From Nonlabens antarcticus (GTDB taxonomy: Bacteria > Bacteroidota > Bacteroidia > Flavobacteriales > Flavobacteriaceae), in contig NZ_JADFCO010000059.1 in NCBI RefSeq assembly GCF_015356755.1, positions 1 to 64,000 on the forward strand: a DNA stretch of 64,000 nt, written 5' to 3'. Shown here in pieces: positions 1 to 64,000 of the stretch. The translations under genes and the position numbers were made by a program. Below the pieces are notes generated by a model that saw only the letters and a program-made list of their open reading frames with translations, was not told the origin of the DNA and did not search any database. Numbering within the stretch: the stretch's first letter is position 1; each line of letters opens with the position of its first letter.

Positions 1-36
1 ACAGAATAAACTCAAAAGAAAACAGTACAAATCAAA

Positions 37-68
37 AAAGCTCAACGATGCTAGCATCGTTGAGCTTT
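37..68. terminator. Perfect-palindrome terminator downstream of nqrF
   Basis: A 13-bp perfect stem (AGCTCAACGATGC and its complement around a TA centre, positions 39-66) is extended by two A:T pairs and lies about 90 bases past the nqrF stop. There is an A-run on the left (U-run for the minus strand) and only a short T-run on the right. It most likely ends the nqr transcript and could act in both directions. Confidence 0.7.
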
Positions 69-158
69 AAGTAATAAATTTAATCCTTCAATAATCTGTA
101 TCGGTTATTTAGGACGAGACAACATAATTTGAATGCTCAAATATCTAAGAGAATTTTA

Positions 159-1460
159 TTATCCTCCAAAGTCATCAAAACGGATGCTCTCTGGTGGTAC
201 ACCATAATCTTCCGCCATTTTACCTACAGCGTTATTCATCAATGGTGGTCCACAAAAATATACTTCCATATCTTCTGGAGCTTCATGTTTACTTAAATAC
301 TGATCTATTACAACCTGGTGGATAAAACCAACAAACCCATCTCCAGCCTCATCATCAATATCTGTTTTTACTTTCCAGTTGTCTTCTTCAGCAGGCTCAG
401 AAAGAGCTAGGAAGAACTTAAAGTTCGGGAATTCACGTTCTAATTCACGGAAGTGTTCGATATAGAACAACTCGCGTTTTGAACGTCCACCGTACCAATA
501 AGTTACTTTACGGTTCGTTTTCAAAGTTTTGAAAAGTTCGTATAAATGTGATCTCATTGGTGCCATTCCAGCACCACCACCTACGTATAACATCTCAGAA
601 TCTGAATGATTGATAAAGAACTCTCCGTAAGGTCCAGAAACTACAACCTTGTCACCCTCCTTTTGATTGAAGATATAAGAACTAGCGATACCAGGATTGA
701 CATCCATCCAGCCATTCTTAGCACGGTCCCATGGTGGCGTAGCAATACGTACGTTCAACATGATCTCACGTCCTTCCGCAGGGAAAGAAGCCATTGAATA
801 AGCTCTCTCGACGGTTTCAGAATTCTTCATTACAAGTGGCCACAAGTTGAACTTGTCCCATTCTGCTTTAAATTTATCTGGAGTTTCATGCTCTTCTGGG
901 TGGGCAGTGATATCCATCTCACTGAATTTTACTTCGCATTTAGGAATTTCAATCTGTATATAACCACCAGCTTCATAATCCATATCTTCTGGAAGTTGCA
1001 CTACAAATTCCTTAATGAAAGATGCTACATTGTAGTTACGAACTACGGTAGCCTCCCATTTCTTAATCCCAAATACTTCTTCTGGAATCGTTATTTTCAT
1101 GTCTTGCTTCACCTTCACTTGACATCCCAGTCTCCATCCAGCAGCAATTTCCTTACGGGTAAAGTGAGGTACTTCCGTTGGAAGTATAGAACCTCCACCA
1201 TCGGTAACGATACATTTACACTGCACGCAAGTTCCACCACCACCACAGGCGGATGGTAAGAATAGTTTGTTATCTCCCAGAGTTCCTAGAAGTGTTCCTC
1301 CTGAACCTGTAACGATATCCTTTTCTCCATTCACATGAATGGTGACAGGACCAGATGGAAGCAATTTTGATTTTGCGGTAAGTAGCAACATGACCAGTAA
1401 TAAGATCAATGTCAAGAATATACCTACACTCGCTAATATGGTAATTAAGTTAGAGTCCAT
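159..1460 (-). CDS. nqrF: Na+-translocating NADH:quinone reductase subunit F
   Basis: NqrF is the electron-entry subunit of Na+-NQR. It oxidises NADH with FAD and passes electrons to a 2Fe-2S cluster for the membrane subunits. The 433-aa product has one N-terminal membrane helix (about residues 7-28). A ferredoxin domain follows with cluster ligands Cys72, Cys78, Cys81 and Cys113. The FAD motif RAYSMAS is at 219-225 and the NAD(P) motif GGGAGMAP at 294-301. The length is slightly above the usual 405-410 aa. It is the last gene of nqrABCDEF, 19 bases after nqrE. The identification is secure. Confidence 0.98.
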   Translation of the reverse strand: MDSNLITILASVGIFLTLILLLVMLLLTAKSKLLPSGPVTIHVNGEKDIVTGSGGTLLGTLGDNKLFLPSACGGGGTCVQCKCIVTDGGGSILPTEVPHFTRKEIAAGWRLGCQVKVKQDMKITIPEEVFGIKKWEATVVRNYNVASFIKEFVVQLPEDMDYEAGGYIQIEIPKCEVKFSEMDITAHPEEHETPDKFKAEWDKFNLWPLVMKNSETVERAYSMASFPAEGREIMLNVRIATPPWDRAKNGWMDVNPGIASSYIFNQKEGDKVVVSGPYGEFFINHSDSEMLYVGGGAGMAPMRSHLYELFKTLKTNRKVTYWYGGRSKRELFYIEHFRELEREFPNFKFFLALSEPAEEDNWKVKTDIDDEAGDGFVGFIHQVVIDQYLSKHEAPEDMEVYFCGPPLMNNAVGKMAEDYGVPPESIRFDDFGG

Positions 1461-1479
1461 TAGTTCTTCTTTCTTAGAT

Positions 1480-2097
1480 TTAAATTTCGATTCCCATGAA
1501 ACTCATAAAGCCTAAAGCCATAAGTCCCGTGATAATAAATGTTATTCCCAGACCTCTTAAAGGAGCTGGAACGTTTGAATAGGATATTTTCTCACGTATA
1601 GCTGCAATCGCAAGAATAGCAAGGAAAAAGCCGAAACCAGATCCTATTCCATATACTGCAGATTCACCAATGTTAGAAAAGTCCTTTTGTTGCATAAATA
1701 ATGATCCTCCTAGAATTGCACAGTTTACGGCAATAAGTGGAAGGAAAATTCCCAAAGCGCCATACAAGGCTGGAGCAAATCGTTCCACTACCATTTCTAC
1801 CAACTGTACCATACTTGCGATAACCGCAATAAACATGATAAAACTTAAGAAACTCAAGTCAATGTCAGCATATTCAGGTCCCATCCATTGAGCTAATGCT
1901 CCTGGCTTTAATAAATAAGTGTCTAGCAACCAGTTAATAGGAACTGTAATTCCCAATACAAATACAACTGCAGCTCCCAGACCGACCGCCGTCTTAACCG
2001 ACTTAGAAACGGCTAGATAAGAACACATACCTAAGAAATAGGCAAAAACCATGTTCTCAATAAAAATACTTCTTACAGCAAGATTAATTAAATCCAT
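1480..2097 (-). CDS. nqrE: Na+-translocating NADH:quinone reductase subunit E
   Basis: NqrE is an integral membrane subunit of Na+-NQR, homologous to NqrD and RnfA. With NqrD it binds an intramembrane iron centre in the electron path. The 205-aa protein is almost entirely hydrophobic with about six helices, and the opening ([24 protein letters not shown]) is typical of the family. The family Cys-bearing segments are present (GMCSYLAVS near residue 25, AVNCAILGG near 125). It lies 18 bases after nqrD and 19 before nqrF in the operon. Confidence 0.97.
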
Positions 2098-2115
2098 TTT
2101 TTCTATTTCTTAAAA

Positions 2116-2814
2116 TTAGTTTTGTTCAATTAATGATCTACTGCGACTGCGTTGAACCCATATAATAAGGCCTACCGTAATAAGCGCCATAGGTGACAAT
2201 AGCATTAAACCATTATTTGTATATCCGAATTCGTAAAAGGAGTCAGGAATGATCTGATAACCTAATAACTTACCTGCGCCCAACAGCTCTCTGAAGAAAG
2301 CTACCAAAATCAGAATAAAAGCATATCCAGCGGCATTTCCTATTCCATCTAAAAAGGATTTATAAACACCATGACCTAAAGCAAATGCCTCTAGTCGACC
2401 CATCACAATACAATTTGTAATAATGAGCCCGACAAATACGGATAGTTCCTTAGAAACGTCATAAGCATAAGCGCGCAATATCTGGTCAACAATAATTACA
2501 AGTGCAGCGACTACTACTAGTTGTACAATGATGCGAATACGTGACGGGATCAAATTACGCAATGCAGATATGATCATATTACTGAACGCCATAACGGCCA
2601 TTACAGCGATACTCATCACGATTGCCGGCTTCAATTGTACCGTTATCGCAAGAGCAGAACATATACCTAAAACCTGAACGGTAATCGGGTTGTTGTCCGT
2701 TAACGGGTCAGTAAGAAGTTTACGATTCTTCTTTCCCAACAGGCCTTCGCGCTCATCGGTATCCGATAGGAAAAGGATCAATTCCTGTTTTTTAGTTTCT
2801 TTATTGTGTGCCAT
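2116..2814 (-). CDS. nqrD: Na+-translocating NADH:quinone reductase subunit D
   Basis: NqrD is an integral membrane subunit of Na+-NQR, paired with NqrE. The 232-aa protein has a soluble N-terminal stretch of about 40 residues, longer than in many proteobacterial NqrD, and then about six helices. Family motifs such as VQVLGICSALAIT and IITNCIVMGRLEAFA contain the conserved cysteines. A 95-bp gap separates it from nqrC. That gap carries a copy of the genome-scattered palindrome, the only sizeable gap in the operon. Confidence 0.97.
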   Translation of the reverse strand: MAHNKETKKQELILFLSDTDEREGLLGKKNRKLLTDPLTDNNPITVQVLGICSALAITVQLKPAIVMSIAVMAVMAFSNMIISALRNLIPSRIRIIVQLVVVAALVIIVDQILRAYAYDVSKELSVFVGLIITNCIVMGRLEAFALGHGVYKSFLDGIGNAAGYAFILILVAFFRELLGAGKLLGYQIIPDSFYEFGYTNNGLMLLSPMALITVGLIIWVQRSRSRSLIEQN

Positions 2815-2876
2815 AAAGTTAAAATTTATTTCGCTTTTTTGAGGTGGTCTTCATACCTATCATTTGATAAGAAGTC

Positions 2877-2892
2877 CGCTTTCGCGAAAGCG
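2877..2892. repeat. Iterated palindrome copy 1, nqrC-nqrD gap
   Basis: A perfect 16-bp CGCTTTCGCGAAAGCG lies inside the only substantial gap of the nqr operon. On the mRNA it could form a 7-8 bp hairpin between the nqrC and nqrD coding regions. There is no U-run, so it is not a typical terminator. Confidence 0.9.
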
Positions 2893-2909
2893 TAATTACA
2901 AAAGCAGGT

Positions 2910-3635
2910 TTACTGCATTGCAACTTTTACGTTAGTCTTTTCTTTAAAATATGGAAGGTATCTCTGCAATCTCTCTGAGATCATATCTGTTACCCCATTA
3001 CCTGTTATTGTTGATCCAGCGATAGCGTCAACTGCATTGTCATCTTTATTATCGCCACCTTGATAGCCTTTTACTACAGACACACCGATGAAATTACCTT
3101 GTTCATCCATTATTTTTTCATCATCAAAACGCTTCTTGAACCAGCCTTGAGTAATCTCTGCACCCAGTCCAGGAGTTTCTCCTTTGTGATCAAAAACGGC
3201 ACCTTTTATCGTGTTGACATCATCTTTTAAGGCAACATAACCCCAGATGGCATCCCATAGACCTTTACCTCTCAAGGGTACGATATAATACTTTTCACCG
3301 CTTACTTCTGCAACGTAAAGTGGATAAGCCTGGTCCATTACCGGACGTTTCAATTCCTTTTTAAGATCCACGGTAAAAGCATCCACATCTGTACGCTCCT
3401 TACCCTGATCATCTAAAGCTACCTGGTCGATAATATATTTATCAAATAAGATTTGCGCAGAATCTCTAGTGGTCTCAATACCTACGGTAGCAAGAATGTT
3501 CTGCATCTTTTCTTCCTTCACATTTTTAGCTTGCGCTGGCTGCAGGTTTGTCGCTGCAAATGCAAGTGCACTAGCTACTACTGCTACCATAATGATAGCA
3601 AATAAGAATGTGTATGAGTTTGAATTTCTATCCAT
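2910..3635 (-). CDS. nqrC: Na+-translocating NADH:quinone reductase subunit C
   Basis: NqrC carries a covalently attached FMN on the periplasmic side of the membrane. The 241-aa protein has an N-terminal helix (residues 8-30) and an FMN-bind domain. The flavinylation motif is AIAGSTIT (around 204-211), where Thr209 is the expected phosphodiester-linked residue; the usual SGAT is GST here. ApbE is needed for attachment and is not in this window. It starts 3 bases after the nqrB stop. Confidence 0.97.
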   Translation of the reverse strand: MDRNSNSYTFLFAIIMVAVVASALAFAATNLQPAQAKNVKEEKMQNILATVGIETTRDSAQILFDKYIIDQVALDDQGKERTDVDAFTVDLKKELKRPVMDQAYPLYVAEVSGEKYYIVPLRGKGLWDAIWGYVALKDDVNTIKGAVFDHKGETPGLGAEITQGWFKKRFDDEKIMDEQGNFIGVSVVKGYQGGDNKDDNAVDAIAGSTITGNGVTDMISERLQRYLPYFKEKTNVKVAMQ

Positions 3636-3638
3636 TTC

Positions 3639-5024
3639 TTAAGCTGCTTGAAGTTGAGTCTTTGCTTTTTTCAATCTCTTCTTACGTTTATTCACGTTAC
3701 CCTGAATAACATAATGATCGATCGTAGGAGCAAATACGTTCAGTAAAAGAATTGCAAGCATGATACCCTCTGGATATGCCGGATTAAATACCCGAATCAT
3801 AATACCGAAGAATCCTGCTAGAATTCCGTAAATCCATTTTCCTTTTAATGTCTGTGCCGCACTTACGGGATCTGTTGCCATAAAGACAATACCAAAAGCG
3901 AAACCACCGACTACCAGATGCTGCCAGAATGGGAAGTTGAACAACTGATTCTTGCCCAGTTCGAGCAACGTTGCATCCCAACCACCTAATTCTAAAGCGG
4001 CAACGGCACCTGCATCATTCTTGATTTGCTCAAGAGTAATCTGACCGCTATTAACGAGCTCTGATACATATTCACCGCCTAGTCCACCAAAGTAATTAAA
4101 GATAAGACCCATTGCGGCACCGCCTGCAAGTCCACCAATAATAATTCTCCAGCTACCTACTTTAGTTGCTATCAAGATAAGAGCACCTATAGCGATGCAT
4201 AATGCTGATGTTTCAGAAACCGAACCTGGAATGAAACCCATGAACATGTCTGAAAAATTAAGACTGGATAGTGTCGAGGAAACCTCTGTAACAGATGAAG
4301 ATGCAAATGCAACCGCATCGCTTGCCCCACCACTAACAACACCATCAAACCTATTACTCGCCAAAGAACCCAAAATCGTTTCACCTGAAACTGCATCGGT
4401 AGAACCATTGTGCACCCATATGGCATTTCCTGACATGTATAAAGGATATGCAAAAAATGCAAACGCTCTAGCTGTCAAGGCTGGATTTAAGATGTTCATT
4501 CCCGTACCACCGAATGCTTCCTTACCAATCAATACAGCAAAAGCAACAGATAGTGCTAACATCCATAATGGAATATCCACTGGGAAAATCATAGGAATAA
4601 GCAATCCTGTAACCAGATAACCTTCATTCACTTCATGACCTCTATAGATCGCAAAGATGAACTCTATCGTCAATCCAACTACATAGGAAACAACAATAAG
4701 AGGAAGAACTAAAATAGCTCCCTCTAAAAAGGCATCCCAAAAAGGAACGTCAAAAACACTGGCTAGGCCGCGTTCCTGATATAAATATTGCGCTCCATTA
4801 TTCCACATCCCAAAAAGCAATGCAGGAACTAAAGCAAGTACAACGGTAATCATCGTACGCTTTAAATCCACCACGTCACGTATGTGCGCGCCTTTTTTGG
4901 TAGTGTGGTTTGGAGTAAATAGGAAGGTATCAAAAGCATTGATTGCCGGAGCAAACTTTTCATACTTCTCGCCAGGTTCAAAAGGTTTTCTGAGCTGGTC
5001 TAATCTGTTTCTAACCCATTTCAT
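3639..5024 (-). CDS. nqrB: Na+-translocating NADH:quinone reductase subunit B
   Basis: NqrB is the largest membrane subunit of Na+-NQR. It carries covalent FMN and riboflavin and is thought to hold the Na+ path. The 461-aa protein has a cytoplasmic N-terminus, about ten helices and the covalent-flavin motif SGET at 213-216. A larger loop (about 222-265) follows that motif and is rich in Ser/Val. The C-terminus is basic (KRKKRLKKAK). It starts 3 bases after nqrA and ends 3 bases before nqrC, so the three are probably translationally linked. Confidence 0.98.
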   Translation of the reverse strand: MKWVRNRLDQLRKPFEPGEKYEKFAPAINAFDTFLFTPNHTTKKGAHIRDVVDLKRTMITVVLALVPALLFGMWNNGAQYLYQERGLASVFDVPFWDAFLEGAILVLPLIVVSYVVGLTIEFIFAIYRGHEVNEGYLVTGLLIPMIFPVDIPLWMLALSVAFAVLIGKEAFGGTGMNILNPALTARAFAFFAYPLYMSGNAIWVHNGSTDAVSGETILGSLASNRFDGVVSGGASDAVAFASSSVTEVSSTLSSLNFSDMFMGFIPGSVSETSALCIAIGALILIATKVGSWRIIIGGLAGGAAMGLIFNYFGGLGGEYVSELVNSGQITLEQIKNDAGAVAALELGGWDATLLELGKNQLFNFPFWQHLVVGGFAFGIVFMATDPVSAAQTLKGKWIYGILAGFFGIMIRVFNPAYPEGIMLAILLLNVFAPTIDHYVIQGNVNKRKKRLKKAKTQLQAA

Positions 5025-5027
5025 AGT

Positions 5028-6371
5028 TTATCCTACTTCAGTAATCATTAAATCTAGGCCCAGGCGTATTATTTCTTGCGCCTCTAGCTTTGATGTATTT
5101 ATGTAATCCACAAGTGCAAAATCTTCTGGAGCTACTTCATAGATCCCTAGATTTTCCATTTTTTCAATATCGCCCGTCATACAGGCTTTTATAAGTTGCA
5201 TAGGATAAATATCCATAGGCAACACTTCTTCCATTTCTCCTGTAACCACTAGTGCACGTTCCTCACCGTTTAGGTTTGTGTCCACTTTACTCTTCCCACC
5301 TTTCATCCAGGAGAGGGAAGTTCCAGAAATACTTGGAATATTGTTGCGAGTAAAAGGCAACCATCCTAGTAAAGCATATTCATTTCCTTCTGGAATAAGA
5401 GTTAATGTGTTATGATAGAAATTCAAGGCTTGGTCGCTAGCGAGCTTATCTCCTGTCAAAACATCACCAGAAATTATTCTAGTTTCAGTCGTGTTTACAT
5501 TCTTAACTAAAGAAGTAACGTTAGCACCTATTATGGTTCTGTAATATTTTCTGTCAGCATCTGCTACTTCAGTTCCTGCTAGAGCGACAATACGCTCTGC
5601 TTTAAACTGACCGGTTAGAAATAAGTTACCTATAATGGCAACGTCTTCTGCTCCTAAAACCCACACTTTCTCACCAAAGTTGATCGGGTCAACGTGGTGA
5701 ACTTGTATCCCTACATTTCCAGCAGGATGCGGTCCTGAAACAGTATGAACCTCTGCATTATTGATAGAACCTAATGCTGATTTCTTACCCACACCTACAT
5801 GCACCTTACCATCGGTCAATCTGCTCAACGCGTTAACACCAGCCTGAAAAGCTTCCATTTTACCAGAAACAATAAAGTCTACATCACCAGCAAGCGGTGC
5901 CGTGGTGTAAGCCGATATGAATATGGATTTAGGAGCATCCTCTGCACTAGCGACGATATCATACGGACGCTGGATAATAAATGGCCAGCAACCGGACTCT
6001 AAGATTCTCGTTTTTACAGCAGCAGGATCAGCAGTCATAGGATCCATTTTACCAAATTCAACAAACTCATCAACAGCATCTGCCATGATACGTACCTCCA
6101 GAATGCGTCGCTTAGCACCACGCAGGATCTCTGAAATCGTACCGCTTACCGGAGCTACAAATTTCACAGGTTCATCATACTTAGAATAGAAAATAACTTC
6201 TCCAGCCTTGACGCGAGCGCCTTCTTTGAGAACCATTTTAGGCACGACAGCATGAAAGTCTAACGGTTTGATAGCGTATATACTGGATCGAGGAGCGTCG
6301 ACAATCGATTTGTCTGCCTCGCCTTTGAGCTTGAGATTAAGCCCTTTTTTAACTCTAATGTCTTTTGACAT
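5028..6371 (-). CDS. nqrA: Na+-translocating NADH:quinone reductase subunit A
   Basis: NqrA is the peripheral cytoplasmic subunit of Na+-NQR and the first gene of the operon. The 447-aa protein begins MSKDIRVKKGLNLKLKGEA, the usual family start. An in-frame ATG 36 bases upstream is possible but would sit on the promoter (-7 element at 6405-6412), so 6371 is preferred. The N-terminal part has the barrel-sandwich fold region (VKAGEVIFYSKYDEPVKFVAPVSGTI, about 55-85). The C-terminal region matches the family throughout. Confidence 0.97.
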   Translation of the reverse strand: MSKDIRVKKGLNLKLKGEADKSIVDAPRSSIYAIKPLDFHAVVPKMVLKEGARVKAGEVIFYSKYDEPVKFVAPVSGTISEILRGAKRRILEVRIMADAVDEFVEFGKMDPMTADPAAVKTRILESGCWPFIIQRPYDIVASAEDAPKSIFISAYTTAPLAGDVDFIVSGKMEAFQAGVNALSRLTDGKVHVGVGKKSALGSINNAEVHTVSGPHPAGNVGIQVHHVDPINFGEKVWVLGAEDVAIIGNLFLTGQFKAERIVALAGTEVADADRKYYRTIIGANVTSLVKNVNTTETRIISGDVLTGDKLASDQALNFYHNTLTLIPEGNEYALLGWLPFTRNNIPSISGTSLSWMKGGKSKVDTNLNGEERALVVTGEMEEVLPMDIYPMQLIKACMTGDIEKMENLGIYEVAPEDFALVDYINTSKLEAQEIIRLGLDLMITEVG

Positions 6372-6404
6372 AGGATAAGTGGATTTAGTCCTTTTTTGAG
6401 AGTG

Positions 6405-6412
6405 CAAATTTA
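6405..6412 (-). promoter_or_regulatory. Probable -7 promoter element of nqr operon
   Basis: Read on the minus strand this is TAAATTTG, a full match to the Bacteroidota -7 consensus TAnnTTTG, 34 bases before the nqrA start at 6371. No clear -33 TTTG was seen at the usual spacing. It supports the shorter nqrA start. Confidence 0.5.
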
Positions 6413-6554
6413 GACAATATTGACCTCATTAATTAGGACCTTTTTTTATTTAGACACCTTCTAAATAGATGTTGAAATTCGCTTTGGCATTGCTTTCGCT
6501 CCGCAGACTTAGATTCCTTTTTTCTAGTACCTTTATCTTTCAGAATAGCACTTT

Positions 6555-7811
6555 ATGAAGTCGTATTTTATTTTAATCATTACAGTTGTAATATGTTCCG
6601 CTTTCGCGAAAGCACAAGAGTTGGAAGATCTGGTAAATGATCCTGATTATATAAAAACAGTAACCTTTAACAAGCCACCTGAAAACATGCTCCCGATCTT
6701 TAAAATGGGAGAACGCATTAATTTAAGCTTTGATGACGTGATAGGTGATGAAGCAAACTACTATTACCAGATTGCCCATTATGACTACAACTGGACACCT
6801 AGTGCGCTTTTTAAAAATGAATTTTTAGAAGGTATAGACGATCGTCGCATTCTAAATTATCGCAATTCGTTTACAACCTTACAGTCGTACTCTCATTATG
6901 AGATTTCCATTCCTAACCAGTTTATATCTGGATTGACAAAAAGCGGAAATTATATGATCCACATCTATGACGATAAAAGAGAGCTCGTATTCTCTAGAAA
7001 ATTTATGGTCATAGAAAATCAGGCAGTTGTAGGTGTGGAAGTAAAAAGAGCGCGAGATTTAAAGTATGTACAGACACAACAACGTGTGGAGTTTAATGTT
7101 GATTCTAAGACGATCAATTTTATTGACCCTAACAATAATTTGAAAGTGACTATTCTTCAAAATTCCGATTTGAATAGCGCTATCTATGAGATCAAGCCAC
7201 AGTTTAACTTGGGCAACAATCAGGTTTACAATTATGATGGTCCTACTTCTTTCTGGGCAGGAAATGAATACCTCAACTTTGAAAACAGGGATTTTAGATC
7301 CCCTACTAATAAAATTAATTATGTGCGACTGGATAAATTATACAATTCCTACTTGTTTGTAGATCAATCCAGAGTACCGCAAGAATATACCTATAATCCT
7401 GACATTAACGGAAACTTCCTAGTAACCACCCTTAATAACGAGGACAACGCCATCCAGGCCGAGTATCTTAATGTTCACTTTAAACTAGATCCACTACAAA
7501 TTCTACCTAAAAATTCCAGTCTTTATGTTATCGGAAATTTTAATGGTTATCAATTTCAAGAGGAAAATCAAATGAAATATGATATTGCTTCTAATTTGTA
7601 TGAAACTTCCATCCTACTCAAGCAAGGTTTCTATAATTACAAATATGTACTAGTTGATGCTAATGGCATTGAAATACCAGGCGCCATTAGTGGTAACAAA
7701 TGGCAAACCGAAAATGAATATACTGTTCTTGCTTACTATAGGAAGCCTGGTGGGAGGTATGATCGATTGATAGGAATAGGAGCTGGCAACAGTGTAAACA
7801 TATCCAATTAA
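6555..7811 (+). CDS. Type IX secretion system Plug protein (DUF5103)
   Basis: The 418-aa secreted protein matches the DUF5103 family, which includes Plug, the periplasmic cap of the SprA translocon in Flavobacterium T9SS. The signal peptide ends SAFAKA-Q around residue 20. Its c-region is encoded by a copy of the iterated palindrome at 6599-6614. The body has the typical start (TVTFNKPPENMLPIFKMGERINLSFDD) and a C-terminal immunoglobulin-like part (LYVIGNFNGYQ ... GFYNYKYVLVD). It is divergent from nqrA. The family is clear; the Plug role is inferred from homologues. Confidence 0.88.
   Translation: MKSYFILIITVVICSAFAKAQELEDLVNDPDYIKTVTFNKPPENMLPIFKMGERINLSFDDVIGDEANYYYQIAHYDYNWTPSALFKNEFLEGIDDRRILNYRNSFTTLQSYSHYEISIPNQFISGLTKSGNYMIHIYDDKRELVFSRKFMVIENQAVVGVEVKRARDLKYVQTQQRVEFNVDSKTINFIDPNNNLKVTILQNSDLNSAIYEIKPQFNLGNNQVYNYDGPTSFWAGNEYLNFENRDFRSPTNKINYVRLDKLYNSYLFVDQSRVPQEYTYNPDINGNFLVTTLNNEDNAIQAEYLNVHFKLDPLQILPKNSSLYVIGNFNGYQFQEENQMKYDIASNLYETSILLKQGFYNYKYVLVDANGIEIPGAISGNKWQTENEYTVLAYYRKPGGRYDRLIGIGAGNSVNISN
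6599..6614. repeat. Iterated palindrome copy 2, in Plug signal peptide
   Basis: GCTTTCGCGAAAGC with flanks C and A is read as Ala-Phe-Ala-Lys-Ala in the signal-peptide c-region of the DUF5103 gene. The Ala-Lys-Ala just before Gln provides the Ala-X-Ala signal-peptidase site. Confidence 0.95.
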
Positions 7812-7838
7812 TTATATTTGGTCGATTATCCATCGATC

Positions 7839-8975
7839 ATGAGTACTCCAGTACGATTATTACCGCAATACCGAACAGATGAATGCCTTAACTGCGGTAC
7901 CACATTAGAAATAGCCGACAAATACTGCCATCAGTGCGGTCAGATCAACACTAAAAAAAAGCTCGCCTTATCTGATTTCTTTTTAGAATTCCTTTCCAGT
8001 TTCATTTCCTATGATGGACGCATCTGGCGCACCATCACTGGAATATTATTTTATCCAGGAAAAATTACCAAAGAATATTGTGCTGGACGCAGGATTCATT
8101 ATGCAAATCCGTTCCGGTTTTTTCTAACCGTTAGTATTGTTTTCTTTTTAATTATTCAACTCATGGCAACCTGGAACGATAGCTTTACAAATCTAGTGAT
8201 AGACGTCAATGATGGAATAGAGCTAGGTTAGCGGTCATCAAACACTAAGGAGGAGCTTATAAACCAGCGAGATTCTCTTAAAGCTCATGGAAATACAGCC
8301 GGTAGTATGGCGCTTTCTAAGGTTATTGAGAACTTAGATAACACTCCCACAGACTCCCTACAGACGACCACCTATTTTACAGAGCCACAATTAGAAGAAA
8401 AAGGTTATTTCTCTCACTACTATAATCAAAATGCTGATTATAAAATTCATGCAGAAAAAAATCCTTTAATGAGCATACGGGAAGCCCTTAAGGATATAGG
8501 GCATGAAGACAATTCACGTAACATATCTCGCTATAGAAAAGCAATGCGCTTTAATGATCTTGAGAATAGACCCTATCAAATAGTAGAAATAATTCTCCCT
8601 AAAATACCCTTATTCCTATTCTTCTTTGCACCTATAATTAGCCTTATTCTGTGGTTGCTATACGTGCGTCACCCGTTTAACTTCATGGAACATCTTGTTT
8701 TCACGTTCCATATATTTACCTTCTTTTTTTTAAGTCTATTTATACTTATAGGAGTCGTTAGTATATCCTTTGGGCTGATCTCGTGGGAGATACCTACGGC
8801 AATTATTTTAGGGATAGGAGGACCATATTATTTATACAAAGCGATGCGGCGCTTTTATAATCAAGGAATATTTATAACCTTCTTGAAATTTACCTTTATA
8901 AATTTTGTATTTTTCCTTCTCTTTACCATGAGCGCGTTACTATTTATAATCGGCAGCGTCTTTATAGGAGCATAA
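7839..8975 (+). pseudogene. DUF3667 membrane protein interrupted by in-frame TAG
   Basis: One reading frame runs from the ATG at 7839 (or TTG at 7818) to 8975 except for a single TAG at 8229-8231. The N-terminal half has a four-cysteine zinc ribbon (CLNCG ... YCHQCGQ) and the DUF3667 signature through a first helix. The C-terminal half has the remaining helices (about 8600-8960). Without the stop it would be about 378 aa, a normal length for the family. The frame after the stop stays open and keeps coding character, with a usable ATG at 8307. A recent nonsense mutation, a sequencing error or readthrough are the options; two separate native proteins seem less likely. Confidence 0.8.
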
Positions 8976-8977
8976 AC

Positions 8978-9364
8978 ATGTTACAACAAATTACCAGAGG
9001 CATCAGAATCACGGTGCGCACGTCATTTCAAGGAACGTTCTATAAGAACTATACCATGCATTTTGCATTCGGTTATATAGTTACTATTGAAAACCAAAGT
9101 AAAGACAGCGTTCAGTTGACCTCACGCCATTGGAAGATTAAGGACAGCTTGAGCAGGACAGAACATGTGGACGGCGAGGGCGTTATAGGTAAGAAGCCCG
9201 TTCTCAAACCAGGTGAATCACACACATATACCAGTGGTTGTTTGCTCCGGTCGTCCTTCGGCAGTATGAGTGGCTCTTTCACAATGGTGAATTTCCGGAC
9301 GGCGAGACATTTTGGCGTTAGTATTCCTACTTTTAAATTGAGCGCTCCTTTTGCCCTCAATTAA
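8978..9364 (+). CDS. apaG: ApaG domain protein
   Basis: The 128-aa protein is a full-length ApaG with a fibronectin-III-like fold. Family hallmarks are VRTSFQG near the start, FGYIVTIENQSKDSVQLTSRHWKI (29-52), the VDGEGVIGKKPVLKPGESHTYTSG segment (63-86) and GSMSGSFTMVN (94-104). ApaG has been linked to Co2+/Mg2+ efflux phenotypes, but its biochemical role is not settled. It begins 2 bases after the DUF3667 stop and is probably cotranscribed with it. Identification is strong. Confidence 0.95.
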   Translation: MLQQITRGIRITVRTSFQGTFYKNYTMHFAFGYIVTIENQSKDSVQLTSRHWKIKDSLSRTEHVDGEGVIGKKPVLKPGESHTYTSGCLLRSSFGSMSGSFTMVNFRTARHFGVSIPTFKLSAPFALN

Positions 9365-9429
9365 AACAGCCATTCCCTATCTACTGGTGAATTGCTAATT
9401 TGATAGATGCAGTAGCCTTATAGATATTT

Positions 9430-9445
9430 CGCTTTCGCGAAAGCG
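9430..9445. repeat. Iterated palindrome copy 3, apaG-pruA gap
   Basis: A perfect CGCTTTCGCGAAAGCG lies in the 220-bp gap between apaG and pruA, about 65 bases past the apaG stop. No T-run follows. Confidence 0.9.
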
Positions 9446-9584
9446 GATTTTAATCATCCTTTCATAAACGCCTGCTTATTCAATCTCTATTCATCATTTT
9501 GCTTTTACTTTAAGTTTTCTCAAATGGTATTGCGAACATGATTTTGTATTTTCACGAGCAAATTAAAATTAAGAAAAACAAATC

Positions 9585-11213
9585 ATGGGAAAAGGATTTT
9601 TTAATGTACCTGTAGCCGTCAATGAGCCTATAAAATCATATGCGCCTGGAACGCCAGAGCGTGAGGAAGTACTCAAGGCTTACCAAGAATTCTATAACAC
9701 GCAAACTGAGGTTCCTATATATATAGGAGCTGAAGAAATAAAAACTAAGGATACCGGCGATATTAGACCGCCGCATGATCATAAGAAATTAGTAGGAACT
9801 TACCACCGTGGTGGAAAGAAAGAAGTTCAAATGGCGATTTCTACCGCTATGGAAGCACGCAAGGAATGGTCTCTATTACCATGGGAACAGCGTGCTGGAA
9901 TTTTCTTGAAAGCTGCAGAATTGATAGCTGGACCCTATCGTGCTCGCATCAATGCAGCAACAATGGTCAACCAATCCAAAACTATTTATCAAGCAGAAAT
10001 TGACAGTGCCTGTGAACTTGTAGACTTTCTACGTTTTAACGTTCAGTACATGACTGAGATCTATGCAGATCAACCAGAATCAACTTCTGGAGCATGGAAT
10101 AGATTAGAATACAGACCACTAGAGGGTTTCGTTTACTGTATAAGCCCTTTTAACTTTACGGCTATCGCAGGAAATCTACCTGCAAGCGCTGCCTTGATGG
10201 GAAATGTATGTGTATGGAAACCTAGCGCACATCAAATGTTGAGTGCTAACGTCATTATGCAGATCTTTAAAGAAGCTGGAGTTCCTGACGGTGTTATCAA
10301 TATGGTGAGTGCAGAACCTGGGATGATGACTAAAGAAATTCTTTCCCATGAAGATTTTGCAGGAGTTCATTTTACAGGATCTACTACCGTTTTTAAAGGT
10401 ATCTGGGCACAGATAGGACAGAATATAGACACCTACAAAACGTACCCACGTATTGTAGGAGAAACAGGAGGAAAAGACTTTATTGTTGCTCATAAATCTG
10501 CCATACCGGCACAGGTTGCTACCGCAATTGTACGCGGAGCTTTTGAATATCAGGGTCAAAAATGTAGCGCTGCCTCTAGAGCTTATATTGCTGAAGGTAT
10601 CTGGCCAGAAGTAAAAGAATTTATAGGAAAAGATATAGAAAGTATCAAAATGGGATCTCCATTTGATATGACTAACTTTATGACGGCCGTGATTCATGAG
10701 AATTCATTCGATAAACTAGCTTCCTATATTGATAGAGCTAAAAAGAATAAGAATGCAGAGGTTGTATTCGGCGGTGGATATGATAAGAGCGAGGGGTACT
10801 TTGTAGAGCCAACCGTGATTGTTACTACAGATCCTCATTATGAAACCATGGAAACCGAATTGTTCGGTCCAGTAATCACGATCTACATATATAAGGACGA
10901 CGCTTATGCAGAAACTTTGAAACTTGTTGATGAAACTAGTATATATGCCTTGACAGGAGCCATTCTTGCCCAAGATCGTTATGCACTATCTCAAGCGACA
11001 ACTGCTTTACAGAACTGTGCCGGTAACTTTTACTTGAACGATAAGTGTACGGGAGCCGTGGTGGGACAACAACCCTTTGGTGGAGCGCGAGCTTCAGGAA
11101 CCAACGATAAGGCCGGTTCAAAATTGAACTTACTACGCTGGGTTTCTGCACGTATGATTAAGGAAACTTTTGTAACTCCTACAGATTATCGTTATCCGTT
11201 CATGGGAGAGTAA
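9585..11213 (+). CDS. pruA: L-glutamate gamma-semialdehyde dehydrogenase
   Basis: This enzyme oxidises glutamate-gamma-semialdehyde (from pyrroline-5-carboxylate) to glutamate with NAD+, the second step of proline breakdown. The 542-aa aldehyde dehydrogenase has catalytic Cys327 (GQKCSAASRAY) and general base Glu293 (VGETGGKDF). The substrate and cofactor segments match the stand-alone P5CDH class (FNFTAIAGNLPASAALMGN). The C-terminus is KETFVTPTDYRYPFMGE. No proline dehydrogenase is adjacent. A strong terminator follows 24 bases after the stop. A decayed copy of its 3' end lies at 11513-11573. Confidence 0.97.
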   Translation: MGKGFFNVPVAVNEPIKSYAPGTPEREEVLKAYQEFYNTQTEVPIYIGAEEIKTKDTGDIRPPHDHKKLVGTYHRGGKKEVQMAISTAMEARKEWSLLPWEQRAGIFLKAAELIAGPYRARINAATMVNQSKTIYQAEIDSACELVDFLRFNVQYMTEIYADQPESTSGAWNRLEYRPLEGFVYCISPFNFTAIAGNLPASAALMGNVCVWKPSAHQMLSANVIMQIFKEAGVPDGVINMVSAEPGMMTKEILSHEDFAGVHFTGSTTVFKGIWAQIGQNIDTYKTYPRIVGETGGKDFIVAHKSAIPAQVATAIVRGAFEYQGQKCSAASRAYIAEGIWPEVKEFIGKDIESIKMGSPFDMTNFMTAVIHENSFDKLASYIDRAKKNKNAEVVFGGGYDKSEGYFVEPTVIVTTDPHYETMETELFGPVITIYIYKDDAYAETLKLVDETSIYALTGAILAQDRYALSQATTALQNCAGNFYLNDKCTGAVVGQQPFGGARASGTNDKAGSKLNLLRWVSARMIKETFVTPTDYRYPFMGE

Positions 11214-11236
11214 TCATTTGAGATTTAACTAATAAC

Positions 11237-11275
11237 AAAACGCCTTTTCATTGATTTGAAAAGGCGTTTTTTTTT
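11237..11275 (+). terminator. Rho-independent terminator of pruA
   Basis: A 14-bp stem, AAAACGCCTTTTCA paired with TGAAAAGGCGTTTT around a short TTGATT-type loop, is followed by nine T. A diverged second copy lies at 12748-12782. Confidence 0.9.
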
Positions 11276-11298
11276 GCTAAAACATTGCACTTTGATTC

Positions 11299-11334
11299 AT
11301 TCATAAGGGCGGACTTAAGTCCGCCCTTATGAAT
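11299..11334. repeat. 36-bp perfect palindrome after pruA
   Basis: The sequence is self-complementary over 36 bases, centred on ACTTAAGT (11313-11320), with arms containing AAGGGCGGACTT. It sits between the pruA terminator and the rsmG remnant. A mismatched copy at 12811-12846 occupies the same place next to intact rsmG, so this was part of the duplicated segment. It may be a bidirectional terminator between two convergent genes. Confidence 0.85.
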
Positions 11335-11337
11335 AAT

Positions 11338-11511
11338 CTACAACGGCACGTCCACCATCTTTTTCGTCTCAAAAAAAGGATCTTCAAAAACGTCTTCCAA
11401 TTTATAAACATCGGCGCTTCTGAAGGGTTTTAGTTCTTCTCGCATGCTGTCGACTTTTAGTTATAGGAATCCGTTTTCTATCTCGTGGTAACTGTTCTTA
11501 AGTATTTATTG
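11338..11511 (-). pseudogene. Decayed 3' fragment of rsmG
   Basis: Read on the minus strand this encodes a near copy of the last 45 or so residues of RsmG. It ends EDPFFETKKMVDVPL-stop, against DDPFFETKKVVHVPL in the intact gene, and contains REELKPF. An in-frame TAA occurs within it (NGFL-stop-LK) and there is no 5' part. The bases align with 12849-13022 with only small gaps. It ends near 11511, where homology switches to the 3' end of pruA. Confidence 0.85.
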
Positions 11512-11512
11512 C

Positions 11513-11573
11513 TCTGGGTTTGTCCACTTAAGATTTAATGTGACTTTTGTCACACCTACAAATTATCGTTATA
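11513..11573 (+). pseudogene. Decayed 3' fragment of pruA
   Basis: This aligns with pruA from CTGGGTT (codons of RWVSARMI) through ATTATCGTTAT (TDYRY). One small indel shifts the frame, after which TFVTPTNYRY reads clearly. It follows directly on the rsmG fragment. The rsmG/pruA junction is what a tandem duplication of the pruA end to rsmG end segment would leave. Confidence 0.7.
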
Positions 11574-11854
11574 AAGGAAGTGATCGGCGAGTTCCTCATC
11601 TACCAAAGCAATCTTTAATTAATTTGAAGGGTTGTATTTATGATTTCTAAACGACAAGAGCTTCCAATTACAAGAGTGCTAGTTCGCCTTAACAAGAAAC
11701 CAATAATCATATTTATTGACAAGGGTTGTTTTGCTCTTAAGAGTTTTTTAAACCACGTAAAGTTTCCCTTTTCCTTTCTTTGAATGATTTAGACTAAATT
11801 TGGAGTGATAATCTCAAAAAAACTACTAAAAGACTCTTCTTAACTTAACCACTC

Positions 11855-12589
11855 ATGAAAAACTTATTATTATTATTTATTCTAGCAACCACATTACAAG
11901 CATACGGCCAGGAATCTGCTTTACTACGAACCACTTTAAACGAGGGTGACATCTATGAAATTCAAATGGTTCAAAAACAATCCACTGGGATTCAAGGCGG
12001 GACTGAAATGATCATGATGATGGATATGACAGTTTCTGACGTTAGTGATGAACTGATCAAAACGGAGTCAAAAATTTCCTCTATGGGTATGGAAGTGAAT
12101 CAAGGTGGTATAACTATGAGCTACGATTCTAGTAAAACTGATGATGAACTTGATGCCACTGGAAAAATGCTCAAATCACAATTAAGTCCAATGATGGATG
12201 CCGTCATTTATAACACCATTGATATTTATGGAAATACCGTAAATACTACCGTAGAACCTGCTATACCTGGAACGGAACAGTTAACCGCTGGACAGGCATC
12301 AATTAATTATCCTAAGGAGGAAGTATCCGTCGGATCATCTTGGACGTCAGATAATGAGAAACAGGGAATGAATGTAAAAACAACCTACACAGTAACTAAA
12401 ATAGCTGATGGGGTAGTTTATGTAGATATAAAAGGAGATGTGTCTGGTATGGGATCTGGATCCATGAAAGGAACAACAGAAATTGAAATTAGCTCTGGAT
12501 TAGCAAAAAACACAGAAACTGAAATCAGTGTAACTGCCCAAGGCATCGAAGTAACTGTCGCTTCTAAAATCCAAATGACGAAGAAATAA
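11855..12589 (+). CDS. Secreted DUF6263-like protein
   Basis: A 244-aa protein with a signal peptide (MKNLLLLFILATTLQAYG, cleavage near 18-20) and a beta-rich body without cysteines in the mature part. Sequence features match the Bacteroidota DUF6263 family: LNEGDIYEIQMVQKQ near 28, a Met-rich segment EMIMMMDMTV near 53, and PAIPGTEQLTAGQASINYPKEEVSVGSSW around 137-165. The function is unknown. A -7 element TAAATTTG lies at 11795-11802. It sits between the two halves of the pruA/rsmG duplication, so it was probably inserted or trapped there. Confidence 0.75.
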   Translation: MKNLLLLFILATTLQAYGQESALLRTTLNEGDIYEIQMVQKQSTGIQGGTEMIMMMDMTVSDVSDELIKTESKISSMGMEVNQGGITMSYDSSKTDDELDATGKMLKSQLSPMMDAVIYNTIDIYGNTVNTTVEPAIPGTEQLTAGQASINYPKEEVSVGSSWTSDNEKQGMNVKTTYTVTKIADGVVYVDIKGDVSGMGSGSMKGTTEIEISSGLAKNTETEISVTAQGIEVTVASKIQMTKK

Positions 12590-12747
12590 AACCTACAGGT
12601 TTTAGCTTTCTTATCTATACTTCACCCTAAGCTGGCAACTGGATCATTATGAAGATTTATCTCTTTATGATCAAGGAAGATTCAGTCTTAACTATGGATC
12701 ATAGCTTTCCTTTCATAGTGGAGTAAACATTTCATTTTTTATACAGA

Positions 12748-12782
12748 AAAACGTCTTTTCATTAATTTGAAAAGACGTTTTT
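12748..12782. terminator. Second, diverged copy of the pruA terminator
   Basis: An AAAACGTCTTTTCA stem with its complement and the same loop type as 11237-11275 carries compensated C-to-T/G-to-A changes in the stem. The T-run is short (about four T). It follows the DUF6263 gene by about 160 bases and faces rsmG. Confidence 0.75.
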
Positions 12783-12810
12783 GATATAAAGGCACAGTGT
12801 ACAGTAATTA

Positions 12811-12846
12811 TTCAAAAGGACGAACTTAAGTCTGCCCTTTTAAATA
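12811..12846. repeat. Degenerate copy of the 36-bp palindrome
   Basis: It is centred on ACTTAAGT like 11299-11334 but its arms now mismatch (AAAAGGACGA against TCTGCCCTTT). It lies directly before the rsmG stop codon, the same relative place as the perfect copy has to the rsmG fragment. Confidence 0.75.
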
Positions 12847-12848
12847 GT

Positions 12849-13508
12849 CTACAACGGCACATGCACCACTTTCTTAGTCTCAAAAAAAGGATCGTCAAAA
12901 ACCTCATCAAGTTCATAGACTTGAGCATATTTGAAGGGCTTGAGCTCTTCTCGCAAGTCGCCTCCTTTTAAGTATAGGATTCCGTTTTCTATCTCGTGGT
13001 AGCTGTCCTTGCGTACTTTGTTGCGGGTCCAGCTGACGAAATCGGTCATGTTAGTGACCGCTCTAGAGACGATAAAATCAAATCTGCCTTTTACTTTTTC
13101 AGCCCGGCCGTGTTCTGTAGTAACATTTTCTAATCCCAGAGCCTCAACGACGGCATCAACGACTTTCAGTTTTTTTGCGATAGAGTCGACGAGATGAAAA
13201 TGGGTTTTGGGGAACATGATAGCGAGAGGGATTCCAGGGAAGCCACCGCCAGTTCCTACATCAAGTACACGAGTTCCTCCAGGTGTGTTGGGTAAGCTTT
13301 CGCGAAAGCGAACCACGCTCACAATTCCCAACGAGTGAAGAATATGTCTGACGTACAAATGATCAATATCCTTACGAGAAATCACGTTGATCTGGGAGTT
13401 CCACTCGCGGTACAATTCTCCCAATTGGGCAAATTGCTGTTCCTGTTGAGCGGTAATGTGTGGAAAGTGGGCTTTGATGATATCAGACACTGTCAATAGT
13501 TTGTGCAA
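12849..13508 (-). CDS. rsmG: 16S rRNA (guanine-527-N7)-methyltransferase
   Basis: RsmG methylates G527 of 16S rRNA using SAM; its loss gives low-level streptomycin resistance in several bacteria. The 219-aa product has the SAM motif VLDVGTGGGFPGIPLA at 81-96 and the family segments EWNSQINVISRKD (35-47) and FDFIVSRAVTNM. Residues 67-71 (RFRES) are encoded by a copy of the iterated palindrome. The start MHKLLTVSDIIKAHFP is reasonable. A truncated second copy of its 3' end lies 1.5 kb away. Confidence 0.96.
   Translation of the reverse strand: MHKLLTVSDIIKAHFPHITAQQEQQFAQLGELYREWNSQINVISRKDIDHLYVRHILHSLGIVSVVRFRESLPNTPGGTRVLDVGTGGGFPGIPLAIMFPKTHFHLVDSIAKKLKVVDAVVEALGLENVTTEHGRAEKVKGRFDFIVSRAVTNMTDFVSWTRNKVRKDSYHEIENGILYLKGGDLREELKPFKYAQVYELDEVFDDPFFETKKVVHVPL
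13295..13310. repeat. Iterated palindrome copy 4, inside rsmG
   Basis: AGCTTTCGCGAAAGCG on the plus strand is read on the minus strand as CGC TTT CGC GAA AGC, Arg-Phe-Arg-Glu-Ser, within rsmG. The first base differs from the commonest 16-mer but the inner 14-mer is exact. Confidence 0.95.
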
Positions 13509-13584
13509 AAATAATGGAATAAAAAGGGCTGGAATGGTCGTAACAGATTCTCTTATGATATTTTTGTAATTAAAGTACTATTCT

Positions 13585-14772
13585 ATGAATGAGCAATTAT
13601 CTGATCGCATCAATAATCTTCCTACCAGCGCCACACTTGCCATGGCTGCCAAAACCCGTGAATTGCGCGAGCAAGGAAAGGATATCATAGGTTTAAGTCT
13701 GGGCGAGCCAGATTTTAATACGCCAGATTTCGTAAAAGATGCGGCTATACAAGCAATTAACGACAACTACAATTCTTACACGCCAGTGGATGGTTATGTA
13801 GAATTGAAAGATGCCGTAATCCATAAATTTAAGCGCGATAACAACCTTACCTATGACCGCAGCCAGATTGTAGTTTCTACGGGTGCTAAACAATCCATTG
13901 CAAATGTTGCGATGGTACTTTTAAACAAAGGAGATGAATGCATCCTTCCTGCTCCCTACTGGGTAAGTTACAGCGCCATCGTTGAATTAGCTGAAGGCGT
14001 TCCCGTTGAGGTTGCCGCTGGTGTAGAACAAAATTTTAAAATCACGGCAGAACAATTAAGGGCTGCGATTACACCTAAAACGAAGATGATCTTATACTCA
14101 TCTCCCAATAATCCTAGCGGGTCTGTGTTTTCGCAGAAAGAACTAGAAGCATTTGCTGAGGTATTGAAAGATTATCCAGACATTATAGTAGTAAGCGACG
14201 AGATCTATGAACATATCAATTATGGTTCTGGTCACGTTAGCATGGCTGCAATTGAAGGAATGTACGATCGTACAGTAACTATCAACGGTGTGAGCAAAGC
14301 TTTTGCCATGACCGGTTGGAGAGTTGGTTACATGGGAGGTCCATCATGGATCGCCCGTGCCTGTAACAAAATGCAGGGACAGATCACAAGTGGTACAAAT
14401 TGTATTGCTCAACGCGCTTGTATTACAGCACTCGAGGCACCCGTTTCTAAGATTCAATATATGATCGATGCTTTCGCAGAGCGAAGAACATTGATCTTGA
14501 AATTATTGAGTGAAATGGAAGGTTTTGTAACTGATGAGCCAGAAGGCGCTTTTTATGTATTTCCAGATGTATCGGCATTTTTCGGTCGCGAGATTAAAGG
14601 TCATAAAATTTATAATGCTGAGGCTTTCTCTTTGTTTTTGCTTGAAGAAGCGCTTGTTGCCACTGTTAGCGGTGAATCTTTTGGAGCACCTAATTGCATC
14701 AGAATGTCCTATGCTGCAAGTACAGAGCAAATCACGGAAGCTATGAAACGTATTAAGGACGCCATTTCTTAG
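13585..14772 (+). CDS. PLP-dependent aminotransferase, aspartate type
   Basis: A class I/II fold-type I aminotransferase of 395 aa, closest in pattern to aspartate/aromatic aminotransferases (subgroup I-gamma). PLP residues are visible: Asn175 (SSPNNPSGS), Asp205 (SDEIYEH), the Schiff-base Lys238 (NGVSKAFAMTGWR) and the phosphate-binding Arg246. The likely reaction is aspartate plus 2-oxoglutarate to oxaloacetate plus glutamate; prephenate is possible in relatives. It is divergent from rsmG with 76 bp between. Confidence 0.93.
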   Translation: MNEQLSDRINNLPTSATLAMAAKTRELREQGKDIIGLSLGEPDFNTPDFVKDAAIQAINDNYNSYTPVDGYVELKDAVIHKFKRDNNLTYDRSQIVVSTGAKQSIANVAMVLLNKGDECILPAPYWVSYSAIVELAEGVPVEVAAGVEQNFKITAEQLRAAITPKTKMILYSSPNNPSGSVFSQKELEAFAEVLKDYPDIIVVSDEIYEHINYGSGHVSMAAIEGMYDRTVTINGVSKAFAMTGWRVGYMGGPSWIARACNKMQGQITSGTNCIAQRACITALEAPVSKIQYMIDAFAERRTLILKLLSEMEGFVTDEPEGAFYVFPDVSAFFGREIKGHKIYNAEAFSLFLLEEALVATVSGESFGAPNCIRMSYAASTEQITEAMKRIKDAIS

Positions 14773-14791
14773 TTGATCTAGTGAGTAATAT

Positions 14792-14807
14792 CGCTTTCGC
14801 GAAAGTA
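14792..14807. repeat. Iterated palindrome copy 5 (near-copy)
   Basis: CGCTTTCGCGAAAGTA keeps 13 of the 14 core bases (final C is T). It directly abuts the heptamer tandem repeat that starts at 14808. Confidence 0.75.
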
Positions 14808-14852
14808 GTATGAGGTATGAGGTATGAGGTATGAGGTATGAGGTATGAGGTA
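14808..14852. repeat. GTATGAG heptanucleotide tandem repeat
   Basis: Six perfect copies of GTATGAG plus a partial GTA (45 bp) lie between the aminotransferase stop and its terminator. The unit is 7 bp, so copy-number changes would be frameshifting if it were coding, but it is not in a credible gene. Such arrays are prone to slippage. Confidence 0.95.
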
Positions 14853-14863
14853 AAATAAGTTTT

Positions 14864-14910
14864 AAATCACTGATTCTTTGTTTTTGGACAAGAATCAGTG
14901 ATTTTTTTAT
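14864..14910 (+). terminator. Terminator of the aminotransferase gene
   Basis: A perfect 15-bp stem starting AAATCACTGATTCTT, with an 11-base loop, is followed by seven T. It would terminate in both directions, but trkH on the minus strand ends further right. Confidence 0.85.
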
Positions 14911-14951
14911 TTTGACGAGCAAACTAAGTTGAGACTGAAAACCTCAACAGA

Positions 14952-15004
14952 ACCTTTTCACTCTTGCGCAACACCCTTTGCCTTTGGCATTTCCCTCAAG
15001 GGAA
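14952..15004. repeat. Intergenic repeat unit A
   Basis: A roughly 53-bp unit ends in the small hairpin TTCCCTCAAGGGAA. A similar unit lies at 15140-15192 in the same orientation. The shared body reads approximately CCTTTTCACTC...GCGC...ACAC...TTGCCTT...GCATTTCCC. The 14907-15329 gap between the aminotransferase terminator and trkH holds no credible gene. Confidence 0.6.
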
Positions 15005-15056
15005 AACTAGATTATTAGATTACTACTAGATAATCTTGGGTACAAAATTCAACTTC

Positions 15057-15070
15057 TTCCCTTGAGGGAA
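15057..15070. repeat. Inverted copy of the TTCCCT/AGGGAA hairpin
   Basis: TTCCCTTGAGGGAA followed by GGCTGGGATGG. The same GGCTGGGATGG tail follows the hairpin at 15179-15192, so the hairpin and tail form a mobile-looking module in this gap. Confidence 0.5.
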
Positions 15071-15139
15071 GGCTGGGATGGAGGTTTAGAATTGAAACTG
15101 TAAAATGAAATCTCAAACTTTTTACTCAGTCTCACTAGG

Positions 15140-15192
15140 ACCTATTCACTCAAGCGCCACACTCATTGCCTTCAGCATTTCCCTCAAGGGAA
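15140..15192. repeat. Intergenic repeat unit B
   Basis: Second copy of the unit at 14952-15004. It ends in TTCCCTCAAGGGAA and continues with GGCTGGGATGG. Confidence 0.6.
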
Positions 15193-15329
15193 GGCTGGGA
15201 TGGGTGTTGCTAGGTTTGAAATAAATTTTAGGTTGAAAGCTAAAAATACAATGAAGGCTTCTTTATGCCTCATGATTTATTAAAGTCCCGATCACAAGGA
15301 TCTTTCTCTAGATTTTTACTTTTTAAAAA

Positions 15330-16826
15330 CTACCTATTCCGCCAAAAGAATGGTGTCAACAAAATCAATACGGTAAATAGTTCAAGCCTGCCGATTAACA
15401 TCAGAAACGCACACCACCATTTACCCAGATCTGGCAAGCCCGCAAAGTTATTCACTGGTGATAAGTCGCCGAAAGCTGGTCCTACGTTTCCTAAACTACT
15501 GATAGCTCCACCAATCGCTGTTTCAAAATCCAGTCCTAGAGCACCTAGACCTACGGCTCCAATTATAAAGGACAACATATAAAGAATAAAGAAGCCTAGG
15601 ATATTAAAAACGATGCCGTTAGGGAGCGCTCTATTATTGTATCGTACCGGTAGAATCGCACTGGGGTGCAACGTTCTTTTAAACTCCATGATTCCATTAC
15701 GGATCAATATGATATGACGCATGACCTTTATACCTCCTGCAGTTGATCCCGCGCTGCCGCCCAGAAAAAACAACCCGAAAAACATTATAGTTAAAAACGG
15801 AGTCCACATCGTATAATCTGCCGATACAAATCCGGTAGTTGTTATTACGGAGAGCACCTGGAATGCAGAGTGTCGCATCGCGCTTTCTGCGGGTCCCCAT
15901 ACCATGGGATGTGCGATCGAGGAAATACTAACATCTGCCTGAAAGTAAATGAGCAGTGCACCTATAATAGAAAATCCTAATACAAAACTGGTGTACCATC
16001 TAAATTCAGTATCATCATATATCTTGCGAAATTTTCCTTTGAATCCGAAATAGCTTAAGACAAAATTCATACCTGCAATAAACATAAAAACAATAATGAT
16101 CCACTGGATTGCTGGATTGTCATTCCAGTAGGCAGCACTCGCGTTTTTAGTTGAAAATCCACCGGTGGAAAGGGTACTCATCGCATGATTGATAGCATCA
16201 AACCATCCCATTCCCGCAATCTTAAGTAGTAGGGCTTGAATTCCAGTGAATCCTACATAAATAAGCCACAAACGCTTTGCGGTATCGGTAATTCTAGGAT
16301 GTAATTTATCGGCACTAGGCCCTGGGGCTTCTGCTGCAAAGAGTTGCATTCCTCCTATACCTAATAAGGGCAATATCGCAACGGCAAGTACAATAATTCC
16401 CATACCACCTATCCAGTGCGTGGTGCTGCGCCAGAACAAAATACCCTTAGGCATGATCTCAATATCGTTCAAAATGCTAGCGCCAGTTGTGGTAAATCCA
16501 CTCATGGTTTCAAAAAAGGCATCTGTAAAATTGTTGATGGCACCGGTAAAGAGATAAGGCATTGTTCCAGCCAAAGCCATAAATAACCAGCCCATGGCAA
16601 CAATAAGGTACCCTTCTTTTTTACCTAGTTCTTTCACGTGATTTCTCGTGAACAACATTAAAAAGGCTCCTAAGGTAATAGCTACAATACTTGCTCCCAG
16701 TATAGCAAGCGCCTCATCTTCTCTATAGACGGCACTGACTATAGAACTTATAGACATGAATCCACCGTTGAAAACCAACAGTAATCCCATGATATACATA
16801 ATAATCTTGTAATTAAGTCTAGGCAT
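15330..16826 (-). CDS. trkH: K+ uptake membrane protein TrkH
   Basis: TrkH is the membrane channel of the Trk potassium uptake system and works with the NAD-binding gate TrkA. The 498-aa product starts MPRLNYKIIMYIMGLLL and has about ten to twelve helices. The four pore-loop regions are recognisable, for example SGFTTTGAS and LSTGGFSTKN with the selectivity-filter glycines, and TTTGFVSADY. The start at 16826 overlaps the trkA stop by one base (TAATG), indicating translational coupling. A start 48 bases upstream would run into trkA and is not preferred. Confidence 0.96.
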   Translation of the reverse strand: MPRLNYKIIMYIMGLLLVFNGGFMSISSIVSAVYREDEALAILGASIVAITLGAFLMLFTRNHVKELGKKEGYLIVAMGWLFMALAGTMPYLFTGAINNFTDAFFETMSGFTTTGASILNDIEIMPKGILFWRSTTHWIGGMGIIVLAVAILPLLGIGGMQLFAAEAPGPSADKLHPRITDTAKRLWLIYVGFTGIQALLLKIAGMGWFDAINHAMSTLSTGGFSTKNASAAYWNDNPAIQWIIIVFMFIAGMNFVLSYFGFKGKFRKIYDDTEFRWYTSFVLGFSIIGALLIYFQADVSISSIAHPMVWGPAESAMRHSAFQVLSVITTTGFVSADYTMWTPFLTIMFFGLFFLGGSAGSTAGGIKVMRHIILIRNGIMEFKRTLHPSAILPVRYNNRALPNGIVFNILGFFILYMLSFIIGAVGLGALGLDFETAIGGAISSLGNVGPAFGDLSPVNNFAGLPDLGKWWCAFLMLIGRLELFTVLILLTPFFWRNR

Positions 16827-18175
16827 TATTGGAACAATTTTTCCACTCTGGTAATGGAACGTGGTAGACAGCAAACTACTACTCTATCGCCTTCGAGAAT
16901 TTTAAAATTCCCAAGAACAATATTGCCCTTCCCTTCTCGTATCACACCGCCTATGATGGCACTACGAGGAACATTAACATCAATAATACGCTTGTTACAT
17001 ACATCGCTTTCTGGCTTTACAATAAATTCCAGCAGTTCTGCATTCATATTATTGAGCTTTGTCATCGCAACAACCTCACCTTTTCTTATATATCTAAATA
17101 TATTATTAGCCGCCAGTAATTTTTTATTGATCAGCGTATCAATTCCTATACTGTGAGAAAGCTGGAAATAATCCATATTTTCTACTAGGGAAATGGTTTT
17201 TCCAACACTTTTACTTTTGGCCATTAAGCAGGAAATAATATTAGTTTCACTGTTTCCCGTCACCGCAATAAAAGCATCCATTTCATGAATACTTTCTTCC
17301 TGTAATAATTCCACATTACGACCGTCACCGCTAATGACTAAAGTATCTGGCAAACGATCTGCGAGGTCAAAAGCCTTTTCAGGGTTGAGCTCGATTAACT
17401 TTACATGAATACCTGATTTTGCAAGTTGTCTTGCGCTTTGCTCCCCTATGGCGCTACCGCCCAGAATCATGACATTTTTCATGGCGCGTTTCGTCTTTCC
17501 CGTCAATTTATAAAGCTCATCAACACCACCTGGTGTGGTTACAAAATAAACTTGATCGCCCTCTTTAAACTGGGTATCACCACGAGGTATCAATGTATAC
17601 TGAGTACCAAAACGTTGTATAGCGATAGGCATAAAATGCACTTCTGGAAAAATCTCGCCCGCTTGCTGTACAGATTTACCTACAAATTGTGCAGTACGAG
17701 TTAAATTTACTCCCACCATAGTGAGCGCACCTTTCTCAAATTCATAGCTATCATTGAAGGCACTCTGGTTAAGTAATAATTCAATCTCTTTACTGGCCAG
17801 AGATTCTGGTGAGATCAATTCATCAATACCGAATCCTTTAAAACCTAGTTCCTCCTGACTTTCTAAAAATTCAGTATTGGAAATACGTGCAATAGTCCTT
17901 TTAGCGCCCAATTGCTTGGCAAGTACACTTATCGTAATATTTGTGGTTTCACTACTCGTCACCGCAATTACAAGATTTGCTTGGTCGACGTTAGAATCTT
18001 TCAAAATTTTAATAGAGGTACCGTCACCACGCATCGTTCTTATATCCAGGTGAGTATCTGCATAATAGAGATTTTCCTTTTCGGGATCGATTAATGTAAT
18101 GTCGTGGGATTCGTAGGAGAGTAGTTTAGCCAGGTGAAACCCAACCTCGCCAGCTCCTGCAATAATGATTTTCAT
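16826..18175 (-). CDS. trkA: Trk K+ uptake regulator TrkA
   Basis: TrkA is the cytoplasmic gating subunit of the Trk system; it binds NAD(H)/ATP. The 449-aa protein has the classic duplicated layout: RCK_N (Rossmann motif GAGEVGFHLAKLL, 6-18), RCK_C, a second RCK_N (ILGGSAIGEQSARQLAKSG, about 235-253) and RCK_C. The start MKIIIAGAGEVG is the family standard, 54 bases inside the longest frame. It is followed by trkH with a one-base overlap. Confidence 0.96.
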   Translation of the reverse strand: MKIIIAGAGEVGFHLAKLLSYESHDITLIDPEKENLYYADTHLDIRTMRGDGTSIKILKDSNVDQANLVIAVTSSETTNITISVLAKQLGAKRTIARISNTEFLESQEELGFKGFGIDELISPESLASKEIELLLNQSAFNDSYEFEKGALTMVGVNLTRTAQFVGKSVQQAGEIFPEVHFMPIAIQRFGTQYTLIPRGDTQFKEGDQVYFVTTPGGVDELYKLTGKTKRAMKNVMILGGSAIGEQSARQLAKSGIHVKLIELNPEKAFDLADRLPDTLVISGDGRNVELLQEESIHEMDAFIAVTGNSETNIISCLMAKSKSVGKTISLVENMDYFQLSHSIGIDTLINKKLLAANNIFRYIRKGEVVAMTKLNNMNAELLEFIVKPESDVCNKRIIDVNVPRSAIIGGVIREGKGNIVLGNFKILEGDRVVVCCLPRSITRVEKLFQ

Positions 18176-18254
18176 AAAATCGGGTCTGAAGTTTTCAAAT
18201 ATACCAATAAGCCGATAATTAGTGAACACGCTTACGAGTTATTGGTCGTTTGAA

Positions 18255-18286
18255 GGGAATTTCGCTTTCGCGAAAGCGAAATTCCC
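18255..18286. repeat. Iterated palindrome copy 6, extended to 32 bp
   Basis: The 16-bp CGCTTTCGCGAAAGCG (18263-18278) is embedded in a 32-bp perfect palindrome whose arms extend to GGGAATTT on the left and its complement on the right. It lies between the divergent trkA and ubiE genes, just upstream of the ubiE promoter. It is the longest perfect version in the window. Confidence 0.95.
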
Positions 18287-18307
18287 CAAAACCTCGCCGC
18301 TCCATTG

Positions 18308-18315
18308 TATCTTTA
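18308..18315 (+). promoter_or_regulatory. Probable -7 element of ubiE
   Basis: TATCTTTA resembles TAnnTTTG and lies 18 bases before the ubiE start. The -33 region would fall in or near the 32-bp palindrome. Confidence 0.35.
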
Positions 18316-18333
18316 CCGGTAGAATAGAAAAAT

Positions 18334-19065
18334 GTGTCTGAACAAATAAAACCAAATCAAAAGGATGCTGCTGGGAAAAAGCAGCAGGTCACTCAAATGT
18401 TTGATAACATTAGCGGTGATTATGACGGTTTAAACCGCATGATATCACTGGGACTAGATCAAAAATGGCGAGATAATGTTGTAGAAATGGTTGCAACGAG
18501 CAAGCCAAATTCCATTATGGATATTGCTACAGGAACTGGTGATCTAGTCATAAAAATGGCTCAAAAAACAAAAGCTTCTAGACTCGTGGGCCTCGATATC
18601 TCCAGCGGTATGCTTGAGGTAGGTAAAGTAAAAGTGACTCAAGAAAAACTAGACGATCGTATTGAAATGGTATTAGGTGATTCTGAAAACCTACAGTTTG
18701 AGGACGGTACTTTTGATGCTGTGACCGTGTCTTATGGCGTTCGTAATTTTGAAGATTTAGAAAAAGGCTTGAGTGAGATCCTGCGCGTATTAAAGCCTAA
18801 GGGAATCCTCGTTATTTTAGAAACTAGTGTTCCAGAGAAATTTCCTTTTAAACAAGGATATTACTTCTATAGCAACCTAGTGGTTCCTGCCCTAGGAAAA
18901 CTATTTTCAAAAGATAAAAAAGCCTATAAATATTTATCTGAAAGTGCATCAAAGTTTCCATACGGTGAGCGTTTCAACAATATTTTAAAGAAAGTTGGGT
19001 TTAATGACATAGAAAACCACCTACAGTTTCATGGAGCATCCACGATCTATAAAGCCGTCAAATAA
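18334..19065 (+). CDS. ubiE: Demethylmenaquinone methyltransferase UbiE/MenG
   Basis: It adds the C-methyl group in the last step of menaquinone synthesis using SAM. The 243-aa protein has VTQMFDNISGDYDGLNRMISLGLDQKWR near the N-terminus (19-46). The SAM motif is IMDIATGTGD at about 61-70, and the family signatures YGVRNFEDLEKGLSEILRVLKP and NNILKKVGF follow. The role is probably menaquinone-only in this lineage. Its last 35 bases overlap the start of porT. Confidence 0.96.
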   Translation: MSEQIKPNQKDAAGKKQQVTQMFDNISGDYDGLNRMISLGLDQKWRDNVVEMVATSKPNSIMDIATGTGDLVIKMAQKTKASRLVGLDISSGMLEVGKVKVTQEKLDDRIEMVLGDSENLQFEDGTFDAVTVSYGVRNFEDLEKGLSEILRVLKPKGILVILETSVPEKFPFKQGYYFYSNLVVPALGKLFSKDKKAYKYLSESASKFPYGERFNNILKKVGFNDIENHLQFHGASTIYKAVK

Positions 19066-19774
19066 ATCCATATTGCGCTATTCTCTTTTATTGATCCTTA
19101 TTTGTGCGGGTCAACTATGTTCTGCCCAGTTATTTTCCAAGGAAAAGATTTTGAATCGCGAGAATTTTGACAAGCAACCATTAACTTTTGGATTTTACAT
19201 GGGCTTGAATACCTATGATTATAAGTTTGATTACAACGAGCTAGAGCCTGATGAAATCGTCACTACAACAACCGTAGGTTTCAATGTGGGAGTGGTAAGC
19301 GACTTGAGACTTAATGAATACCTCAACTTGAGATTTGAGCCTGGAGTGGCTTTCGTTAGAAGAGATTTAGGCTTCACAGATGCAAGTTTTACAGAACCTA
19401 ACCAGATGATTCGTGAGGTTAATTCTACAAATATCCAGTTGCCCTTGTTGCTAAAAGTATCTACGAAAAGACTCAATAATTGGAAGCCTTTTATCATAGG
19501 TGGCGCGAGTTACACCTACAACCTTTCTAGTAACGAAGATAATCCAGACGATAACAGCGCTGGACAATTCCGTCAAAAGACCGGTGTTTTTAATTACGAA
19601 ATGGGTTTTGGAATCGATTTTTACCTGCACTACTTTAAGTTCACGCCTTCTATTAGAGGTGTGTTTGCCATCAATGATGAATTAGTTCTGGATGCAGATC
19701 CTGACAGTCCTTATACTGGAAATATTGACAGCATGCTTAGCAGAGGAGTGTTTTTGAATTTTACGTTCCAATAG
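19031..19774 (+). CDS. porT: T9SS outer membrane protein PorT
   Basis: PorT is an outer-membrane beta-barrel protein needed for type IX secretion and gliding. The 247-aa product has a signal peptide (LRYSLLLILICAGQLCSAQ, cleavage near 33) and about eight predicted strands ending ...GVFLNFTFQ. The start at 19031 overlaps ubiE by 35 bases; the n-region is then long (about 14 residues), so a later start is possible, but no nearer ATG exists. It ends convergently with the methyltransferase gene, overlapping it by 14 bases. The ubiE-porT order is, as I recall it, common in flavobacteria. Confidence 0.85.
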   Translation: MEHPRSIKPSNKSILRYSLLLILICAGQLCSAQLFSKEKILNRENFDKQPLTFGFYMGLNTYDYKFDYNELEPDEIVTTTTVGFNVGVVSDLRLNEYLNLRFEPGVAFVRRDLGFTDASFTEPNQMIREVNSTNIQLPLLLKVSTKRLNNWKPFIIGGASYTYNLSSNEDNPDDNSAGQFRQKTGVFNYEMGFGIDFYLHYFKFTPSIRGVFAINDELVLDADPDSPYTGNIDSMLSRGVFLNFTFQ

Positions 19775-20492
19775 ATCTACGCCATTCCGCTAGGATAATT
19801 GCGGTTGCTGTGGCTACATTCAAACTTTCAGTAAGTTCTTGATCGCCTCCATAATTAGGTATTGAAATCTGGTTTCCAGATTTGATCAACTCTTCAGAGA
19901 CACCATGTGACTCGCTACCCATGAGCAAGATTCCGTTTTTGGGAAGCTTTGTATCGTACATGCTTGGAGCATTCATTGCAGTAACCAAAACAGGAAGTTT
20001 AGTTCTTTCAAAAAACCCTTTTAAATCTACATAATGTACTTGTACTCTTGCTATAGATCCCATAGTTGCTTGTACGCATTTAGGGTTGTAAAGATCCACC
20101 GTTCCCTGGTTGCACAATATGTGTTCAATACTGAACCAGTCTGCAAGACGTATAATAGTCCCTAAATTTCCAGGATCTTGAATCGCATCTAGGGCAAGTA
20201 CTAGACCTTTTTCTGGTAAGGCGCCTGTTTGCACTGCTTCTACCACAGCAAGGTAACCGGGCGCCGTTGTTAGGTTTGATATGCCTTGCATGTCCTTGTT
20301 GGAAATGCGGGTCACTTGAAAGTCATCAAGCTCCCGAGAATCTTCTGTAACATAGATTTCTTGAATAATAAGACCGGCTGTTTTGAGTTCTCTTATAGAC
20401 TTATAGCCTTCAACAACAAAGAGTTTGAGCTGCTCCCTATTCTTCTTTCTAGCAAGGCTTTTGATTTGTTTAATTTTGCTTTTGGTAATCAT
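19761..20492 (-). CDS. SpoU/TrmH-family RNA methyltransferase
   Basis: A SPOUT-class enzyme that 2'-O-methylates tRNA or rRNA. The 243-aa protein shows the three SpoU motifs: ALDAIQDPGNLGTIIRLADW, LLMGSESHGVSEEL and SLNVATATAIILAEWRR. The N-terminal RNA-binding domain begins ITKSKIKQIKSLARKKNREQLKLFVVEG. The start MITKSKIK is preferred; an ATG 48 bases upstream would overlap the divergent outer-membrane gene. The exact target nucleotide cannot be given. Confidence 0.9.
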   Translation of the reverse strand: MITKSKIKQIKSLARKKNREQLKLFVVEGYKSIRELKTAGLIIQEIYVTEDSRELDDFQVTRISNKDMQGISNLTTAPGYLAVVEAVQTGALPEKGLVLALDAIQDPGNLGTIIRLADWFSIEHILCNQGTVDLYNPKCVQATMGSIARVQVHYVDLKGFFERTKLPVLVTAMNAPSMYDTKLPKNGILLMGSESHGVSEELIKSGNQISIPNYGGDQELTESLNVATATAIILAEWRRSIGT

Positions 20493-20518
20493 ATAATCGT
20501 ATTTTTGAGCCGCTACAA

Positions 20519-23068
20519 ATGGAAAGAAAACTTCACGCAAAAATAGGTTTATTTATAACGCTGGTTATAATTTCTGCTTCATGTAGCACAATCCGTCGTG
20601 TACCTGACGGCCAAAAACTACTTATTGAAAACGAAATTATTGTGGATAGCTTAGATCCGCAGGATGCTCGCGTTTTCAATCTGCCGATTCAAAAACCCAA
20701 TCAAAAACTCCTGACCCTTCCTTTAAGGCTACATATTTATAACCTGGCAAGACCGCATCGGGATTCTATCTATCTCAAGTGGATGCAGAATAATCCAAAA
20801 GCCCTAAAAAGACGAAATGCTATAATGTCTGAAAAACAGACTATGGAGCTGGGAGAAGGTTTAGTAGATTTCAATCAATGGCTTCAAAGAACTGGTGAGG
20901 CTCCCGTGCTGGTAAATAAGGAGTCCAGCAAAAAGTCATCAGAGCGTTTGCGTCAGTGGTACTGGAATCAAGGCTGGTTCAACACAGAAGTAGAAGAGGA
21001 AATCGTAGATGCTAAACGAAAGAAAAGAGCTCGAGTGATGTATTATGTGCAGCGCCATCAGCCTTATATAATTGATAGCATCAACCAGAAGATTTCTACA
21101 CCTGTCATTGATTCCTTGTACACAGCTTATAAATATGAAAGTATTTTACTGAAAGGAGAACAATATTTCACGCCAGATATTAATACAGAACGAGATCGTC
21201 TGTATAAACTATTCCGTAATAATGGCGCGATCCACATGGAAAAAGACTTCATCAGGTTTGAAGCCGATACTGTCAATACTGATCATAAAACAAATCTTAC
21301 CCTTATCATCAAAGATCGTGAGATCAAGGTGGCTGATTCCTCAATAAGAGAACCCTACAAACTACATAAAATAAGTGCCGTCAATATAATTCCAGACTAT
21401 AAACCGGAACTGGACAGTATCGTGGCAGACACTACTTATTATAAAAACTATAATATTGTTAGAAAAGGCAAACGTCGTTATAATTCCAGAGTATTGACCG
21501 ATGCCGTCTTCTTTGAACCAGGGTTTTTATACCGGGACATCGATAGAGATAGAACCTATAAACGCATCACAGAACTTAATAGTTTCCTGTATCCCAGCAT
21601 AACCTACACAGAAGATCCTGCAGATTCTACGGGAACAGATCTGATTGCAAACATTCTATTGACTTCAAAAAAGAAATACAACCTCGTTTTCGGTACTGAG
21701 GCTGCGCATAGTAACATACAGACTTTCGGAATAGGGTTGAACACTTCTTTTCTGGTGCGCAATATATTTCATGGTAGCGAGCTTTTCAGCTTAACTTTTA
21801 GGGGAAATATAGGAGCCAGTTCTAACAATGCAACAGGCGATTCTAGATTTTTTGATTTACAGGAACTGGGAGCAGATGCCAGTTTGATTTTTCCGAGACT
21901 ATTTTTCCCATTGAAGACCGATGCGATAATTCCTAAATATATGTCACCGGCAACAAACCTTTCTTTGGGCTTTGTAACCCAAACGAATATAGGACTGGAC
22001 CGACAAAGCGTCACTGGAGCGCTAAGTTATCGCTGGCAGCAAACTCCCATTAAAAACACACGATTTGATCTGATCAATGCGCAGTATGTGCGCAATCTAG
22101 ATCCGCAGGATTTTTTCAATGTATATCGCAGCAGTTATACCAGTTTGAATGATATCGCAAGGGACAACAATTTGACAGACCCTACATATGTCGATCAAAA
22201 CAACAATTTGACAGTTCCCGCAGGTACTAACACGTTTATTAACGATGCTATAGATGGAAGGTTGACCGTTGATCCTGGACAGCTGGAAAACATCAGGAAC
22301 ATAAGAGAACGACGCGATAGACTGGTTCAAAATAATTTAATTATCGCGAGCAGTTATAATTGGGTTCGCAATAACAAACAAGGAATCTATGACGAGGATT
22401 ATTCTAGATTCAGCATTCGGTTAGAAAGTGCTGGCAATCTTATTGGCGGTATTTCCAGTCTTATAGGAACCGATAAGAATGCCAACGGTAATCGCAGGGT
22501 TTTTGGGGTCGAATTTTCACAGTATTTAAAACCTGAAGTGGAGTATATCAAACACTGGCAATATGAAAATGGACACGTTTTGGCATTAAAAGCTTTGGGT
22601 GGCATCGCGATTCCCTATGGAAATTCTGACAACATCCCTTTCATCAGATCCTTTTTTGCGGGAGGACCTAATGATAATCGAGCCTGGCAAGCTTATGAAT
22701 TGGGGCCAGGAAGCACGGGTGGTTTGAATGATTTTAATGTGGCAAACATGAAACTTGCATTTAATGCAGAATATAGGTTCCCTATATTGGGAGCATTTAA
22801 AGGAGCCGTTTTCACTGACATAGGTAACATCTGGAATGTACTTGATAGTGAAACGGATGATCGAGCAATATTTGATGAGTTTGCAGATTTAGAAAACACC
22901 GCCATAGGTACCGGTGCGGGAGTTCGTTATGATTTTGGTTTTTTTGTAATCCGTTTTGATGTAGGTTTTAAAACCTATAATCCAGCACTAGAAGATGGGA
23001 AACGATGGTTCTCAGAGTACAATTTATCTAAGTCCGTGCTCAACGTAGGCATAAATTATCCATTCTAG
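20519..23068 (+). CDS. BamA/TamA-family outer membrane lipoprotein
   Basis: An 849-aa Omp85-superfamily protein. The signal peptide ends with a lipobox-like SASC (about 19-22), so it may be lipidated, as is typical of the Bacteroidota TamA-like branch. POTRA-like regions fill roughly 25-370. The C-terminal half is a 16-strand barrel, with GGPNDNRAWQAYELGPGS (conserved R-W motif region) near 720 and a final strand ending VLNVGINYPF. It probably inserts outer membrane or surface proteins. It is divergent from the methyltransferase with only 26 bp between starts. Confidence 0.88.
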   Translation: MERKLHAKIGLFITLVIISASCSTIRRVPDGQKLLIENEIIVDSLDPQDARVFNLPIQKPNQKLLTLPLRLHIYNLARPHRDSIYLKWMQNNPKALKRRNAIMSEKQTMELGEGLVDFNQWLQRTGEAPVLVNKESSKKSSERLRQWYWNQGWFNTEVEEEIVDAKRKKRARVMYYVQRHQPYIIDSINQKISTPVIDSLYTAYKYESILLKGEQYFTPDINTERDRLYKLFRNNGAIHMEKDFIRFEADTVNTDHKTNLTLIIKDREIKVADSSIREPYKLHKISAVNIIPDYKPELDSIVADTTYYKNYNIVRKGKRRYNSRVLTDAVFFEPGFLYRDIDRDRTYKRITELNSFLYPSITYTEDPADSTGTDLIANILLTSKKKYNLVFGTEAAHSNIQTFGIGLNTSFLVRNIFHGSELFSLTFRGNIGASSNNATGDSRFFDLQELGADASLIFPRLFFPLKTDAIIPKYMSPATNLSLGFVTQTNIGLDRQSVTGALSYRWQQTPIKNTRFDLINAQYVRNLDPQDFFNVYRSSYTSLNDIARDNNLTDPTYVDQNNNLTVPAGTNTFINDAIDGRLTVDPGQLENIRNIRERRDRLVQNNLIIASSYNWVRNNKQGIYDEDYSRFSIRLESAGNLIGGISSLIGTDKNANGNRRVFGVEFSQYLKPEVEYIKHWQYENGHVLALKALGGIAIPYGNSDNIPFIRSFFAGGPNDNRAWQAYELGPGSTGGLNDFNVANMKLAFNAEYRFPILGAFKGAVFTDIGNIWNVLDSETDDRAIFDEFADLENTAIGTGAGVRYDFGFFVIRFDVGFKTYNPALEDGKRWFSEYNLSKSVLNVGINYPF

Positions 23069-23096
23069 ATAACGATAACACCTCTCATAATTTGCT

Positions 23097-23104
23097 TACT
23101 TTTG
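23097..23104 (+). promoter_or_regulatory. Probable -7 element of fbaA
   Basis: TACTTTTG is a full TAnnTTTG match, 20 bases before the chosen fbaA ATG at 23125. It argues against the earlier in-frame start at 23092. Confidence 0.5.
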
Positions 23105-23124
23105 TGAGTGAAAGATCTATCCTT

Positions 23125-24192
23125 ATGAGTCATAACATCAAACCAGGCGTTGCTACTGGAAACCAAGTTCAAGAGATATTCAATCATGCCAAAGCTAATG
23201 GCTATGCACTTCCAGCGGTAAACGTTGTAGGTTCTAACACGGTGAATGCCGTGATGGAAACAGCGGCAGAACTTAATTCTCCCGTCATTATCCAGTTCTC
23301 AAACGGTGGTTGTGTTTTCAATGCAGGCAAAGGATTGAGTAATGAAAACCAACGTGCCGCAATTTTAGGTGGTATTGCTGGAGCCCAGCATATTCACACA
23401 CTCGCAAAAGCATATGGTGCGACGGTAATCCTACATACAGATCATTGCGCAAAACCATTGTTGCCTTGGATTGATGGTTTATTAGATGCTAGTGAAGCAC
23501 GCTTTCGCGAAAGCGGAACAAGTCTCTATTCCTCGCACATGATAGATTTGAGTGAAGAACCTCTAGAGGAGAACATTGAAATTTGTAAACGATACCTGGA
23601 GCGCATGTCTAAAATGGACATGACCCTAGAAATCGAACTGGGAATTACTGGTGGTGAGGAAGATGGTGTGGACAATAGCGACGTTGATGAGTCAAAATTA
23701 TACACGCAACCGGAAGAAGTCGCTTATGCTTATGAAGAATTAAAAAAAGTAAGTGATCGCTTTACTATTGCAGCAGCTTTTGGTAATGTTCACGGAGTTT
23801 ACAAGCCCGGAAATGTAAAATTAACTCCTAAGATTTTAAAGAACTCTCAGGAATATGTGACTAAGAAATACGGTGTTGAACATAATCATATCGATTTTGT
23901 ATTCCACGGTGGTTCTGGTTCTTCTCTAGAAGAAATACGAGAAGCGATAGGTTACGGAGTCATAAAAATGAACATTGATACAGATCTTCAATGGGCATTT
24001 GCAGATGGTATCAAGAAATACATGGACAGCAATGATGACTTCCTAAAATCCCAAATAGGAAATTCTACCGGTGCAGATTCACCTAATAAAAAATACTATG
24101 ATCCTCGCAAATGGTTGCGCGAGGGAGAAGAATCATTCAAGGCTCGTTTGAAGCAGGCCTTTGAGGATTTGAACAATGTAGGGACACTATAA
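23125..24192 (+). CDS. fbaA: Class II fructose-bisphosphate aldolase
   Basis: A Zn2+-dependent aldolase cleaving fructose-1,6-bisphosphate to dihydroxyacetone phosphate and glyceraldehyde-3-phosphate. The 355-aa product has HTDHCAK (104-110, metal and catalytic Asp region), the ELGITGGEEDGVDNS loop, VHGVYKPGNV and the phosphate loop HGGSGSS. This is the long E. coli-like class IIA form. The start MSHNIKPGV matches family practice. Residues 126-130 (RFRES) are encoded by the iterated palindrome. Confidence 0.97.
   Translation: MSHNIKPGVATGNQVQEIFNHAKANGYALPAVNVVGSNTVNAVMETAAELNSPVIIQFSNGGCVFNAGKGLSNENQRAAILGGIAGAQHIHTLAKAYGATVILHTDHCAKPLLPWIDGLLDASEARFRESGTSLYSSHMIDLSEEPLEENIEICKRYLERMSKMDMTLEIELGITGGEEDGVDNSDVDESKLYTQPEEVAYAYEELKKVSDRFTIAAAFGNVHGVYKPGNVKLTPKILKNSQEYVTKKYGVEHNHIDFVFHGGSGSSLEEIREAIGYGVIKMNIDTDLQWAFADGIKKYMDSNDDFLKSQIGNSTGADSPNKKYYDPRKWLREGEESFKARLKQAFEDLNNVGTL
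23500..23515. repeat. Iterated palindrome copy 7, inside fbaA
   Basis: A perfect CGCTTTCGCGAAAGCG in frame as CGC TTT CGC GAA AGC, Arg-Phe-Arg-Glu-Ser, in a surface segment after the HTDHC motif. Confidence 0.95.
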
Positions 24193-24300
24193 TTTGAAAA
24201 TAGCGTTTGATAAAACAGATTTGTAATTATAATTTAAATGGAGTAAAATTAAGAGCATCCAAAACTCTTAACTCATAACTCTTAACTGATAACTGGAAAT

Positions 24301-25161
24301 ATGGCTTGGTTTAAAAGAGATAAAAAAGGAATTACGACGCCCACAGAGGCTAAAAAAGATACTCCTAAAGGTCTGTGGTATAAATCCCCAACGGGAAAAA
24401 TCATTGATGCAGAACAGCTTAAAAATAACTCTTACGTCAGCCCGGAAGATGGCTATCACGTGCGCGTAGGAAGTAAAGAGTATTTTGAAATTCTTTTTGA
24501 TAATAATGAATTTGAAGAGCTAAATCCTAACATTACCTCAAAAGATCCACTGAAATTTTCTGATTCTAAGAAATATGTGGATCGATTAGAAGATGCTCAG
24601 AAAAAGACCGGTTTGAAAGATGCAGTTCGCACCGCAGTTGGAAAGTCTAATGGTAACGATCTTGTTGTCGCTTGTATGGATTTTGCATTTATAGGTGGTT
24701 CCATGGGAAGTGTGGTAGGAGAAAAAATCGCTCGTGCCGCAGACCACTCCTTAAAGAACAATATTCCATTTATGATTATCTCTAAGTCTGGCGGTGCTCG
24801 TATGATGGAAGCAGCGTTATCACTTATGCAACTGGCAAAAACCAGTTCAAAACTCGCACAACTTTCTGACGCGGGCATACCGTATATCTCCCTTTGCACC
24901 GACCCTACCACTGGTGGAACTACAGCATCCTTTGCGATGTTAGGGGACATCAATATAGGAGAACCAGGAGCGCTCATCGCTTTTGCAGGACCACGAGTTG
25001 TACGCGACACCACAGGAAAAGAACTTCCAGAAGGTTTTCAAACAGCAGAGTTCCTACTAGAAAAAGGCTTTTTAGACTTTATCGTCCCACGAACCGAATT
25101 AAAACACAAGGTGAATCAATACCTAGACTTGATTTTGAATCGTAAAATGGAAGTGGCTTAG
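24301..25161 (+). CDS. accD: Acetyl-CoA carboxylase carboxyltransferase beta
   Basis: AccD with AccA transfers the carboxyl group from carboxybiotin to acetyl-CoA, giving malonyl-CoA for fatty acid synthesis. The 286-aa protein has the crotonase-like core with [15 protein letters not shown] (~127-141), [22 protein letters not shown] and [16 protein letters not shown]. The usual N-terminal zinc ribbon is present in shape ([12 protein letters not shown] ... [12 protein letters not shown]), but all four zinc cysteines are replaced, so zinc binding there is not expected. The N-terminal 65 residues contain no cysteine. Confidence 0.95.
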
Positions 25162-25828
25162 GTTGGTCCTCAGTTACAATTTCTAGTCACAGTTTCCAGT
25201 TCATCAACGAGTTGTTAGGTTGTGACTGCGATCGAACTTTGCTTACTCAAGTAATTTGAAGCATTTGTGTTGGCTTTGGTCCAGTTTCCAGTCACGTTTT
25301 TGAATTTAACGAACGATTACCACAGTTTTTGCTTGGCTCTAATCTTAGTGACTTAAGAAGGATGAAGCATTTTTGGATTTTATAGAGTGCGAAAATCACG
25401 TTTTAAGTGAGCGTACTGTCGTGCTTATGAATTCCTCGGGTACTCCTTCGCACCCATTTATGGAAATAATGGCCTCAAAACAGGAAGCCAATTCTCTATA
25501 AAGCAATCTGATGAAACTTGTTCGTCAACCGTCTCAAGAAATTGCGAAGGGAATACAAGTAGATGCCTCATTTTATCGTCTTAGATCATAGATCACGAGA
25601 ATTGCCGCAGGCAATGCGAGTTGTCGTATGTCAGCGAGCATGGTGAGACATCTTTTAGACTATATCCCTCATTATTCTGTAATATTTTATTGCTGTGCGA
25701 TTTTATATAAAAACCGATAAACTACCGTTTATAGTTATTTTTCGCTGTTAATCCTTGAAGAATAGAGCTGAAGTTATAATATTTCTTAATATTACTACTT
25801 TAATACTTAAAAGTATAAAGCCCTTATT
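25162..25828. other. Gene-free gap before the secreted triplet
   Basis: No credible coding frame was seen over these 667 bases. It contains short imperfect repeats of CAGTTTCCAGT (near 25188 and 25281) and ends with the left copy of a 90-bp direct repeat (25571-25660). The last 100 bases are strongly AT-rich and probably carry the promoter of the following operon. Confidence 0.6.
25571..25660 (+). repeat. 90-bp direct repeat, left copy
   Basis: By hand alignment it is identical at 80 of 90 positions to 28651-28740, without gaps and in the same orientation. It contains a short hairpin, ATTGCC-GCA-GGCAAT, which the other copy keeps with a G-U pair. Together the copies bracket the three-gene paralogous cassette. 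Confidence 0.85.
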
Positions 25829-26647
25829 ATGAGACAATTATTCATTTGTCTTCGCATCTCATTTCTACCCATAATTCTATTATGGGTATCAGCAATCTAC
25901 GCTCAAGTAGGTATCAACACCATAACCCCAAATGGTATCCTTGATGTAAACAGTACTACAAATGGAGTCGTGTTACCTAGAATAGCTTTAACTGCCACAA
26001 ACTTAATGGCACCGGTCAAAAATCCGCAAACTGGAAATATCCCCACTGGAACTGTAGTTTACAACACATCTTCAACGCGCAATGCACCTAACGCAGTATC
26101 ACCTGGAATTTACGTATGGAACGGCAGTAAGTGGGTTTCTCAGTTCACAAAAAAACAAACGGCTTTTTATGAAAGCGGTAAAGGCTTTAGGGCTAAGTCA
26201 AGCGATGCATATAAAAATATTCCTAATCTGGTGAATAAGTCGTTTACTCCAAAGTTTACCGGAAATTATAAAATGGAATTAAGTGTGAACTATGGTGGTG
26301 GATACGCCATAACCCCTATCGACACTAATTCTGGAAATCTTAACGTTGCTGCACAATCGGGATTATTTAGATTACGGATTAACACTAATGGCATAATCAC
26401 AAATTATTTTATTCGAACACAGTCCTTTTCTGCTGCCTATGGGAACCAGCAATATTTTGATATTTGGGAAAAATATTCCTCAATAATCAATTTATCTTTA
26501 GAAGTAGGTGCCCCCATATCATTTTCCTTAGCTTTTAATCAAGACCCAGCTCCAGAGTTTGTAGATAGCGGTGATTTAAATGAAGGCAGGGGTTACGTTG
26601 CTTCAGAGCTTCCTTGTACCGTTGAAATCACCTATATAGACCCCTGA
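25829..26647 (+). CDS. Secreted VGIGT-type protein 1 of 3
   Basis: A 272-aa secreted protein of unknown function, recognised only by a Bacteroidota layout. The signal peptide ends SAIYA-QVGI near residue 26. Then come QVGINTITPNGILDVNS, GVVLPRIALT, a VYNTSS segment and PGIYVWNGSKW. The second half is probably beta-rich (FTPKFTGNYKMELSVNYGGGY ... LAFNQD ... PCTVEITYIDP). No T9SS C-terminal sorting domain is seen. The N-terminal pattern is common in surface or fibre-like proteins. It is paralogous to the next two genes and 11 bp from the second. Confidence 0.7.
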   Translation: MRQLFICLRISFLPIILLWVSAIYAQVGINTITPNGILDVNSTTNGVVLPRIALTATNLMAPVKNPQTGNIPTGTVVYNTSSTRNAPNAVSPGIYVWNGSKWVSQFTKKQTAFYESGKGFRAKSSDAYKNIPNLVNKSFTPKFTGNYKMELSVNYGGGYAITPIDTNSGNLNVAAQSGLFRLRINTNGIITNYFIRTQSFSAAYGNQQYFDIWEKYSSIINLSLEVGAPISFSLAFNQDPAPEFVDSGDLNEGRGYVASELPCTVEITYIDP

Positions 26648-26658
26648 ATGATCTCATT

Positions 26659-27495
26659 ATGACAAATAAATATGGTATTTCATTATCAGTATTATTACTT
26701 ACATTATCATTTACAGTCTATGGCCAAGTTGGCATTGGAACTGACGCTCCCAATGGCGCTTTAGATATCAGCTCAACGTCATCTGGATTTGTCTATCCCG
26801 TGGTTGAATTACAAAACACAAATAGTCAAACTATATCGAACCCCAATGCGCCAAACCTTATCGCTGGCACTACGGTATATAATACCACTACCTCAAACAG
26901 TGGCTTAAACAGTGTTTACCCTGGGATTTATATTTGGGATGGAAGTGCCTGGATTGCTCAATTTAATAAAAATGATTATAAGTTGTTTGAGCAAGTAGTC
27001 CGTTTAAATCCGGCTTCTAACTATGGAAATGAAATTATAAATTTTAACGCTAGTTCTTTTAAACCAAAATACAGTGGAAAATATAAGGTCAAAGTAACGG
27101 TACATTATGGAGGTGGAGAAACTAATACTCCAAATCAAACAACACAGTTCGTAAATTTTGTGGCGGCATCAGGAAAATTCATCTATAACTTCAATGGTTT
27201 ACCTTCAACTTTCAACCTCAAGTCTTATTCTGGACATAATAGTGATAGTGATTTAAATGGTGGCACTACAAAAACATATGTAGACCAATACCGGCAAACT
27301 AATATTACTAGAGAGGAAATCTTGACCGCAAATACTGATTATAATTTTTCATTAACGTTTAATCAAGATGATTTGCCTGGTATAATCAATAATGGAGATT
27401 ATTTAGAACCAGATATTAACCCAGCAGGTTTAGGCTACATTATTTTAGAACGTTCCTTGAAATGTACTGTTGAAATTAATTACGTTGGAAATTAA
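26659..27495 (+). CDS. Secreted VGIGT-type protein 2 of 3
   Basis: A 278-aa paralogue of its two neighbours. The signal peptide ends VYG-QVGIGTDAPNGALDISS. It keeps the YNTTTSNSG and PGIYIWDGSAW blocks, then FKPKYSGKYKVKVTVHYGGGE, LTFNQDDLPGIINNGDYLEP and a last strand CTVEINYVGN. The C-terminal half aligns best with protein 1, including the GGG and FNQD motifs. The function is unknown. It is spaced 11 and 35 bp from its neighbours and is probably in one operon. Confidence 0.7.
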   Translation: MTNKYGISLSVLLLTLSFTVYGQVGIGTDAPNGALDISSTSSGFVYPVVELQNTNSQTISNPNAPNLIAGTTVYNTTTSNSGLNSVYPGIYIWDGSAWIAQFNKNDYKLFEQVVRLNPASNYGNEIINFNASSFKPKYSGKYKVKVTVHYGGGETNTPNQTTQFVNFVAASGKFIYNFNGLPSTFNLKSYSGHNSDSDLNGGTTKTYVDQYRQTNITREEILTANTDYNFSLTFNQDDLPGIINNGDYLEPDINPAGLGYIILERSLKCTVEINYVGN

Positions 27496-27530
27496 ATTAT
27501 GGTAAGCCAGTATTTTAAAGCAATAAATTC

Positions 27531-28439
27531 ATGAAATATTCCCATTGTAAAGTCTTTGCTGTTGTAGTTGTTCTGTTTTGCTCTCCTATAAGTTTTATTA
27601 ACGCTCAGGTGGGTATAGGAACATCGACTCCAGAAGGGATGTTAGATCTTGAATCGAGTACGCAAGGTCTCGTTTATCCTCGTGTTGCTTTAACAAAAAC
27701 AAAGATAGAAAGTCCCGTGAAGAATCCAAACACTGGACCACTGGTTCAAGGTACGATAGTCTATAACACCAGTAAGACCAAAAGTGGAAGTAATGATGTG
27801 TATCCCGGAATTTATGCGTGGGATGGGTTTCAATGGCAACCCCAATTCTATATGGAAGAATATGAAAAGTTTACACAAACAGGAGGAGACCAGCGCACAA
27901 CTATACGTGAAAACTTATTCGACCCAAACCCTAATAACGCTGACCCTATAGACGGACTCTCTGGAGTGGGGTTTATCCCAAAATACTCGGGATTTTACAA
28001 AATTGAAGTAAAAACAAACTTTAGTGGAGGCAAAGTGGCGGATTTTTCAAACATCGACGAAATATCACTAGCAACCGCAGAAGGTGCTTTTTTCTTTAAA
28101 CTATCGGGAGCTGGAGTTGATATTGATCCTACTACTGGAACTTATGATTATAAAAAAGGGTGGATATACACCCACTCCTATTCCACAAACAATGTGACAG
28201 AAGGAACTGGGGCTAATGCGATAGATAACGACAAAGTAGCTCACTACGCATCCGTCGTTTACTACAAATATTTGAGGTTTGATGAGTCCTACACTTTTAC
28301 ATTAAGTAACTGTATAACAATAGGCTCAGAATATTTTGTAAACGGCGGAGATACAGGTGAAGGGCAAGGACATATAGGTCTAGAAATACCCTGCTCGGTA
28401 GAGTTCACTTTTGTTGGTACTGACAATCCTCAAAATTAA
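27531..28439 (+). CDS. Secreted VGIGT-type protein 3 of 3
   Basis: A 302-aa third paralogue. The signal peptide ends INA-QVGIGTSTPEGMLDLES; then GLVYPRVALTKT, VYNTSKTKSGSNDVYPGIYAWDGFQW, FIPKYSGFYKIEVKTNFSGGK and a C-terminal PCSVEFTFVGTDNPQN. The central part is longer than in the other two and has diverged. The function is unknown. It ends the cassette; the right 90-bp repeat starts 211 bases later. Confidence 0.7.
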   Translation: MKYSHCKVFAVVVVLFCSPISFINAQVGIGTSTPEGMLDLESSTQGLVYPRVALTKTKIESPVKNPNTGPLVQGTIVYNTSKTKSGSNDVYPGIYAWDGFQWQPQFYMEEYEKFTQTGGDQRTTIRENLFDPNPNNADPIDGLSGVGFIPKYSGFYKIEVKTNFSGGKVADFSNIDEISLATAEGAFFFKLSGAGVDIDPTTGTYDYKKGWIYTHSYSTNNVTEGTGANAIDNDKVAHYASVVYYKYLRFDESYTFTLSNCITIGSEYFVNGGDTGEGQGHIGLEIPCSVEFTFVGTDNPQN

Positions 28440-28650
28440 ATAGGTTTAGCTAATCTGTAATGCATTATTCTATTGTGATTTTCAGCTATGTTCTTGACAA
28501 AGGACTTGCTCAGCTTACGCTTTGCCTCAATCTTATTTATTGATGACAAATGATTAAAGTTGTTAAATTATTAATAGGTGATGAATGGAATGAACTCCAT
28601 AGAGTCGATCATCATTAGGTTTCTCGAAGGGAACATGATTCAATCTTCAT

Positions 28651-28740
28651 TTTTTTCGTCTTAGATCTTAGGTCACGAGAATTGCCGCAGGTAATGCGAG
28701 TTATCGTTTGTCAACGGGCGTGGTGAGGCATCTTTTAGAC
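28651..28740 (+). repeat. 90-bp direct repeat, right copy
   Basis: Copy of 25571-25660 with ten substitutions and no gaps. It lies 34 bases before the rpsO promoter element. The rest of the 28440-28861 gap shows no credible gene. Confidence 0.85.
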
Positions 28741-28774
28741 CTTGTTTTTCTAATTTACTTTTATATTTAAACCG

Positions 28775-28782
28775 TATCTTTG
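28775..28782 (+). promoter_or_regulatory. -7 promoter element of rpsO
   Basis: TATCTTTG, followed by CAACC, is a full match to TAnnTTTG. It leaves a leader of about 75 bases before the rpsO ATG, enough for the autoregulatory structures known for S15 mRNAs in other bacteria. Confidence 0.6.
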
Positions 28783-28861
28783 CAACCGCTTAGGGCATGA
28801 ATCCTTGAGCACCGTCAGAAAATCTGACATACATAAGATTCATTATAAAAATAATTTTGGC

Positions 28862-29131
28862 ATGTATTTAGCACCAGAAAAAAAAGCAGAGATTTTCTCA
28901 AAATACGGGAAAACTCCAACAGACACAGGTAACACAGACTCGCAAATCGCGTTGTTTACTTACCGCATCAACCACTTAACAGAGCACCTTAAAAGAAATC
29001 GTCACGATTACAACACAGAACGTAGTCTTGTGAAACTGGTAGGAAAGCGTCGTTCACTTCTTGATTACAAAATGAAGAAAGACATTGTTGCTTATCGTGA
29101 GTTGATTAAGGAACTAGGAATTAGAAAATAA
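28862..29131 (+). CDS. rpsO: 30S ribosomal protein S15
   Basis: S15 binds 16S rRNA in the central domain and helps bridge the subunits. The 89-aa product starts MYLAPEKKAEIFSKYGKTPTDTGNTDSQIALFTYRI and has the HLTEHLKRNRHDYNTERSLVKLVGKRRSLLDY core. A longer frame starting with TTG at 28805 is rejected because 89 aa is the family length and the promoter is at 28775. pnp follows, as in many bacteria. Confidence 0.98.
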   Translation: MYLAPEKKAEIFSKYGKTPTDTGNTDSQIALFTYRINHLTEHLKRNRHDYNTERSLVKLVGKRRSLLDYKMKKDIVAYRELIKELGIRK

Positions 29132-29137
29132 GAAATT

Positions 29138-29159
29138 GGGGACCTTGTGTCCCCTTTTT
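29138..29159 (+). terminator. rpsO terminator
   Basis: GGGGAC-CTTGT-GTCCCC stem-loop followed by five T, 6 bases after the rpsO stop. Confidence 0.85.
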
Positions 29160-29246
29160 GTTTTTTGCGCATCGCTTGCGTAAAAGTTTGGCGTGCATCG
29201 CAGGCGTTCTAAATATAACAAAGTTGCAGGAGCTTTATCCTGTTTA

Positions 29247-29262
29247 CGCTTTCGCGAAAGCG
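29247..29262. repeat. Iterated palindrome copy 8, rpsO-pnp gap
   Basis: A perfect CGCTTTCGCGAAAGCG between rpsO and pnp, about 90 bases after the rpsO terminator. Confidence 0.9.
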
Positions 29263-29329
29263 TTATAAAAATAAACATCGCAACAACAAAAGCTGGTTTT
29301 TCATAAAGTAAGAAAGAACCATTTAAATG

Positions 29330-29352
29330 TCAGTTCAAGCGCAGTCGAGAAC
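29330..29352. repeat. Possible REP-like CAGTTC...GTCGAGAAC element
   Basis: The bases CAGTTCAAGCGCAGTCGAG form an imperfect inverted arrangement of a kind I have seen scattered between flavobacterial genes. Only one clear copy was seen here; a weaker relative (GAGCGAAGTCGAAATG) lies near 35423. Low confidence. Confidence 0.3.
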
Positions 29353-29424
29353 AGAATGAAAATGATCCTTTCGCAAACGCCTTCTCACCACACACAACTT
29401 GAGACTAACGTTAAATACTAACAA

Positions 29425-31692
29425 ATGAAACCACAAGTTTTTAAACAAGTGATCAAGATGGCCAACGGGCCTGATATCACTATTGAAACTGGAGCGCTTG
29501 CTAAACAAGCACATGGATCTGTCGTGATTACATGTGGTAAAGCAATGCTTCTAGGAACTGTAGTGTCCGGCTACAAATCAACCGGTCTGGATTTCCTTCC
29601 ACTAACGGTAGATTACCGGGAAAAATTTGCCGCTGCCGGCAAATATCCAGGAGGATTTTTCAAACGTGAGGCACGTCCTAACGATGGTGAGGTTCTTACC
29701 ATGCGTCTTGTTGACCGTGTACTACGCCCACTTTTCCCTAAAGATTACCATGCAGAGGTTCAGGTAATGATTCAGTTGATGTCTCATGACCCAGAAGTGA
29801 TGCCAGATGCCATGGCTGGATTAGCAGCTAGTGCGTGTATCCAACTTTCAGACATTCCTTTTGAATGTCCAATTTCTGAGGTACGTGTTGCACGTGTGGA
29901 TGGTGAGTTCGTCATCAATCCTAGTTATGCCCAACTTGCAGAAGCAGATCTTGAAATGATGATAGGCGCAAGTGCCGACTCTGTCATGATGGTAGAAGGT
30001 GAAATGAGTGAAGTATCTGAAGAGGATATGATCTCTGCGATCAAAGCGGCTCATGAAGCCATCAAAGATCAATGTGCTGCTCAAGTTGCCCTAGCGGAAG
30101 CTGTAGGTAAAAAAGAAGTACGGGAATATGATGGCGAGCGTGAAGATGCAGACATCGAATCCAAAGTAGCTGAACTTGCTTACCAAAAAGTTTATGATGT
30201 TGCTAAAAAAGGAAGTGCAAAGCACGAGCGTAGCGCAGCCTTTAATGAGATCAAAGACGAAGTGAAAGCAACATTCTCTGAGGAAGATCAAGCAGACAAT
30301 GGAGATCTTATCTCTAAATACTTTAATAAAACCCACAAGAAAGCGGTACGTGATGTACTGTTGAAAGAGGGAATCCGTTTGGATGGTCGCAAGACGACAG
30401 ACATACGCGATATATGGTGTGAGGTAGATTACCTTCCTTCCACTCACGGTAGTGCAATTTTCACTCGTGGTGAAACTCAGGCACTGGCAACGGTAACCTT
30501 GGGAACTTCCAGAGATGCTAATGTAATAGACATGGCATCACAAGAAGGAGAAGAGCGTTTCTACTTACACTATAATTTCCCACCATTCTGTACGGGAGAA
30601 GCTCGTCCACTACGTGGAACGTCTCGTCGTGAGGTAGGTCACGGGAACCTTGCACAACGTGCATTGAAGAGAATGCTTCCAGCAGACCTTCCATACACGG
30701 TTCGTATTGTATCAGAAGTATTAGAATCTAACGGTTCTTCTTCTATGGCAACAGTATGTGCAGGGACAATGGCAATGATGGACGCTGGTCTACCTATGAA
30801 GAAACCAGTTTCTGGTATCGCAATGGGATTGATTACTGACGGTAACAACTATGCCGTATTGTCTGACATTCTAGGTGATGAAGATCACTTGGGCGACATG
30901 GACTTTAAAGTAACCGGTACTGCTGATGGTATCACGGCTTGTCAAATGGACATCAAGGTAAAAGGTCTTTCTTATGAGATCCTTACCAATGCATTGATGC
31001 AGGCTAGAGACGGCCGCATGCACATTCTAGGAAAGATAACTGACACTATAGCTGCACCTGCAACTGACGTTAAGCCACATGCTCCTAAGATGGAATCTAT
31101 GGAGATTGAAGGTAAGTACATAGGCGCTATTATCGGGCCTGGTGGAAAAGTCATTCAAGAAATGCAGAAAGAAACCGAGACTACCATCAATATCAAGGAA
31201 GAAAATGATATGGGTATCATCGAGATCGCTGGAACAGACCGTGGCAAGATCGAGGCTGCTCTGGAACGTATCAGAAACCTCATCTTTGAACCAACAGTGG
31301 GCGAGATTTACCATGTAAAAGTTGTGAAGATGCTCGACTTCGGTGCAGTAGTGGAATTCAAGCCTGGTAAAGAAACTTTACTTCACGTGAGTGAGTTTGA
31401 TTACAAGCGTATTGAAGATCCATCCACTATATTAAGTGTGGGAGACACACTGGATGTGAAATATATGGGAGTTGATCCACGTACCAAGAAGCAAAAAGTT
31501 TCTCGTAAGGAAACATTGCCTAAGCCAGAAGGCTGGACAGAACGCCCACCACGTGAGCGCGATGACCGTCGTAGTGGTGGTCGTGATGATCGTCGCAGTG
31601 GCGGTGGAAGACGTGATGATCGTAGATCTGACGACCGTCCACGTCGTGAAAGCCGTGATGATAAAAAGTCTGACAGCAGCTCTGACGAGTAA
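29425..31692 (+). CDS. pnp: Polyribonucleotide nucleotidyltransferase
   Basis: PNPase degrades RNA 3'-to-5' phosphorolytically and can add tails. The 755-aa protein has two RNase PH domains (about 10-220 and 310-540; [25 protein letters not shown] and [21 protein letters not shown]), a helical linker, a KH domain with [15 protein letters not shown] (about 570) and an S1 domain ([20 protein letters not shown], about 630-695). The C-terminal 50 residues are a disordered Arg/Asp-rich tail of RDDRRSGG-like repeats, common in Bacteroidota and absent from E. coli. Two terminators follow. Confidence 0.98.
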
Positions 31693-31712
31693 TAGAAAGA
31701 TTGAAATGTTTT

Positions 31713-31728
31713 CGCTTTCGCGAAAGCT
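31713..31728. repeat. Iterated palindrome copy 9, after pnp
   Basis: CGCTTTCGCGAAAGCT lies 21 bases after the pnp stop and 9 bases before a conventional terminator. The inner 14-mer is exact. Confidence 0.9.
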
Positions 31729-31737
31729 CAACAATAG

Positions 31738-31773
31738 AAATCCCTGTAACATAATTGTTACAGGGATTTTTTT
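31738..31773 (+). terminator. pnp terminator 1
   Basis: Perfect 13-bp stem AAATCCCTGTAAC with loop ATAATT and its complement, ending in a run of seven T that overlaps the stem end. Confidence 0.9.
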
Positions 31774-31806
31774 GAGTTAGACTGAGTTCTCAAAACGTTT
31801 AAATAC

Positions 31807-31842
31807 AAAACCGCCGCTAGAAATTTTAGCGGCGGTTTTTTA
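31807..31842. terminator. pnp terminator 2 / bidirectional
   Basis: Perfect stem AAAACCGCCGCTA with a 7-base loop and its complement, followed by six or more T. The A-run on the left also allows termination of the minus-strand gene pair ending at 32008. Confidence 0.85.
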
Positions 31843-32007
31843 TTGAGCACTTTAATAATCTATAAATAATTCTAACATATGAACCTTCTAAATAATCGAT
31901 GCTGCTTTATTCATTGCAATGAGATTCTATAACGTCCAGATCTATCAACTTTAGTTACTACACGATTTCCTTAAATTATTAAGTTACTCACTAATAATTT
32001 TAAACAA

Positions 32008-33078
32008 TCAATTAGTAGGGTTTTCTACTATAGCTTCCGAATTACTTTCAAATGAATAATCAAAATTTGTTCTGACATTATTATCTTGTATATGAAAATC
32101 CTTAAAAACACTATAATTTTTAAGAATATTTAATCCTGACGCCTGCTGAAAGTTCATTTTATAAATGGCAGAATCTTCAATGAATTTTAGCGAAGTGCGA
32201 GAATTATCTTGATTTTTTAGCCTTTTTTGACTTGAATTCTCATCAGAATAAACAATATGTTTTATAGCAAAATCAATAGGGTCGTAAACTATATGACCAA
32301 ATATTTTTTTTCTATCATTGCTGAAATGGATGGTGTCGTTAATTACTCCATTCTGTCGTTCGATTTTCATTTTGTTTATGTTCTCTCTAAGCTTTTCAAT
32401 AGGAACAGCTTTACGAATTATAGGTTGACGATTATTAAAATCAATGTAATCTTTGATATTTACGACTTCGTTATTTACTTTCAGATAATTCCTAACTCTC
32501 AGCGGATGTTCATTTATCGTATCAATTTGAATTGCAGATATATCGATATTTTTAATATCAGTTCTTATAGTATAGGGCAGTTCAGCCGTTAAATCTATTG
32601 TATGTCCTACATTATAAATGGCAACACTATTCATTCTAATTTGTGTTTTTTCAACTCTTGAACCCATAGCATTAAAGCTTCCACCGTCAATTACAGATAT
32701 CAATATTTTTTGTAATATTTTTTCTGGGGAGTCATCTCGCAAGTATACTGGCTCCAGCATATTTGGTGAACGCTCTAATTTAATTGTATCTGTATCCACA
32801 GGTTTAAAGACTACACTTTTAAATCCATTTACGTATAATTTTAAAGTTCTTTGATTATACATAGAATTTATTACAAATGAGTTAGCCTGTATCTCTTGGA
32901 TAATTAAATCATCTAGTAATAAGTACCCTACATCATTTTTCTTATCAAAATTCTCGATAAAGATGGATTTTTGACCATTAGCTGTTGTAAGATAACAAAA
33001 TACAATTAAGAGCCCGAAACTGTTACGGGCTCTATTAATGATATTACTATTCATAATTATTCCCAAAAGAAAACCCAT
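32008..33078 (-). CDS. Secreted hypothetical protein
   Basis: A 356-aa protein I cannot assign to a family. It has a probable signal peptide (SFGLLIVFCYLTTANG-Q, cleavage near 36) or starts at the internal Met9. The mature part is rich in Asn, Asp, Ile and Lys, with no cysteine cluster. The segment SIFIENFDKKNDVGYLLLDDLIIQEIQ resembles the beta-sandwich regulatory domains seen in Bacteroidota secreted proteins, but this is weak. The start codon overlaps the preceding stop by one base (TAATG), so it is coupled to the small gene upstream. The region is clearly more AT-rich than its neighbours. Confidence 0.6.
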   Translation of the reverse strand: MGFLLGIIMNSNIINRARNSFGLLIVFCYLTTANGQKSIFIENFDKKNDVGYLLLDDLIIQEIQANSFVINSMYNQRTLKLYVNGFKSVVFKPVDTDTIKLERSPNMLEPVYLRDDSPEKILQKILISVIDGGSFNAMGSRVEKTQIRMNSVAIYNVGHTIDLTAELPYTIRTDIKNIDISAIQIDTINEHPLRVRNYLKVNNEVVNIKDYIDFNNRQPIIRKAVPIEKLRENINKMKIERQNGVINDTIHFSNDRKKIFGHIVYDPIDFAIKHIVYSDENSSQKRLKNQDNSRTSLKFIEDSAIYKMNFQQASGLNILKNYSVFKDFHIQDNNVRTNFDYSFESNSEAIVENPTN

Positions 33079-33326
33079 TAACCACCAGTATCACATGGTT
33101 CTATAAATGATTCGGACCCTGTTTGTTCCCCAGTTAATGGATCGTAGTAATAACGCGTAATTTTACGTTGTGGAATGTGTTGTACAAATCCTAAATTAAA
33201 ACCAAATCCTTCTCCACATTCTCTTGTAACAACATCTTTATAATCACGTGACGCGATGGCTGTCGTAGTGAACCCTTGCAAGGCAAAGCTTGATATTAAA
33301 ATTGTTGAAAATATTAATTTTTTCAT
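33078..33326 (-). CDS. Small secreted hypothetical protein
   Basis: An 82-aa product with a signal peptide (MKKLIFSTILISSFALQGFTTTAIA, cleavage near 25). The short mature peptide has two cysteines (ECGEGF near 37 and PCDTGG at the C-terminus) and a YYYDPLTGEQTG segment, and ends in Gly-Gly. I know no family. The stop overlaps the start of the next gene (TAATG), arguing for one transcript. A Gly-Gly C-terminus can mark modification or processing, but nothing nearby supports that. Confidence 0.55.
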   Translation of the reverse strand: MKKLIFSTILISSFALQGFTTTAIASRDYKDVVTRECGEGFGFNLGFVQHIPQRKITRYYYDPLTGEQTGSESFIEPCDTGG

Positions 33327-33610
33327 TATTAAAATATTTTGCTACCTACTCTTTTAAACTACGTTTTTCGGCTACCACGTTTGTTTTGCAAAACGTTGTA
33401 AATCAAAAAAAAAACGAACTAACCTAATGTAAATACAAAATAATTAAATTCTTAGCATTTTAGTTAACTGATGTTTATATAATTATGACTTTAAGTGTGG
33501 TTAAACCGATGAAATCGGCTTTATTTATTAATTATAAATCTTATTAGCACTATTGAAAATTAAATTAGTGAAAGCAATCACCAGATTAAACTCTTACCAC
33601 CACCAATAAA

Positions 33611-33871
33611 TCACTTACTATAATGATACCGACAAGCTGCGATCGACAACGAGCCATCTTCATATTTATAGACCAATCGATGTTCTGTAGTTATCCGTCT
33701 AGACCAGTAACCATGTAGATCTCCTTTTAGAACTTCTGGTTTTCCTATGCCATCAAAAGGTGTTCTTTTAGTTGCCTTGATAAGTTCGTTGATTCTTTTT
33801 AGAATCTTCATATCAGTTTTTTGAAAATAGAGGTAGTCATCCCAGGTCTGACTAGACCAGATCAATTTCAT
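33611..33871 (-). CDS. yoeB: YoeB-family mRNA interferase toxin
   Basis: YoeB is a RelE-fold ribosome-dependent endoribonuclease. The 86-aa product shows the family throughout: WSSQTWDDYLYFQKTD near the start, KRINELIKATKRTPFDGIGKPEVLKGDLHGYWSRRI in the middle and CRYHYSK at the end. The catalytic candidates Glu46, Arg and the terminal His-Tyr are present. The start overlaps the antitoxin end by 4 bases (ATGA). This is a complete type II module. Confidence 0.93.
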   Translation of the reverse strand: MKLIWSSQTWDDYLYFQKTDMKILKRINELIKATKRTPFDGIGKPEVLKGDLHGYWSRRITTEHRLVYKYEDGSLSIAACRYHYSK

Positions 33872-34119
33872 GAATCTAGAAGCTTGTGTTCTGTTCCTTT
33901 TCCACTTTCTAGTTCTTTTATCGAATTAATCAGAACATCTCGGTTTTTACCAGATAGTAAATAAGTCGTCTCTTTAAGCGAATTGTACTCGTCAAGAGAG
34001 ATCAAAACCAAGTCGTTGCCTCCTTTACGCTTAATCACAACATCTGTAACATCGTCAATTACCTTATCAAACCAGTGTTTGAGGTTAGCTCTAAAGTCTG
34101 TGTAATTTATAATTTCCAT
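33868..34119 (-). CDS. yefM: YefM/Phd-family antitoxin
   Basis: An 83-aa antitoxin of the Phd/YefM family that binds DNA and neutralises YoeB. It begins MEIINYTDFRANLKHWFDKVIDDVTDVVIKRKGGNDLVLISLDEYNSLKETTYLLSG, the typical YefM fold, with a flexible acidic C-terminus that would wrap the toxin. A candidate operator lies 16 bases upstream (34136-34157). Confidence 0.93.
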   Translation of the reverse strand: MEIINYTDFRANLKHWFDKVIDDVTDVVIKRKGGNDLVLISLDEYNSLKETTYLLSGKNRDVLINSIKELESGKGTEHKLLDS

Positions 34120-34135
34120 ACCGTAAATATAGTTT

Positions 34136-34157
34136 AAAGTACGCGTTCACGTACTTT
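34136..34157 (-). promoter_or_regulatory. Candidate YefM operator
   Basis: Inverted repeat AAAGTACG-N6-CGTACTTT immediately upstream of yefM. E. coli YefM binds TGTACA-centred palindromes; the GTAC halves here are similar. Autoregulation by the YefM-YoeB complex is inferred. A weak -7-like TATATTTA lies between it and the ATG. Confidence 0.5.
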
Positions 34158-34179
34158 TTATGTTATCTATTAAGATGAT

Positions 34180-34195
34180 CGCTTTCGCGAAAGCG
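34180..34195. repeat. Iterated palindrome copy 10, yefM upstream
   Basis: A perfect CGCTTTCGCGAAAGCG between the yefM operator and the small membrane protein gene. Confidence 0.9.
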
Positions 34196-34213
34196 TCTTT
34201 ATCAAGCTCACAA

Positions 34214-34498
34214 TTAGATGAAATGAAGGAAAATCCAATAGCCGGTAAATCCTGTAACCAACAATAAAGTGAAACATCGCCAGTAAAATAAACCTGTTCT
34301 TTCTGCATTCCGCAGATTGTAAATTCTGATGCTATCAATAATAATTAAAGTACAACCTAAAATGAGATAGGTCCATTTTTGATCCTCAAAATCCATATTT
34401 CCCTTGTAGAAAAAGAATCCCAAAATTAGAAGAAGTAGAGCCATGGACGCTGTGTCCAGTATTTTAGTATAGGATCGGGTTGCAGGTCTTGAAGTCAT
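34214..34498 (-). CDS. Small membrane protein, unknown
   Basis: A 94-aa protein with about three helices (near 17-32, 43-56 and 73-92) and no recognised family. The N-terminus MTSRPATRSYTK is positively charged. It is divergent from rpe with 83 bp between. The overlapping frame 34147-34338 was judged a shadow. It may be a real flavobacterial membrane protein but nothing here gives a role. Confidence 0.55.
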   Translation of the reverse strand: MTSRPATRSYTKILDTASMALLLLILGFFFYKGNMDFEDQKWTYLILGCTLIIIDSIRIYNLRNAERTGLFYWRCFTLLLVTGFTGYWIFLHFI

Positions 34499-34556
34499 CG
34501 ACCGAATTTAAGGTTAATTCACCGATTTGAATACCAACAACGGATTGAAGAAATTT

Positions 34557-34564
34557 TATATTTG
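34557..34564 (+). promoter_or_regulatory. -7 promoter element of rpe
   Basis: TATATTTG followed by CAAAA matches TAnnTTTG; it lies 17 bases before the rpe ATG. Confidence 0.5.
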
Positions 34565-34581
34565 CAAAAACACTATAACCT

Positions 34582-35241
34582 ATGTCAAAACTCATTGCTC
34601 CATCCGTTCTAGCCGCAGACTTTGGAAACCTTCAACGTGACTGTGAAATGCTCAACCGCAGTGATGCAGACTGGTTTCATATTGATATTATGGACGGTGT
34701 TTTTGTTCCTAACATCTCTTATGGAATGCCGGTTTTAGATGCTATTACTAAGCATGCTACTAAAACGATCGATACCCATTTAATGATTGTTGATCCCGAT
34801 CGTTACGTTAAAACCTTTGCAGATCTAGGCTGTGATATCTTGACCGTACATTTTGAAGCCTGCACACACTTGCACCGAACGATCCAAAATATAAAAGCAA
34901 ACGGTATGAAAGCTGGTGTGGCGCTTAACCCACATACCAGTGTGGATCATTTGAAAGACACGATCAAGGATATTGATTTGGTATTGATTATGAGTGTGAA
35001 TCCCGGTTTTGGCGGTCAGAGTTTTATTGAGAATACCTATGACAAAGTCAAAGAACTAAAAGCTTTGATTGAAAGCAAAGGAGCTTCATGCCTCATAGAA
35101 GTTGACGGCGGTGTGACTGACAAAAATGCCAAGCAGCTGATCGATGCTGGAGCTGATGTTTTGGTTGCCGGGTCTTACGTCTTCAAATCTGCCGATCAAG
35201 AAAAGACGATTAAGGAATTGCGAGCGCTAGCCAATTCTTAA
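34582..35241 (+). CDS. rpe: Ribulose-phosphate 3-epimerase
   Basis: Interconverts ribulose-5-phosphate and xylulose-5-phosphate in the pentose phosphate pathway. The 219-aa TIM barrel has APSVLAADFGNL at the start, FHIDIMDGVFVPNISYG (metal-binding His and Asp), HLMIVDPDRYV, MSVNPGFGGQSF and VDGGVTDKN. Full length and start are standard. Confidence 0.97.
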   Translation: MSKLIAPSVLAADFGNLQRDCEMLNRSDADWFHIDIMDGVFVPNISYGMPVLDAITKHATKTIDTHLMIVDPDRYVKTFADLGCDILTVHFEACTHLHRTIQNIKANGMKAGVALNPHTSVDHLKDTIKDIDLVLIMSVNPGFGGQSFIENTYDKVKELKALIESKGASCLIEVDGGVTDKNAKQLIDAGADVLVAGSYVFKSADQEKTIKELRALANS

Positions 35242-35614
35242 AAGAGTATTCAGTCGCAGTAGCAGTTTTCAGTTCGTATTAGTTTCATTTTTTAAAAACT
35301 CCCAACTCTTCTCTTTCCTCAAAAGGAAGACTGTACATCGCTAAAATATCCTAGACGGTCAACTTTAATAAAATAAGTTTTTCAAAGACGTAATTACTTG
35401 ATTCACTCGGAGGCGCTGCATTGAGCGAAGTCGAAATGGAAATGCTGATGGGCATTGATAGTTTGCTTCTAAGTGATTTGTTTCAGTTTCAATTTTTTAA
35501 TCAGTTTCAGCAAGGCGATCTTTCCACTTTCTTCTTTGTTTTTGTTTTTGTTTTTGTTTTTAAATCTACGTTAACCTATATAGGTTCACAGAGCGATTCA
35601 GTTAACTTAGGAAT
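35242..35614. other. Gene-free gap with a GTTTTT microsatellite
   Basis: No credible gene. It contains four GTTTTT units at 35538-35561 just upstream of the DUF4174 gene and a GAGCGAAGTCGAAATG motif near 35423 of REP-like appearance. Confidence 0.5.
35538..35561. repeat. GTTTTT hexanucleotide microsatellite
   Basis: Four perfect GTTTTT units, 54 bases upstream of the DUF4174 start. Slippage here would change promoter spacing but not a frame. Confidence 0.8.
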
Positions 35615-36046
35615 ATGAGAATGTACATTTTACTAATCACATTTCTAATCGTATCCACTATGCACTCACAAGAATTAAAAACTCATCAATGGAAAAATCG
35701 CATCATTCTTGTTATTAGTAACAATGCAGAATCGGCGGATTTTTCCCATCAAATTGATCAACTGAAAAATCACAGTATTAAGTGTGCAGAACGTAAGTTA
35801 GTTATGTATCAAATAGTTCCTAACGAGGTACATTCGAACAAGTTTGATGGCGCCGAATCAGAAAAATGGAATTCTGCATCTGATCTCTATACCGAATTCA
35901 TGAAAAAAGACGACAGCTTCAAAATGGTGTTGATTGGGCTTGATGGAACCGTAAAAGAAGAACGTTTAACTCCTATCGCACCTACTGAGCTTTTTCAAAT
36001 CATCGATGGCATGTCGATGCGGCAGGAAGAGATGAAGAAGAATTGA
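35615..36046 (+). CDS. Secreted DUF4174 protein
   Basis: A 143-aa protein with a signal peptide (MYILLITFLIVSTMHSQ, cleavage near 18) and a thioredoxin-like DUF4174 domain: HQWKNRIILVIS near 25-36, LIGLDGTVKEERL near 107-119 and the closing IDGMSMRQEEM. No CxxC is present, so a thiol redox role is unlikely. The function is unknown. The start could also be Met3. Confidence 0.85.
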   Translation: MRMYILLITFLIVSTMHSQELKTHQWKNRIILVISNNAESADFSHQIDQLKNHSIKCAERKLVMYQIVPNEVHSNKFDGAESEKWNSASDLYTEFMKKDDSFKMVLIGLDGTVKEERLTPIAPTELFQIIDGMSMRQEEMKKN

Positions 36047-36375
36047 CAAATGACAAGCTCGATGCTCGCTACGCTCCCATCTTGCTGACGTAAGAAGTAA
36101 GGCTTTTTAATTTAGGTTGTTGAACATTTTACAACTAGACCTGTCCTCACTTCAATCCATTTGCATAGTGATTTGCCTCTAAAATATGGTGGTGTTACTA
36201 TCACGTGAATAAAGAGTTTCTAGAGCAATCAAGGTTCATTTATGTCACACGAGTTCCAATAAGGAACATAAATTATCTACCATTACTAAGTGTGAGAATC
36301 TTTCCCGTGTGATTTTGATTTTAGTTTAGGTTTCCATTTGGATTTAATTTTCATCCAGCGGTTATCTTTACCCGC
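36047..36375. other. Gene-free gap before ypdA
   Basis: About 330 bases with no credible frame, no strong hairpin and no copy of the iterated palindrome. The last 80 bases (T-rich) probably hold the ypdA promoter. Confidence 0.5.
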
Positions 36376-37362
36376 ATGAGTCCAAAAATTTTTGACGTTT
36401 TAATTATAGGTGCTGGTCCAATAGGAATAGCCTGTGCGCTGGAGGCTAAAAAAGCCGGTTTAGAGTACATTATAGTAGAAAAAGGACCTATTGTGAACTC
36501 GCTTTATCACTATCCCGTAAATATGCATTTCTTTTCCACCAGTGAGAAACTGGAAATTGATGAGATTCCGTTTATCTCAAAGGAAGCCAAACCCAGCAAA
36601 CAAGAAGCGCTGGAATATTACCGTCGTATTGCGACATCAAACAAACTGAACATCTCCCTTTTTGAAAAAGTGGAGCGCGTGCGTAAAATGGATGGGATGT
36701 TTGAGGTAATAACAAATAAGGAATTCCATCTTTATGCAGAACGCATAATCATAGCCACTGGTTTCTATGACATTCCCAACAAACTCCAACTGCCTGGCGA
36801 GGACTTGAAAAAAGTAACCCATTATTATAACGACCCGCATTTATATGCGTTTCAAAAAGTAGCCATCGTAGGTGCCAGCAATAGCGCGGTTGATGCAGCA
36901 CTAGAAATATATAGGAAGGGCGGCGATGTTACCATGATCGTTCGTGGTGAAGCTATAGGTGACCGAGTCAAATACTGGGTAAAGCCAGATATTGAGAATA
37001 GAATCAAAGAAGGTTCCATTAAAGCGTATTTTGATGCTGAAATCAAGGAAATCAGCGAGGATTCTATAACTATCGAACACAGCGATAAAACCATTGAATT
37101 GGAGAATGACTTTGTCGTTGCATTAACAGGTTACAAACCCAACTTTGCTTTTCTTAACATGATGGGAATTGATTTGAAAGGCGATCAGAAAATCCCGGCA
37201 TACCATCCAGAAACCATGGAAACCAATGTTGATAATGTATATCTCGCAGGAGTCATTTGCGGTGGAAAGGAAACTCACAAGTGGTTTATTGAAAATAGCC
37301 GTATTCATGCGACCATGATCATTAAGGGTATTCTAGCAAAAGAAAAAGCTGCTGTCCAATAA
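36376..37362 (+). CDS. ypdA: YpdA-family bacillithiol disulfide reductase
   Basis: A flavoprotein thought to reduce bacillithiol disulfide with NADPH. The 328-aa protein has an FAD motif (IIGAGPIGIACALEAK, 10-25), the YpdA signature VNSLYHYPVNMHFFSTSEKLEI (~40-61) and an NADPH Rossmann motif (VGASNSAVDAALE, ~163-175). A C-terminal GVICGGKETHKWFIEN segment follows. There is no CxxC active site, as expected for YpdA rather than thioredoxin reductase. No bacillithiol synthesis genes are nearby. Confidence 0.92.
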   Translation: MSPKIFDVLIIGAGPIGIACALEAKKAGLEYIIVEKGPIVNSLYHYPVNMHFFSTSEKLEIDEIPFISKEAKPSKQEALEYYRRIATSNKLNISLFEKVERVRKMDGMFEVITNKEFHLYAERIIIATGFYDIPNKLQLPGEDLKKVTHYYNDPHLYAFQKVAIVGASNSAVDAALEIYRKGGDVTMIVRGEAIGDRVKYWVKPDIENRIKEGSIKAYFDAEIKEISEDSITIEHSDKTIELENDFVVALTGYKPNFAFLNMMGIDLKGDQKIPAYHPETMETNVDNVYLAGVICGGKETHKWFIENSRIHATMIIKGILAKEKAAVQ

Positions 37363-37377
37363 ATAGATAGCAGCTTT
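37346..37377 (+). terminator. Possible ypdA terminator
   Basis: AAAGCTGCT and its complement AGCAGCTTT flank a 14-base loop that includes the ypdA stop codon. The T-run is weak (TTTAGA), so this is uncertain. Confidence 0.4.
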
Positions 37378-37474
37378 AGAAATTACTATAATTTGATAAA
37401 TACTCGGCGCCAGAATGAAATTGTCACAATTGGCAAACAGCATTAATGGTTGGGAACAAAACAAAAGTCGGCAA

Positions 37475-38212
37475 TTATCTAGCGGTATACCCACCATCAA
37501 CCGTATAATAAGATCCCGTTACAAAACTTGCTTGATCGCTGCACAACCAGTACACCAGGTTTGCCACTTCGTCTGGTGTTCCTAGTCTTCCCATGGGATG
37601 TTGTGATATCAATCCCTTTTTCTGATCGTCGTCCATTTGATCTAACAATGGTGTCTCAATATATCCCGGTCCCACGGCATTGACCCGTACTCCTTTTTCA
37701 GCATATTCAATCCCAGCGGTTTGAGTCAATCCTACCACCGCGTGTTTTGCCATAACATAAGCCACAGATTGCGGCGACCCTACAGACCCTAAAATACTAG
37801 ACATATTAACGATGGCGCCGCCTCCCGCGTCCAGCATTGCCGGTATTTGCGCTTGACAGCCATAGAATACTCCGTTTTGGTTTATGGCAATTACTTTTTC
37901 ATAGGTATCTTGAGAATAATCTGCAGATAATGACATATCTCCCCCTATTCCTGCGTTATTTACTGCTGCGTGCAACCCTCCATATTTATCTACTGTTTGC
38001 TTCACAAGGCTTTCACACTCATCTTTCTTGGAAACATCAGAATTGATAAAATGAGCTGATCCACCAGCATCTTTAATCGCTTTTACCACCTCATCACCAG
38101 CATCTTTGGCGATGTCTGATACGACCACATTAAACCCCTCTTTGCCGAATCTCATTGCGATCGCCTTTCCTAATCCGCTAGCTGCTCCTGTTATGATGAC
38201 TGTCTTTTTCAT
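37475..38212 (-). CDS. SDR-family oxidoreductase
   Basis: A classical short-chain dehydrogenase of 245 aa. NAD(P) motif TGAASGLGKAIA (9-20), NNAGIG (85-90), catalytic Ser138/139, Tyr152 and Lys156 (SVAYVMAKHAV), and PGYIETPL after it. The cofactor-loop Asp33 (VVSDIAKD) suggests NAD+ preference. The substrate is unknown; the closest pattern is glucose/3-oxoacyl-reductase-like. It is flanked by ypdA on the opposite strand. Confidence 0.92.
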   Translation of the reverse strand: MKKTVIITGAASGLGKAIAMRFGKEGFNVVVSDIAKDAGDEVVKAIKDAGGSAHFINSDVSKKDECESLVKQTVDKYGGLHAAVNNAGIGGDMSLSADYSQDTYEKVIAINQNGVFYGCQAQIPAMLDAGGGAIVNMSSILGSVGSPQSVAYVMAKHAVVGLTQTAGIEYAEKGVRVNAVGPGYIETPLLDQMDDDQKKGLISQHPMGRLGTPDEVANLVYWLCSDQASFVTGSYYTVDGGYTAR

Positions 38213-38307
38213 GATTTTTATTTCTAAGTTAGAAACAAAATCAATCTGTTGCCGTTAAGGATATTAGAAATAAAATCGTTGTTTATTTAGAATGCTCTAA
38301 TTGAACT

Positions 38308-38323
38308 CGCTTTCGCGAAAGCG
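38308..38323. repeat. Iterated palindrome copy 11, SDR upstream
   Basis: A perfect CGCTTTCGCGAAAGCG in the gap between the SDR gene and the Fe-S membrane protein gene. Confidence 0.9.
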
Positions 38324-38445
38324 AACTTCTCAAAATTATAATAGTAAATACTAGCTTAAGTTACGTCAATGTCTAGCCTACTCCGCATCAGGTTTTAATC
38401 CTTATTTGTATTAAGCATTTACAAAGTCAATTGATCAGCTGCCGT

Positions 38446-40359
38446 TTAAGAGTTCTTGTTACCACTCAACAAAGCCATCAAATCTGGATCCTGACCTAAT
38501 AAAACAGAATCACTATTGATACGACCTTCCATCGATCCATTTTCTAATTTCAACACGCCTCGCGGACACACAGCACTACAAATACCGCAGCCTACACAGC
38601 TGGAACGAACGATGTTCTCGCCCTTTTGTGCATAGGCACGAACGTCGATTCCCATCTCGCAATAAGTAGAACAATTCCCACAGGAAATACACTGGCCGCC
38701 GTTAGTTGTAATGCGGAATCTTGAAAACATGCGCTGCTGGAATCCTAAAATTGCCGCCATGGGACAACCAAATCGACACCATACCCGGTTTCCAAAAATG
38801 GGGTAAAATCCTGTGCCTATGACCCCTGAAAATACCGCTCCTATCAAGAACCCATAATACTTATTTAATTTCCAGGATTCAAAGAAAAACAGTTTTCCAG
38901 ACCCGTCTAAATAAGTAAAAACGAGAATTCCAACCACAATTACAAAGTATGCTACGGCTCCTATTTTAGCGTCTTTGGCAAGTTCCTTTCTTTTAAAGAT
39001 CATAACAAGACCGAAAATAAGCGTCAGTAACCCCACGACTCCCCATACAAAAGATTCCTTGCTCAGCCAGACATTATCATAAATCACACTCTCAGTTCCT
39101 TTTTCGATCTTAATGTCAGCCATACTACGATCTACTGGAAGTAAAGTTGCTTGCTTCTGCTCATTGACCTGCTTGATTCCTTGTACATTATCTTTTTCCT
39201 TAACCACGTTGAACGGAATAGTAATTCCTTCTTTTGATTCTAACGTGACCATCTGATCAGAATCAGATCTATCGAGATAAACCACTTGTGCGGCACCAGC
39301 TTCTTGAGCAGCAAGAACTACGTCATGAAGTGGTTTTTGATCTTGTTCCCCTATAAAAACCACCTTATCACTAAAGTCGTTCCAGGAACCTATACTCATA
39401 GCAGATTCATTGCCTTTCAAATAAGAATAAACAACGGCAGTGGTCATTACTACTGCAAATACCAGAACGCTATGAATCACCCAGCGCTCAATATTCCAGG
39501 CATATTGTTTTTTATTTGAAAGCTGACGGAAGGAATCTCCGGCAGTTTCGGCCAAACCTCCACAGCCACAAACCCAGCTACAATACCAGCGTTTCCCATA
39601 TTTATAGGTAAGAATTGGTGTAATTACAAATATAGAAGCCACACCGAAAATAAGCATCGCCACCCCAAAATTACCCGCTCCTAAAAACTCATCAATCTTA
39701 TAACCTGCAAACAAATCATAATTCAAAGGCCATATATTTTTAAAATCATAATAAGGCTGGTTCAAGCTAGACATGATCTCTGGAATAATAAAAGCAAAAG
39801 AAGCCTGAAAAAACATCACGCTTCCCGTACGTATCAATTCGTAACTGTTGTGGCGGTATTTCCACATAAATTTAATCCCAAAGGATAGAATTGCAATAGT
39901 ATAAAGCGTTCCATAAACAAACCACTGACTTGCCGGATTGCCACTTAAAAATTTAGAAAACGGATCAAACAGCGCGATCACACCCGTATTATCGCCATCT
40001 GCCACCAGTCCCAAATATTGCGGATAGAAATATAAAAGCACATAGAAACCGCTAAAAGCCAAAATCGCCATCCACGCCCACAATCCACGACTGGTGATGG
40101 ATTTAAACATGACGCCATCATTCTTGATCCCAGCACTTTTTCCAGAATAAGTTGCCCATGAAAATCCCACTATCCCACCTATAATACTTCCCAACGCAAT
40201 TGATAACCACAGTGTTTTATCAGGGAAATTGACGTTGAAATTTGCAATGATTAAGATTGCTAAACCGAATAATCCCAAAGCTGTAAAAATCTTCTGACCT
40301 GCGTTAAGTGACTTAGGCGGTTCACCGGTTAGGGACATATTACGTTGATAATCTGACAT
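38446..40359 (-). CDS. NosR/NapH-like membrane 4Fe-4S protein
   Basis: A 637-aa membrane protein with about ten helices. Near the C-terminus it has two ferredoxin clusters (CISCGNCSTYCEMGIDV and CVGCGICSAVCPRGVL, about 555-605). Two membrane-edge cysteine motifs (WYCSWVCGCGG near 255 and WCRFGCP near 530) are typical of NosR/NapH/RdxA proteins. Between helices lies a periplasmic-like region of about 100 residues (330-420). It should move electrons between the membrane and a cytoplasmic partner. It follows the flavoprotein gene by 31 bp, so the two probably form one electron-transfer unit. The substrate is unknown. Confidence 0.82.
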   Translation of the reverse strand: MSDYQRNMSLTGEPPKSLNAGQKIFTALGLFGLAILIIANFNVNFPDKTLWLSIALGSIIGGIVGFSWATYSGKSAGIKNDGVMFKSITSRGLWAWMAILAFSGFYVLLYFYPQYLGLVADGDNTGVIALFDPFSKFLSGNPASQWFVYGTLYTIAILSFGIKFMWKYRHNSYELIRTGSVMFFQASFAFIIPEIMSSLNQPYYDFKNIWPLNYDLFAGYKIDEFLGAGNFGVAMLIFGVASIFVITPILTYKYGKRWYCSWVCGCGGLAETAGDSFRQLSNKKQYAWNIERWVIHSVLVFAVVMTTAVVYSYLKGNESAMSIGSWNDFSDKVVFIGEQDQKPLHDVVLAAQEAGAAQVVYLDRSDSDQMVTLESKEGITIPFNVVKEKDNVQGIKQVNEQKQATLLPVDRSMADIKIEKGTESVIYDNVWLSKESFVWGVVGLLTLIFGLVMIFKRKELAKDAKIGAVAYFVIVVGILVFTYLDGSGKLFFFESWKLNKYYGFLIGAVFSGVIGTGFYPIFGNRVWCRFGCPMAAILGFQQRMFSRFRITTNGGQCISCGNCSTYCEMGIDVRAYAQKGENIVRSSCVGCGICSAVCPRGVLKLENGSMEGRINSDSVLLGQDPDLMALLSGNKNS

Positions 40360-40390
40360 AAGTGTGTTTTATTAAAGTGGTGAAACCTTT

Positions 40391-41686
40391 CTAAGAAGGT
40401 ACTTTTTGATTTTGAAAATGGGTATTAATCTTTTTGAAGGGCTTTTTATAAAACTCTGGGTCAAAACAGGATTTAGATAGATGTTCCATAACGTGGTCTA
40501 CAGATCGCTCTTCATTGAGCCAGTTATCAAAGACCTCATGTTTCATTCGGATCCCGAAGGTATTGATCCCGATAAATTTTCTAGAGGCTATCTCAAACTC
40601 TACCGTTATAGCACGCTCGTTTTTCTCATCTTGCCAGTGGTAATGTTCATTTCCGTCTTTAGGTTCTGCCCATACCCAGCCGTAGGTTTGATATTCGATA
40701 TCCATAAACTTAGCGCTGTTGAACCAGTTTCCTGGGCTCCATTCCATGGGGTTGCCGCATAAAGTTTGTGCCAGCGTCTCTCCCATCATTCTTCCAGTAT
40801 ACCATACCGCCTCTACAGGTTTGCGTTCCCCCACCGCCTTTCGCTGTTGGGCACAATCGCCTATAGCATAAATTCCTTTAATATTAGTTTGAAGGTGTTC
40901 ATCCACAAGAATCCCTTTATCTGTTTCTATACCGCTGCTGGCGAGAAAACCTATTTGAGGTTTTACTCCAGCACATAGACCTACAAGATTGCATTCTATG
41001 GTTTCTCCTTTTTTGGTTTTAATTGCGGTCACTCGACCATTTTCATCGCCGATGATTTCATCGAGTTCTTCTTCATGCTGTAAATCAATACCGTGGGAAA
41101 TAATATGATCAGAAATCATTCGGGCATCTGCCTTTGGTAAAACGCCGCTCCAGAATGCTTCCTCGCGCACTAGAAATGTCACAGGGATTTTACGGGTATG
41201 CAGCATTTCTGCAAGTTCAACGCCTATCAGTCCACCACCTATTAAAACTGCTCGCTTGCAAATATCGTTATTGGGCGCATTCACCTCCAGCAGTTCAAGG
41301 TCATCTCGTGTTATTAATCCCTGAACACCTTGCAGATCTTCTCCCGGCCAGCCGAATTTGTTTGAGATACTTCCAGTTGCAATCACCAGTTTATCATAGG
41401 AGAATTGTTCGCCAGAGTCTAGTGATAGCATTTTAGTTTCTGGATGTACGTGTTTTACATAATCCCTCTTAAGTTCGATTCTATTCTTTTCCCAGAACCA
41501 ATTTTCATAGGGTTGCGTGTGTTCAAACTTCATGTGACCCATATAAACATACATCAACGCCGTACGAGAGAAAAAATAATCTGTCTCTGCAGAAATTACG
41601 GTAATGCGCTTATCAGACAGCTTCCGTATATATCTGGCCGCAGTAATTCCCGCAATCCCATTTCCAATGATGACAATATGTTCCAT
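40391..41686 (-). CDS. FAD/NAD(P)-dependent oxidoreductase
   Basis: A 431-aa nitrite-reductase-large-subunit/rubredoxin-reductase-like flavoprotein. It has the FAD motif IIGNGIAGITAARYIR (5-20), the NAD motif VLIGGGLIGVELAEM (~149-163) and the GIYAIGDCAQ FAD-closing motif (~283-292). There is no CxxC disulfide centre. It is the first gene of a two-gene operon with the Fe-S membrane protein and would be its electron donor from NAD(P)H. The start MEHIVIIGNG is standard. Confidence 0.88.
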   Translation of the reverse strand: MEHIVIIGNGIAGITAARYIRKLSDKRITVISAETDYFFSRTALMYVYMGHMKFEHTQPYENWFWEKNRIELKRDYVKHVHPETKMLSLDSGEQFSYDKLVIATGSISNKFGWPGEDLQGVQGLITRDDLELLEVNAPNNDICKRAVLIGGGLIGVELAEMLHTRKIPVTFLVREEAFWSGVLPKADARMISDHIISHGIDLQHEEELDEIIGDENGRVTAIKTKKGETIECNLVGLCAGVKPQIGFLASSGIETDKGILVDEHLQTNIKGIYAIGDCAQQRKAVGERKPVEAVWYTGRMMGETLAQTLCGNPMEWSPGNWFNSAKFMDIEYQTYGWVWAEPKDGNEHYHWQDEKNERAITVEFEIASRKFIGINTFGIRMKHEVFDNWLNEERSVDHVMEHLSKSCFDPEFYKKPFKKINTHFQNQKVPS

Positions 41687-41882
41687 ATGATTTGTGTCTA
41701 ATTGAAGGTTCTTTTACAACTCTTAAAACTACAACATCGAAATAAAACAAATATGACAGAAATAGGATGATTCAAAATTCCCGTTTCTTATAATATTATT
41801 CCTCCTTTATAGCCGATTCAAACCCGTTACATGGCGTGATTGTTGCAAATATTAATTACACATTCATGTGCAAAACATTATT

Positions 41883-42599
41883 ATGACAATTAAAAATACA
41901 ATTCTTATCGTGCTGTTGGTAGGTTTTTCCGCTTTCGCGAAAGCGCAATTATCATCATTCTCAACATCCACCAAAGCGGTTTTAAACACCTACGTTACAA
42001 ACGGTCAAGTGGATTATGCGGCCATCAAAAAAAATCCAAAAGATTTACAGGTCGCCCTTGAATCGCTTAAAAAAATAGACATCGAGAAACTGAGCAATGA
42101 TGAATGTAAAGCGTTATTAATCAACGCCTACAATCTCTTTGTCATCAAAGGTGTTGTGGATGTATACCCGGTAAAATCAGTGATGGATCAAAAGGATTTT
42201 TTTGATGTGAAGGCGTTTGATTTAGGAACTCAAAAAGTTTCTCTGAACCAACTGGAAAAAGAAATCCTTTTCAAAAGATTCCCTGATGAACGTCTACATT
42301 TTGCACTGGTTTGTGGAGCAATAAGCTGTCCACCATTGACCGCAAAACCATTCACTGCTGAAAATGTTGACTTCATGCTTAAAAAATTAACCAAAGCTGC
42401 CATCAATAACCCAGCGATAGTGCAACTGGATATGCATGAGAAAAAAGCGATGGTTTCAAAAATATTTGACTGGTATAATGCAGACTTCACTAAAAAAGAG
42501 AACTTGAGTGCTTACATTAATCGTTACGGTGAGAACACCATTCCGGCAGGATTTAAAATAGGTTACATGAATTATGACTGGAGCCTGAACGGGAAATAG
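41883..42599 (+). CDS. Secreted DUF547 protein
   Basis: A 238-aa DUF547 protein, exported. The signal peptide (TILIVLLVGFSAFAKA-Q, cleavage near 21) has its c-region encoded by the iterated palindrome. Family blocks are INAYNLFVIKGVVDVYPVKS, HFALVCGAISCPPL and the YMNYDWSLN C-terminus. The start at ATG 41883 is preferred to a GTG 15 bases upstream. DUF547 has no defined activity. A paralogue (48669-49445) lies 6 kb away in the TIGR04282/04283 operon. Confidence 0.88.
   Translation: MTIKNTILIVLLVGFSAFAKAQLSSFSTSTKAVLNTYVTNGQVDYAAIKKNPKDLQVALESLKKIDIEKLSNDECKALLINAYNLFVIKGVVDVYPVKSVMDQKDFFDVKAFDLGTQKVSLNQLEKEILFKRFPDERLHFALVCGAISCPPLTAKPFTAENVDFMLKKLTKAAINNPAIVQLDMHEKKAMVSKIFDWYNADFTKKENLSAYINRYGENTIPAGFKIGYMNYDWSLNGK
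41930..41945. repeat. Iterated palindrome copy 12, in DUF547 signal peptide
   Basis: A perfect CGCTTTCGCGAAAGCG read as Ala-Phe-Ala-Lys-Ala just before the signal-peptidase site, exactly as in the Plug gene at 6599. Confidence 0.95.
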
Positions 42600-42632
42600 A
42601 CAGAATTGAGTAAATTTATAAAAAGAAATATC

Positions 42633-42821
42633 ATGAGCACGCAAGAATTAAGAGAGCAGCTACAGAAAAAGATAAATGTGGTTGAAGATGCCGCTATCTT
42701 AAGACAGGCATTAGCAATTTTGAATACTGAAAGTAAAAATCAATCTTACATTCCTATATCAAAACATATTGACACGGTTTTACACGAGGACGATAGCTTG
42801 TTGAGAAGACTTGCAGAATGA
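42633..42821 (+). CDS. Putative antitoxin of the Doc-like pair
   Basis: A 62-aa protein (MSTQELREQLQKKINVVEDAAILRQAL...) with a helical N-terminus and an acidic tail LHEDDSLLRRLAE. It is called an antitoxin from position: it overlaps the following Doc-family toxin by 4 bases (ATGA). It does not look like a standard Phd and may be a distinct antidote type. An upstream TTG start (42606) was not chosen. Confidence 0.65.
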   Translation: MSTQELREQLQKKINVVEDAAILRQALAILNTESKNQSYIPISKHIDTVLHEDDSLLRRLAE

Positions 42822-43201
42822 TTGACATCAATGAAGTTATCGATGGGCATTCTCGTATTGTAAAAGCTACAGGTGGAGCAGATGGTCTACGTGATCAAGG
42901 TGCTCTTGAGTCTGCGATCAGCAGACCATTTGCAACATTTGATGGTATAGATTTGTATACAAATATTTATGAAAAAGCTGCTGCAATCTTAGAAAGCATT
43001 TTGATAAACCATCCATTTATTGACGGTAACAAACGCACTGGCTGGGCATTAATGCGTTCCTTATTGCTAAGCGAAAAACTACAGATTAGTGCACAAGAAA
43101 ATGCCAAATACAACTTCACAATTCAAGTAGCAGAAGGAAAACTTAATACGGACCAGATAAGCGCATGGATTAGAAGCAATTCCGCTAGTATCGATGAATA
43201 G
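42818..43201 (+). CDS. doc: Doc-family (Fic fold) toxin
   Basis: Death-on-curing toxins modify EF-Tu, in the phage P1 case by phosphorylation. The 127-aa protein has the Fic/Doc motif HPFIDGNKRTGWA (about 67-79) and the N-terminal GGADGLRDQGALESAISRP block. It overlaps the antitoxin by 4 bases and the next lipoprotein gene starts 7 bases after its stop, so transcription probably continues. The match is clear. Confidence 0.9.
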   Translation: MIDINEVIDGHSRIVKATGGADGLRDQGALESAISRPFATFDGIDLYTNIYEKAAAILESILINHPFIDGNKRTGWALMRSLLLSEKLQISAQENAKYNFTIQVAEGKLNTDQISAWIRSNSASIDE

Positions 43202-43208
43202 TAGGTTT

Positions 43209-44222
43209 ATGAAACTTTTCAGCGGTCTTTTTTTTACAGCGATTCTCCTCATTTCTTGTAATGCACAAGTAGAAAAACCGGCCATTCCCGAAATGATAAA
43301 AGGCATTTCATTTGTCGCAACACGGGATTCCATCACACCAGAAGTTGTAAACCCCATCAAAAATTATAATGCTAATTATGTCGCAGTGCATCCCTATGCC
43401 TTCATGCGCAATCTGGAAAACCCATCAATTATACACAATAGTGACCGTCAGTGGTGGGGCGAGCGCATTGATGGCACAAAACACACCATCGATATTTTCC
43501 ATGAAAACGGATTGAAAGTGATGCTCAAGCCGCAACTGTGGATAGGTAGAGGAATTTATACAGGAACCATGATCTTGCCAGACGCTGCAAGATGGGACAC
43601 TCTGGAAACTACCTACGAAAAGTTTATCCTCGACTATGCGCAAGTCGCCCAAGAAACAAATGCTGATCTATTTTGCATAGGAACAGAACTGGAATCTTTC
43701 GTTATTGCGAGGCCAAAGTATTGGAATGCGCTCATTCTGAAAATTCGTGAGATTTATAAAGGCAAACTTACCTATGCAGGTAACTGGGACAGTTATAAAG
43801 TCGTTCCATTTTGGGATCAAATGGATTACATAGGCATCGATGCCTATTTTCCCGTAAGCGATCAAAAAGCTCCAGATTTGATGACAACGAAAAATGGTTG
43901 GAAAAAGTGGAAAGCCGAGTTAAGTTCGCTTTCGCGAAAGCATGATAAGAAGATTCTTTTTGCAGAATACGGTTATGTAAGTGCAGATTATGCAGGAAAG
44001 GAACCGTGGGCAACCGCAGACGAAACTCGAAGCGTAAACAACAAAGCACAGCAAATATTATTACAGGCGCAATACGAAAGCATCTGGAAAGAAGACTGGT
44101 TTGCTGGTGGGTTCCTATGGAAACATCATGCGGAATCCAGCCGTCGCGGTTATGCAAAACGATTCACACCACAAGGAAAACCAGCAGAAAAAACAGTTAC
44201 TGAAGCATATGGAAAATATTAA
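43209..44222 (+). CDS. GH113-like lipoprotein
   Basis: A 337-aa TIM-barrel glycoside hydrolase-like lipoprotein. The lipobox LISC-N is at about residues 14-18 (MKLFSGLFFTAILLISC). Barrel blocks resemble family 113 (beta-mannanase-like): MIKGISFVA, VHPYAF, GLKVMLKPQLWI, FCIGTELESF (candidate acid/base Glu) and ILFAEYGYVS (candidate nucleophile Glu). An alternative ATG at 43194 is equally possible. The substrate is not known. Residues encoded at 43927-43942 are LSRK from the iterated palindrome. It directly follows the toxin gene. Confidence 0.75.
   Translation: MKLFSGLFFTAILLISCNAQVEKPAIPEMIKGISFVATRDSITPEVVNPIKNYNANYVAVHPYAFMRNLENPSIIHNSDRQWWGERIDGTKHTIDIFHENGLKVMLKPQLWIGRGIYTGTMILPDAARWDTLETTYEKFILDYAQVAQETNADLFCIGTELESFVIARPKYWNALILKIREIYKGKLTYAGNWDSYKVVPFWDQMDYIGIDAYFPVSDQKAPDLMTTKNGWKKWKAELSSLSRKHDKKILFAEYGYVSADYAGKEPWATADETRSVNNKAQQILLQAQYESIWKEDWFAGGFLWKHHAESSRRGYAKRFTPQGKPAEKTVTEAYGKY
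43927..43942. repeat. Iterated palindrome copy 13, inside GH113-like gene
   Basis: CGCTTTCGCGAAAGCA in the third possible frame, TCG CTT TCG CGA AAG, Ser-Leu-Ser-Arg-Lys. This is the only copy in this frame in the window. Confidence 0.95.
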
Positions 44223-44405
44223 GTGAAAATATCAGATTTGTACACCGGGCAAGTATTTACATTTTAAATATATTGCTGATTAGGCATGAATCGGCTAGAG
44301 TTAAAAGAAGAATATTATAAACGGTCTGTAGCTATTTAAAGATGGCTTTAAAGCAGTAAATAATTAGAGAAATTGCCAACCGTATTTATTTAGAATATTT
44401 AAAAA

Positions 44406-44549
44406 ATGAGACAACAATCGCGCAATCCAAATAACCTACCGACTAAGGTTTGTCCAGTTTGTGAGCGTGAATTCACGTGGCGTAAGAAATGGGAAAAGAA
44501 TTGGGAAAACGTGAAATATTGTAGCAAAAAATGTAGCTCCAGTAAATAG
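44406..44549 (+). CDS. DUF2256 small zinc-ribbon protein
   Basis: A 47-aa protein starting [19 protein letters not shown]. It has two CxxC-type pairs, CPVC and CSKKC, around [17 protein letters not shown], the full DUF2256 signature. It is short, so it is easily missed. In other bacteria DUF2256 genes often lie beside photolyase/cryptochrome genes; none is adjacent here. The function is unknown. Confidence 0.88.
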
Positions 44550-44647
44550 GTTTAAATATAATACTAGTATAGGGTTACCTACATATTTAAGCAATTGAAG
44601 TCTATTAAATTGATGCTGTCGTTATTTCATTCCATCTAACAATAATT

Positions 44648-46297
44648 ATGAAGAAGTTAATTACATACATAGCAATTTTAGTCTGTACAATGGGTGCAAT
44701 AAACGCACAAGTTCTATCAGACAAGCAACAGTTTACACATCAAGACACTTTGCGTGGTTCTATAACGCCAGAGCGTTCCTGGTGGGATATAACCTATTAC
44801 GATCTTAGTGTAAAAGTACAGCCAGAGAAAAAGTTTATTTCTGGTTCTAACGTGATTCATTATAAAGTGCTGGAACCTTACCAAATCATGCAAATTGATT
44901 TGCAAAAGCCTCTTAAATTTTTGAAGGTAGTACAAAACGAAAAGGAACTAGAGGTACGAAATGATGGAAACGCGCATTTTGTGACGTTACTCGAAGAACA
45001 AAAAGTAGGAGCAATTAATACTCTAGAAGTTTTTTATGAGGGCAAGCCACGAGAGGCAAAAAATGCACCCTGGGATGGAGGTTTTTCTTGGAAGAAAGAT
45101 GCTAAAGGGAATGATTTTGTCGCGACTTCTAATCAAGGTCTAGGCGCGAGCGTCTGGTGGCCTAATAAGGATCACATGTATCAAGAAGTGGACAGCATGT
45201 CTATTGCCATAAATGCTCCTAAGGGCTTGATGGACGTTTCTAATGGAAGGTTAAGAAAAACAGAGCTCATGGAAGATGGCACCACAACCTACCACTGGTT
45301 TGTAGATAATCCCATCAATAATTATGGAGTCAACATTAACATAGGGAATTATGTTCATTTCTCTGAAGTATATAAAGGCGAGAATGGGGATCTGGATATG
45401 GATTATTATGTACTCGCTGGAAACCTAGAAAAAGCCAAAGAACAATTTAAAGATGCTCCCAGAATGATGGAAGCTTTTGAACACTGGTTCGGTCCTTACC
45501 CTTTTTATGAAGATGGATATAAACTGGTGGAGGCTCCCTACTTAGGAATGGAACATCAGAGTTCTGTGACGTACGGAAATAAATTTGCAAATGGCTATTT
45601 GGGCCGCGATCTTTCGGGAACCGGTTGGGGTTTAAAGTTTGATTTTATCATTATCCATGAATCTGGACATGAATGGTTTGCTAATAATATTACCAACAAA
45701 GACATAGCGGATATGTGGATTCATGAAAGCTTCACGGCTTATTCAGAAAATCTGTTTTTAGATTATTTCTATGGTAAAGAGGCAAGCGCTGAATATGTAA
45801 TAGGAACGAGACGCAGCATCACTAACGATAAACCCATCATAGGCACGTACGGCGTTAACAGCGAGGGGTCTGGCGACATGTATTATAAAGGAGCTAATAT
45901 GCTACACACTTTGCGGCAGCTTGTAAATGATGATGAAAAGTGGAGAATGATATTGCGCGGAATGAATAAAACATTTTACCATCAAACTGTTACCACTGAA
46001 CAGATTGAAAATTATCTATCTCAAGAAACCGGAATGGATCTAGAGCCCTTTTTTAACCAATATACACGCGATACACGTGTGCCCGTGCTAGAATACAGCA
46101 TAAATGAATCAGGTCTTTACTACCGGTGGAATAATGTGGTTGAAGGTTTTGAAATGCCTTTAGAAATGATAGTTGATGATAAAAAACAGTGGATCAGCCC
46201 TACAAACGAGTTCCAACTCCTGGAATTACCCACGTCCGAATCTAACATAAGCATAGATGAGGATTATTACGTCGAGTCGAAATTGGTTAAGATTTAA
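44648..46297 (+). CDS. Secreted M1-family metallopeptidase
   Basis: A 549-aa zinc aminopeptidase-like protein with a signal peptide (cleavage near 20, GAINA-Q). The zinc site is HESGHE with His337, Glu338 and His341, and Glu360 as third ligand (WIHESFTAYSE). The exopeptidase motif is GMEHQ (300-304) in place of GAMEN. It probably trims N-terminal residues from peptides in the periplasm. There is no T9SS sorting domain, and the C-terminal helical domain is short compared with full-length M1 enzymes. Confidence 0.9.
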   Translation: MKKLITYIAILVCTMGAINAQVLSDKQQFTHQDTLRGSITPERSWWDITYYDLSVKVQPEKKFISGSNVIHYKVLEPYQIMQIDLQKPLKFLKVVQNEKELEVRNDGNAHFVTLLEEQKVGAINTLEVFYEGKPREAKNAPWDGGFSWKKDAKGNDFVATSNQGLGASVWWPNKDHMYQEVDSMSIAINAPKGLMDVSNGRLRKTELMEDGTTTYHWFVDNPINNYGVNINIGNYVHFSEVYKGENGDLDMDYYVLAGNLEKAKEQFKDAPRMMEAFEHWFGPYPFYEDGYKLVEAPYLGMEHQSSVTYGNKFANGYLGRDLSGTGWGLKFDFIIIHESGHEWFANNITNKDIADMWIHESFTAYSENLFLDYFYGKEASAEYVIGTRRSITNDKPIIGTYGVNSEGSGDMYYKGANMLHTLRQLVNDDEKWRMILRGMNKTFYHQTVTTEQIENYLSQETGMDLEPFFNQYTRDTRVPVLEYSINESGLYYRWNNVVEGFEMPLEMIVDDKKQWISPTNEFQLLELPTSESNISIDEDYYVESKLVKI

Positions 46298-46460
46298 ACT
46301 AGAATTTTTAAACTGTTTTCTAAAACCTCATATTCAAGCTTGAAACTAACGTCTGCCTATCACAACTGCGGAACTTAACCTTTGAGTCATATGGCTGCAT
46401 TAATAGTTTTTTTATTAATACAGTTAACTTATTTGTTACAGTAAAATCTTCTGCACTATC

Positions 46461-47114
46461 ATGAAAGAACACATTATAACATCCACCATACAGTTTGTTC
46501 AACAACAACTAAAAGATGCAGAAGGCGGTCACGACTGGTTTCACATCGAAAGGGTATGGAAGAATGCGAAACTCATAGCCACTCAGGAAACGAGTGCAGA
46601 TAGACTAATCATAGAATTAGGCGCCCTACTCCACGACATAGCCGACTCAAAATTCCACGATGGAGATGAGACCTTAGGTCCGCGTGTGGCTCGGGAATTT
46701 TTAGAAAAAGAAAATGTGGATGAAAGAGTAATCGATCATGTTATTAAAATTATTGAGAATATATCTTTCAATGGCGGCAATGTGGATCAAAAATTCAAAA
46801 GTCTAGAATTAGATATCGTTCAGGATGCAGATCGTCTGGATGCCTTAGGCGCGATTGGAATAGCTAGAACATTCAATTATGGTGGGTTTAAAAATAGACT
46901 GATTTATGATCCTGCAATTACCCCAGATTTGAAAATGGATAAGGAGACTTATAAGAAAAGCGATGCACCCACGATAAATCACTTTTATGAAAAGCTTTTA
47001 CTCCTCAAAGAACTGATGAACACAGGATCAGGAAAACAACTTGCGCAAAAGCGCCATGAGTTCATGGAACAATACCTCGATCAGTTCTATGCAGAATGGA
47101 ACGGAAAACAGTAA
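46461..47114 (+). CDS. HD-domain phosphohydrolase
   Basis: A 217-aa YpgQ/YedJ-like HD hydrolase. Metal-binding residues are visible: His in GGHDWFHIERV (~24-34), HD at LLHDIADSKFHDGDE (~61-75) and Asp in VQDADRLDALGAIG (~124-137). Relatives act on nucleotides or pyrophosphate; the exact substrate is not known. It is followed at 21 bp by the 181-aa gene and is probably cotranscribed with it. Confidence 0.9.
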   Translation: MKEHIITSTIQFVQQQLKDAEGGHDWFHIERVWKNAKLIATQETSADRLIIELGALLHDIADSKFHDGDETLGPRVAREFLEKENVDERVIDHVIKIIENISFNGGNVDQKFKSLELDIVQDADRLDALGAIGIARTFNYGGFKNRLIYDPAITPDLKMDKETYKKSDAPTINHFYEKLLLLKELMNTGSGKQLAQKRHEFMEQYLDQFYAEWNGKQ

Positions 47115-47135
47115 ATTACACTTATAATCCTATCC

Positions 47136-47681
47136 ATGTTCGAAGAAGAAAAAAATCGTCCAGACCGCATCACCCAATTACCTGTATATAATAAAGCGGA
47201 AGAAATCTACTTTCTCGTCAATCGCATGCTTACAGGTTCCTATGCTGACGAACTAGAAGAATCGGAAGACATGGAAGACATAGAGTCTGATGTAATCGAG
47301 CGCATGTTTGAGCAAAACAAAGAATTTATGCTCGCTAATGCCATGATGATTCCTTCTAAAATTGCCGGTGCCGAAGGAGCCGATCTTTACGACCTGCGCA
47401 TGGAAAATGCTGCTGTCATCAGAAAGGCTGCTAGAGAAATAATAACTGATGCCCGTGGTTTACAAATGAATGGGTTCAAAGACATAGAATATCTAGACTT
47501 ATTGCGCCGTGAGTTAGAAGAATTTCGCGTTTTATTTGCAGAGTGGGTTGCGGGTTTTGATAAAGAAAACTATTGCATCGATCGTTGGGGATTATTCAAT
47601 CCACCTGGTGTAAATTATAACGACCATGATCCAGATGATGATTTACCGTTTGATCCCGATAGTTTTTTTGGTGATGTATAA
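47136..47681 (+). CDS. Conserved acidic protein, unknown
   Basis: A 181-aa cytoplasmic, strongly acidic, mostly helical protein. It includes YNKAEEIYFLVNRMLTGSYADELEESEDMEDIESDVIERMFEQNKEFMLANAMMIPSKIAGAEGADLYDLRMENAAVIRKAAREI and an Asp-rich C-terminus PDDDLPFDPDSF. I do not recognise a named domain. It follows the HD hydrolase by 21 bp, so it may work with it or simply share its transcript. The 47682-47885 gap after it holds no credible gene. Confidence 0.6.
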   Translation: MFEEEKNRPDRITQLPVYNKAEEIYFLVNRMLTGSYADELEESEDMEDIESDVIERMFEQNKEFMLANAMMIPSKIAGAEGADLYDLRMENAAVIRKAAREIITDARGLQMNGFKDIEYLDLLRRELEEFRVLFAEWVAGFDKENYCIDRWGLFNPPGVNYNDHDPDDDLPFDPDSFFGDV

Positions 47682-47885
47682 TTTTAAATACAAATTAGGT
47701 AATTGATAAGTTCAACTTTCTGAATGCTAATTGAAATTAAGGAATTACAAGTGATACGTAATGTATTAAAAATCTTAAGCATTCTCATCAATCAATTGCG
47801 AGGAGTATAATTTTTACAAAGATTTAAACTGAAAACTAAGTTTTATAAAGTGTGAGTTCCTAACTCAATCATTATTGCTTATTCT

Positions 47886-48623
47886 TCATTCAGACACACT
47901 TTCTACGGACTTTTCTGAGACATCACACCATTTTAAATAGTACTCATAAATCTCATCAATACTGGCACCTTGACGTTTCTTCCAATAAATGGTAAGGTAA
48001 AACCATTGCAATCTTAAAACCCCCACTTCCTGATACCTTCTTGCACTTGTAGTGAGCCATTTCTGTATCACGTGATACTTTTGTAATTCGTATAATTTAT
48101 TAATGAGTAAATAATCCTCATAAATAGGAACGGTAGTGTCATATCCCCCAATTTGCTCATAAAGGTTTCTGGTAATATACTGGCTCTGATCACCACCACG
48201 ACTTACTTTCCAACTAAACCTAGAAAACCATCCTATAATAAGTAACCACCAGTGCCAGCTGCGAAAACGCATGCGAAAACATCCTGCCGGTTTTCCGGCT
48301 GCCACAGCCTTGTAGACCTGCTTATCATAACCTTTAGGAGGGTATGAATCTGCATGTAAAAAATAAAATATATCGTGAATAGCAGACTTTGCACCATTGT
48401 GCAATTGAAGGCCGCGGCCCTTGTCTGAGTCCACCGTCTTTACATCTATGTAAGTATAGGCGAGGGTAAACCTCTTTATTTCAAGTAAGGTTTCATCGAT
48501 GCTTCCACCATCAACAACAATGATTTCCAGTTCTTCTGGATCACCTGCCTGAACAACTAAATGTTCTAATAAATTAAAAATTCCCTGTTCCTCATTGAGA
48601 GCAGGAATAATAATGCTCATCAT
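47886..48623 (-). CDS. TIGR04283-family glycosyltransferase
   Basis: A family 2 glycosyltransferase of 245 aa. GT-A motifs are MSIIIPALNEEQGI at the start, IIVVDGGSIDETLLE (~35-48), FLHADSYPP (~88-96) and YITRNLYEQIGGYD. TIGR04283 was named for arsenosugar-associated enzymes, but close relatives occur without arsenic genes. It is the last gene of a four-gene minus-strand set with DUF547, PNP and TIGR04282. The acceptor is unknown. Confidence 0.85.
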   Translation of the reverse strand: MMSIIIPALNEEQGIFNLLEHLVVQAGDPEELEIIVVDGGSIDETLLEIKRFTLAYTYIDVKTVDSDKGRGLQLHNGAKSAIHDIFYFLHADSYPPKGYDKQVYKAVAAGKPAGCFRMRFRSWHWWLLIIGWFSRFSWKVSRGGDQSQYITRNLYEQIGGYDTTVPIYEDYLLINKLYELQKYHVIQKWLTTSARRYQEVGVLRLQWFYLTIYWKKRQGASIDEIYEYYLKWCDVSEKSVESVSE

Positions 48624-48668
48624 AAGTTCAAATATACGATGAGCATGAAATTTTGGTTTTGAACAATT

Positions 48669-49445
48669 TTATTGTTTGTTAAGTGACCAGTCGTAATCTT
48701 TGTATTCGATGGTTGCACCTTCATTGATTTTTTTATCAGCATACTGATTGATATACTTTATCACAGTTCCAGAGTGAGCTTCAAAATCCTTAGGATAGAA
48801 ACTAAAAATGCTGCTTAATTTTGGGTTGTTAGGATCGCTTAAATCATTCTTGTCAGAGTTTATGAATTCGTCCGCAGCTTGTTTCATCAAATCGTCGACG
48901 TTCTCACCGGTGTAGGCAGTTTTCATTAATTTAGGACAAGAAAAACTAGCACAATTAATTGCAAAATGTATTCTAGGATCGCCCATCTTTTGAAGTACTC
49001 CCTTCTCAATATCGGCTAGGGAATAGTCCTTACCATCAACGACTATAAAATTCTTAATCCACACCTGTCCAAAAGGCCCTTTGATGTCCTGAATGCTTCC
49101 CGGCATATCATTATCAATGATTATATCAAGCGTTGACGCGTTGTAAAGATTGATGTAATAGGCAAATTGTTCCCCAGTTTCCCAGTCAGCTTTTGGTTGA
49201 TTTACACTTAAGTAAACCAGGTAGGATTTCAATGCTGCTTGCTCTTCAGCTAGTCCTTCATAATCTACAAATCCGGCTTCATTTACATATTTATTCAAGA
49301 GCGCGTCAAAATTAGAATGATCGAGTTGTGACCTACTGGTCTCAATTTTTTCACCTTTAGTAAGTTGATCATAATGTAATCCACCAGATCCTACACAAGA
49401 TGCGGCAATAAACAGAACGGCTAATAAATATGCAATTTTTTTCAT
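48669..49445 (-). CDS. DUF547 lipoprotein
   Basis: A 258-aa DUF547 protein starting MKKIAYLLAVLFIAASC, with a lipobox AASC near residue 17, so it is probably lipid-anchored. Family blocks are YYINLYNASTLDIIIDNDMPGSI, HFAINCASFSCPKL and a C-terminus YKDYDWSLNKQ. A frame start 42 bases upstream is rejected; the palindrome at 49453-49468 lies in that leader. It is paralogous to 41883-42599. Its partner enzymes suggest sugar-nucleotide metabolism but no role is established. Confidence 0.87.
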   Translation of the reverse strand: MKKIAYLLAVLFIAASCVGSGGLHYDQLTKGEKIETSRSQLDHSNFDALLNKYVNEAGFVDYEGLAEEQAALKSYLVYLSVNQPKADWETGEQFAYYINLYNASTLDIIIDNDMPGSIQDIKGPFGQVWIKNFIVVDGKDYSLADIEKGVLQKMGDPRIHFAINCASFSCPKLMKTAYTGENVDDLMKQAADEFINSDKNDLSDPNNPKLSSIFSFYPKDFEAHSGTVIKYINQYADKKINEGATIEYKDYDWSLNKQ

Positions 49446-49452
49446 GGGAGTT

Positions 49453-49468
49453 CGCTTTCGCGAAAGCG
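49453..49468. repeat. Iterated palindrome copy 14, DUF547 leader
   Basis: A perfect CGCTTTCGCGAAAGCG starting 8 bases upstream of the DUF547 lipoprotein ATG, so it could form a hairpin at or near its ribosome binding region. Confidence 0.9.
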
Positions 49469-49547
49469 GAATCGTTACCGCTTTCATTGTACATGTAATC
49501 TACGGGAACGCAATAGTTATGGTTTTAAGATTAACAGTAGAATAACA

Positions 49548-50366
49548 TTAGAGGCTCTCAATCAGACCTTTAAATAGAGCTACCATTTTAGGCTCTGCTT
49601 TCCCGGCAGTTTCTATAATATCAGGAACACTAACCGGTTTTAAATTATCTGGATCACACTCATCTGTCAACACAGAAATCGCACTTACTGGAAGTTTCAA
49701 GTGGTTTGCCACGATAATTTCGGGAACCGTGCTCATCCCCACAGCATCTGCACCCATAATTTTCAACATGCGGTATTCTGCACGGGTTTCTAGTTGTGGT
49801 CCTACAACACTTGCATATACTCCTTCATGCAATTCAATGTCATTTTCCTTGGCGAGATCGCGTAATTTCTGATTCATTTCTTTATCATAAGGCGTGCTCA
49901 TGTCTGCAAATCGATCACCGAATTCGCTCACATTCTTAAACGCCAGCGGACTCCCACCCTGCAAATTAATATGATCATCAAGCAACATTAAATCACCTTT
50001 TTTCATATCAAGATTAACCGCTCCGGCTGCATTTGAAACCAACAACTTTTTGATTCCTAGACCATGCATCACTCTAATGGGATAGGTGATATCCATAAAA
50101 TCATATCCCTCATATAAATGAAATCTTCCTTGCATCACTACTACTTTCTTACCTGCAAGATCGCCATAGATTAATTTTCCAGTGTGAAACTCTACGGTCG
50201 CGAGTGGAAAAGATGGTATGTTATTATAATGTGCTACGTGAGCATTTTCAATCTGATCGACCAGTTTGCCTAATCCAGTACCTAAAACGATACCGATCTC
50301 TGGCTTTTCAAAACCGTGCTGGATCAAGTAATTAATGGAATTGTCTAGAAGTTTTCTGCTTTGCAT
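49548..50366 (-). CDS. punA: Purine-nucleoside phosphorylase
   Basis: Cleaves inosine/guanosine with phosphate to base and ribose-1-phosphate. The 272-aa trimeric-type PNP has IGIVLGTGLGKL (~24-35), FHTGKLIYGDLAGKKVVVMQGRFHLYEGY (~59-87), SNAAGAVN (~114-121) and GMSTVPEIIVANHLKLPVSAISVLTD (~210-235). In arsenosugar loci a PNP may release the base from an arsenic-containing nucleoside. It starts 3 bases after the TIGR04282 gene stop. Confidence 0.94.
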   Translation of the reverse strand: MQSRKLLDNSINYLIQHGFEKPEIGIVLGTGLGKLVDQIENAHVAHYNNIPSFPLATVEFHTGKLIYGDLAGKKVVVMQGRFHLYEGYDFMDITYPIRVMHGLGIKKLLVSNAAGAVNLDMKKGDLMLLDDHINLQGGSPLAFKNVSEFGDRFADMSTPYDKEMNQKLRDLAKENDIELHEGVYASVVGPQLETRAEYRMLKIMGADAVGMSTVPEIIVANHLKLPVSAISVLTDECDPDNLKPVSVPDIIETAGKAEPKMVALFKGLIESL

Positions 50367-50369
50367 ATC

Positions 50370-50969
50370 TTAATTTAATAGTATTTGAAAATCTGGATGG
50401 TCTTTGATATCGGCTTCTGTGTCAACATCGTTGCGCTCCTCCAATTTTACGTAATTTATATCCTTCAGGTTTTTTAGAGTTTCTTCTAAAACGGTAGAAG
50501 TTCCCCATTCTTTATTTTCAAAGATACCTTTCGGAATCTTCTTGTTGAAACCCAGCAAGTAATATCCGCCATCTTCTGCAGGGCCTATAATAGCATCTTG
50601 ACCATTCAATTTCTTGAAGGCCTCATCAATTTCTAGTGCTGTCAAATCGTACATATCAGAACCTATAATTATTACATTTTCATGCTTTTTCATGGCCTCT
50701 TTAAATGCATAGTTCATGCGCGCTCCCAGGTCTGAACCTTTTTGCTCGTACTTTTCATAAGCTAAATTATCCCAATCATCATTTTGATGGACACGCTCTG
50801 AATACCACACCTGCTTTACTCCATAAATATTTTTTGTGATAGCTCTGGTATGTTCTAATAGAAACTTATAAATTTCCAATGCTTTTTCATCGCCTAGCGT
50901 AGCAGCCAGCCGACGTTTTCCCTTACCCAATTCTGGATTACGGGTAAAAATGATCAAACAATTATTCAT
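50370..50969 (-). CDS. TIGR04282-family glycosyltransferase
   Basis: A 199-aa nucleotidyl/glycosyltransferase-fold protein. Signature blocks are LIIFTRNPELGKGKRRLAATLGD at the start, IIIGSDMYDLTALEIDEAF and AIIGPAEDGGYYLLGFNK. TIGR04282 was described in arsenosugar neighbourhoods but is wider. It is the first gene of the four-gene operon, with the PNP gene 3 bp behind it. The donor and acceptor are unknown. Confidence 0.87.
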   Translation of the reverse strand: MNNCLIIFTRNPELGKGKRRLAATLGDEKALEIYKFLLEHTRAITKNIYGVKQVWYSERVHQNDDWDNLAYEKYEQKGSDLGARMNYAFKEAMKKHENVIIIGSDMYDLTALEIDEAFKKLNGQDAIIGPAEDGGYYLLGFNKKIPKGIFENKEWGTSTVLEETLKNLKDINYVKLEERNDVDTEADIKDHPDFQILLN

Positions 50970-51082
50970 GGATTAATACTTTAGAAACAAACCTTAGAAG
51001 TTTTAGTTTTTGAGAGTTGGAAGATATATACTAAGAACTATAATATGAAAATAATATTCCTCAAATTGTTAATTGCTATTTC

Positions 51083-51208
51083 ATGATAAGCGATGAACAC
51101 AAAATTAAGAATCGTATTGCGATGCTGACTCGAGTTTGTGGTCAATTGAAAAACATCGATATTTCACTTGAATTTAATACGACTTTGAGCATTTTGACAT
51201 CTTACTGA
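51083..51208 (+). pseudogene. Possible CsoR-like repressor remnant
   Basis: A 41-codon frame reads MISDEHKIKNRIAMLTRVCGQLKN and ends after LSILTSY. The I-K-N-R-I ... G-Q-L pattern resembles the first helix of CsoR/FrmR metal-sensing repressors. The rest of that roughly 85-aa fold is missing, including the usual Cys-His-Cys ligands. It may be a chance match or a decayed metal sensor. It is the only coding-like piece in the 264-bp gap upstream of the TIGR04282 operon. Confidence 0.3.
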
Positions 51209-51233
51209 AAATAGGTAGAAAGATAGAAACAAC

Positions 51234-51803
51234 TCATTTCTTGATACGCTTTTCGTTCTGCTTTACAAAAGAAGCCCAGCCTGAATAGCTTTTCCCCACT
51301 TCTACCCTGCCACTAGAATAAAAATGACAAACTGCAGCGGCAAGTCCGTCCGTCATGTCTAGGTTTTTAGGAAGTTCTTTGAGTAGCAGCGTGCTTTTGA
51401 GCATTAACGCAACTTGTTCCTTACTGGCCGTTCCTTTTCCTGTAATGGATTGTTTTATGCGGCGCGGAGCATATTCAGTAACCGGTATATCGCGAGAAAG
51501 CCCTGCTGCCATGGCAACACCTTGAGCGCGACCTAATTTAAGCATGGATTGCACATTCTTTCCAAAAAAAGGAGCTTCTAGAGCGATCTCGTCAGGATGA
51601 TGGGTATCGATCAACTCAATCGTGCGTTCAAAAATCATCCGTAGTTTAACGTATGGATCTGTTATTTTGCGCATGTCAAGCTCGTTCATTTGTACGAACG
51701 ACATGGTTTTACCCACGACTTTTATGATGCCAAATCCCATGATCAAGGTTCCTGGATCGATCCCTAAAATGATACGTTCTGTTGCCAATTGTTGTAATTT
51801 CAT
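51234..51803 (-). CDS. ruvC: Holliday junction resolvase RuvC
   Basis: RuvC cuts Holliday junctions at the end of recombination, working with RuvAB. The 189-aa product has the first catalytic Asp in ILGIDPGT (Asp16), LEAPFFGKN (Glu in ~70-78) and the C-terminal catalytic Asp region DMTDGLAAAVCH. The start is 12 bp from the start of the divergent flippase-like gene. Confidence 0.96.
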   Translation of the reverse strand: MKLQQLATERIILGIDPGTLIMGFGIIKVVGKTMSFVQMNELDMRKITDPYVKLRMIFERTIELIDTHHPDEIALEAPFFGKNVQSMLKLGRAQGVAMAAGLSRDIPVTEYAPRRIKQSITGKGTASKEQVALMLKSTLLLKELPKNLDMTDGLAAAVCHFYSSGRVEVGKSYSGWASFVKQNEKRIKK

Positions 51804-51815
51804 GCCGTGAATTGC

Positions 51816-52694
51816 ATGTCAAACAAATCTAAGCATTTCCTGCTGCAGGCCTGCAAAATACTTGTGATCTTATCCTGTTTGAGCTATTTGGGCTGGCAGT
51901 TGAGACTGGAGAAATTCAACTGGAACGCGGTAAATATATTTTTATCAGACTTGCCCACCTCTCTTTATTTTTTGCTGCCGTTACTATCTATTTTAAGTTG
52001 GTTTGTCGAAAGTTACAAGTGGAAACTTTTAGTTCAGGATTTGAGAAGTTTACGCTTTCGCGAAAGCGTGATTCAAAACTTTACCGCACAAGCCGCAAGT
52101 TTTATCACACCTCTTAAAGCCGGCGAATTTGCTGCGAAAGCTTTTTATTTCCCCTATAATATTCGTAAAAAAGTATTGAAAGCCGTGCTTGTGGGGAATT
52201 TAAGTCAAATGGCCGTCACGGTTATTCTAGGTACTGCAGGAATTGCCTTACTTATTGAAATACAATTCATTGCGACGGTCATTATTGCAGGAGGCGCCGG
52301 GTTGGTCATATTGTTATCTCGCTCGATCTTCCAATGGTTTGATTATCGCGGTGCTAATATTGCTACAATTACAGGAATTTCCTTTTTTAGATACGTGATT
52401 TTTTCAAGTTGCTGGATTCTGGTTTTACTGACGATTTCAAACGTATCCATTTTACTGATTCTGGGTTCCATTACTGCAATGTATTTAGCGGCATCAATCG
52501 TACCCACGATACAGCTGTTTGACGTATTTCTCAAATGGAGCATTGCTTCTTTTTTTGTAGGCTACCTTGACATTTCCCTAGAAAGTATGACGGCTATCGT
52601 GGCCATCATCTGGTTAAATAATACCGTACTGCCAGTTTTATTAGGGTGTATCCTGCTAGCCTTTCAACGGTTTCCTAATGTAGCAACTGTATGA
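51816..52694 (+). CDS. LPG-synthase-TM/flippase-like membrane protein
   Basis: A 292-aa membrane protein of the lysylphosphatidylglycerol-synthase TM/UPF0104 type, with about seven helices. The family block is SFITPLKAGEFAAKAFYF (~89-106), in a domain often found beside glycosyltransferases. The start ATG 51816 is preferred to GTG 51807. Its stop overlaps the glycosyltransferase start by 4 bases (ATGA), so they are coupled. RFRES (~77-81) is encoded by the palindrome. Confidence 0.8.
   Translation: MSNKSKHFLLQACKILVILSCLSYLGWQLRLEKFNWNAVNIFLSDLPTSLYFLLPLLSILSWFVESYKWKLLVQDLRSLRFRESVIQNFTAQAASFITPLKAGEFAAKAFYFPYNIRKKVLKAVLVGNLSQMAVTVILGTAGIALLIEIQFIATVIIAGGAGLVILLSRSIFQWFDYRGANIATITGISFFRYVIFSSCWILVLLTISNVSILLILGSITAMYLAASIVPTIQLFDVFLKWSIASFFVGYLDISLESMTAIVAIIWLNNTVLPVLLGCILLAFQRFPNVATV
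52053..52068. repeat. Iterated palindrome copy 15, inside flippase-like gene
   Basis: A perfect CGCTTTCGCGAAAGCG in frame as Arg-Phe-Arg-Glu-Ser in a cytoplasmic loop, the third RFRES case after rsmG and fbaA. Confidence 0.95.
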
Positions 52695-53836
52695 GCTATT
52701 TTGTGATCCTATTCAGTTTTGGGTATGTCATAACCTTATTGTGCCTAGCCATGCCAGCATTGCGATACAGACCATTAATGATTACTCGTAAAACATCGCC
52801 TTTGAATCAACAAGCGTTTTCAATTATTGTCGTTTACCGTAATGAAATCAATAATTTACCTAGCCTGCTAGCTTCCTTAAAAGCGCAGTTCTATGATTGG
52901 GATTTCATAGAATTAATTTTTGTGAATGATGCTTCTACTGACGGAAGCCCAGCAATCATCGAACAATTTTCTGCATATAATCCCTCGATTGACATCAAGC
53001 TTTTAGATAGAATTCCAAACAGTAACAGTGCTAAAAAAGACGGAATCACGCAAGCTGTCGACATCTCCAAATACGACCATATTCTTCTAACAGATGCAGA
53101 TTGCATACTCCCTACAAAATGGATAAGTGCTTTCAATAATCATTATAAAAACTATGCAGACGCTCTTCTTGTCGCTGCACCCGTTAATCTCTACGGACAC
53201 GGCTTCATTGCAGCACTACAACAATTAGAAATGATGGCGCTGCAAACAATTACTGCTGGAGCTTTTGCTTTACGTCAGCCCTTTATGTGCAATGGAGCTA
53301 ATCTATCGTTTAGAAAAGATGCTTTTATCGAGGTCAACGGGTATTTAGGGAACGATCATCTTTCTAGCGGCGATGATATTTTCCTTCTAGAAAAACTTGC
53401 CGCTGAAGATGTTTTGCAATGCCAATATTTGAAAAATGCTGATGCCATGGTACAATCAGCCTCAAAAACCGGATGGAAAGAATTGATACAGCAACGAGCG
53501 CGCTGGGCGCGAAAAGGAAAAGAAACAAAAAGCTTGCTTAATAAACTTGTTGCTTTTCAAGTGGGAGCGATGAGCTTGATATTTATACTTAGCCCACTCT
53601 TCTGGTGGTTAGAGCTAGTTTCTTTTAAATTATTGATTAGTATCTATCTACTTAAATTTTTTACCGATTTTGTGGTACTGGTGATTGGAAATCAATTTTT
53701 AGAAATGAAAAAATGGAGCGGTTATTTCTTTCCTAACTTTTTTGTTTACCCGTTTATTGTTGTTGCTATAGGTTTAAAAGGCTTGCAAAAACTAGACTGG
53801 CATGACCGTATTATTGATCGGAATGAGCATTTATAG
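52691..53836 (+). CDS. Family 2 glycosyltransferase, membrane-anchored
   Basis: A 381-aa GT2 enzyme with an N-terminal helix, FVNDASTDGSPAI (~77-89), LLTDADCILP (~136-145, DxD), SGDDIFLLEK (~221-230) and QRARWARKGKE (~262-272; QxxRW-like). C-terminal helices follow. It is coupled to the flippase-like gene and probably builds a lipid-linked or cell-envelope sugar. The product is unknown. The 3' end overlaps the convergent lipoprotein gene by 26 bases. Confidence 0.88.
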   Translation: MSYFVILFSFGYVITLLCLAMPALRYRPLMITRKTSPLNQQAFSIIVVYRNEINNLPSLLASLKAQFYDWDFIELIFVNDASTDGSPAIIEQFSAYNPSIDIKLLDRIPNSNSAKKDGITQAVDISKYDHILLTDADCILPTKWISAFNNHYKNYADALLVAAPVNLYGHGFIAALQQLEMMALQTITAGAFALRQPFMCNGANLSFRKDAFIEVNGYLGNDHLSSGDDIFLLEKLAAEDVLQCQYLKNADAMVQSASKTGWKELIQQRARWARKGKETKSLLNKLVAFQVGAMSLIFILSPLFWWLELVSFKLLISIYLLKFFTDFVVLVIGNQFLEMKKWSGYFFPNFFVYPFIVVAIGLKGLQKLDWHDRIIDRNEHL

Positions 53837-54320
53837 GTTGTACAACTACTGGGACTAAGTAAGAAGATGCCACGGGAACACCTTGTTTTAAAGCACTATC
53901 AATTTTAGGCAAATCCACTAGTTTACTATTTAAGGTAGAATCCATAAACGTGCGGTCTAGGTGATTTGCACAATAAGCAATGCTATCGTAGCGTATTTGA
54001 CCTTTATCAGTCACAGTAAATACTGCCACGAGGCTGTCTTTTTGCTTAATCTCCATATTTAAGGTATCAGTTGACAGCCTTGTTTGAATCAGCTCATGCA
54101 TTCTCGCATAAAAACAATCTGATGTTGTTTCCAGTTCATCGCAGTCTACAAATTGTGGAAAAACATCAACGCTTTTTGTATCTAGATTTTTGAATCGATC
54201 CATTGCTTGTGTCGTCGCCTCATCATTCTTCTGCGTCTCTGTTTTACAGGAATTGAGAAGTAGTAAACTTATGATAGCTAGAAATAATCGCACAATAGAT
54301 ATGTTCTGGAAGATTCTCAT
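53811..54320 (-). CDS. Hypothetical lipoprotein
   Basis: A 169-aa protein with a lipobox (LLLNSC-K, ~20-25) and a mature part rich in Asp/Thr/Lys. It has no recognised family. A C-terminal block SALKQGVPVASSYLVPVVV looks like the end of a TonB-like or secretin-like short domain, but this is not proven. It is coupled to the TPR gene by a one-base TAATG overlap. Confidence 0.6.
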   Translation of the reverse strand: MRIFQNISIVRLFLAIISLLLLNSCKTETQKNDEATTQAMDRFKNLDTKSVDVFPQFVDCDELETTSDCFYARMHELIQTRLSTDTLNMEIKQKDSLVAVFTVTDKGQIRYDSIAYCANHLDRTFMDSTLNSKLVDLPKIDSALKQGVPVASSYLVPVVVQPINAHSDQ

Positions 54321-55471
54321 TAATTACTCTCGCTCATAAATAATTCTTTTTTCAAATCACTGATTCTGAAAGTGACCAGCTCTCCATAACTGCTTGATTC
54401 TCCAAATTTATTCAAATAACGCTCATAATAACCTATGATGGCTTTCTTATCCTTAAAGTATCTATCCGCAGCCACAGCAAACTGATAAGCGATGACCGCA
54501 TCTTCAGCATTTTCTTCATAAGCAAGCTTCATGGCATCAAAGGTGCCCTTATAATCTTCCTGCGCTGCCTTAATGGATGCCAGTTGCAAATATTCTTGAT
54601 CAATTGCAGGCCGCCTGAATAAAATACAATATTCAATGGCATCTAGAGCTTTATCATATTCCTTGAGCCTCAAATGTGCTCTAGATTTCATAAAGTATAT
54701 ATCTGCGTCCCTTTCTTGATACTGTTTTAAAAAGATGTCAAAATTTTCAATCGCTTTTTGCCATTGAGCGTCTTCAAAATAGGCCAGTCCCAGTGTCTTG
54801 CGGTTAAACTCCGTATCATTATTGATCTCAAATAAGTGTTCAAGATGTTCAATCGCTTTAGAATAAATTTTTGCACTGTAAAAAGCCTGGGCGATCAAAC
54901 TATTGAACTTAATATCATCTGGGTTTTCATTTAGTACTTCTTGGGAATATTTTATAGCTGGAAAGGTCTTTCGCTTTTTAATTAACAATGCCACCAGTTC
55001 CATCCGGGCGCTGCGATAATCAGGATTTAGTTTTAGAACATTACCGTAAATCTCCATCGCTTTCTCGTCAGATTTTAAAAGTTCCAAAATTTGACCTTTA
55101 TAAAATTGATAGGTCGCATTTTCTGGAAACTCTTCTACCAATTGATTGAAAAGAGAGAAGGAATTTATAGGATCGTTAGTGCTCAAATGCAGTCGCGCAA
55201 GATCAAATCGAGGTTTCACAGCAGTAGAATCTTCTTTCAAACCTATCTGGTAGGCAGTCATCGCTTTTGTGGTATTACCGGTGACTGTATAGGCTTTGGC
55301 CAACTTGAACTGTAGATTAGGAGTCAGCTCTGATGCTTTGTAAGCAACAATTGCGTTACTATAATCTCCTATTTCCATAAGACTGTCTCCCACTCTTTCC
55401 TGTGCAGAAACGGAAACTATCGCTACTAAAAAAAAGCTAATGACCATTAGATTGTTAAACATGTATCGCAT
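54320..55471 (-). CDS. Periplasmic TPR protein
   Basis: A 383-aa protein with a signal peptide (FFLVAIVSVSAQ, cleavage near 23). It has eight or so tetratricopeptide repeats, for example YSNAIVAYKASEL (~36-48), LNPDYRSARMELVALLIKKRKTFPAI and YDKALDAIEYCI. It is likely a scaffold for envelope complexes. The lipoprotein at 53811 follows with TAATG overlap, so the two may interact. Confidence 0.8.
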   Translation of the reverse strand: MRYMFNNLMVISFFLVAIVSVSAQERVGDSLMEIGDYSNAIVAYKASELTPNLQFKLAKAYTVTGNTTKAMTAYQIGLKEDSTAVKPRFDLARLHLSTNDPINSFSLFNQLVEEFPENATYQFYKGQILELLKSDEKAMEIYGNVLKLNPDYRSARMELVALLIKKRKTFPAIKYSQEVLNENPDDIKFNSLIAQAFYSAKIYSKAIEHLEHLFEINNDTEFNRKTLGLAYFEDAQWQKAIENFDIFLKQYQERDADIYFMKSRAHLRLKEYDKALDAIEYCILFRRPAIDQEYLQLASIKAAQEDYKGTFDAMKLAYEENAEDAVIAYQFAVAADRYFKDKKAIIGYYERYLNKFGESSSYGELVTFRISDLKKELFMSESN

Positions 55472-55516
55472 TTTTAGGCATAATTATTGAAAACTAAACT
55501 AACTAAATTAATCATT

Positions 55517-56059
55517 ATGAAAAAGATACTACTACTTCTCGTGATAGCCGCAGGATTTACCGCTTGTGAAGGCGATCAAGGACCACCAGGAATACCTGGT
55601 GCAGATGGTGCTAATGGTGCAAACGACCGCGCTCAATCGTTCAATACAACCATTAACTTTAGTGCACCCGATTATTCACAACTAGTGCGTTATCCAGAAA
55701 GTATCGACGTTTTTCCTGGAGATATGACATTAGTTTACATAAGATTTGAACAAGTTCCTGGAAACAATGGCGGCCAGGTTGATGTTTATAGATTATTACC
55801 ACAAACTTTGTACACAGATTTTGGTGAATTTCAATATAATTATGACTTCACAAACGGAGATGCCACCATCTTTTTAACGGGTCCTGATTCTACAGATTTT
55901 AACAATCTAACTACAGCAGATTTAGACAATCAGCAGTTTAGAATTGTTATATTACCCGTAGAACTTGTTAGTAGCTCTACAGTTGATGTTACAGATTACC
56001 AAGCTGTTATGGAACTGGCGGATTTAAGTGCAGCTGATGTTATAGAGATCCAAAACTAA
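55517..56059 (+). CDS. Lipoprotein with collagen-like repeats
   Basis: A 180-aa lipoprotein starting MKKILLLLVIAAGFTAC-E. After the lipobox there are six Gly-X-Y triplets (GDQ GPP GIP GAD GAN GAN), a short collagen-like stalk. A beta-rich Asp/Thr-rich domain follows, ending SAADVIEIQN. Collagen-like lipoproteins of this type occur widely in Bacteroidota; the role is unknown. It converges on the HAD phosphatase gene and its terminator lies inside that gene's 3' end. Confidence 0.8.
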   Translation: MKKILLLLVIAAGFTACEGDQGPPGIPGADGANGANDRAQSFNTTINFSAPDYSQLVRYPESIDVFPGDMTLVYIRFEQVPGNNGGQVDVYRLLPQTLYTDFGEFQYNYDFTNGDATIFLTGPDSTDFNNLTTADLDNQQFRIVILPVELVSSSTVDVTDYQAVMELADLSAADVIEIQN

Positions 56060-56075
56060 AATCTCAAATTTTTAC

Positions 56076-56915
56076 CTAAGAAAGCGGCTCAACAGAGTCG
56101 CTTTTTTTATGCGTCATGTTTTCTTCCAGCCAGGTCGCAACACCGTCTTTCTTATGATGTCCTGCTGTGTAACGAGCGGCACTGCGCACCTGTTCCTTAC
56201 CATTCTCAACCGCAACACCGTACCCTACTCCAGCAAGCATTTCGATATCGTTATAATTATCGCCAAAAGCTGCGACGCTCGACATATTAATTTCTGGGTA
56301 TCGCTTTTTCAAAAGAATTTCTAATGCTGATTTTTTTGAGATCCCTTTAGGTGATATTTCTGTATAGGAATCTTTTGACCGGTATAAATGGAGCACTGAG
56401 GCTGATAACTCTTCCGCTTTCGCGAAAGCGGAATCCATTTTATCCTTATTGCCCATAAACATGATTTTATGCGCACCGCCTTGTTCTATAGTTTTCTCAA
56501 AATAAGCCAAAGAGGTCGACAAGGATTGCACGGTAGGCTGTGTGCGAGTATTATGAATCTCGCGGGCCGTCCATTCATCATGCTGCTCTACAAACCATTC
56601 TTGATTCCTATAAAGACTCACGTGCAAACTGTTTTCAACGCCTATTTTAACCATTTGATGGATCAATGCCAGGTCGATGCTTTCTGTGTGTAGCACCTCA
56701 TTATTGTGTAAAACAAGTGCACCGTTGTAGCAAATAAGCGGTGAATTCTGAATATTTAATGCGTCTTGCAGATAATACATCGCTTGCGGCATGCGTGCAG
56801 ATATCAATATTTTAGGAATGTTGAGGTTATTAAAAACCCGGGCAGTATTGCTAGAGATAAATCGATTGTCATCGAGCAATGTTCCATCAATGTCTGTAGC
56901 TATAAGTTGTATCAT
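56076..56915 (-). CDS. Cof-type HAD-IIB phosphatase
   Basis: A 279-aa HAD phosphatase. The nucleophile and acid/base pair is Asp8/Asp10 in IATDIDGTLLDDN, then ILISARMP and CYNGALV in the cap region. The closing GDNYNDIEMLAGVGYGVAVENG (~214-235) holds the metal Asp. It acts on small phosphorylated metabolites (sugar or flavin phosphates); the substrate is unknown. AFAKAEEL (~162-169) is encoded by the palindrome. Its last codons overlap the neighbouring terminator. Confidence 0.92.
   Translation of the reverse strand: MIQLIATDIDGTLLDDNRFISSNTARVFNNLNIPKILISARMPQAMYYLQDALNIQNSPLICYNGALVLHNNEVLHTESIDLALIHQMVKIGVENSLHVSLYRNQEWFVEQHDEWTAREIHNTRTQPTVQSLSTSLAYFEKTIEQGGAHKIMFMGNKDKMDSAFAKAEELSASVLHLYRSKDSYTEISPKGISKKSALEILLKKRYPEINMSSVAAFGDNYNDIEMLAGVGYGVAVENGKEQVRSAARYTAGHHKKDGVATWLEENMTHKKSDSVEPLS
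56079..56107 (+). terminator. Terminator within the HAD gene 3' end
   Basis: AAGCG-CTC and their complement GAG-CGCTT pair around ACA/ACAG, then seven T. The stem lies in codons SDSVEPL of the convergent HAD gene. It serves the collagen-like lipoprotein gene, whose stop is at 56059. Confidence 0.7.
56412..56433. repeat. Iterated palindrome copy 16, extended to 22 bp
   Basis: The 16-bp CGCTTTCGCGAAAGCG is extended by TTC on the left and GAA on the right to a 22-bp perfect palindrome inside the HAD gene, read as Ala-Phe-Ala-Lys-Ala. It is the last copy before 64,000. Confidence 0.95.
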
Positions 56916-56922
56916 CCTGCTA

Positions 56923-56951
56923 AAATAAAAAAAGACGCTCTATCGAGCGCC
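56923..56951 (-). terminator. Terminator of the SusCD operon
   Basis: Read on the minus strand, GGCGCTC-GATA-GAGCGTC is followed by seven T and further T-rich bases. It lies 25 bases after the stop of the operon's last gene (56976) and 8 bases before the HAD start. Confidence 0.8.
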
Positions 56952-56975
56952 TTCTTGAAAATAAATCCAAACAAA

Positions 56976-58073
56976 TTATTTAATTCCCTTAATGGCTACA
57001 TAGTCTACAAAAATGGTTTCTGCATCTGCGGTTCCCCAAAGCTGCATTAACACCCTCCCATTTACAGCTCTTGCTGCAGGAATGGGAACTTGAACGGTTA
57101 TCCACTGGCTTACCTGTGCCGCTGGACCTTGCTCGAATACTAGAGCATCACCTAAACCATCTGCAGTTTCCCAATACACAAAAAACCCTTCTTCATCTTC
57201 ATAGGTCTGCCCCATGAAATAAGAGATTTCCAAAACTAGATTAGTCGTTCCCGCCGGTATCATTAATTCATCAAAACGAACTTCTAATGTCCCATCAAGA
57301 TCAGAACCAAGGTAACCTTGTGTTCCATTGACAAATCTGGTTTCAAAGGAATCAGGGTCAGTTTCCATATTTTCATTGCTGAATACTCCTATGGCCTCTC
57401 CTCCTAAATCCACAAGGTTTGATGCAAGTGAAGATGTATCAAACCCCATTTCTGCACCTGTACGAGTCCAGTCTACTAATGGATCCGTGGAGTTAGGAGT
57501 TGCAACTTGAGAATTTACCTGCTCCACAGTAGGTGTCTTAGGAAATGTCCTGTCGCCTACAAAAGTGGTAACCTCTTCAAAACTAGTTTCACCAAAGGTG
57601 AATAAATCGTCTTCATTAATTGTCAAAACAAGTGCACCAGTTTCTGGAGCATCTGGAGAACCTAAAAGAAACCCTTTAGGATCGTCAATCTCAAAATTTA
57701 TGGATCTATTTCCAACAGAAAGATCATTATCTATTAAGTCGATCAATGGTACCTGCACTGTAGCTTGACCAGATGGAAATACGATTGTTCCAGATCCAGC
57801 AGGAAGCGTATAGTCTGTACCTGCTATTGCCGGTCTTCCCGTCGCAGGTGCACTGATGGTATAATTTAGCGAGAGTTCTTTATTGATGTCTCCAGTAGAT
57901 CTGGTTATCATCACCAGAACAGGTCCACCACCGGCTTCAGAAACGCCTATGGCACTACTTTCAAAAGCTAGGTAATCAAACTCGCTAGATAAGACAACAT
58001 CGTTTTCAGTATCGTCACAGCTTGAAAATACGATGAACCCCAAGCTTAAAATTAAATATTTATACAATTTCAT
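56976..58073 (-). CDS. SusCD-associated surface lipoprotein, Calx-beta-like
   Basis: A 365-aa lipoprotein (lipobox FSSC-D ~15-20). A Calx-beta-like domain occupies about 30-155 (GGGPVLVMITRSTGDI, FPSGQATVQVPLID, ALVLTINEDD). The C-terminal part is a jelly-roll-like domain (~160-365) with VLEISYFMGQTYEDEEGFFVYWETADG. It is third in the susC-susD operon and probably a surface-binding partner for the imported ligand. Not a clear SusE or SusF. Confidence 0.7.
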   Translation of the reverse strand: MKLYKYLILSLGFIVFSSCDDTENDVVLSSEFDYLAFESSAIGVSEAGGGPVLVMITRSTGDINKELSLNYTISAPATGRPAIAGTDYTLPAGSGTIVFPSGQATVQVPLIDLIDNDLSVGNRSINFEIDDPKGFLLGSPDAPETGALVLTINEDDLFTFGETSFEEVTTFVGDRTFPKTPTVEQVNSQVATPNSTDPLVDWTRTGAEMGFDTSSLASNLVDLGGEAIGVFSNENMETDPDSFETRFVNGTQGYLGSDLDGTLEVRFDELMIPAGTTNLVLEISYFMGQTYEDEEGFFVYWETADGLGDALVFEQGPAAQVSQWITVQVPIPAARAVNGRVLMQLWGTADAETIFVDYVAIKGIK

Positions 58074-58084
58074 AATATTGATTT

Positions 58085-59491
58085 TTAATAACCTGGATTA
58101 GGTTCTATGTTAGGATTGCGATTCAATTCATCTAGCGGTATAGGCAAAATTGTAAAATTGCCTTGAGCCGTTATACTTAAAGGTGGAAGATCTTGTCTGA
58201 ATTTTTGGAAATCACGTTTGGTTCTAGTCAAATCAAACAATCTAAATCCTTCAAATGCAAGCTCTTTGCGTCTCTCTAGTATTATTTTATTTATCAAAGC
58301 TTGCCCTGTTTCTGTAGAAGGTGCGGCAGATCCATCTGCTCTAGTTATAATTGCATCAAGTGCTCCCTGCGCCATCGTTTCCTGTCCAGGCTGTCTTGCA
58401 TGAGCTTCTGCTTTGATAAGAAACATTTCAGATAACCTCAAAATCGGAATATTGTCGGACTGATTTTGCGTATCTGGATATTTCAAAATACTAAATTCTA
58501 ATCCATTAGGAGCTCCTTGTTGCTCGTAAAGCCCATTGCGAACGTCTGTGGCTTCAAACTGGCTTAAGAAATCCGGAGTTGGAAAAGCATCATCGTAGCC
58601 GTTATAAAAATATCCAACAGAATCAAATCCAGAGTTGTCGGTCAAGATATTTGCAACTGAAAATATTGTTTCAGAACTTTTTTCTGCGGACCATGAAGAT
58701 ATATAGCTGCCATTACTCACAAGGATAGCCCCAGAAGAATTGATAACATTAGATGCTCGAGCTTCTGCCTGTGGATAATTACCCATGTTAAGATATACTC
58801 TCGCAAGTAAAGCTTCCGCAGCCCAAACGTCCGCTCTAAACACATCACTGGTAGCGTCCATTAAGGTAATGGCTTCCTGTAAATCAGAAACAATTAAGGC
58901 ATAAACCGCAGCTGTTGTAGCTCTCGCTGGAGAAACAATACTGTTACCGCCCAAAGCTTCTGCATCTGGAATAGGCACTCCTAAATGACTTGCATCATTC
59001 GTAAAATTATAGGGCTGCGCGAAAAACTGTTGCATGGTAAAATAAGCTAGCGCTCTAACAAATTTCGCCTCTCCCTTATACTGATTAGCTAATGCCAACT
59101 CAGAGTCCGGGAAATCAACATTTTCAACTTCTCTTAAAATGATAGTAGTTTGGGCTATTATTCTAGCGAGATCATTGTAAAGAGACTCTACATTACCATT
59201 ATCATCCTGTACCGTGTAGTCATCAAAAAATAAATACCTTCCCGTATTGTTGAAGGCATCCAAATACAGATTATCAGACATCAAATCTGGTAGTAGCGTT
59301 GCGGTTCTATTGAATAAATCTGAATCGCCTAATAAGCCATAACTCCCATTAACGGCTAAGTCCAAAGATTCTAGATCAGTTATTACTTCTCCTGCAGGAA
59401 TGGAAGTTGACAATCTAAAGTCCAGTGTGTCGTCACATGCTGTAATAAAGAAAAGAAGGACGAATAATTTTATAAATATTTTATTTTTCAT
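58085..59491 (-). CDS. SusD/RagB-family nutrient-binding lipoprotein
   Basis: The SusD partner of the TonB-dependent transporter, acting as a lid. The 468-aa product starts MKNKIFIKLFVLLFFITAC-D (lipobox). It contains the RagB/SusD fold: FVRALAYFTMQQFFAQPYN (~114-132), LLARVYLNMGNYPQAEA (~225-241) and RRKELAFEGFRLFDLTR near the end. It begins 10 bases after the susC stop; a longer start (59524) would overlap susC. The ligand is unknown and no glycoside hydrolase is in the operon. Confidence 0.94.
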   Translation of the reverse strand: MKNKIFIKLFVLLFFITACDDTLDFRLSTSIPAGEVITDLESLDLAVNGSYGLLGDSDLFNRTATLLPDLMSDNLYLDAFNNTGRYLFFDDYTVQDDNGNVESLYNDLARIIAQTTIILREVENVDFPDSELALANQYKGEAKFVRALAYFTMQQFFAQPYNFTNDASHLGVPIPDAEALGGNSIVSPARATTAAVYALIVSDLQEAITLMDATSDVFRADVWAAEALLARVYLNMGNYPQAEARASNVINSSGAILVSNGSYISSWSAEKSSETIFSVANILTDNSGFDSVGYFYNGYDDAFPTPDFLSQFEATDVRNGLYEQQGAPNGLEFSILKYPDTQNQSDNIPILRLSEMFLIKAEAHARQPGQETMAQGALDAIITRADGSAAPSTETGQALINKIILERRKELAFEGFRLFDLTRTKRDFQKFRQDLPPLSITAQGNFTILPIPLDELNRNPNIEPNPGY

Positions 59492-59501
59492 TTTAAGCTT
59501 T

Positions 59502-62462
59502 TTATAGTGAGACATTAATACCAAATAGAAACGTTTTTGGTATTGGAATTTCCTGATCTACCCTACCGGATAAACCTGCTTCTGGATCACGCTCTAAACG
59601 ATCATCTTTACGATAAGTAGCAAGATTTGATCCTCTTAGGTAAACTCGCATTGAGCGCAATTTGACCTTGTCTAACAATGCTTCTTGAAAGTCATAGGAT
59701 AATTCAATATCACGCAACCTAAGGTACGTACCATCATAAATAAATCTACTAGAAGAGGAGCTAGACGGTGAACCGTTTCCATATACAAAAGCAGGAACAT
59801 CAGTCACATCACCAGGGTTCTGCCATCTGCGATCGTAGGTGCCCCTATTTACGTTACCAGAATCAGATAACCTTCTAGACCCATCAGAGTTTGTAAACCT
59901 CGCCCAGGTGTCATAAATAAGTCCACCATGCCTGTAATACAAATTAACTGAAAGCCCTACACCCTGATAGCTAAAGGAATTTCTTAACCCTGCCGTCCAG
60001 TCTGGAGTAGAGGATCCTATAATAGCTTGGTCTGCCTGAGCATAATCATAGGTCGTCGCACTTCTTGTTCCATCGGTATAGAATAAAGCTCTACCGTTAG
60101 CTGGATCTACACCAGCATAAACCGGGAGATAAAATGTATTAACGTCTTCCCCAACGGCCGTCAAACTGGTAGCTCCTAAAATGGGTATATTATCGTTACC
60201 TAATTCAGTAACTTCATTTTCGTTCTTAGTAAAATTGAGGTTTGTCGTCCATTCAAAGCCATTGTTTTGACTCACAATATTTCTAGACTTAATTGATAAT
60301 TCTACACCTCTATTTAAAATCGCTCCTATATTTCCAGGAACTGTGGTGTCTCCATTACTAGCACTTACAGGGAAGTTATCTCTTAACAAATCTTGATTGT
60401 CTTGCCTGTAGAAATTCAATGATCCTTGAATGCGGTTTCTTATAAAAGCAAAATCAAGACCTATATCAATATTACTTTGTGTTTCCCATTTAATATCAGG
60501 GTTTCCAAAGCTAGAAAAAAACCGCCCAGGTTGCCCATTGTATTCTGTCGCAGAGAAAATTGATATAAAATTACTTTGACCAATATTTGCGTTACCTACC
60601 TGTCCAAAACTGCTTCTTAACTTCAAATCATCTATCCAGTCTACATCAGACATAAAATCTTCCTTAGCCAGATTCCAACCTAAACCAACAGAATAAAAAG
60701 TTCCAAAGCGGTTGTTTGGACCAAAAACATTGGCTCCATCCCGTCTTATTGAGAAACTAGCAAGATATTTACTGTCGTAGGCATATTCTGCATTTGCAAA
60801 TACAGAGTTAAAACCAGCAATACCTTTACTCGTAGAAGCATCAGATGGTACTGCTGCGTTTGCTAGATCTTCAAATCCATTTAGGATATTTTCTGCAGAA
60901 AGCGAGCTAAACTTATTTCTAGTTCTAATAACTTCATAACCAGCAAACGCGTCCAATTCATGAACATCATTCCATTTACGATTGAAAACCAGTAGATTCC
61001 TCCAGTTCCAAGTAAATAAGAAGTTACTGGTCTGTGAACCATCTCCTAGCTCTCTAGCATCACCAAAACCTTTTGGACGTCTTGTGAAATTATCGACAAA
61101 ACTATAATTCAATGCAATTTCAGATCGGACAGTTAAGAAATCAAATAGATCATACTCTGCATTAGTGCTTAGAACCGCACGATAATCAATGTTTCTTCTG
61201 ATCTCTTGCTCTGCTTGTGCTATAGGATTGTGTGTATTGTTGAATCCAAAATTAAAAGTTCCATCTTCATTATACGGACTGATATCTGGTCTTATACGAT
61301 AGATGGCTCGGACTGGATTAGCAAATGCTCCTCCGTCAGGACGAACGTTCATAATGTTTTTAGCAAGAGATATTCTAGGACTCAATCTAAATCTTTCTCC
61401 TCCTTTAATGTCCATGTTCAAACGAACGTTCATACGTTCATTACTACTAGCTATGATTGTTCCTTCTGTTTTCTGATAACCACCAGATAAATAGTAGGTC
61501 GCATTATCACCACCACCACTTAAGGATACATTGTGTTCTTGATAAGTACCTCTTTGAGTCAGTAATCCATACCAATCTGTATTAGTATTAGGATCAAACC
61601 CATTGTCTGTTAAGAATGTTAAGGCACTAGCACTATCAGGACGCAATCCTGCGTTTACAACTCCCTCTTGCAGCAATTCCTGAAGCTCTGGCGTACCCAA
61701 AGGTTTATTCTTATCTGCTGTTGATGGATCTGAATACCCAACGTTTGAACTGAAACTTACTCTCATTTCTCCGCTTCTTCCTTTTTTAGTAGTTATAACA
61801 ATAACTCCATTAGCAGCTCTCGTTCCATAAATAGCTAGTCCTGCTGCATCTTTAAGAATTTGAAGAGAGGCAACATCGTTAGGATTAATTTGAGCGATTA
61901 ATTGTGCGTCATCTGTCTGAAATCCATCTATAACATATAAAGGTGAGGACCCTTGGAATGTTCCAATACCTCTAATATTTATACTAGGTGTTGAACCTGG
62001 TTGTCCCGTAGAAGAAACAACATTTAGCCCACTAGCTGCACCTTGAAGACTTTCTATCAGGGAAGCTCTAGGAGCTCCAGCAACCTCATCAACATCTACA
62101 ATTTGAGTTGCGCTTGTCGAGCGTGATTTTTCGATCTGGGAATAACCTGTGATAATAATTTTATCCAGTTCATTAAGCGATTCTGAAAACGTAACATTTA
62201 TTTCAGTTTTATCACCCACTACTACCTCAGCAGATTGATATCCTACATAGGAAAACAAGAGAACATCCGTACTCGATGCTTGAAGCTGGTATTTACCGTC
62301 AAAATCGGTAGAGACTCCGTTTGAAGTATTTTTAATAGAAACAGTAGCTCCTAATACCGGTAATCCATCAGGTCCGGTGACCTGTCCATTTACTGTCCTG
62401 ACCTGGGCAAAAACCGCGCTAGTAAGGAAGAAAAGAATCAATAGCAAAGTAAAGTTCTTCAT
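59502..62462 (-). CDS. SusC/RagA-family TonB-dependent transporter
   Basis: A 986-aa outer-membrane transporter. Signal peptide (cleavage near 19, SAVFA-Q), CarboxypepD_reg-like domain (~22-105, RTVNGQVTGPDGLPVLGATVSIKNTSNGVSTDFDGKYQL), a TonB-like box region, plug (SLIESLQGAASGLNVVSSTGQPGSTPSINIRGIGTF ~135-170; LYVIDGFQTDD) and a 22-strand barrel ending in PKTFLFGINVSL. The ligand is unknown. First gene of the susC-susD-lipoprotein operon. Confidence 0.96.
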   Translation of the reverse strand: MKNFTLLLILFFLTSAVFAQVRTVNGQVTGPDGLPVLGATVSIKNTSNGVSTDFDGKYQLQASSTDVLLFSYVGYQSAEVVVGDKTEINVTFSESLNELDKIIITGYSQIEKSRSTSATQIVDVDEVAGAPRASLIESLQGAASGLNVVSSTGQPGSTPSINIRGIGTFQGSSPLYVIDGFQTDDAQLIAQINPNDVASLQILKDAAGLAIYGTRAANGVIVITTKKGRSGEMRVSFSSNVGYSDPSTADKNKPLGTPELQELLQEGVVNAGLRPDSASALTFLTDNGFDPNTNTDWYGLLTQRGTYQEHNVSLSGGGDNATYYLSGGYQKTEGTIIASSNERMNVRLNMDIKGGERFRLSPRISLAKNIMNVRPDGGAFANPVRAIYRIRPDISPYNEDGTFNFGFNNTHNPIAQAEQEIRRNIDYRAVLSTNAEYDLFDFLTVRSEIALNYSFVDNFTRRPKGFGDARELGDGSQTSNFLFTWNWRNLLVFNRKWNDVHELDAFAGYEVIRTRNKFSSLSAENILNGFEDLANAAVPSDASTSKGIAGFNSVFANAEYAYDSKYLASFSIRRDGANVFGPNNRFGTFYSVGLGWNLAKEDFMSDVDWIDDLKLRSSFGQVGNANIGQSNFISIFSATEYNGQPGRFFSSFGNPDIKWETQSNIDIGLDFAFIRNRIQGSLNFYRQDNQDLLRDNFPVSASNGDTTVPGNIGAILNRGVELSIKSRNIVSQNNGFEWTTNLNFTKNENEVTELGNDNIPILGATSLTAVGEDVNTFYLPVYAGVDPANGRALFYTDGTRSATTYDYAQADQAIIGSSTPDWTAGLRNSFSYQGVGLSVNLYYRHGGLIYDTWARFTNSDGSRRLSDSGNVNRGTYDRRWQNPGDVTDVPAFVYGNGSPSSSSSSRFIYDGTYLRLRDIELSYDFQEALLDKVKLRSMRVYLRGSNLATYRKDDRLERDPEAGLSGRVDQEIPIPKTFLFGINVSL

Positions 62463-62662
62463 GAGAGTTGATTTTTTATGTTAGTCAAGCAATGAAATTA
62501 TAATAAATTTATCAATAATTGATGTTTTAAGTTAAAATATACTTAATATAATAATTATTTAATGGTTGTTTGCTTAGAAATTAACTACCATACTACTCAA
62601 ATTTGATTTGATCCTTATTAAACGGTAGTTGTAAAATATTTTTAAATATTTCATTAGAAGAC

Positions 62663-62692
62663 TTGCCAGTTTTAAAATGCTAGGTATATTTG
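62663..62692 (+). promoter_or_regulatory. Promoter of tRNA-Asp
   Basis: TTG (62663-62665) and TATATTTG (62685-62692), with 19 bases between, match the Bacteroidota TTTG/TAnnTTTG promoter. The tRNA starts 46 bases after the -7 element. Confidence 0.6.
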
Positions 62693-62738
62693 CATCCGCT
62701 AACGTAGAAATGTGGTAGCGGAGTTCTTTTAAGAACAC

Positions 62739-62812
62739 GGTCTGGTAGTTCAGCTGGTTAGAATACCTGCCTGTCACGCAGGGGGTCGCGGGTTCGAGTC
62801 CCGTCCAGACCG
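62739..62812 (+). tRNA. tRNA-Asp (anticodon GTC)
   Basis: A 74-base cloverleaf: acceptor GGTCTGG/CCAGACC, anticodon stem CCTGC/GCAGG with loop CTGTCAC (anticodon GTC at 62773-62775), T arm CGGG-TTCGAGT-CCCG, discriminator G. The CCA end is not encoded. It is the likely integration target of the element whose integrase starts 230 bases downstream. Confidence 0.96.
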
Positions 62813-62837
62813 CTAAATGGGAAATCAAATTTCCTCA

Positions 62838-62870
62838 AAACCTTGTAAATCTTATGATTTGCAAGGTTTT
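62838..62870 (+). terminator. Terminator after tRNA-Asp
   Basis: A 14-bp stem with one mismatch, AAACCTTG.AAATC and its complement around TTAT, with a T-rich tail (TTTTATGTTTTT). Confidence 0.7.
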
Positions 62871-62927
62871 ATGTTTTTAGGGCAATCATATAATTTCATA
62901 TCATTTGCATCTAAAAGGTCACAAATC

Positions 62928-62961
62928 GTCAACATATTTTTTTATCTGCGATTATGTTGAC
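62928..62961. repeat. Inverted repeat GTCAACAT/ATGTTGAC
   Basis: Two perfect 8-base arms 18 bases apart between tRNA-Asp and the integrase start, followed by a further TTGAC at 62965-62969. It may be an integrase arm-binding site or an operator; this is only a suggestion from position. Confidence 0.5.
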
Positions 62962-63042
62962 AGATTGACGTAACTTACTGGTGTTAGTATAGTTGATTTG
63001 ACTTTCGTCTCACTAAATGTTTAATCATTAAAGACGACAATT

Positions 63043-64000
63043 ATGCGAACTTCATCAACATTTTCAATATTGTTTTGGGTGTACGGAAAACGTGCTGTAA
63101 ACAACAAAGCAAATATCTACATTCGGGTTACCTTAAACGGTAAACGTGTCAACATTAGTCTCAAGAAGAAAATCAATATTTCTACTTGGGATGAAAAACT
63201 ACAAAGAGCAAGTGGGACCGATAAGGATTCCCGTATTCTCAATCTTTACTTGAACGAAGTACAATCAAAAGTATATAGGATTTACGAAGATTTCAAGAGG
63301 GATGAAGTGCCTTTCACTTCCCAAATGGTCAAAGCCAAATTTTTAGGCGAAGATAAAACACGTTTTTCCTTTCAAAACCTTGTTGATTACTACAATGAAA
63401 AGATGCAACATAAGTTGCATAGGAATACGATGGGTCAATATAAGACCAGTCAACGTTATATGATGGAATATATTCTAAAGGAATACAAACTGACAGACAT
63501 CCCACTTTTCAATCTTGAATATGGTTTTATCGTGGGCTTTGAAGATTTTCTTCGGTCGTATGTACCTAAAAGCGGACAATCTAAAATTGGCAATAATACC
63601 GCAATGAAGCATATTAAGCGTTTACGCAGAATGGTTACTCTTGCCTATCGGATGAAATGGATTGAAAGAGACCCGTTTGTCAATTTTAAAATGAAAATTG
63701 AAAAGAAAGAACGTGGTTTCCTTACAGATTTTGAATTATTAAGTATTGAAGATTTGTCTTCTTCCATAGAGCGTCTTATGGTTGTGAAAGATTTATTTGT
63801 TTTTAGTTGTTACACCGGTATTTCTTATGTTGACATTGTACAATTAAATGAAGATAATATTGTAATGGGTATAGATGGTAGTCCTTGGATAATGGCCGAA
63901 AGAGTAAAAACAGGTGCACCATTCAAAATTCCACTATTACCCAAAGCTGCAATCTTAATAGATAAATACAAAGACCATTATAGAACCAATGACACATCCA
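63043..64000 (+). CDS. Tyrosine integrase, partial (runs off the window)
   Basis: The frame is open from ATG 63043 to the window edge, 319 codons so far. It has the Bacteroidota integrase layout: an N-terminal Arm-DNA-bind domain (YGKRAVNNKANIYIRVTLNGKRVNISLKKKINISTWDEK, ~14-52), a SAM-like core-binding domain (~105-200) and the start of the catalytic domain. The box I region reads SCYTGISYVDIVQL, with Ser at the position of the usual catalytic Arg. IntDOT of CTnDOT also has Ser at this position. It faces away from tRNA-Asp and is probably the left end of an integrated element. Confidence 0.9.
   Translation, partial: MRTSSTFSILFWVYGKRAVNNKANIYIRVTLNGKRVNISLKKKINISTWDEKLQRASGTDKDSRILNLYLNEVQSKVYRIYEDFKRDEVPFTSQMVKAKFLGEDKTRFSFQNLVDYYNEKMQHKLHRNTMGQYKTSQRYMMEYILKEYKLTDIPLFNLEYGFIVGFEDFLRSYVPKSGQSKIGNNTAMKHIKRLRRMVTLAYRMKWIERDPFVNFKMKIEKKERGFLTDFELLSIEDLSSSIERLMVVKDLFVFSCYTGISYVDIVQLNEDNIVMGIDGSPWIMAERVKTGAPFKIPLLPKAAILIDKYKDHYRTNDTS

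Follow-up and report, generated by a model that had tools for sequence, protein, structure and literature searches.

The window, i.e. the whole 64-kb stretch of DNA that was analysed, carries 15 exact copies of the palindrome GCTTTCGCGAAAGC and one copy with a single mismatch at 14793 (Table 1), as the original prediction had stated. With up to two mismatches allowed, 100 dinucleotide shuffles of the window gave 0.09 matches on average and never more than 1. All sixteen sites that had been listed are present, each lying one base further to the right. Eleven of the 16 sites extend to the 16-mer CGCTTTCGCGAAAGCG, and the two longer perfect palindromes that had been noted were located, the 22-bp one at 56416 and the 32-bp one at 18264. 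The division into nine intergenic and seven genic copies was not reproduced: on our own ORFs the 16 sites split into eight and eight, the site at 13296 being assigned to a putative frame.

Table 1. Copies of the palindromic word in the window and their gene context.
Feature	Position	Context
GCTTTCGCGAAAGC, 16-bp palindrome	2878..2891	between ORF 2116-2814 and nqrC gene 2910-3635
GCTTTCGCGAAAGC	6600..6613	in ORF 6555-7811 (type IX secretion plug protein), read AFAKA near N terminus
GCTTTCGCGAAAGC, 16-bp palindrome	9431..9444	intergenic
GCTTTCGCGAAAGC	13296..13309	in putative ORF 12849-13508 (-), read RFRES
one-mismatch copy GCTTTCGCGAAAGT	14793..14806	intergenic
GCTTTCGCGAAAGC inside 32-bp perfect palindrome	18264..18277	divergent intergenic
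GCTTTCGCGAAAGC	23501..23514	in ORF 23092-24192 (class II fructose-bisphosphate aldolase), read RFRES
GCTTTCGCGAAAGC	29248..29261	upstream of pnp
GCTTTCGCGAAAGC	31714..31727	intergenic, directly after pnp
GCTTTCGCGAAAGC, 16-bp palindrome	34181..34194	intergenic
GCTTTCGCGAAAGC, 18-bp palindrome	38309..38322	intergenic
GCTTTCGCGAAAGC	41931..41944	in ORF 41868-42599, read AFAKA
GCTTTCGCGAAAGC	43928..43941	in ORF 43194-44222, read SLSRK
GCTTTCGCGAAAGC	49454..49467	in ORF 48669-49487 (-), read PLSRK at residue 7; ORF start possibly too early
GCTTTCGCGAAAGC, 18-bp palindrome	52054..52067	in ORF 51807-52694, read RFRES
GCTTTCGCGAAAGC, 22-bp palindrome	56416..56429	in ORF 56076-56915 (-), read AFAKA

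Genome wide the 14-mer occurs in 611 exact copies in 3.27 Mb (about one per 5.4 kb), 480 of them in the 16-mer form, while base composition alone gives an expectation of about 0.005 and the reversed word is not found at all. The 14-mer far exceeds its expected frequency, and copies are also present outside the region of the window, the two points on which the original prediction had made itself depend. Within the genus Nonlabens all 23 genomes examined carry the word, in 288 to 857 copies each. It is missing from 317 of the 397 genomes of the family sample, in which only two other genera are rich in it (408 and 857 copies); a Dokdonia-labelled genome is rich as well (570 copies), and outside Nonlabens abundance of the word is seen in three separate genomes. 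A Spongiivirga-labelled genome that is closely related to this Dokdonia-labelled carrier has 0 copies, and a Leeuwenhoekiella-labelled genome has 26 exact copies and an excess of near misses (105 matches with up to two mismatches vs 23 for the control). Four separate flavobacterial lineages look like carriers of the word, be it inherited or acquired. Within none of the 76 other named loci, which come from site-poor genera, did a palindrome of 10-14 bp recur four or more times, those made of A/T only set aside, and a few palindromic 10-mers occurred three times; a sparse alternate word would escape this survey, since each locus measures at most about 22 kb. The 14-mer was not found in the literature searched, which excluded most subscription journals, and no paper naming Nonlabens and palindromes concerned the present subject as judged by title and beginning of the abstract.

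Inverted half-sites of the word occur in 141 copies at a spacing of 2 bp; every other spacing between 0 and 12 bp has 0 or 1 copies. The core TCGCGA outside the 14-mer is close to expectation (90 vs 81 expected). Of the sites mapped to genes, 78 lie in ORFs, with all three frames in use, and 47 between them, corresponding to a 4.4-fold intergenic enrichment. Base preference in the flanks fades a few bases out from the word. A hairpin or RNA function was rejected, the palindromic extension at coding sites being free of covariation (offsets 1-10 at or below expectation or within 0.03 above it); between genes covariation is modest only (0.51 vs 0.37 expected at offset 2). The downstream flanks are A-rich and not U-rich, and the earlier description of an iterated palindrome that is neither mobile nor a terminator fits.

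Comparison of the positions across related genomes, which had been proposed as a check, found the word letter for letter in 624 of the 661 pairs of orthologues mapped within Nonlabens, with 2 single mismatches in the whole spectrum, as compared to 12.5% exact for random flanking 14-mers. These pairs are those mapped with a spanning criterion, where 105 sites in 20 other genomes would give 2100 site-genome pairs in all; they are not independent of one another, and the majority of the 2100 are unmapped, being unalignable or beyond the available stretch. As the spanning criterion favours conserved sites, mapping was also done by the flanks without the word, where opposite orientation is a further cause of non-mapping, and the word was exact in 456 of 497 pairs. 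In pairs with a flank identity of up to 85%, per-base identity is 97.8% within the word vs 79.8% in the far flanks, and the drop occurs within one or two bases of the word edge. In the region upstream of pnp the word is also present in 20 of 20 other Nonlabens genomes compared and in the Dokdonia-labelled locus, and 5 of the 12 comparable sites of other carriers are at the same place in Nonlabens.

Three orthologue pairs with clear presence and absence of the word differ by 5-7 substitutions without indels inside it; these pairs are not polarised and therefore do not distinguish gain from loss. Two mismatches in the aldolase gene of genome G020 look like loss, since the nine site-bearing orthologues compared keep the word. 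In one case the difference is an indel, the word of G004 being interrupted by 21 bp that G008 lacks, and several other non-exact pairs sit in poorly alignable intergenic DNA, which is uninformative on origin. At island loci in site-poor hosts the word is eroded, with 118 of 214 copies exact (55%, still far above the 9.5% of random flanks), and because of this erosion a host factor is probably what keeps the word sharp. A resident stretch of 53 kb with conjugation and BREX-like genes has no copy.

Close neighbours are scarce. In G020 there are 2 gaps below 1 kb vs 23.1 in simulation, and gaps below 1.5 kb number 2 of 45 in G000 (10-11.5 expected), 4 of 60 in G004 (20.6), 6 of 70 in G234 (13.7) and 3 of 99 in G813 (15.5). 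Short gaps are 1 of 34 without C54 and C58 of G000, and 3 of 57 without the late G234 stretch, which by itself shows no avoidance (3 of 13 vs 2.4 expected). The window, G020 and G250 show strongly even spacing. It is not significant in G234 (0.088 of simulations equally low); the coefficient of variation is 1.15 in G813, where scarcity is limited to short gaps, and rises to 1.30 for the part of G000 that is listed if its 53-kb empty stretch is included. Over-representation near the terminus, also raised in the original prediction, was not seen: one complete genome, sampled in 21 pieces of 20 kb, shows no visible ori/ter bias, and the word is present in all 21 samples of G020.

The word looks like the address label of a putative DNA-recognition system, shared by a few related lineages and absent from others. 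In our reading a DNA-binding system with sequence specificity recognises this site, which by analogy is most like the uptake signal sequences of bacteria with natural competence, though palindromic. That it is a genome-wide recognition word of a system binding double-stranded DNA, most likely for self-DNA recognition in natural transformation, is the explanation we tentatively favour, at somewhat less than even confidence. More tentative is its detailed form, a rigid palindromic uptake word of 16 bp with a putative symmetric receptor in about four flavobacterial lineages, lost or decaying elsewhere and exported on islands where it erodes. We infer that a protein acts in trans and which way the gains and losses went; that the process is DNA uptake is inferred as well and is unproved. 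To our knowledge such a palindromic uptake sequence would be the first in Bacteroidota. Uptake or self-recognition had not been named in the original prediction and fits at least as well as the chromosome organisation or recombination proposed there.

In such a system a symmetric, dimeric protein would probably read CGCTTTCGCGAAAGCG as a single rigid unit, and point substitutions would create copies at any place where the encoded protein or the intergenic DNA tolerates them. They would be kept as long as the system works because DNA with one copy per few kb is preferentially taken up or used; a second copy beside an existing one would add little, hence the spacing. Where the system is lost copies would decay, and islands, including those for copper resistance, would carry the word out of the carrier lineages to erode elsewhere.

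The uptake sequences of Pasteurellaceae (USS) and Neisseriaceae (DUS) are, in passages of two papers, similar in several respects: hundreds of copies within and between genes with an intergenic excess, reported even spacing and a location in ORFs of 65% in H. influenzae (PMC1939737), and origin by substitution, individual sites that are long stable, and sporadic loss with weakening and decay (PMC1626085). The present word likewise has hundreds of copies specific to a genus, apart from the three other separate genomes, and its persistence and the three unpolarised pairs agree with origin by substitution; its weaker retention on islands in site-poor hosts and the near misses of the Leeuwenhoekiella-labelled genome resemble the sporadic loss and decay. 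It differs from USS and DUS in its host group, in its very few single mismatches and in being a perfect palindrome of 14-16 bp; known uptake sequences are described in parts of the same papers as non-palindromic (PMC1939737) with cores of 9-10 bp (PMC1626085). Palindromy and the longer core count against the uptake reading. So do the irregular spacing in G813, G000 and G234, by which evenness is not general, the retention of island copies far above random flanks, and, in passages of PMC1939737, the 35% of sites in ORFs in N. gonorrhoeae and a spacing of uptake sequences less even than compaction would need. ComEC-family proteins, present in all 13 carriers tested, would fit uptake, yet they are equally common among non-carriers (34 of the total of 35 genomes).

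The close rival is a binding site for an intracellular protein of chromosome organisation, replication or repair (a nucleoid protein, anchor or loader), for which one site per 4-5 kb would provide coverage; we regard it as quite possible. Sites of parS, Noc and matS are palindromes read by dimeric proteins, and the present word shares this form, being a rigid unit of the kind expected for a regulator that acts inside the cell as a dimer. Its near invariance at fixed positions, the scarcity of close neighbours, the intergenic enrichment, the one genome without clear regional bias and the sites co-located between other carriers and Nonlabens all agree with such a role. In contrast to parS, Noc and matS sites it exists in hundreds of copies without clear regional bias, and no carrier-specific ParB paralogue was found in 30 genomes (ParB_N in 30 of 30, with additional copies in 3 of 12 carriers vs 4 of 18 non-carriers). 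TTTCACGTGAAA, which we take to be a chromosomal protein site of the parS/Noc/matS kind, was absent from the nine stretches checked, and we know of no protein with the present target. The patchy distribution counts against this rival, the Spongiivirga-labelled genome without copies implying that the function is dispensable.

Methylation of the HIP1 type, in which an orphan DNA methyltransferase together with mismatch repair would create and keep the word, appears unlikely. Targets of type II methylases are shorter than 14-16 bp. The likeness to HIP1 drawn in the original prediction holds in kind: like HIP1 (GCGATCGC) and the alternate cyanobacterial HIPs, as portrayed in parts of PMC4390886, the word is a hugely over-represented palindrome within and between genes and uneven among related genomes. 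It differs in being a longer, rigid unit of 14-16 bp, neither GCGATCGC nor a GC-rich alternate of 5-8 bp, sparser than about one per kb and with close neighbours scarce. The methylation mark with core TCGCGA is not supported by these comparisons, as the short core is not in excess and neither of the two methylase families examined is conserved: in a 30-genome panel PF00145 is absent from 6 of 12 carriers, the genome of the window included, and PF01555 from 5 of 12.

Known Chi sites are short and non-palindromic. A Chi-like site controlling recombination or exonuclease, active from either side through its palindromy, is improbable, strict symmetry and a length of 14-16 bp being unexpected for a signal read on a single strand; the presence of the word throughout the G020 samples, its absence from the stretch with conjugation genes and a copy number near that of E. 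coli Chi (1008 copies in a table of PMC1939737) would agree with it. A short mobile palindromic element of REP or MITE type, repeatedly inserted, is very improbable and was rejected. The word is repeated and extends to 22-32 bp palindromes at some sites, as such an element would, but flank preference is gone within a few bases, three reading frames are used, the three clear presence/absence pairs lack indels in the word and positions are stable between genomes.

The search for a cognate protein or receptor in the PF00145, PF01555, ParB and ComEC panels and at closely spaced site pairs gave no candidate; such pairs, considered for autoregulation and compared by ORF layout alone, have their shortest listed gaps in G813, G234, G004 and G020, with unlike layouts. 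That one word is conserved copy by copy at hundreds of sites implies a process with sequence specificity that is active over the whole chromosome. If this is uptake, the word is a testable self-recognition signal in a group in which own DNA is preferred by Riemerella columbina and the signal is unproven, according to a passage of PMC7965970; if it is chromosomal, the word is the sign of an organiser not yet recognised. In both cases it can serve as bait for the protein and as a tracer of DNA formerly resident in these hosts. In a viral collection the word was found in at least 120 stretches, as a single copy in 76 of 80 among the matches listed.

The 14-bp palindrome GCTTTCGCGAAAGC (the word) occurs in the window as 15 exact copies and one copy with a single mismatch, which bears out the number originally claimed, the true starts lying one base further right than had been given; shuffled window sequence yielded at most one match, even at two mismatches allowed. 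Eleven window copies are the 16-mer CGCTTTCGCGAAAGCG, in keeping with the proposed extension of most copies, and the 22-bp and 32-bp palindromes are present as described. Against our open reading frames eight copies lie between and eight within, where nine intergenic and seven genic copies had originally been counted. Genome-wide (66 contigs, 3,270,668 bases) there are 611 exact copies, 480 of them as the 16-mer, and none of the reversed word, so that the repeat reaches far beyond this region.

In a set of 858 kb drawn from several Nonlabens genomes, the word occurred 211 times exactly, 25 times with one mismatch and 13 times with two, against means of 0, 0.15 and 3.75 for 60 shuffled palindromes of equal make-up. 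In 88% of cases in this set the base just outside an end of the word is C (G at the opposite end), and positions -3 and -4 show a weaker preference for T. Outer-base preferences are similar in three word-rich genomes (carriers) outside Nonlabens, namely G250, G234 and a Dokdonia-labelled genome; G234 and the Dokdonia-labelled genome have a weaker outer C (59% and 60%). Inverted half-sites are numerous at one spacing only, and the short core TCGCGA outside the word is near expectation. The longer sub-words TTTCGCGAAA (16 versus 0.7 expected) and GCTTTCGC (27 versus 4.8) are over-represented away from exact copies, a result to be expected of near-miss copies. We infer that the word is read as a whole unit. 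Each strand of every 14-mer copy contains GCGAAAGC, which may form an unusually stable DNA mini-hairpin.

The word is very probably maintained by selection and is not the product of spreading. For 20 further Nonlabens genomes, orthologous pnp regions of at most 20 kb were aligned, and all 14 letters were retained at the mapped places in 624 of 661 site-genome pairs (94.4%; the pairs are interrelated, hence non-independent), against 12.5% for random 14-mers of the same flanks. At 70-80% flank identity the word was intact in 95% and random 14-mers in 2.5-7.7%, and at 65-70% the shares were 65% and 1.2%. Mapping by flanks only gave an exact word in 456 of 497 pairs. Where flank identity did not exceed 85%, 97.8% of bases agreed inside the word and 79.8% in the far flanks. 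Three site-less orthologues have no indels inside the word and 5-7 substitutions, some altering amino acids, the change not being polarised; one orthologue pair has the word split by an insertion (table), and several other non-exact pairs align poorly.

The gene set of the window, with Nqr, a type IX secretion plug and SusC/RagA, is flavobacterial, and the window's PNPase matches three Nonlabens-titled records at 90-92% identity. All 23 Nonlabens genomes examined, including the window's, carry 288-857 copies each. In a family sample of 397 genomes from 237 genera, four of these genomes being Nonlabens, 80 had at least one copy; outside Nonlabens only G250 (857) and G234 (408) were high, and the remaining 74 had 1-19 each. 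The Dokdonia-labelled genome has 570 copies, a Leeuwenhoekiella-labelled one 26 and a Spongiivirga-labelled one none. Among 395 genomes of the phylum the 16-mer was high only in the window's genome, ten others having one or two matches each. Carriers fall at four separate places in a PNPase tree (a single gene, by a quick method), the placement of G234 and Nonlabens being unsure on account of their long branches. This pattern may reflect a single old origin followed by losses, or else repeated gains. Where sites of the other carriers had a gene counterpart in the compared Nonlabens DNA, 5 of 12 were at the same place, at four distinct positions (table), the numbers being small; the other seven did not recur exactly, one being some 150 bp or less away from a Nonlabens site.

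Across the window together with 21 stretches of the Nonlabens genome G020, 78 sites lie inside reading frames, read as AFAKA (42), RFRES or CFRES (17) and xLSRK (19), and 47 between, a 4.4-fold intergenic excess given that 91% of bases are within our frames. Sites are more evenly spaced than expected by chance in the window (CV 0.31 versus 0.91), G020 (0.53 versus 0.89) and G250 (0.54 versus 0.95); in G234 evenness was not significant (0.67 versus 0.91), and in a further genome, G813, spacing is uneven overall (1.15). Among positions listed for the window's genome the CV is 1.30 including a 53-kb empty stretch and 0.36 on contigs C55-C57. Under an exponential model on the positions listed, gaps below 1.5 kb are scarce in the window's genome (2/45, 10-11.5 expected), the Nonlabens genome G004 (4/60, 20.6), G234 (6/70, 13.7) and G813 (3/99, 15.5); a late G234 stretch alone showed no such avoidance (3/13, 2.4 expected). 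When over-representation near the terminus was looked for, as had been proposed, the 21 G020 samples had 1-9 sites per 20 kb and no clear ori/ter trend.

The 53-kb stretch, the largest gap among the positions listed, encodes TraG, an integrase and a BREX-like defence set (PglZ, BrxC, Eco57I-type methylase, helicase), and is apparently an incoming conjugative element. Many low counts in other genomes are clusters of copies. Island DNA alike by blastn was found in nine genomes of nine genera, with the word at partly matching positions; the one island profiled, L083, carries copper/metal genes (RND pump, outer-membrane efflux, multicopper oxidase, P-type ATPases). In four of these genomes the island has a pair of words 933 bp apart inside a 405-aa frame, in L083 that of an outer-membrane efflux protein. 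Proteins of two other clusters include a histidine kinase, a mannosyltransferase-like protein, a DUF3570 protein and a DsbD-like protein. For 18 cluster loci from 12 genomes with few copies, 118 of 214 mapped pairs were exact and 29 had one mismatch (Nonlabens, 624 of 661 and 2). Exact shares at 70-75% and 75-80% flank identity were 56% and 40% in islands versus 95% and 95% in Nonlabens, converging above 80% (island loci 75-100%); island copies are still above random flanks (55% versus 9.5%). In the Leeuwenhoekiella-labelled genome, 105 sites match with two mismatches or fewer (control 23), and of 22 exact ones inspected 18 are in open frames and four between; one exact site is in DNA resembling that of C58. 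The simplest reading, assuming that the islands were transferred out of carriers, is that the word stays sharp through some factor of the carrier cells and erodes where that factor is lacking.

Very probably the word is a recognition site that a host factor maintains. That it serves DNA uptake, the self-DNA recognition of natural transformation, we put forward tentatively. What is seen of the word (differences of the substitution type, positional stability of sites, few close neighbours, sporadic presence and decay in some relatives) agrees with the description of uptake signal sequences in PMC1626085 and partly with that in PMC1939737. The share in ORFs is 62% for the word, and for uptake sequences is reported as 65% in H. 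influenzae and 35% in N. gonorrhoeae (PMC1939737). Known uptake sequences, however, are not palindromic, which counts against this role, and a rigid 16-bp palindrome is the target expected of an intracellular dimeric protein; that a chromosomal protein of this kind reads the word is only slightly less likely than the uptake role. Natural competence does occur among relatives in the wider group. R. columbina shows a preference for its own DNA, for which no signal is proven, and F. johnsoniae tested alike showed no competence (PMC7965970); the uptake route of R. anatipestifer involves ComEC, DprA and outer-membrane proteins without assigned role (PMC8459023).

The cognate protein was not found among the families searched (PF00145, PF01555, ParB_N and ComEC). 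Among ten Nonlabens genomes, five lack the C5 methylase PF00145, the window's genome being one of them, as does G234; four of the ten lack the N4/N6 methylase PF01555, as does G250. ParB_N proteins had no carrier-specific member in the genomes compared. ComEC occurs in 13 of 13 carriers and, outside them, in 21 of the panel's 22 remaining genomes.

Location of sites, stretches and domains (G000, the window's own genome; C, contig; L, DNA locus)
Feature	Location	Remarks
N4/N6 methylase match	G000:C59:101519-102367	about 37 kb beyond the window
N4/N6 methylase match	G000:C63:6733-7287	
ParB_N domains besides the 298-aa ParB	G000:C60:5491-5769, G000:C66:20190-20468	in 602- and 616-aa frames
Word-free stretch	G000:C58, about 45.6-98.9 kb (L299-L301)	outside the window
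Split word	L103 versus L104 at 13192	21-bp insertion, in G004
Shared position 1	upstream of pnp	Dokdonia-labelled genome, Nonlabens
Shared position 2	same codons of one gene, presumably D-aminoacyl-tRNA deacylase-like	Dokdonia-labelled genome, G250, 3/3 Nonlabens rows covering it
Shared position 3	one intergenic region	G250, 6/7 Nonlabens rows
Shared position 4	between rpoB- and rpoC-like genes (named by size and order)	G234, one Nonlabens row
Islands alike by blastn	L082-L086, L088-L090, L092-L094, L098	
GATATCTTAAGATATC upstream of pnp	L032, L033, L038, L045, L054, L067, L073, L076, L077, L079, L116	
CCTGCCTGCCGGCAGGCAGG	L028, L262, L266, L268, L274	

A viral-collection contig, L192 (IMGVR_UViG_2617271332_000001), has three word copies in 11 kb, and its 720-aa protein had no Pfam match at the threshold used. 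A single copy of a different 16-bp palindrome, GATATCTTAAGATATC, lies upstream of pnp in one Nonlabens locus and in ten named flavobacterial loci outside that genus. Five other loci contain CCTGCCTGCCGGCAGGCAGG, a palindrome that looks related to the word.
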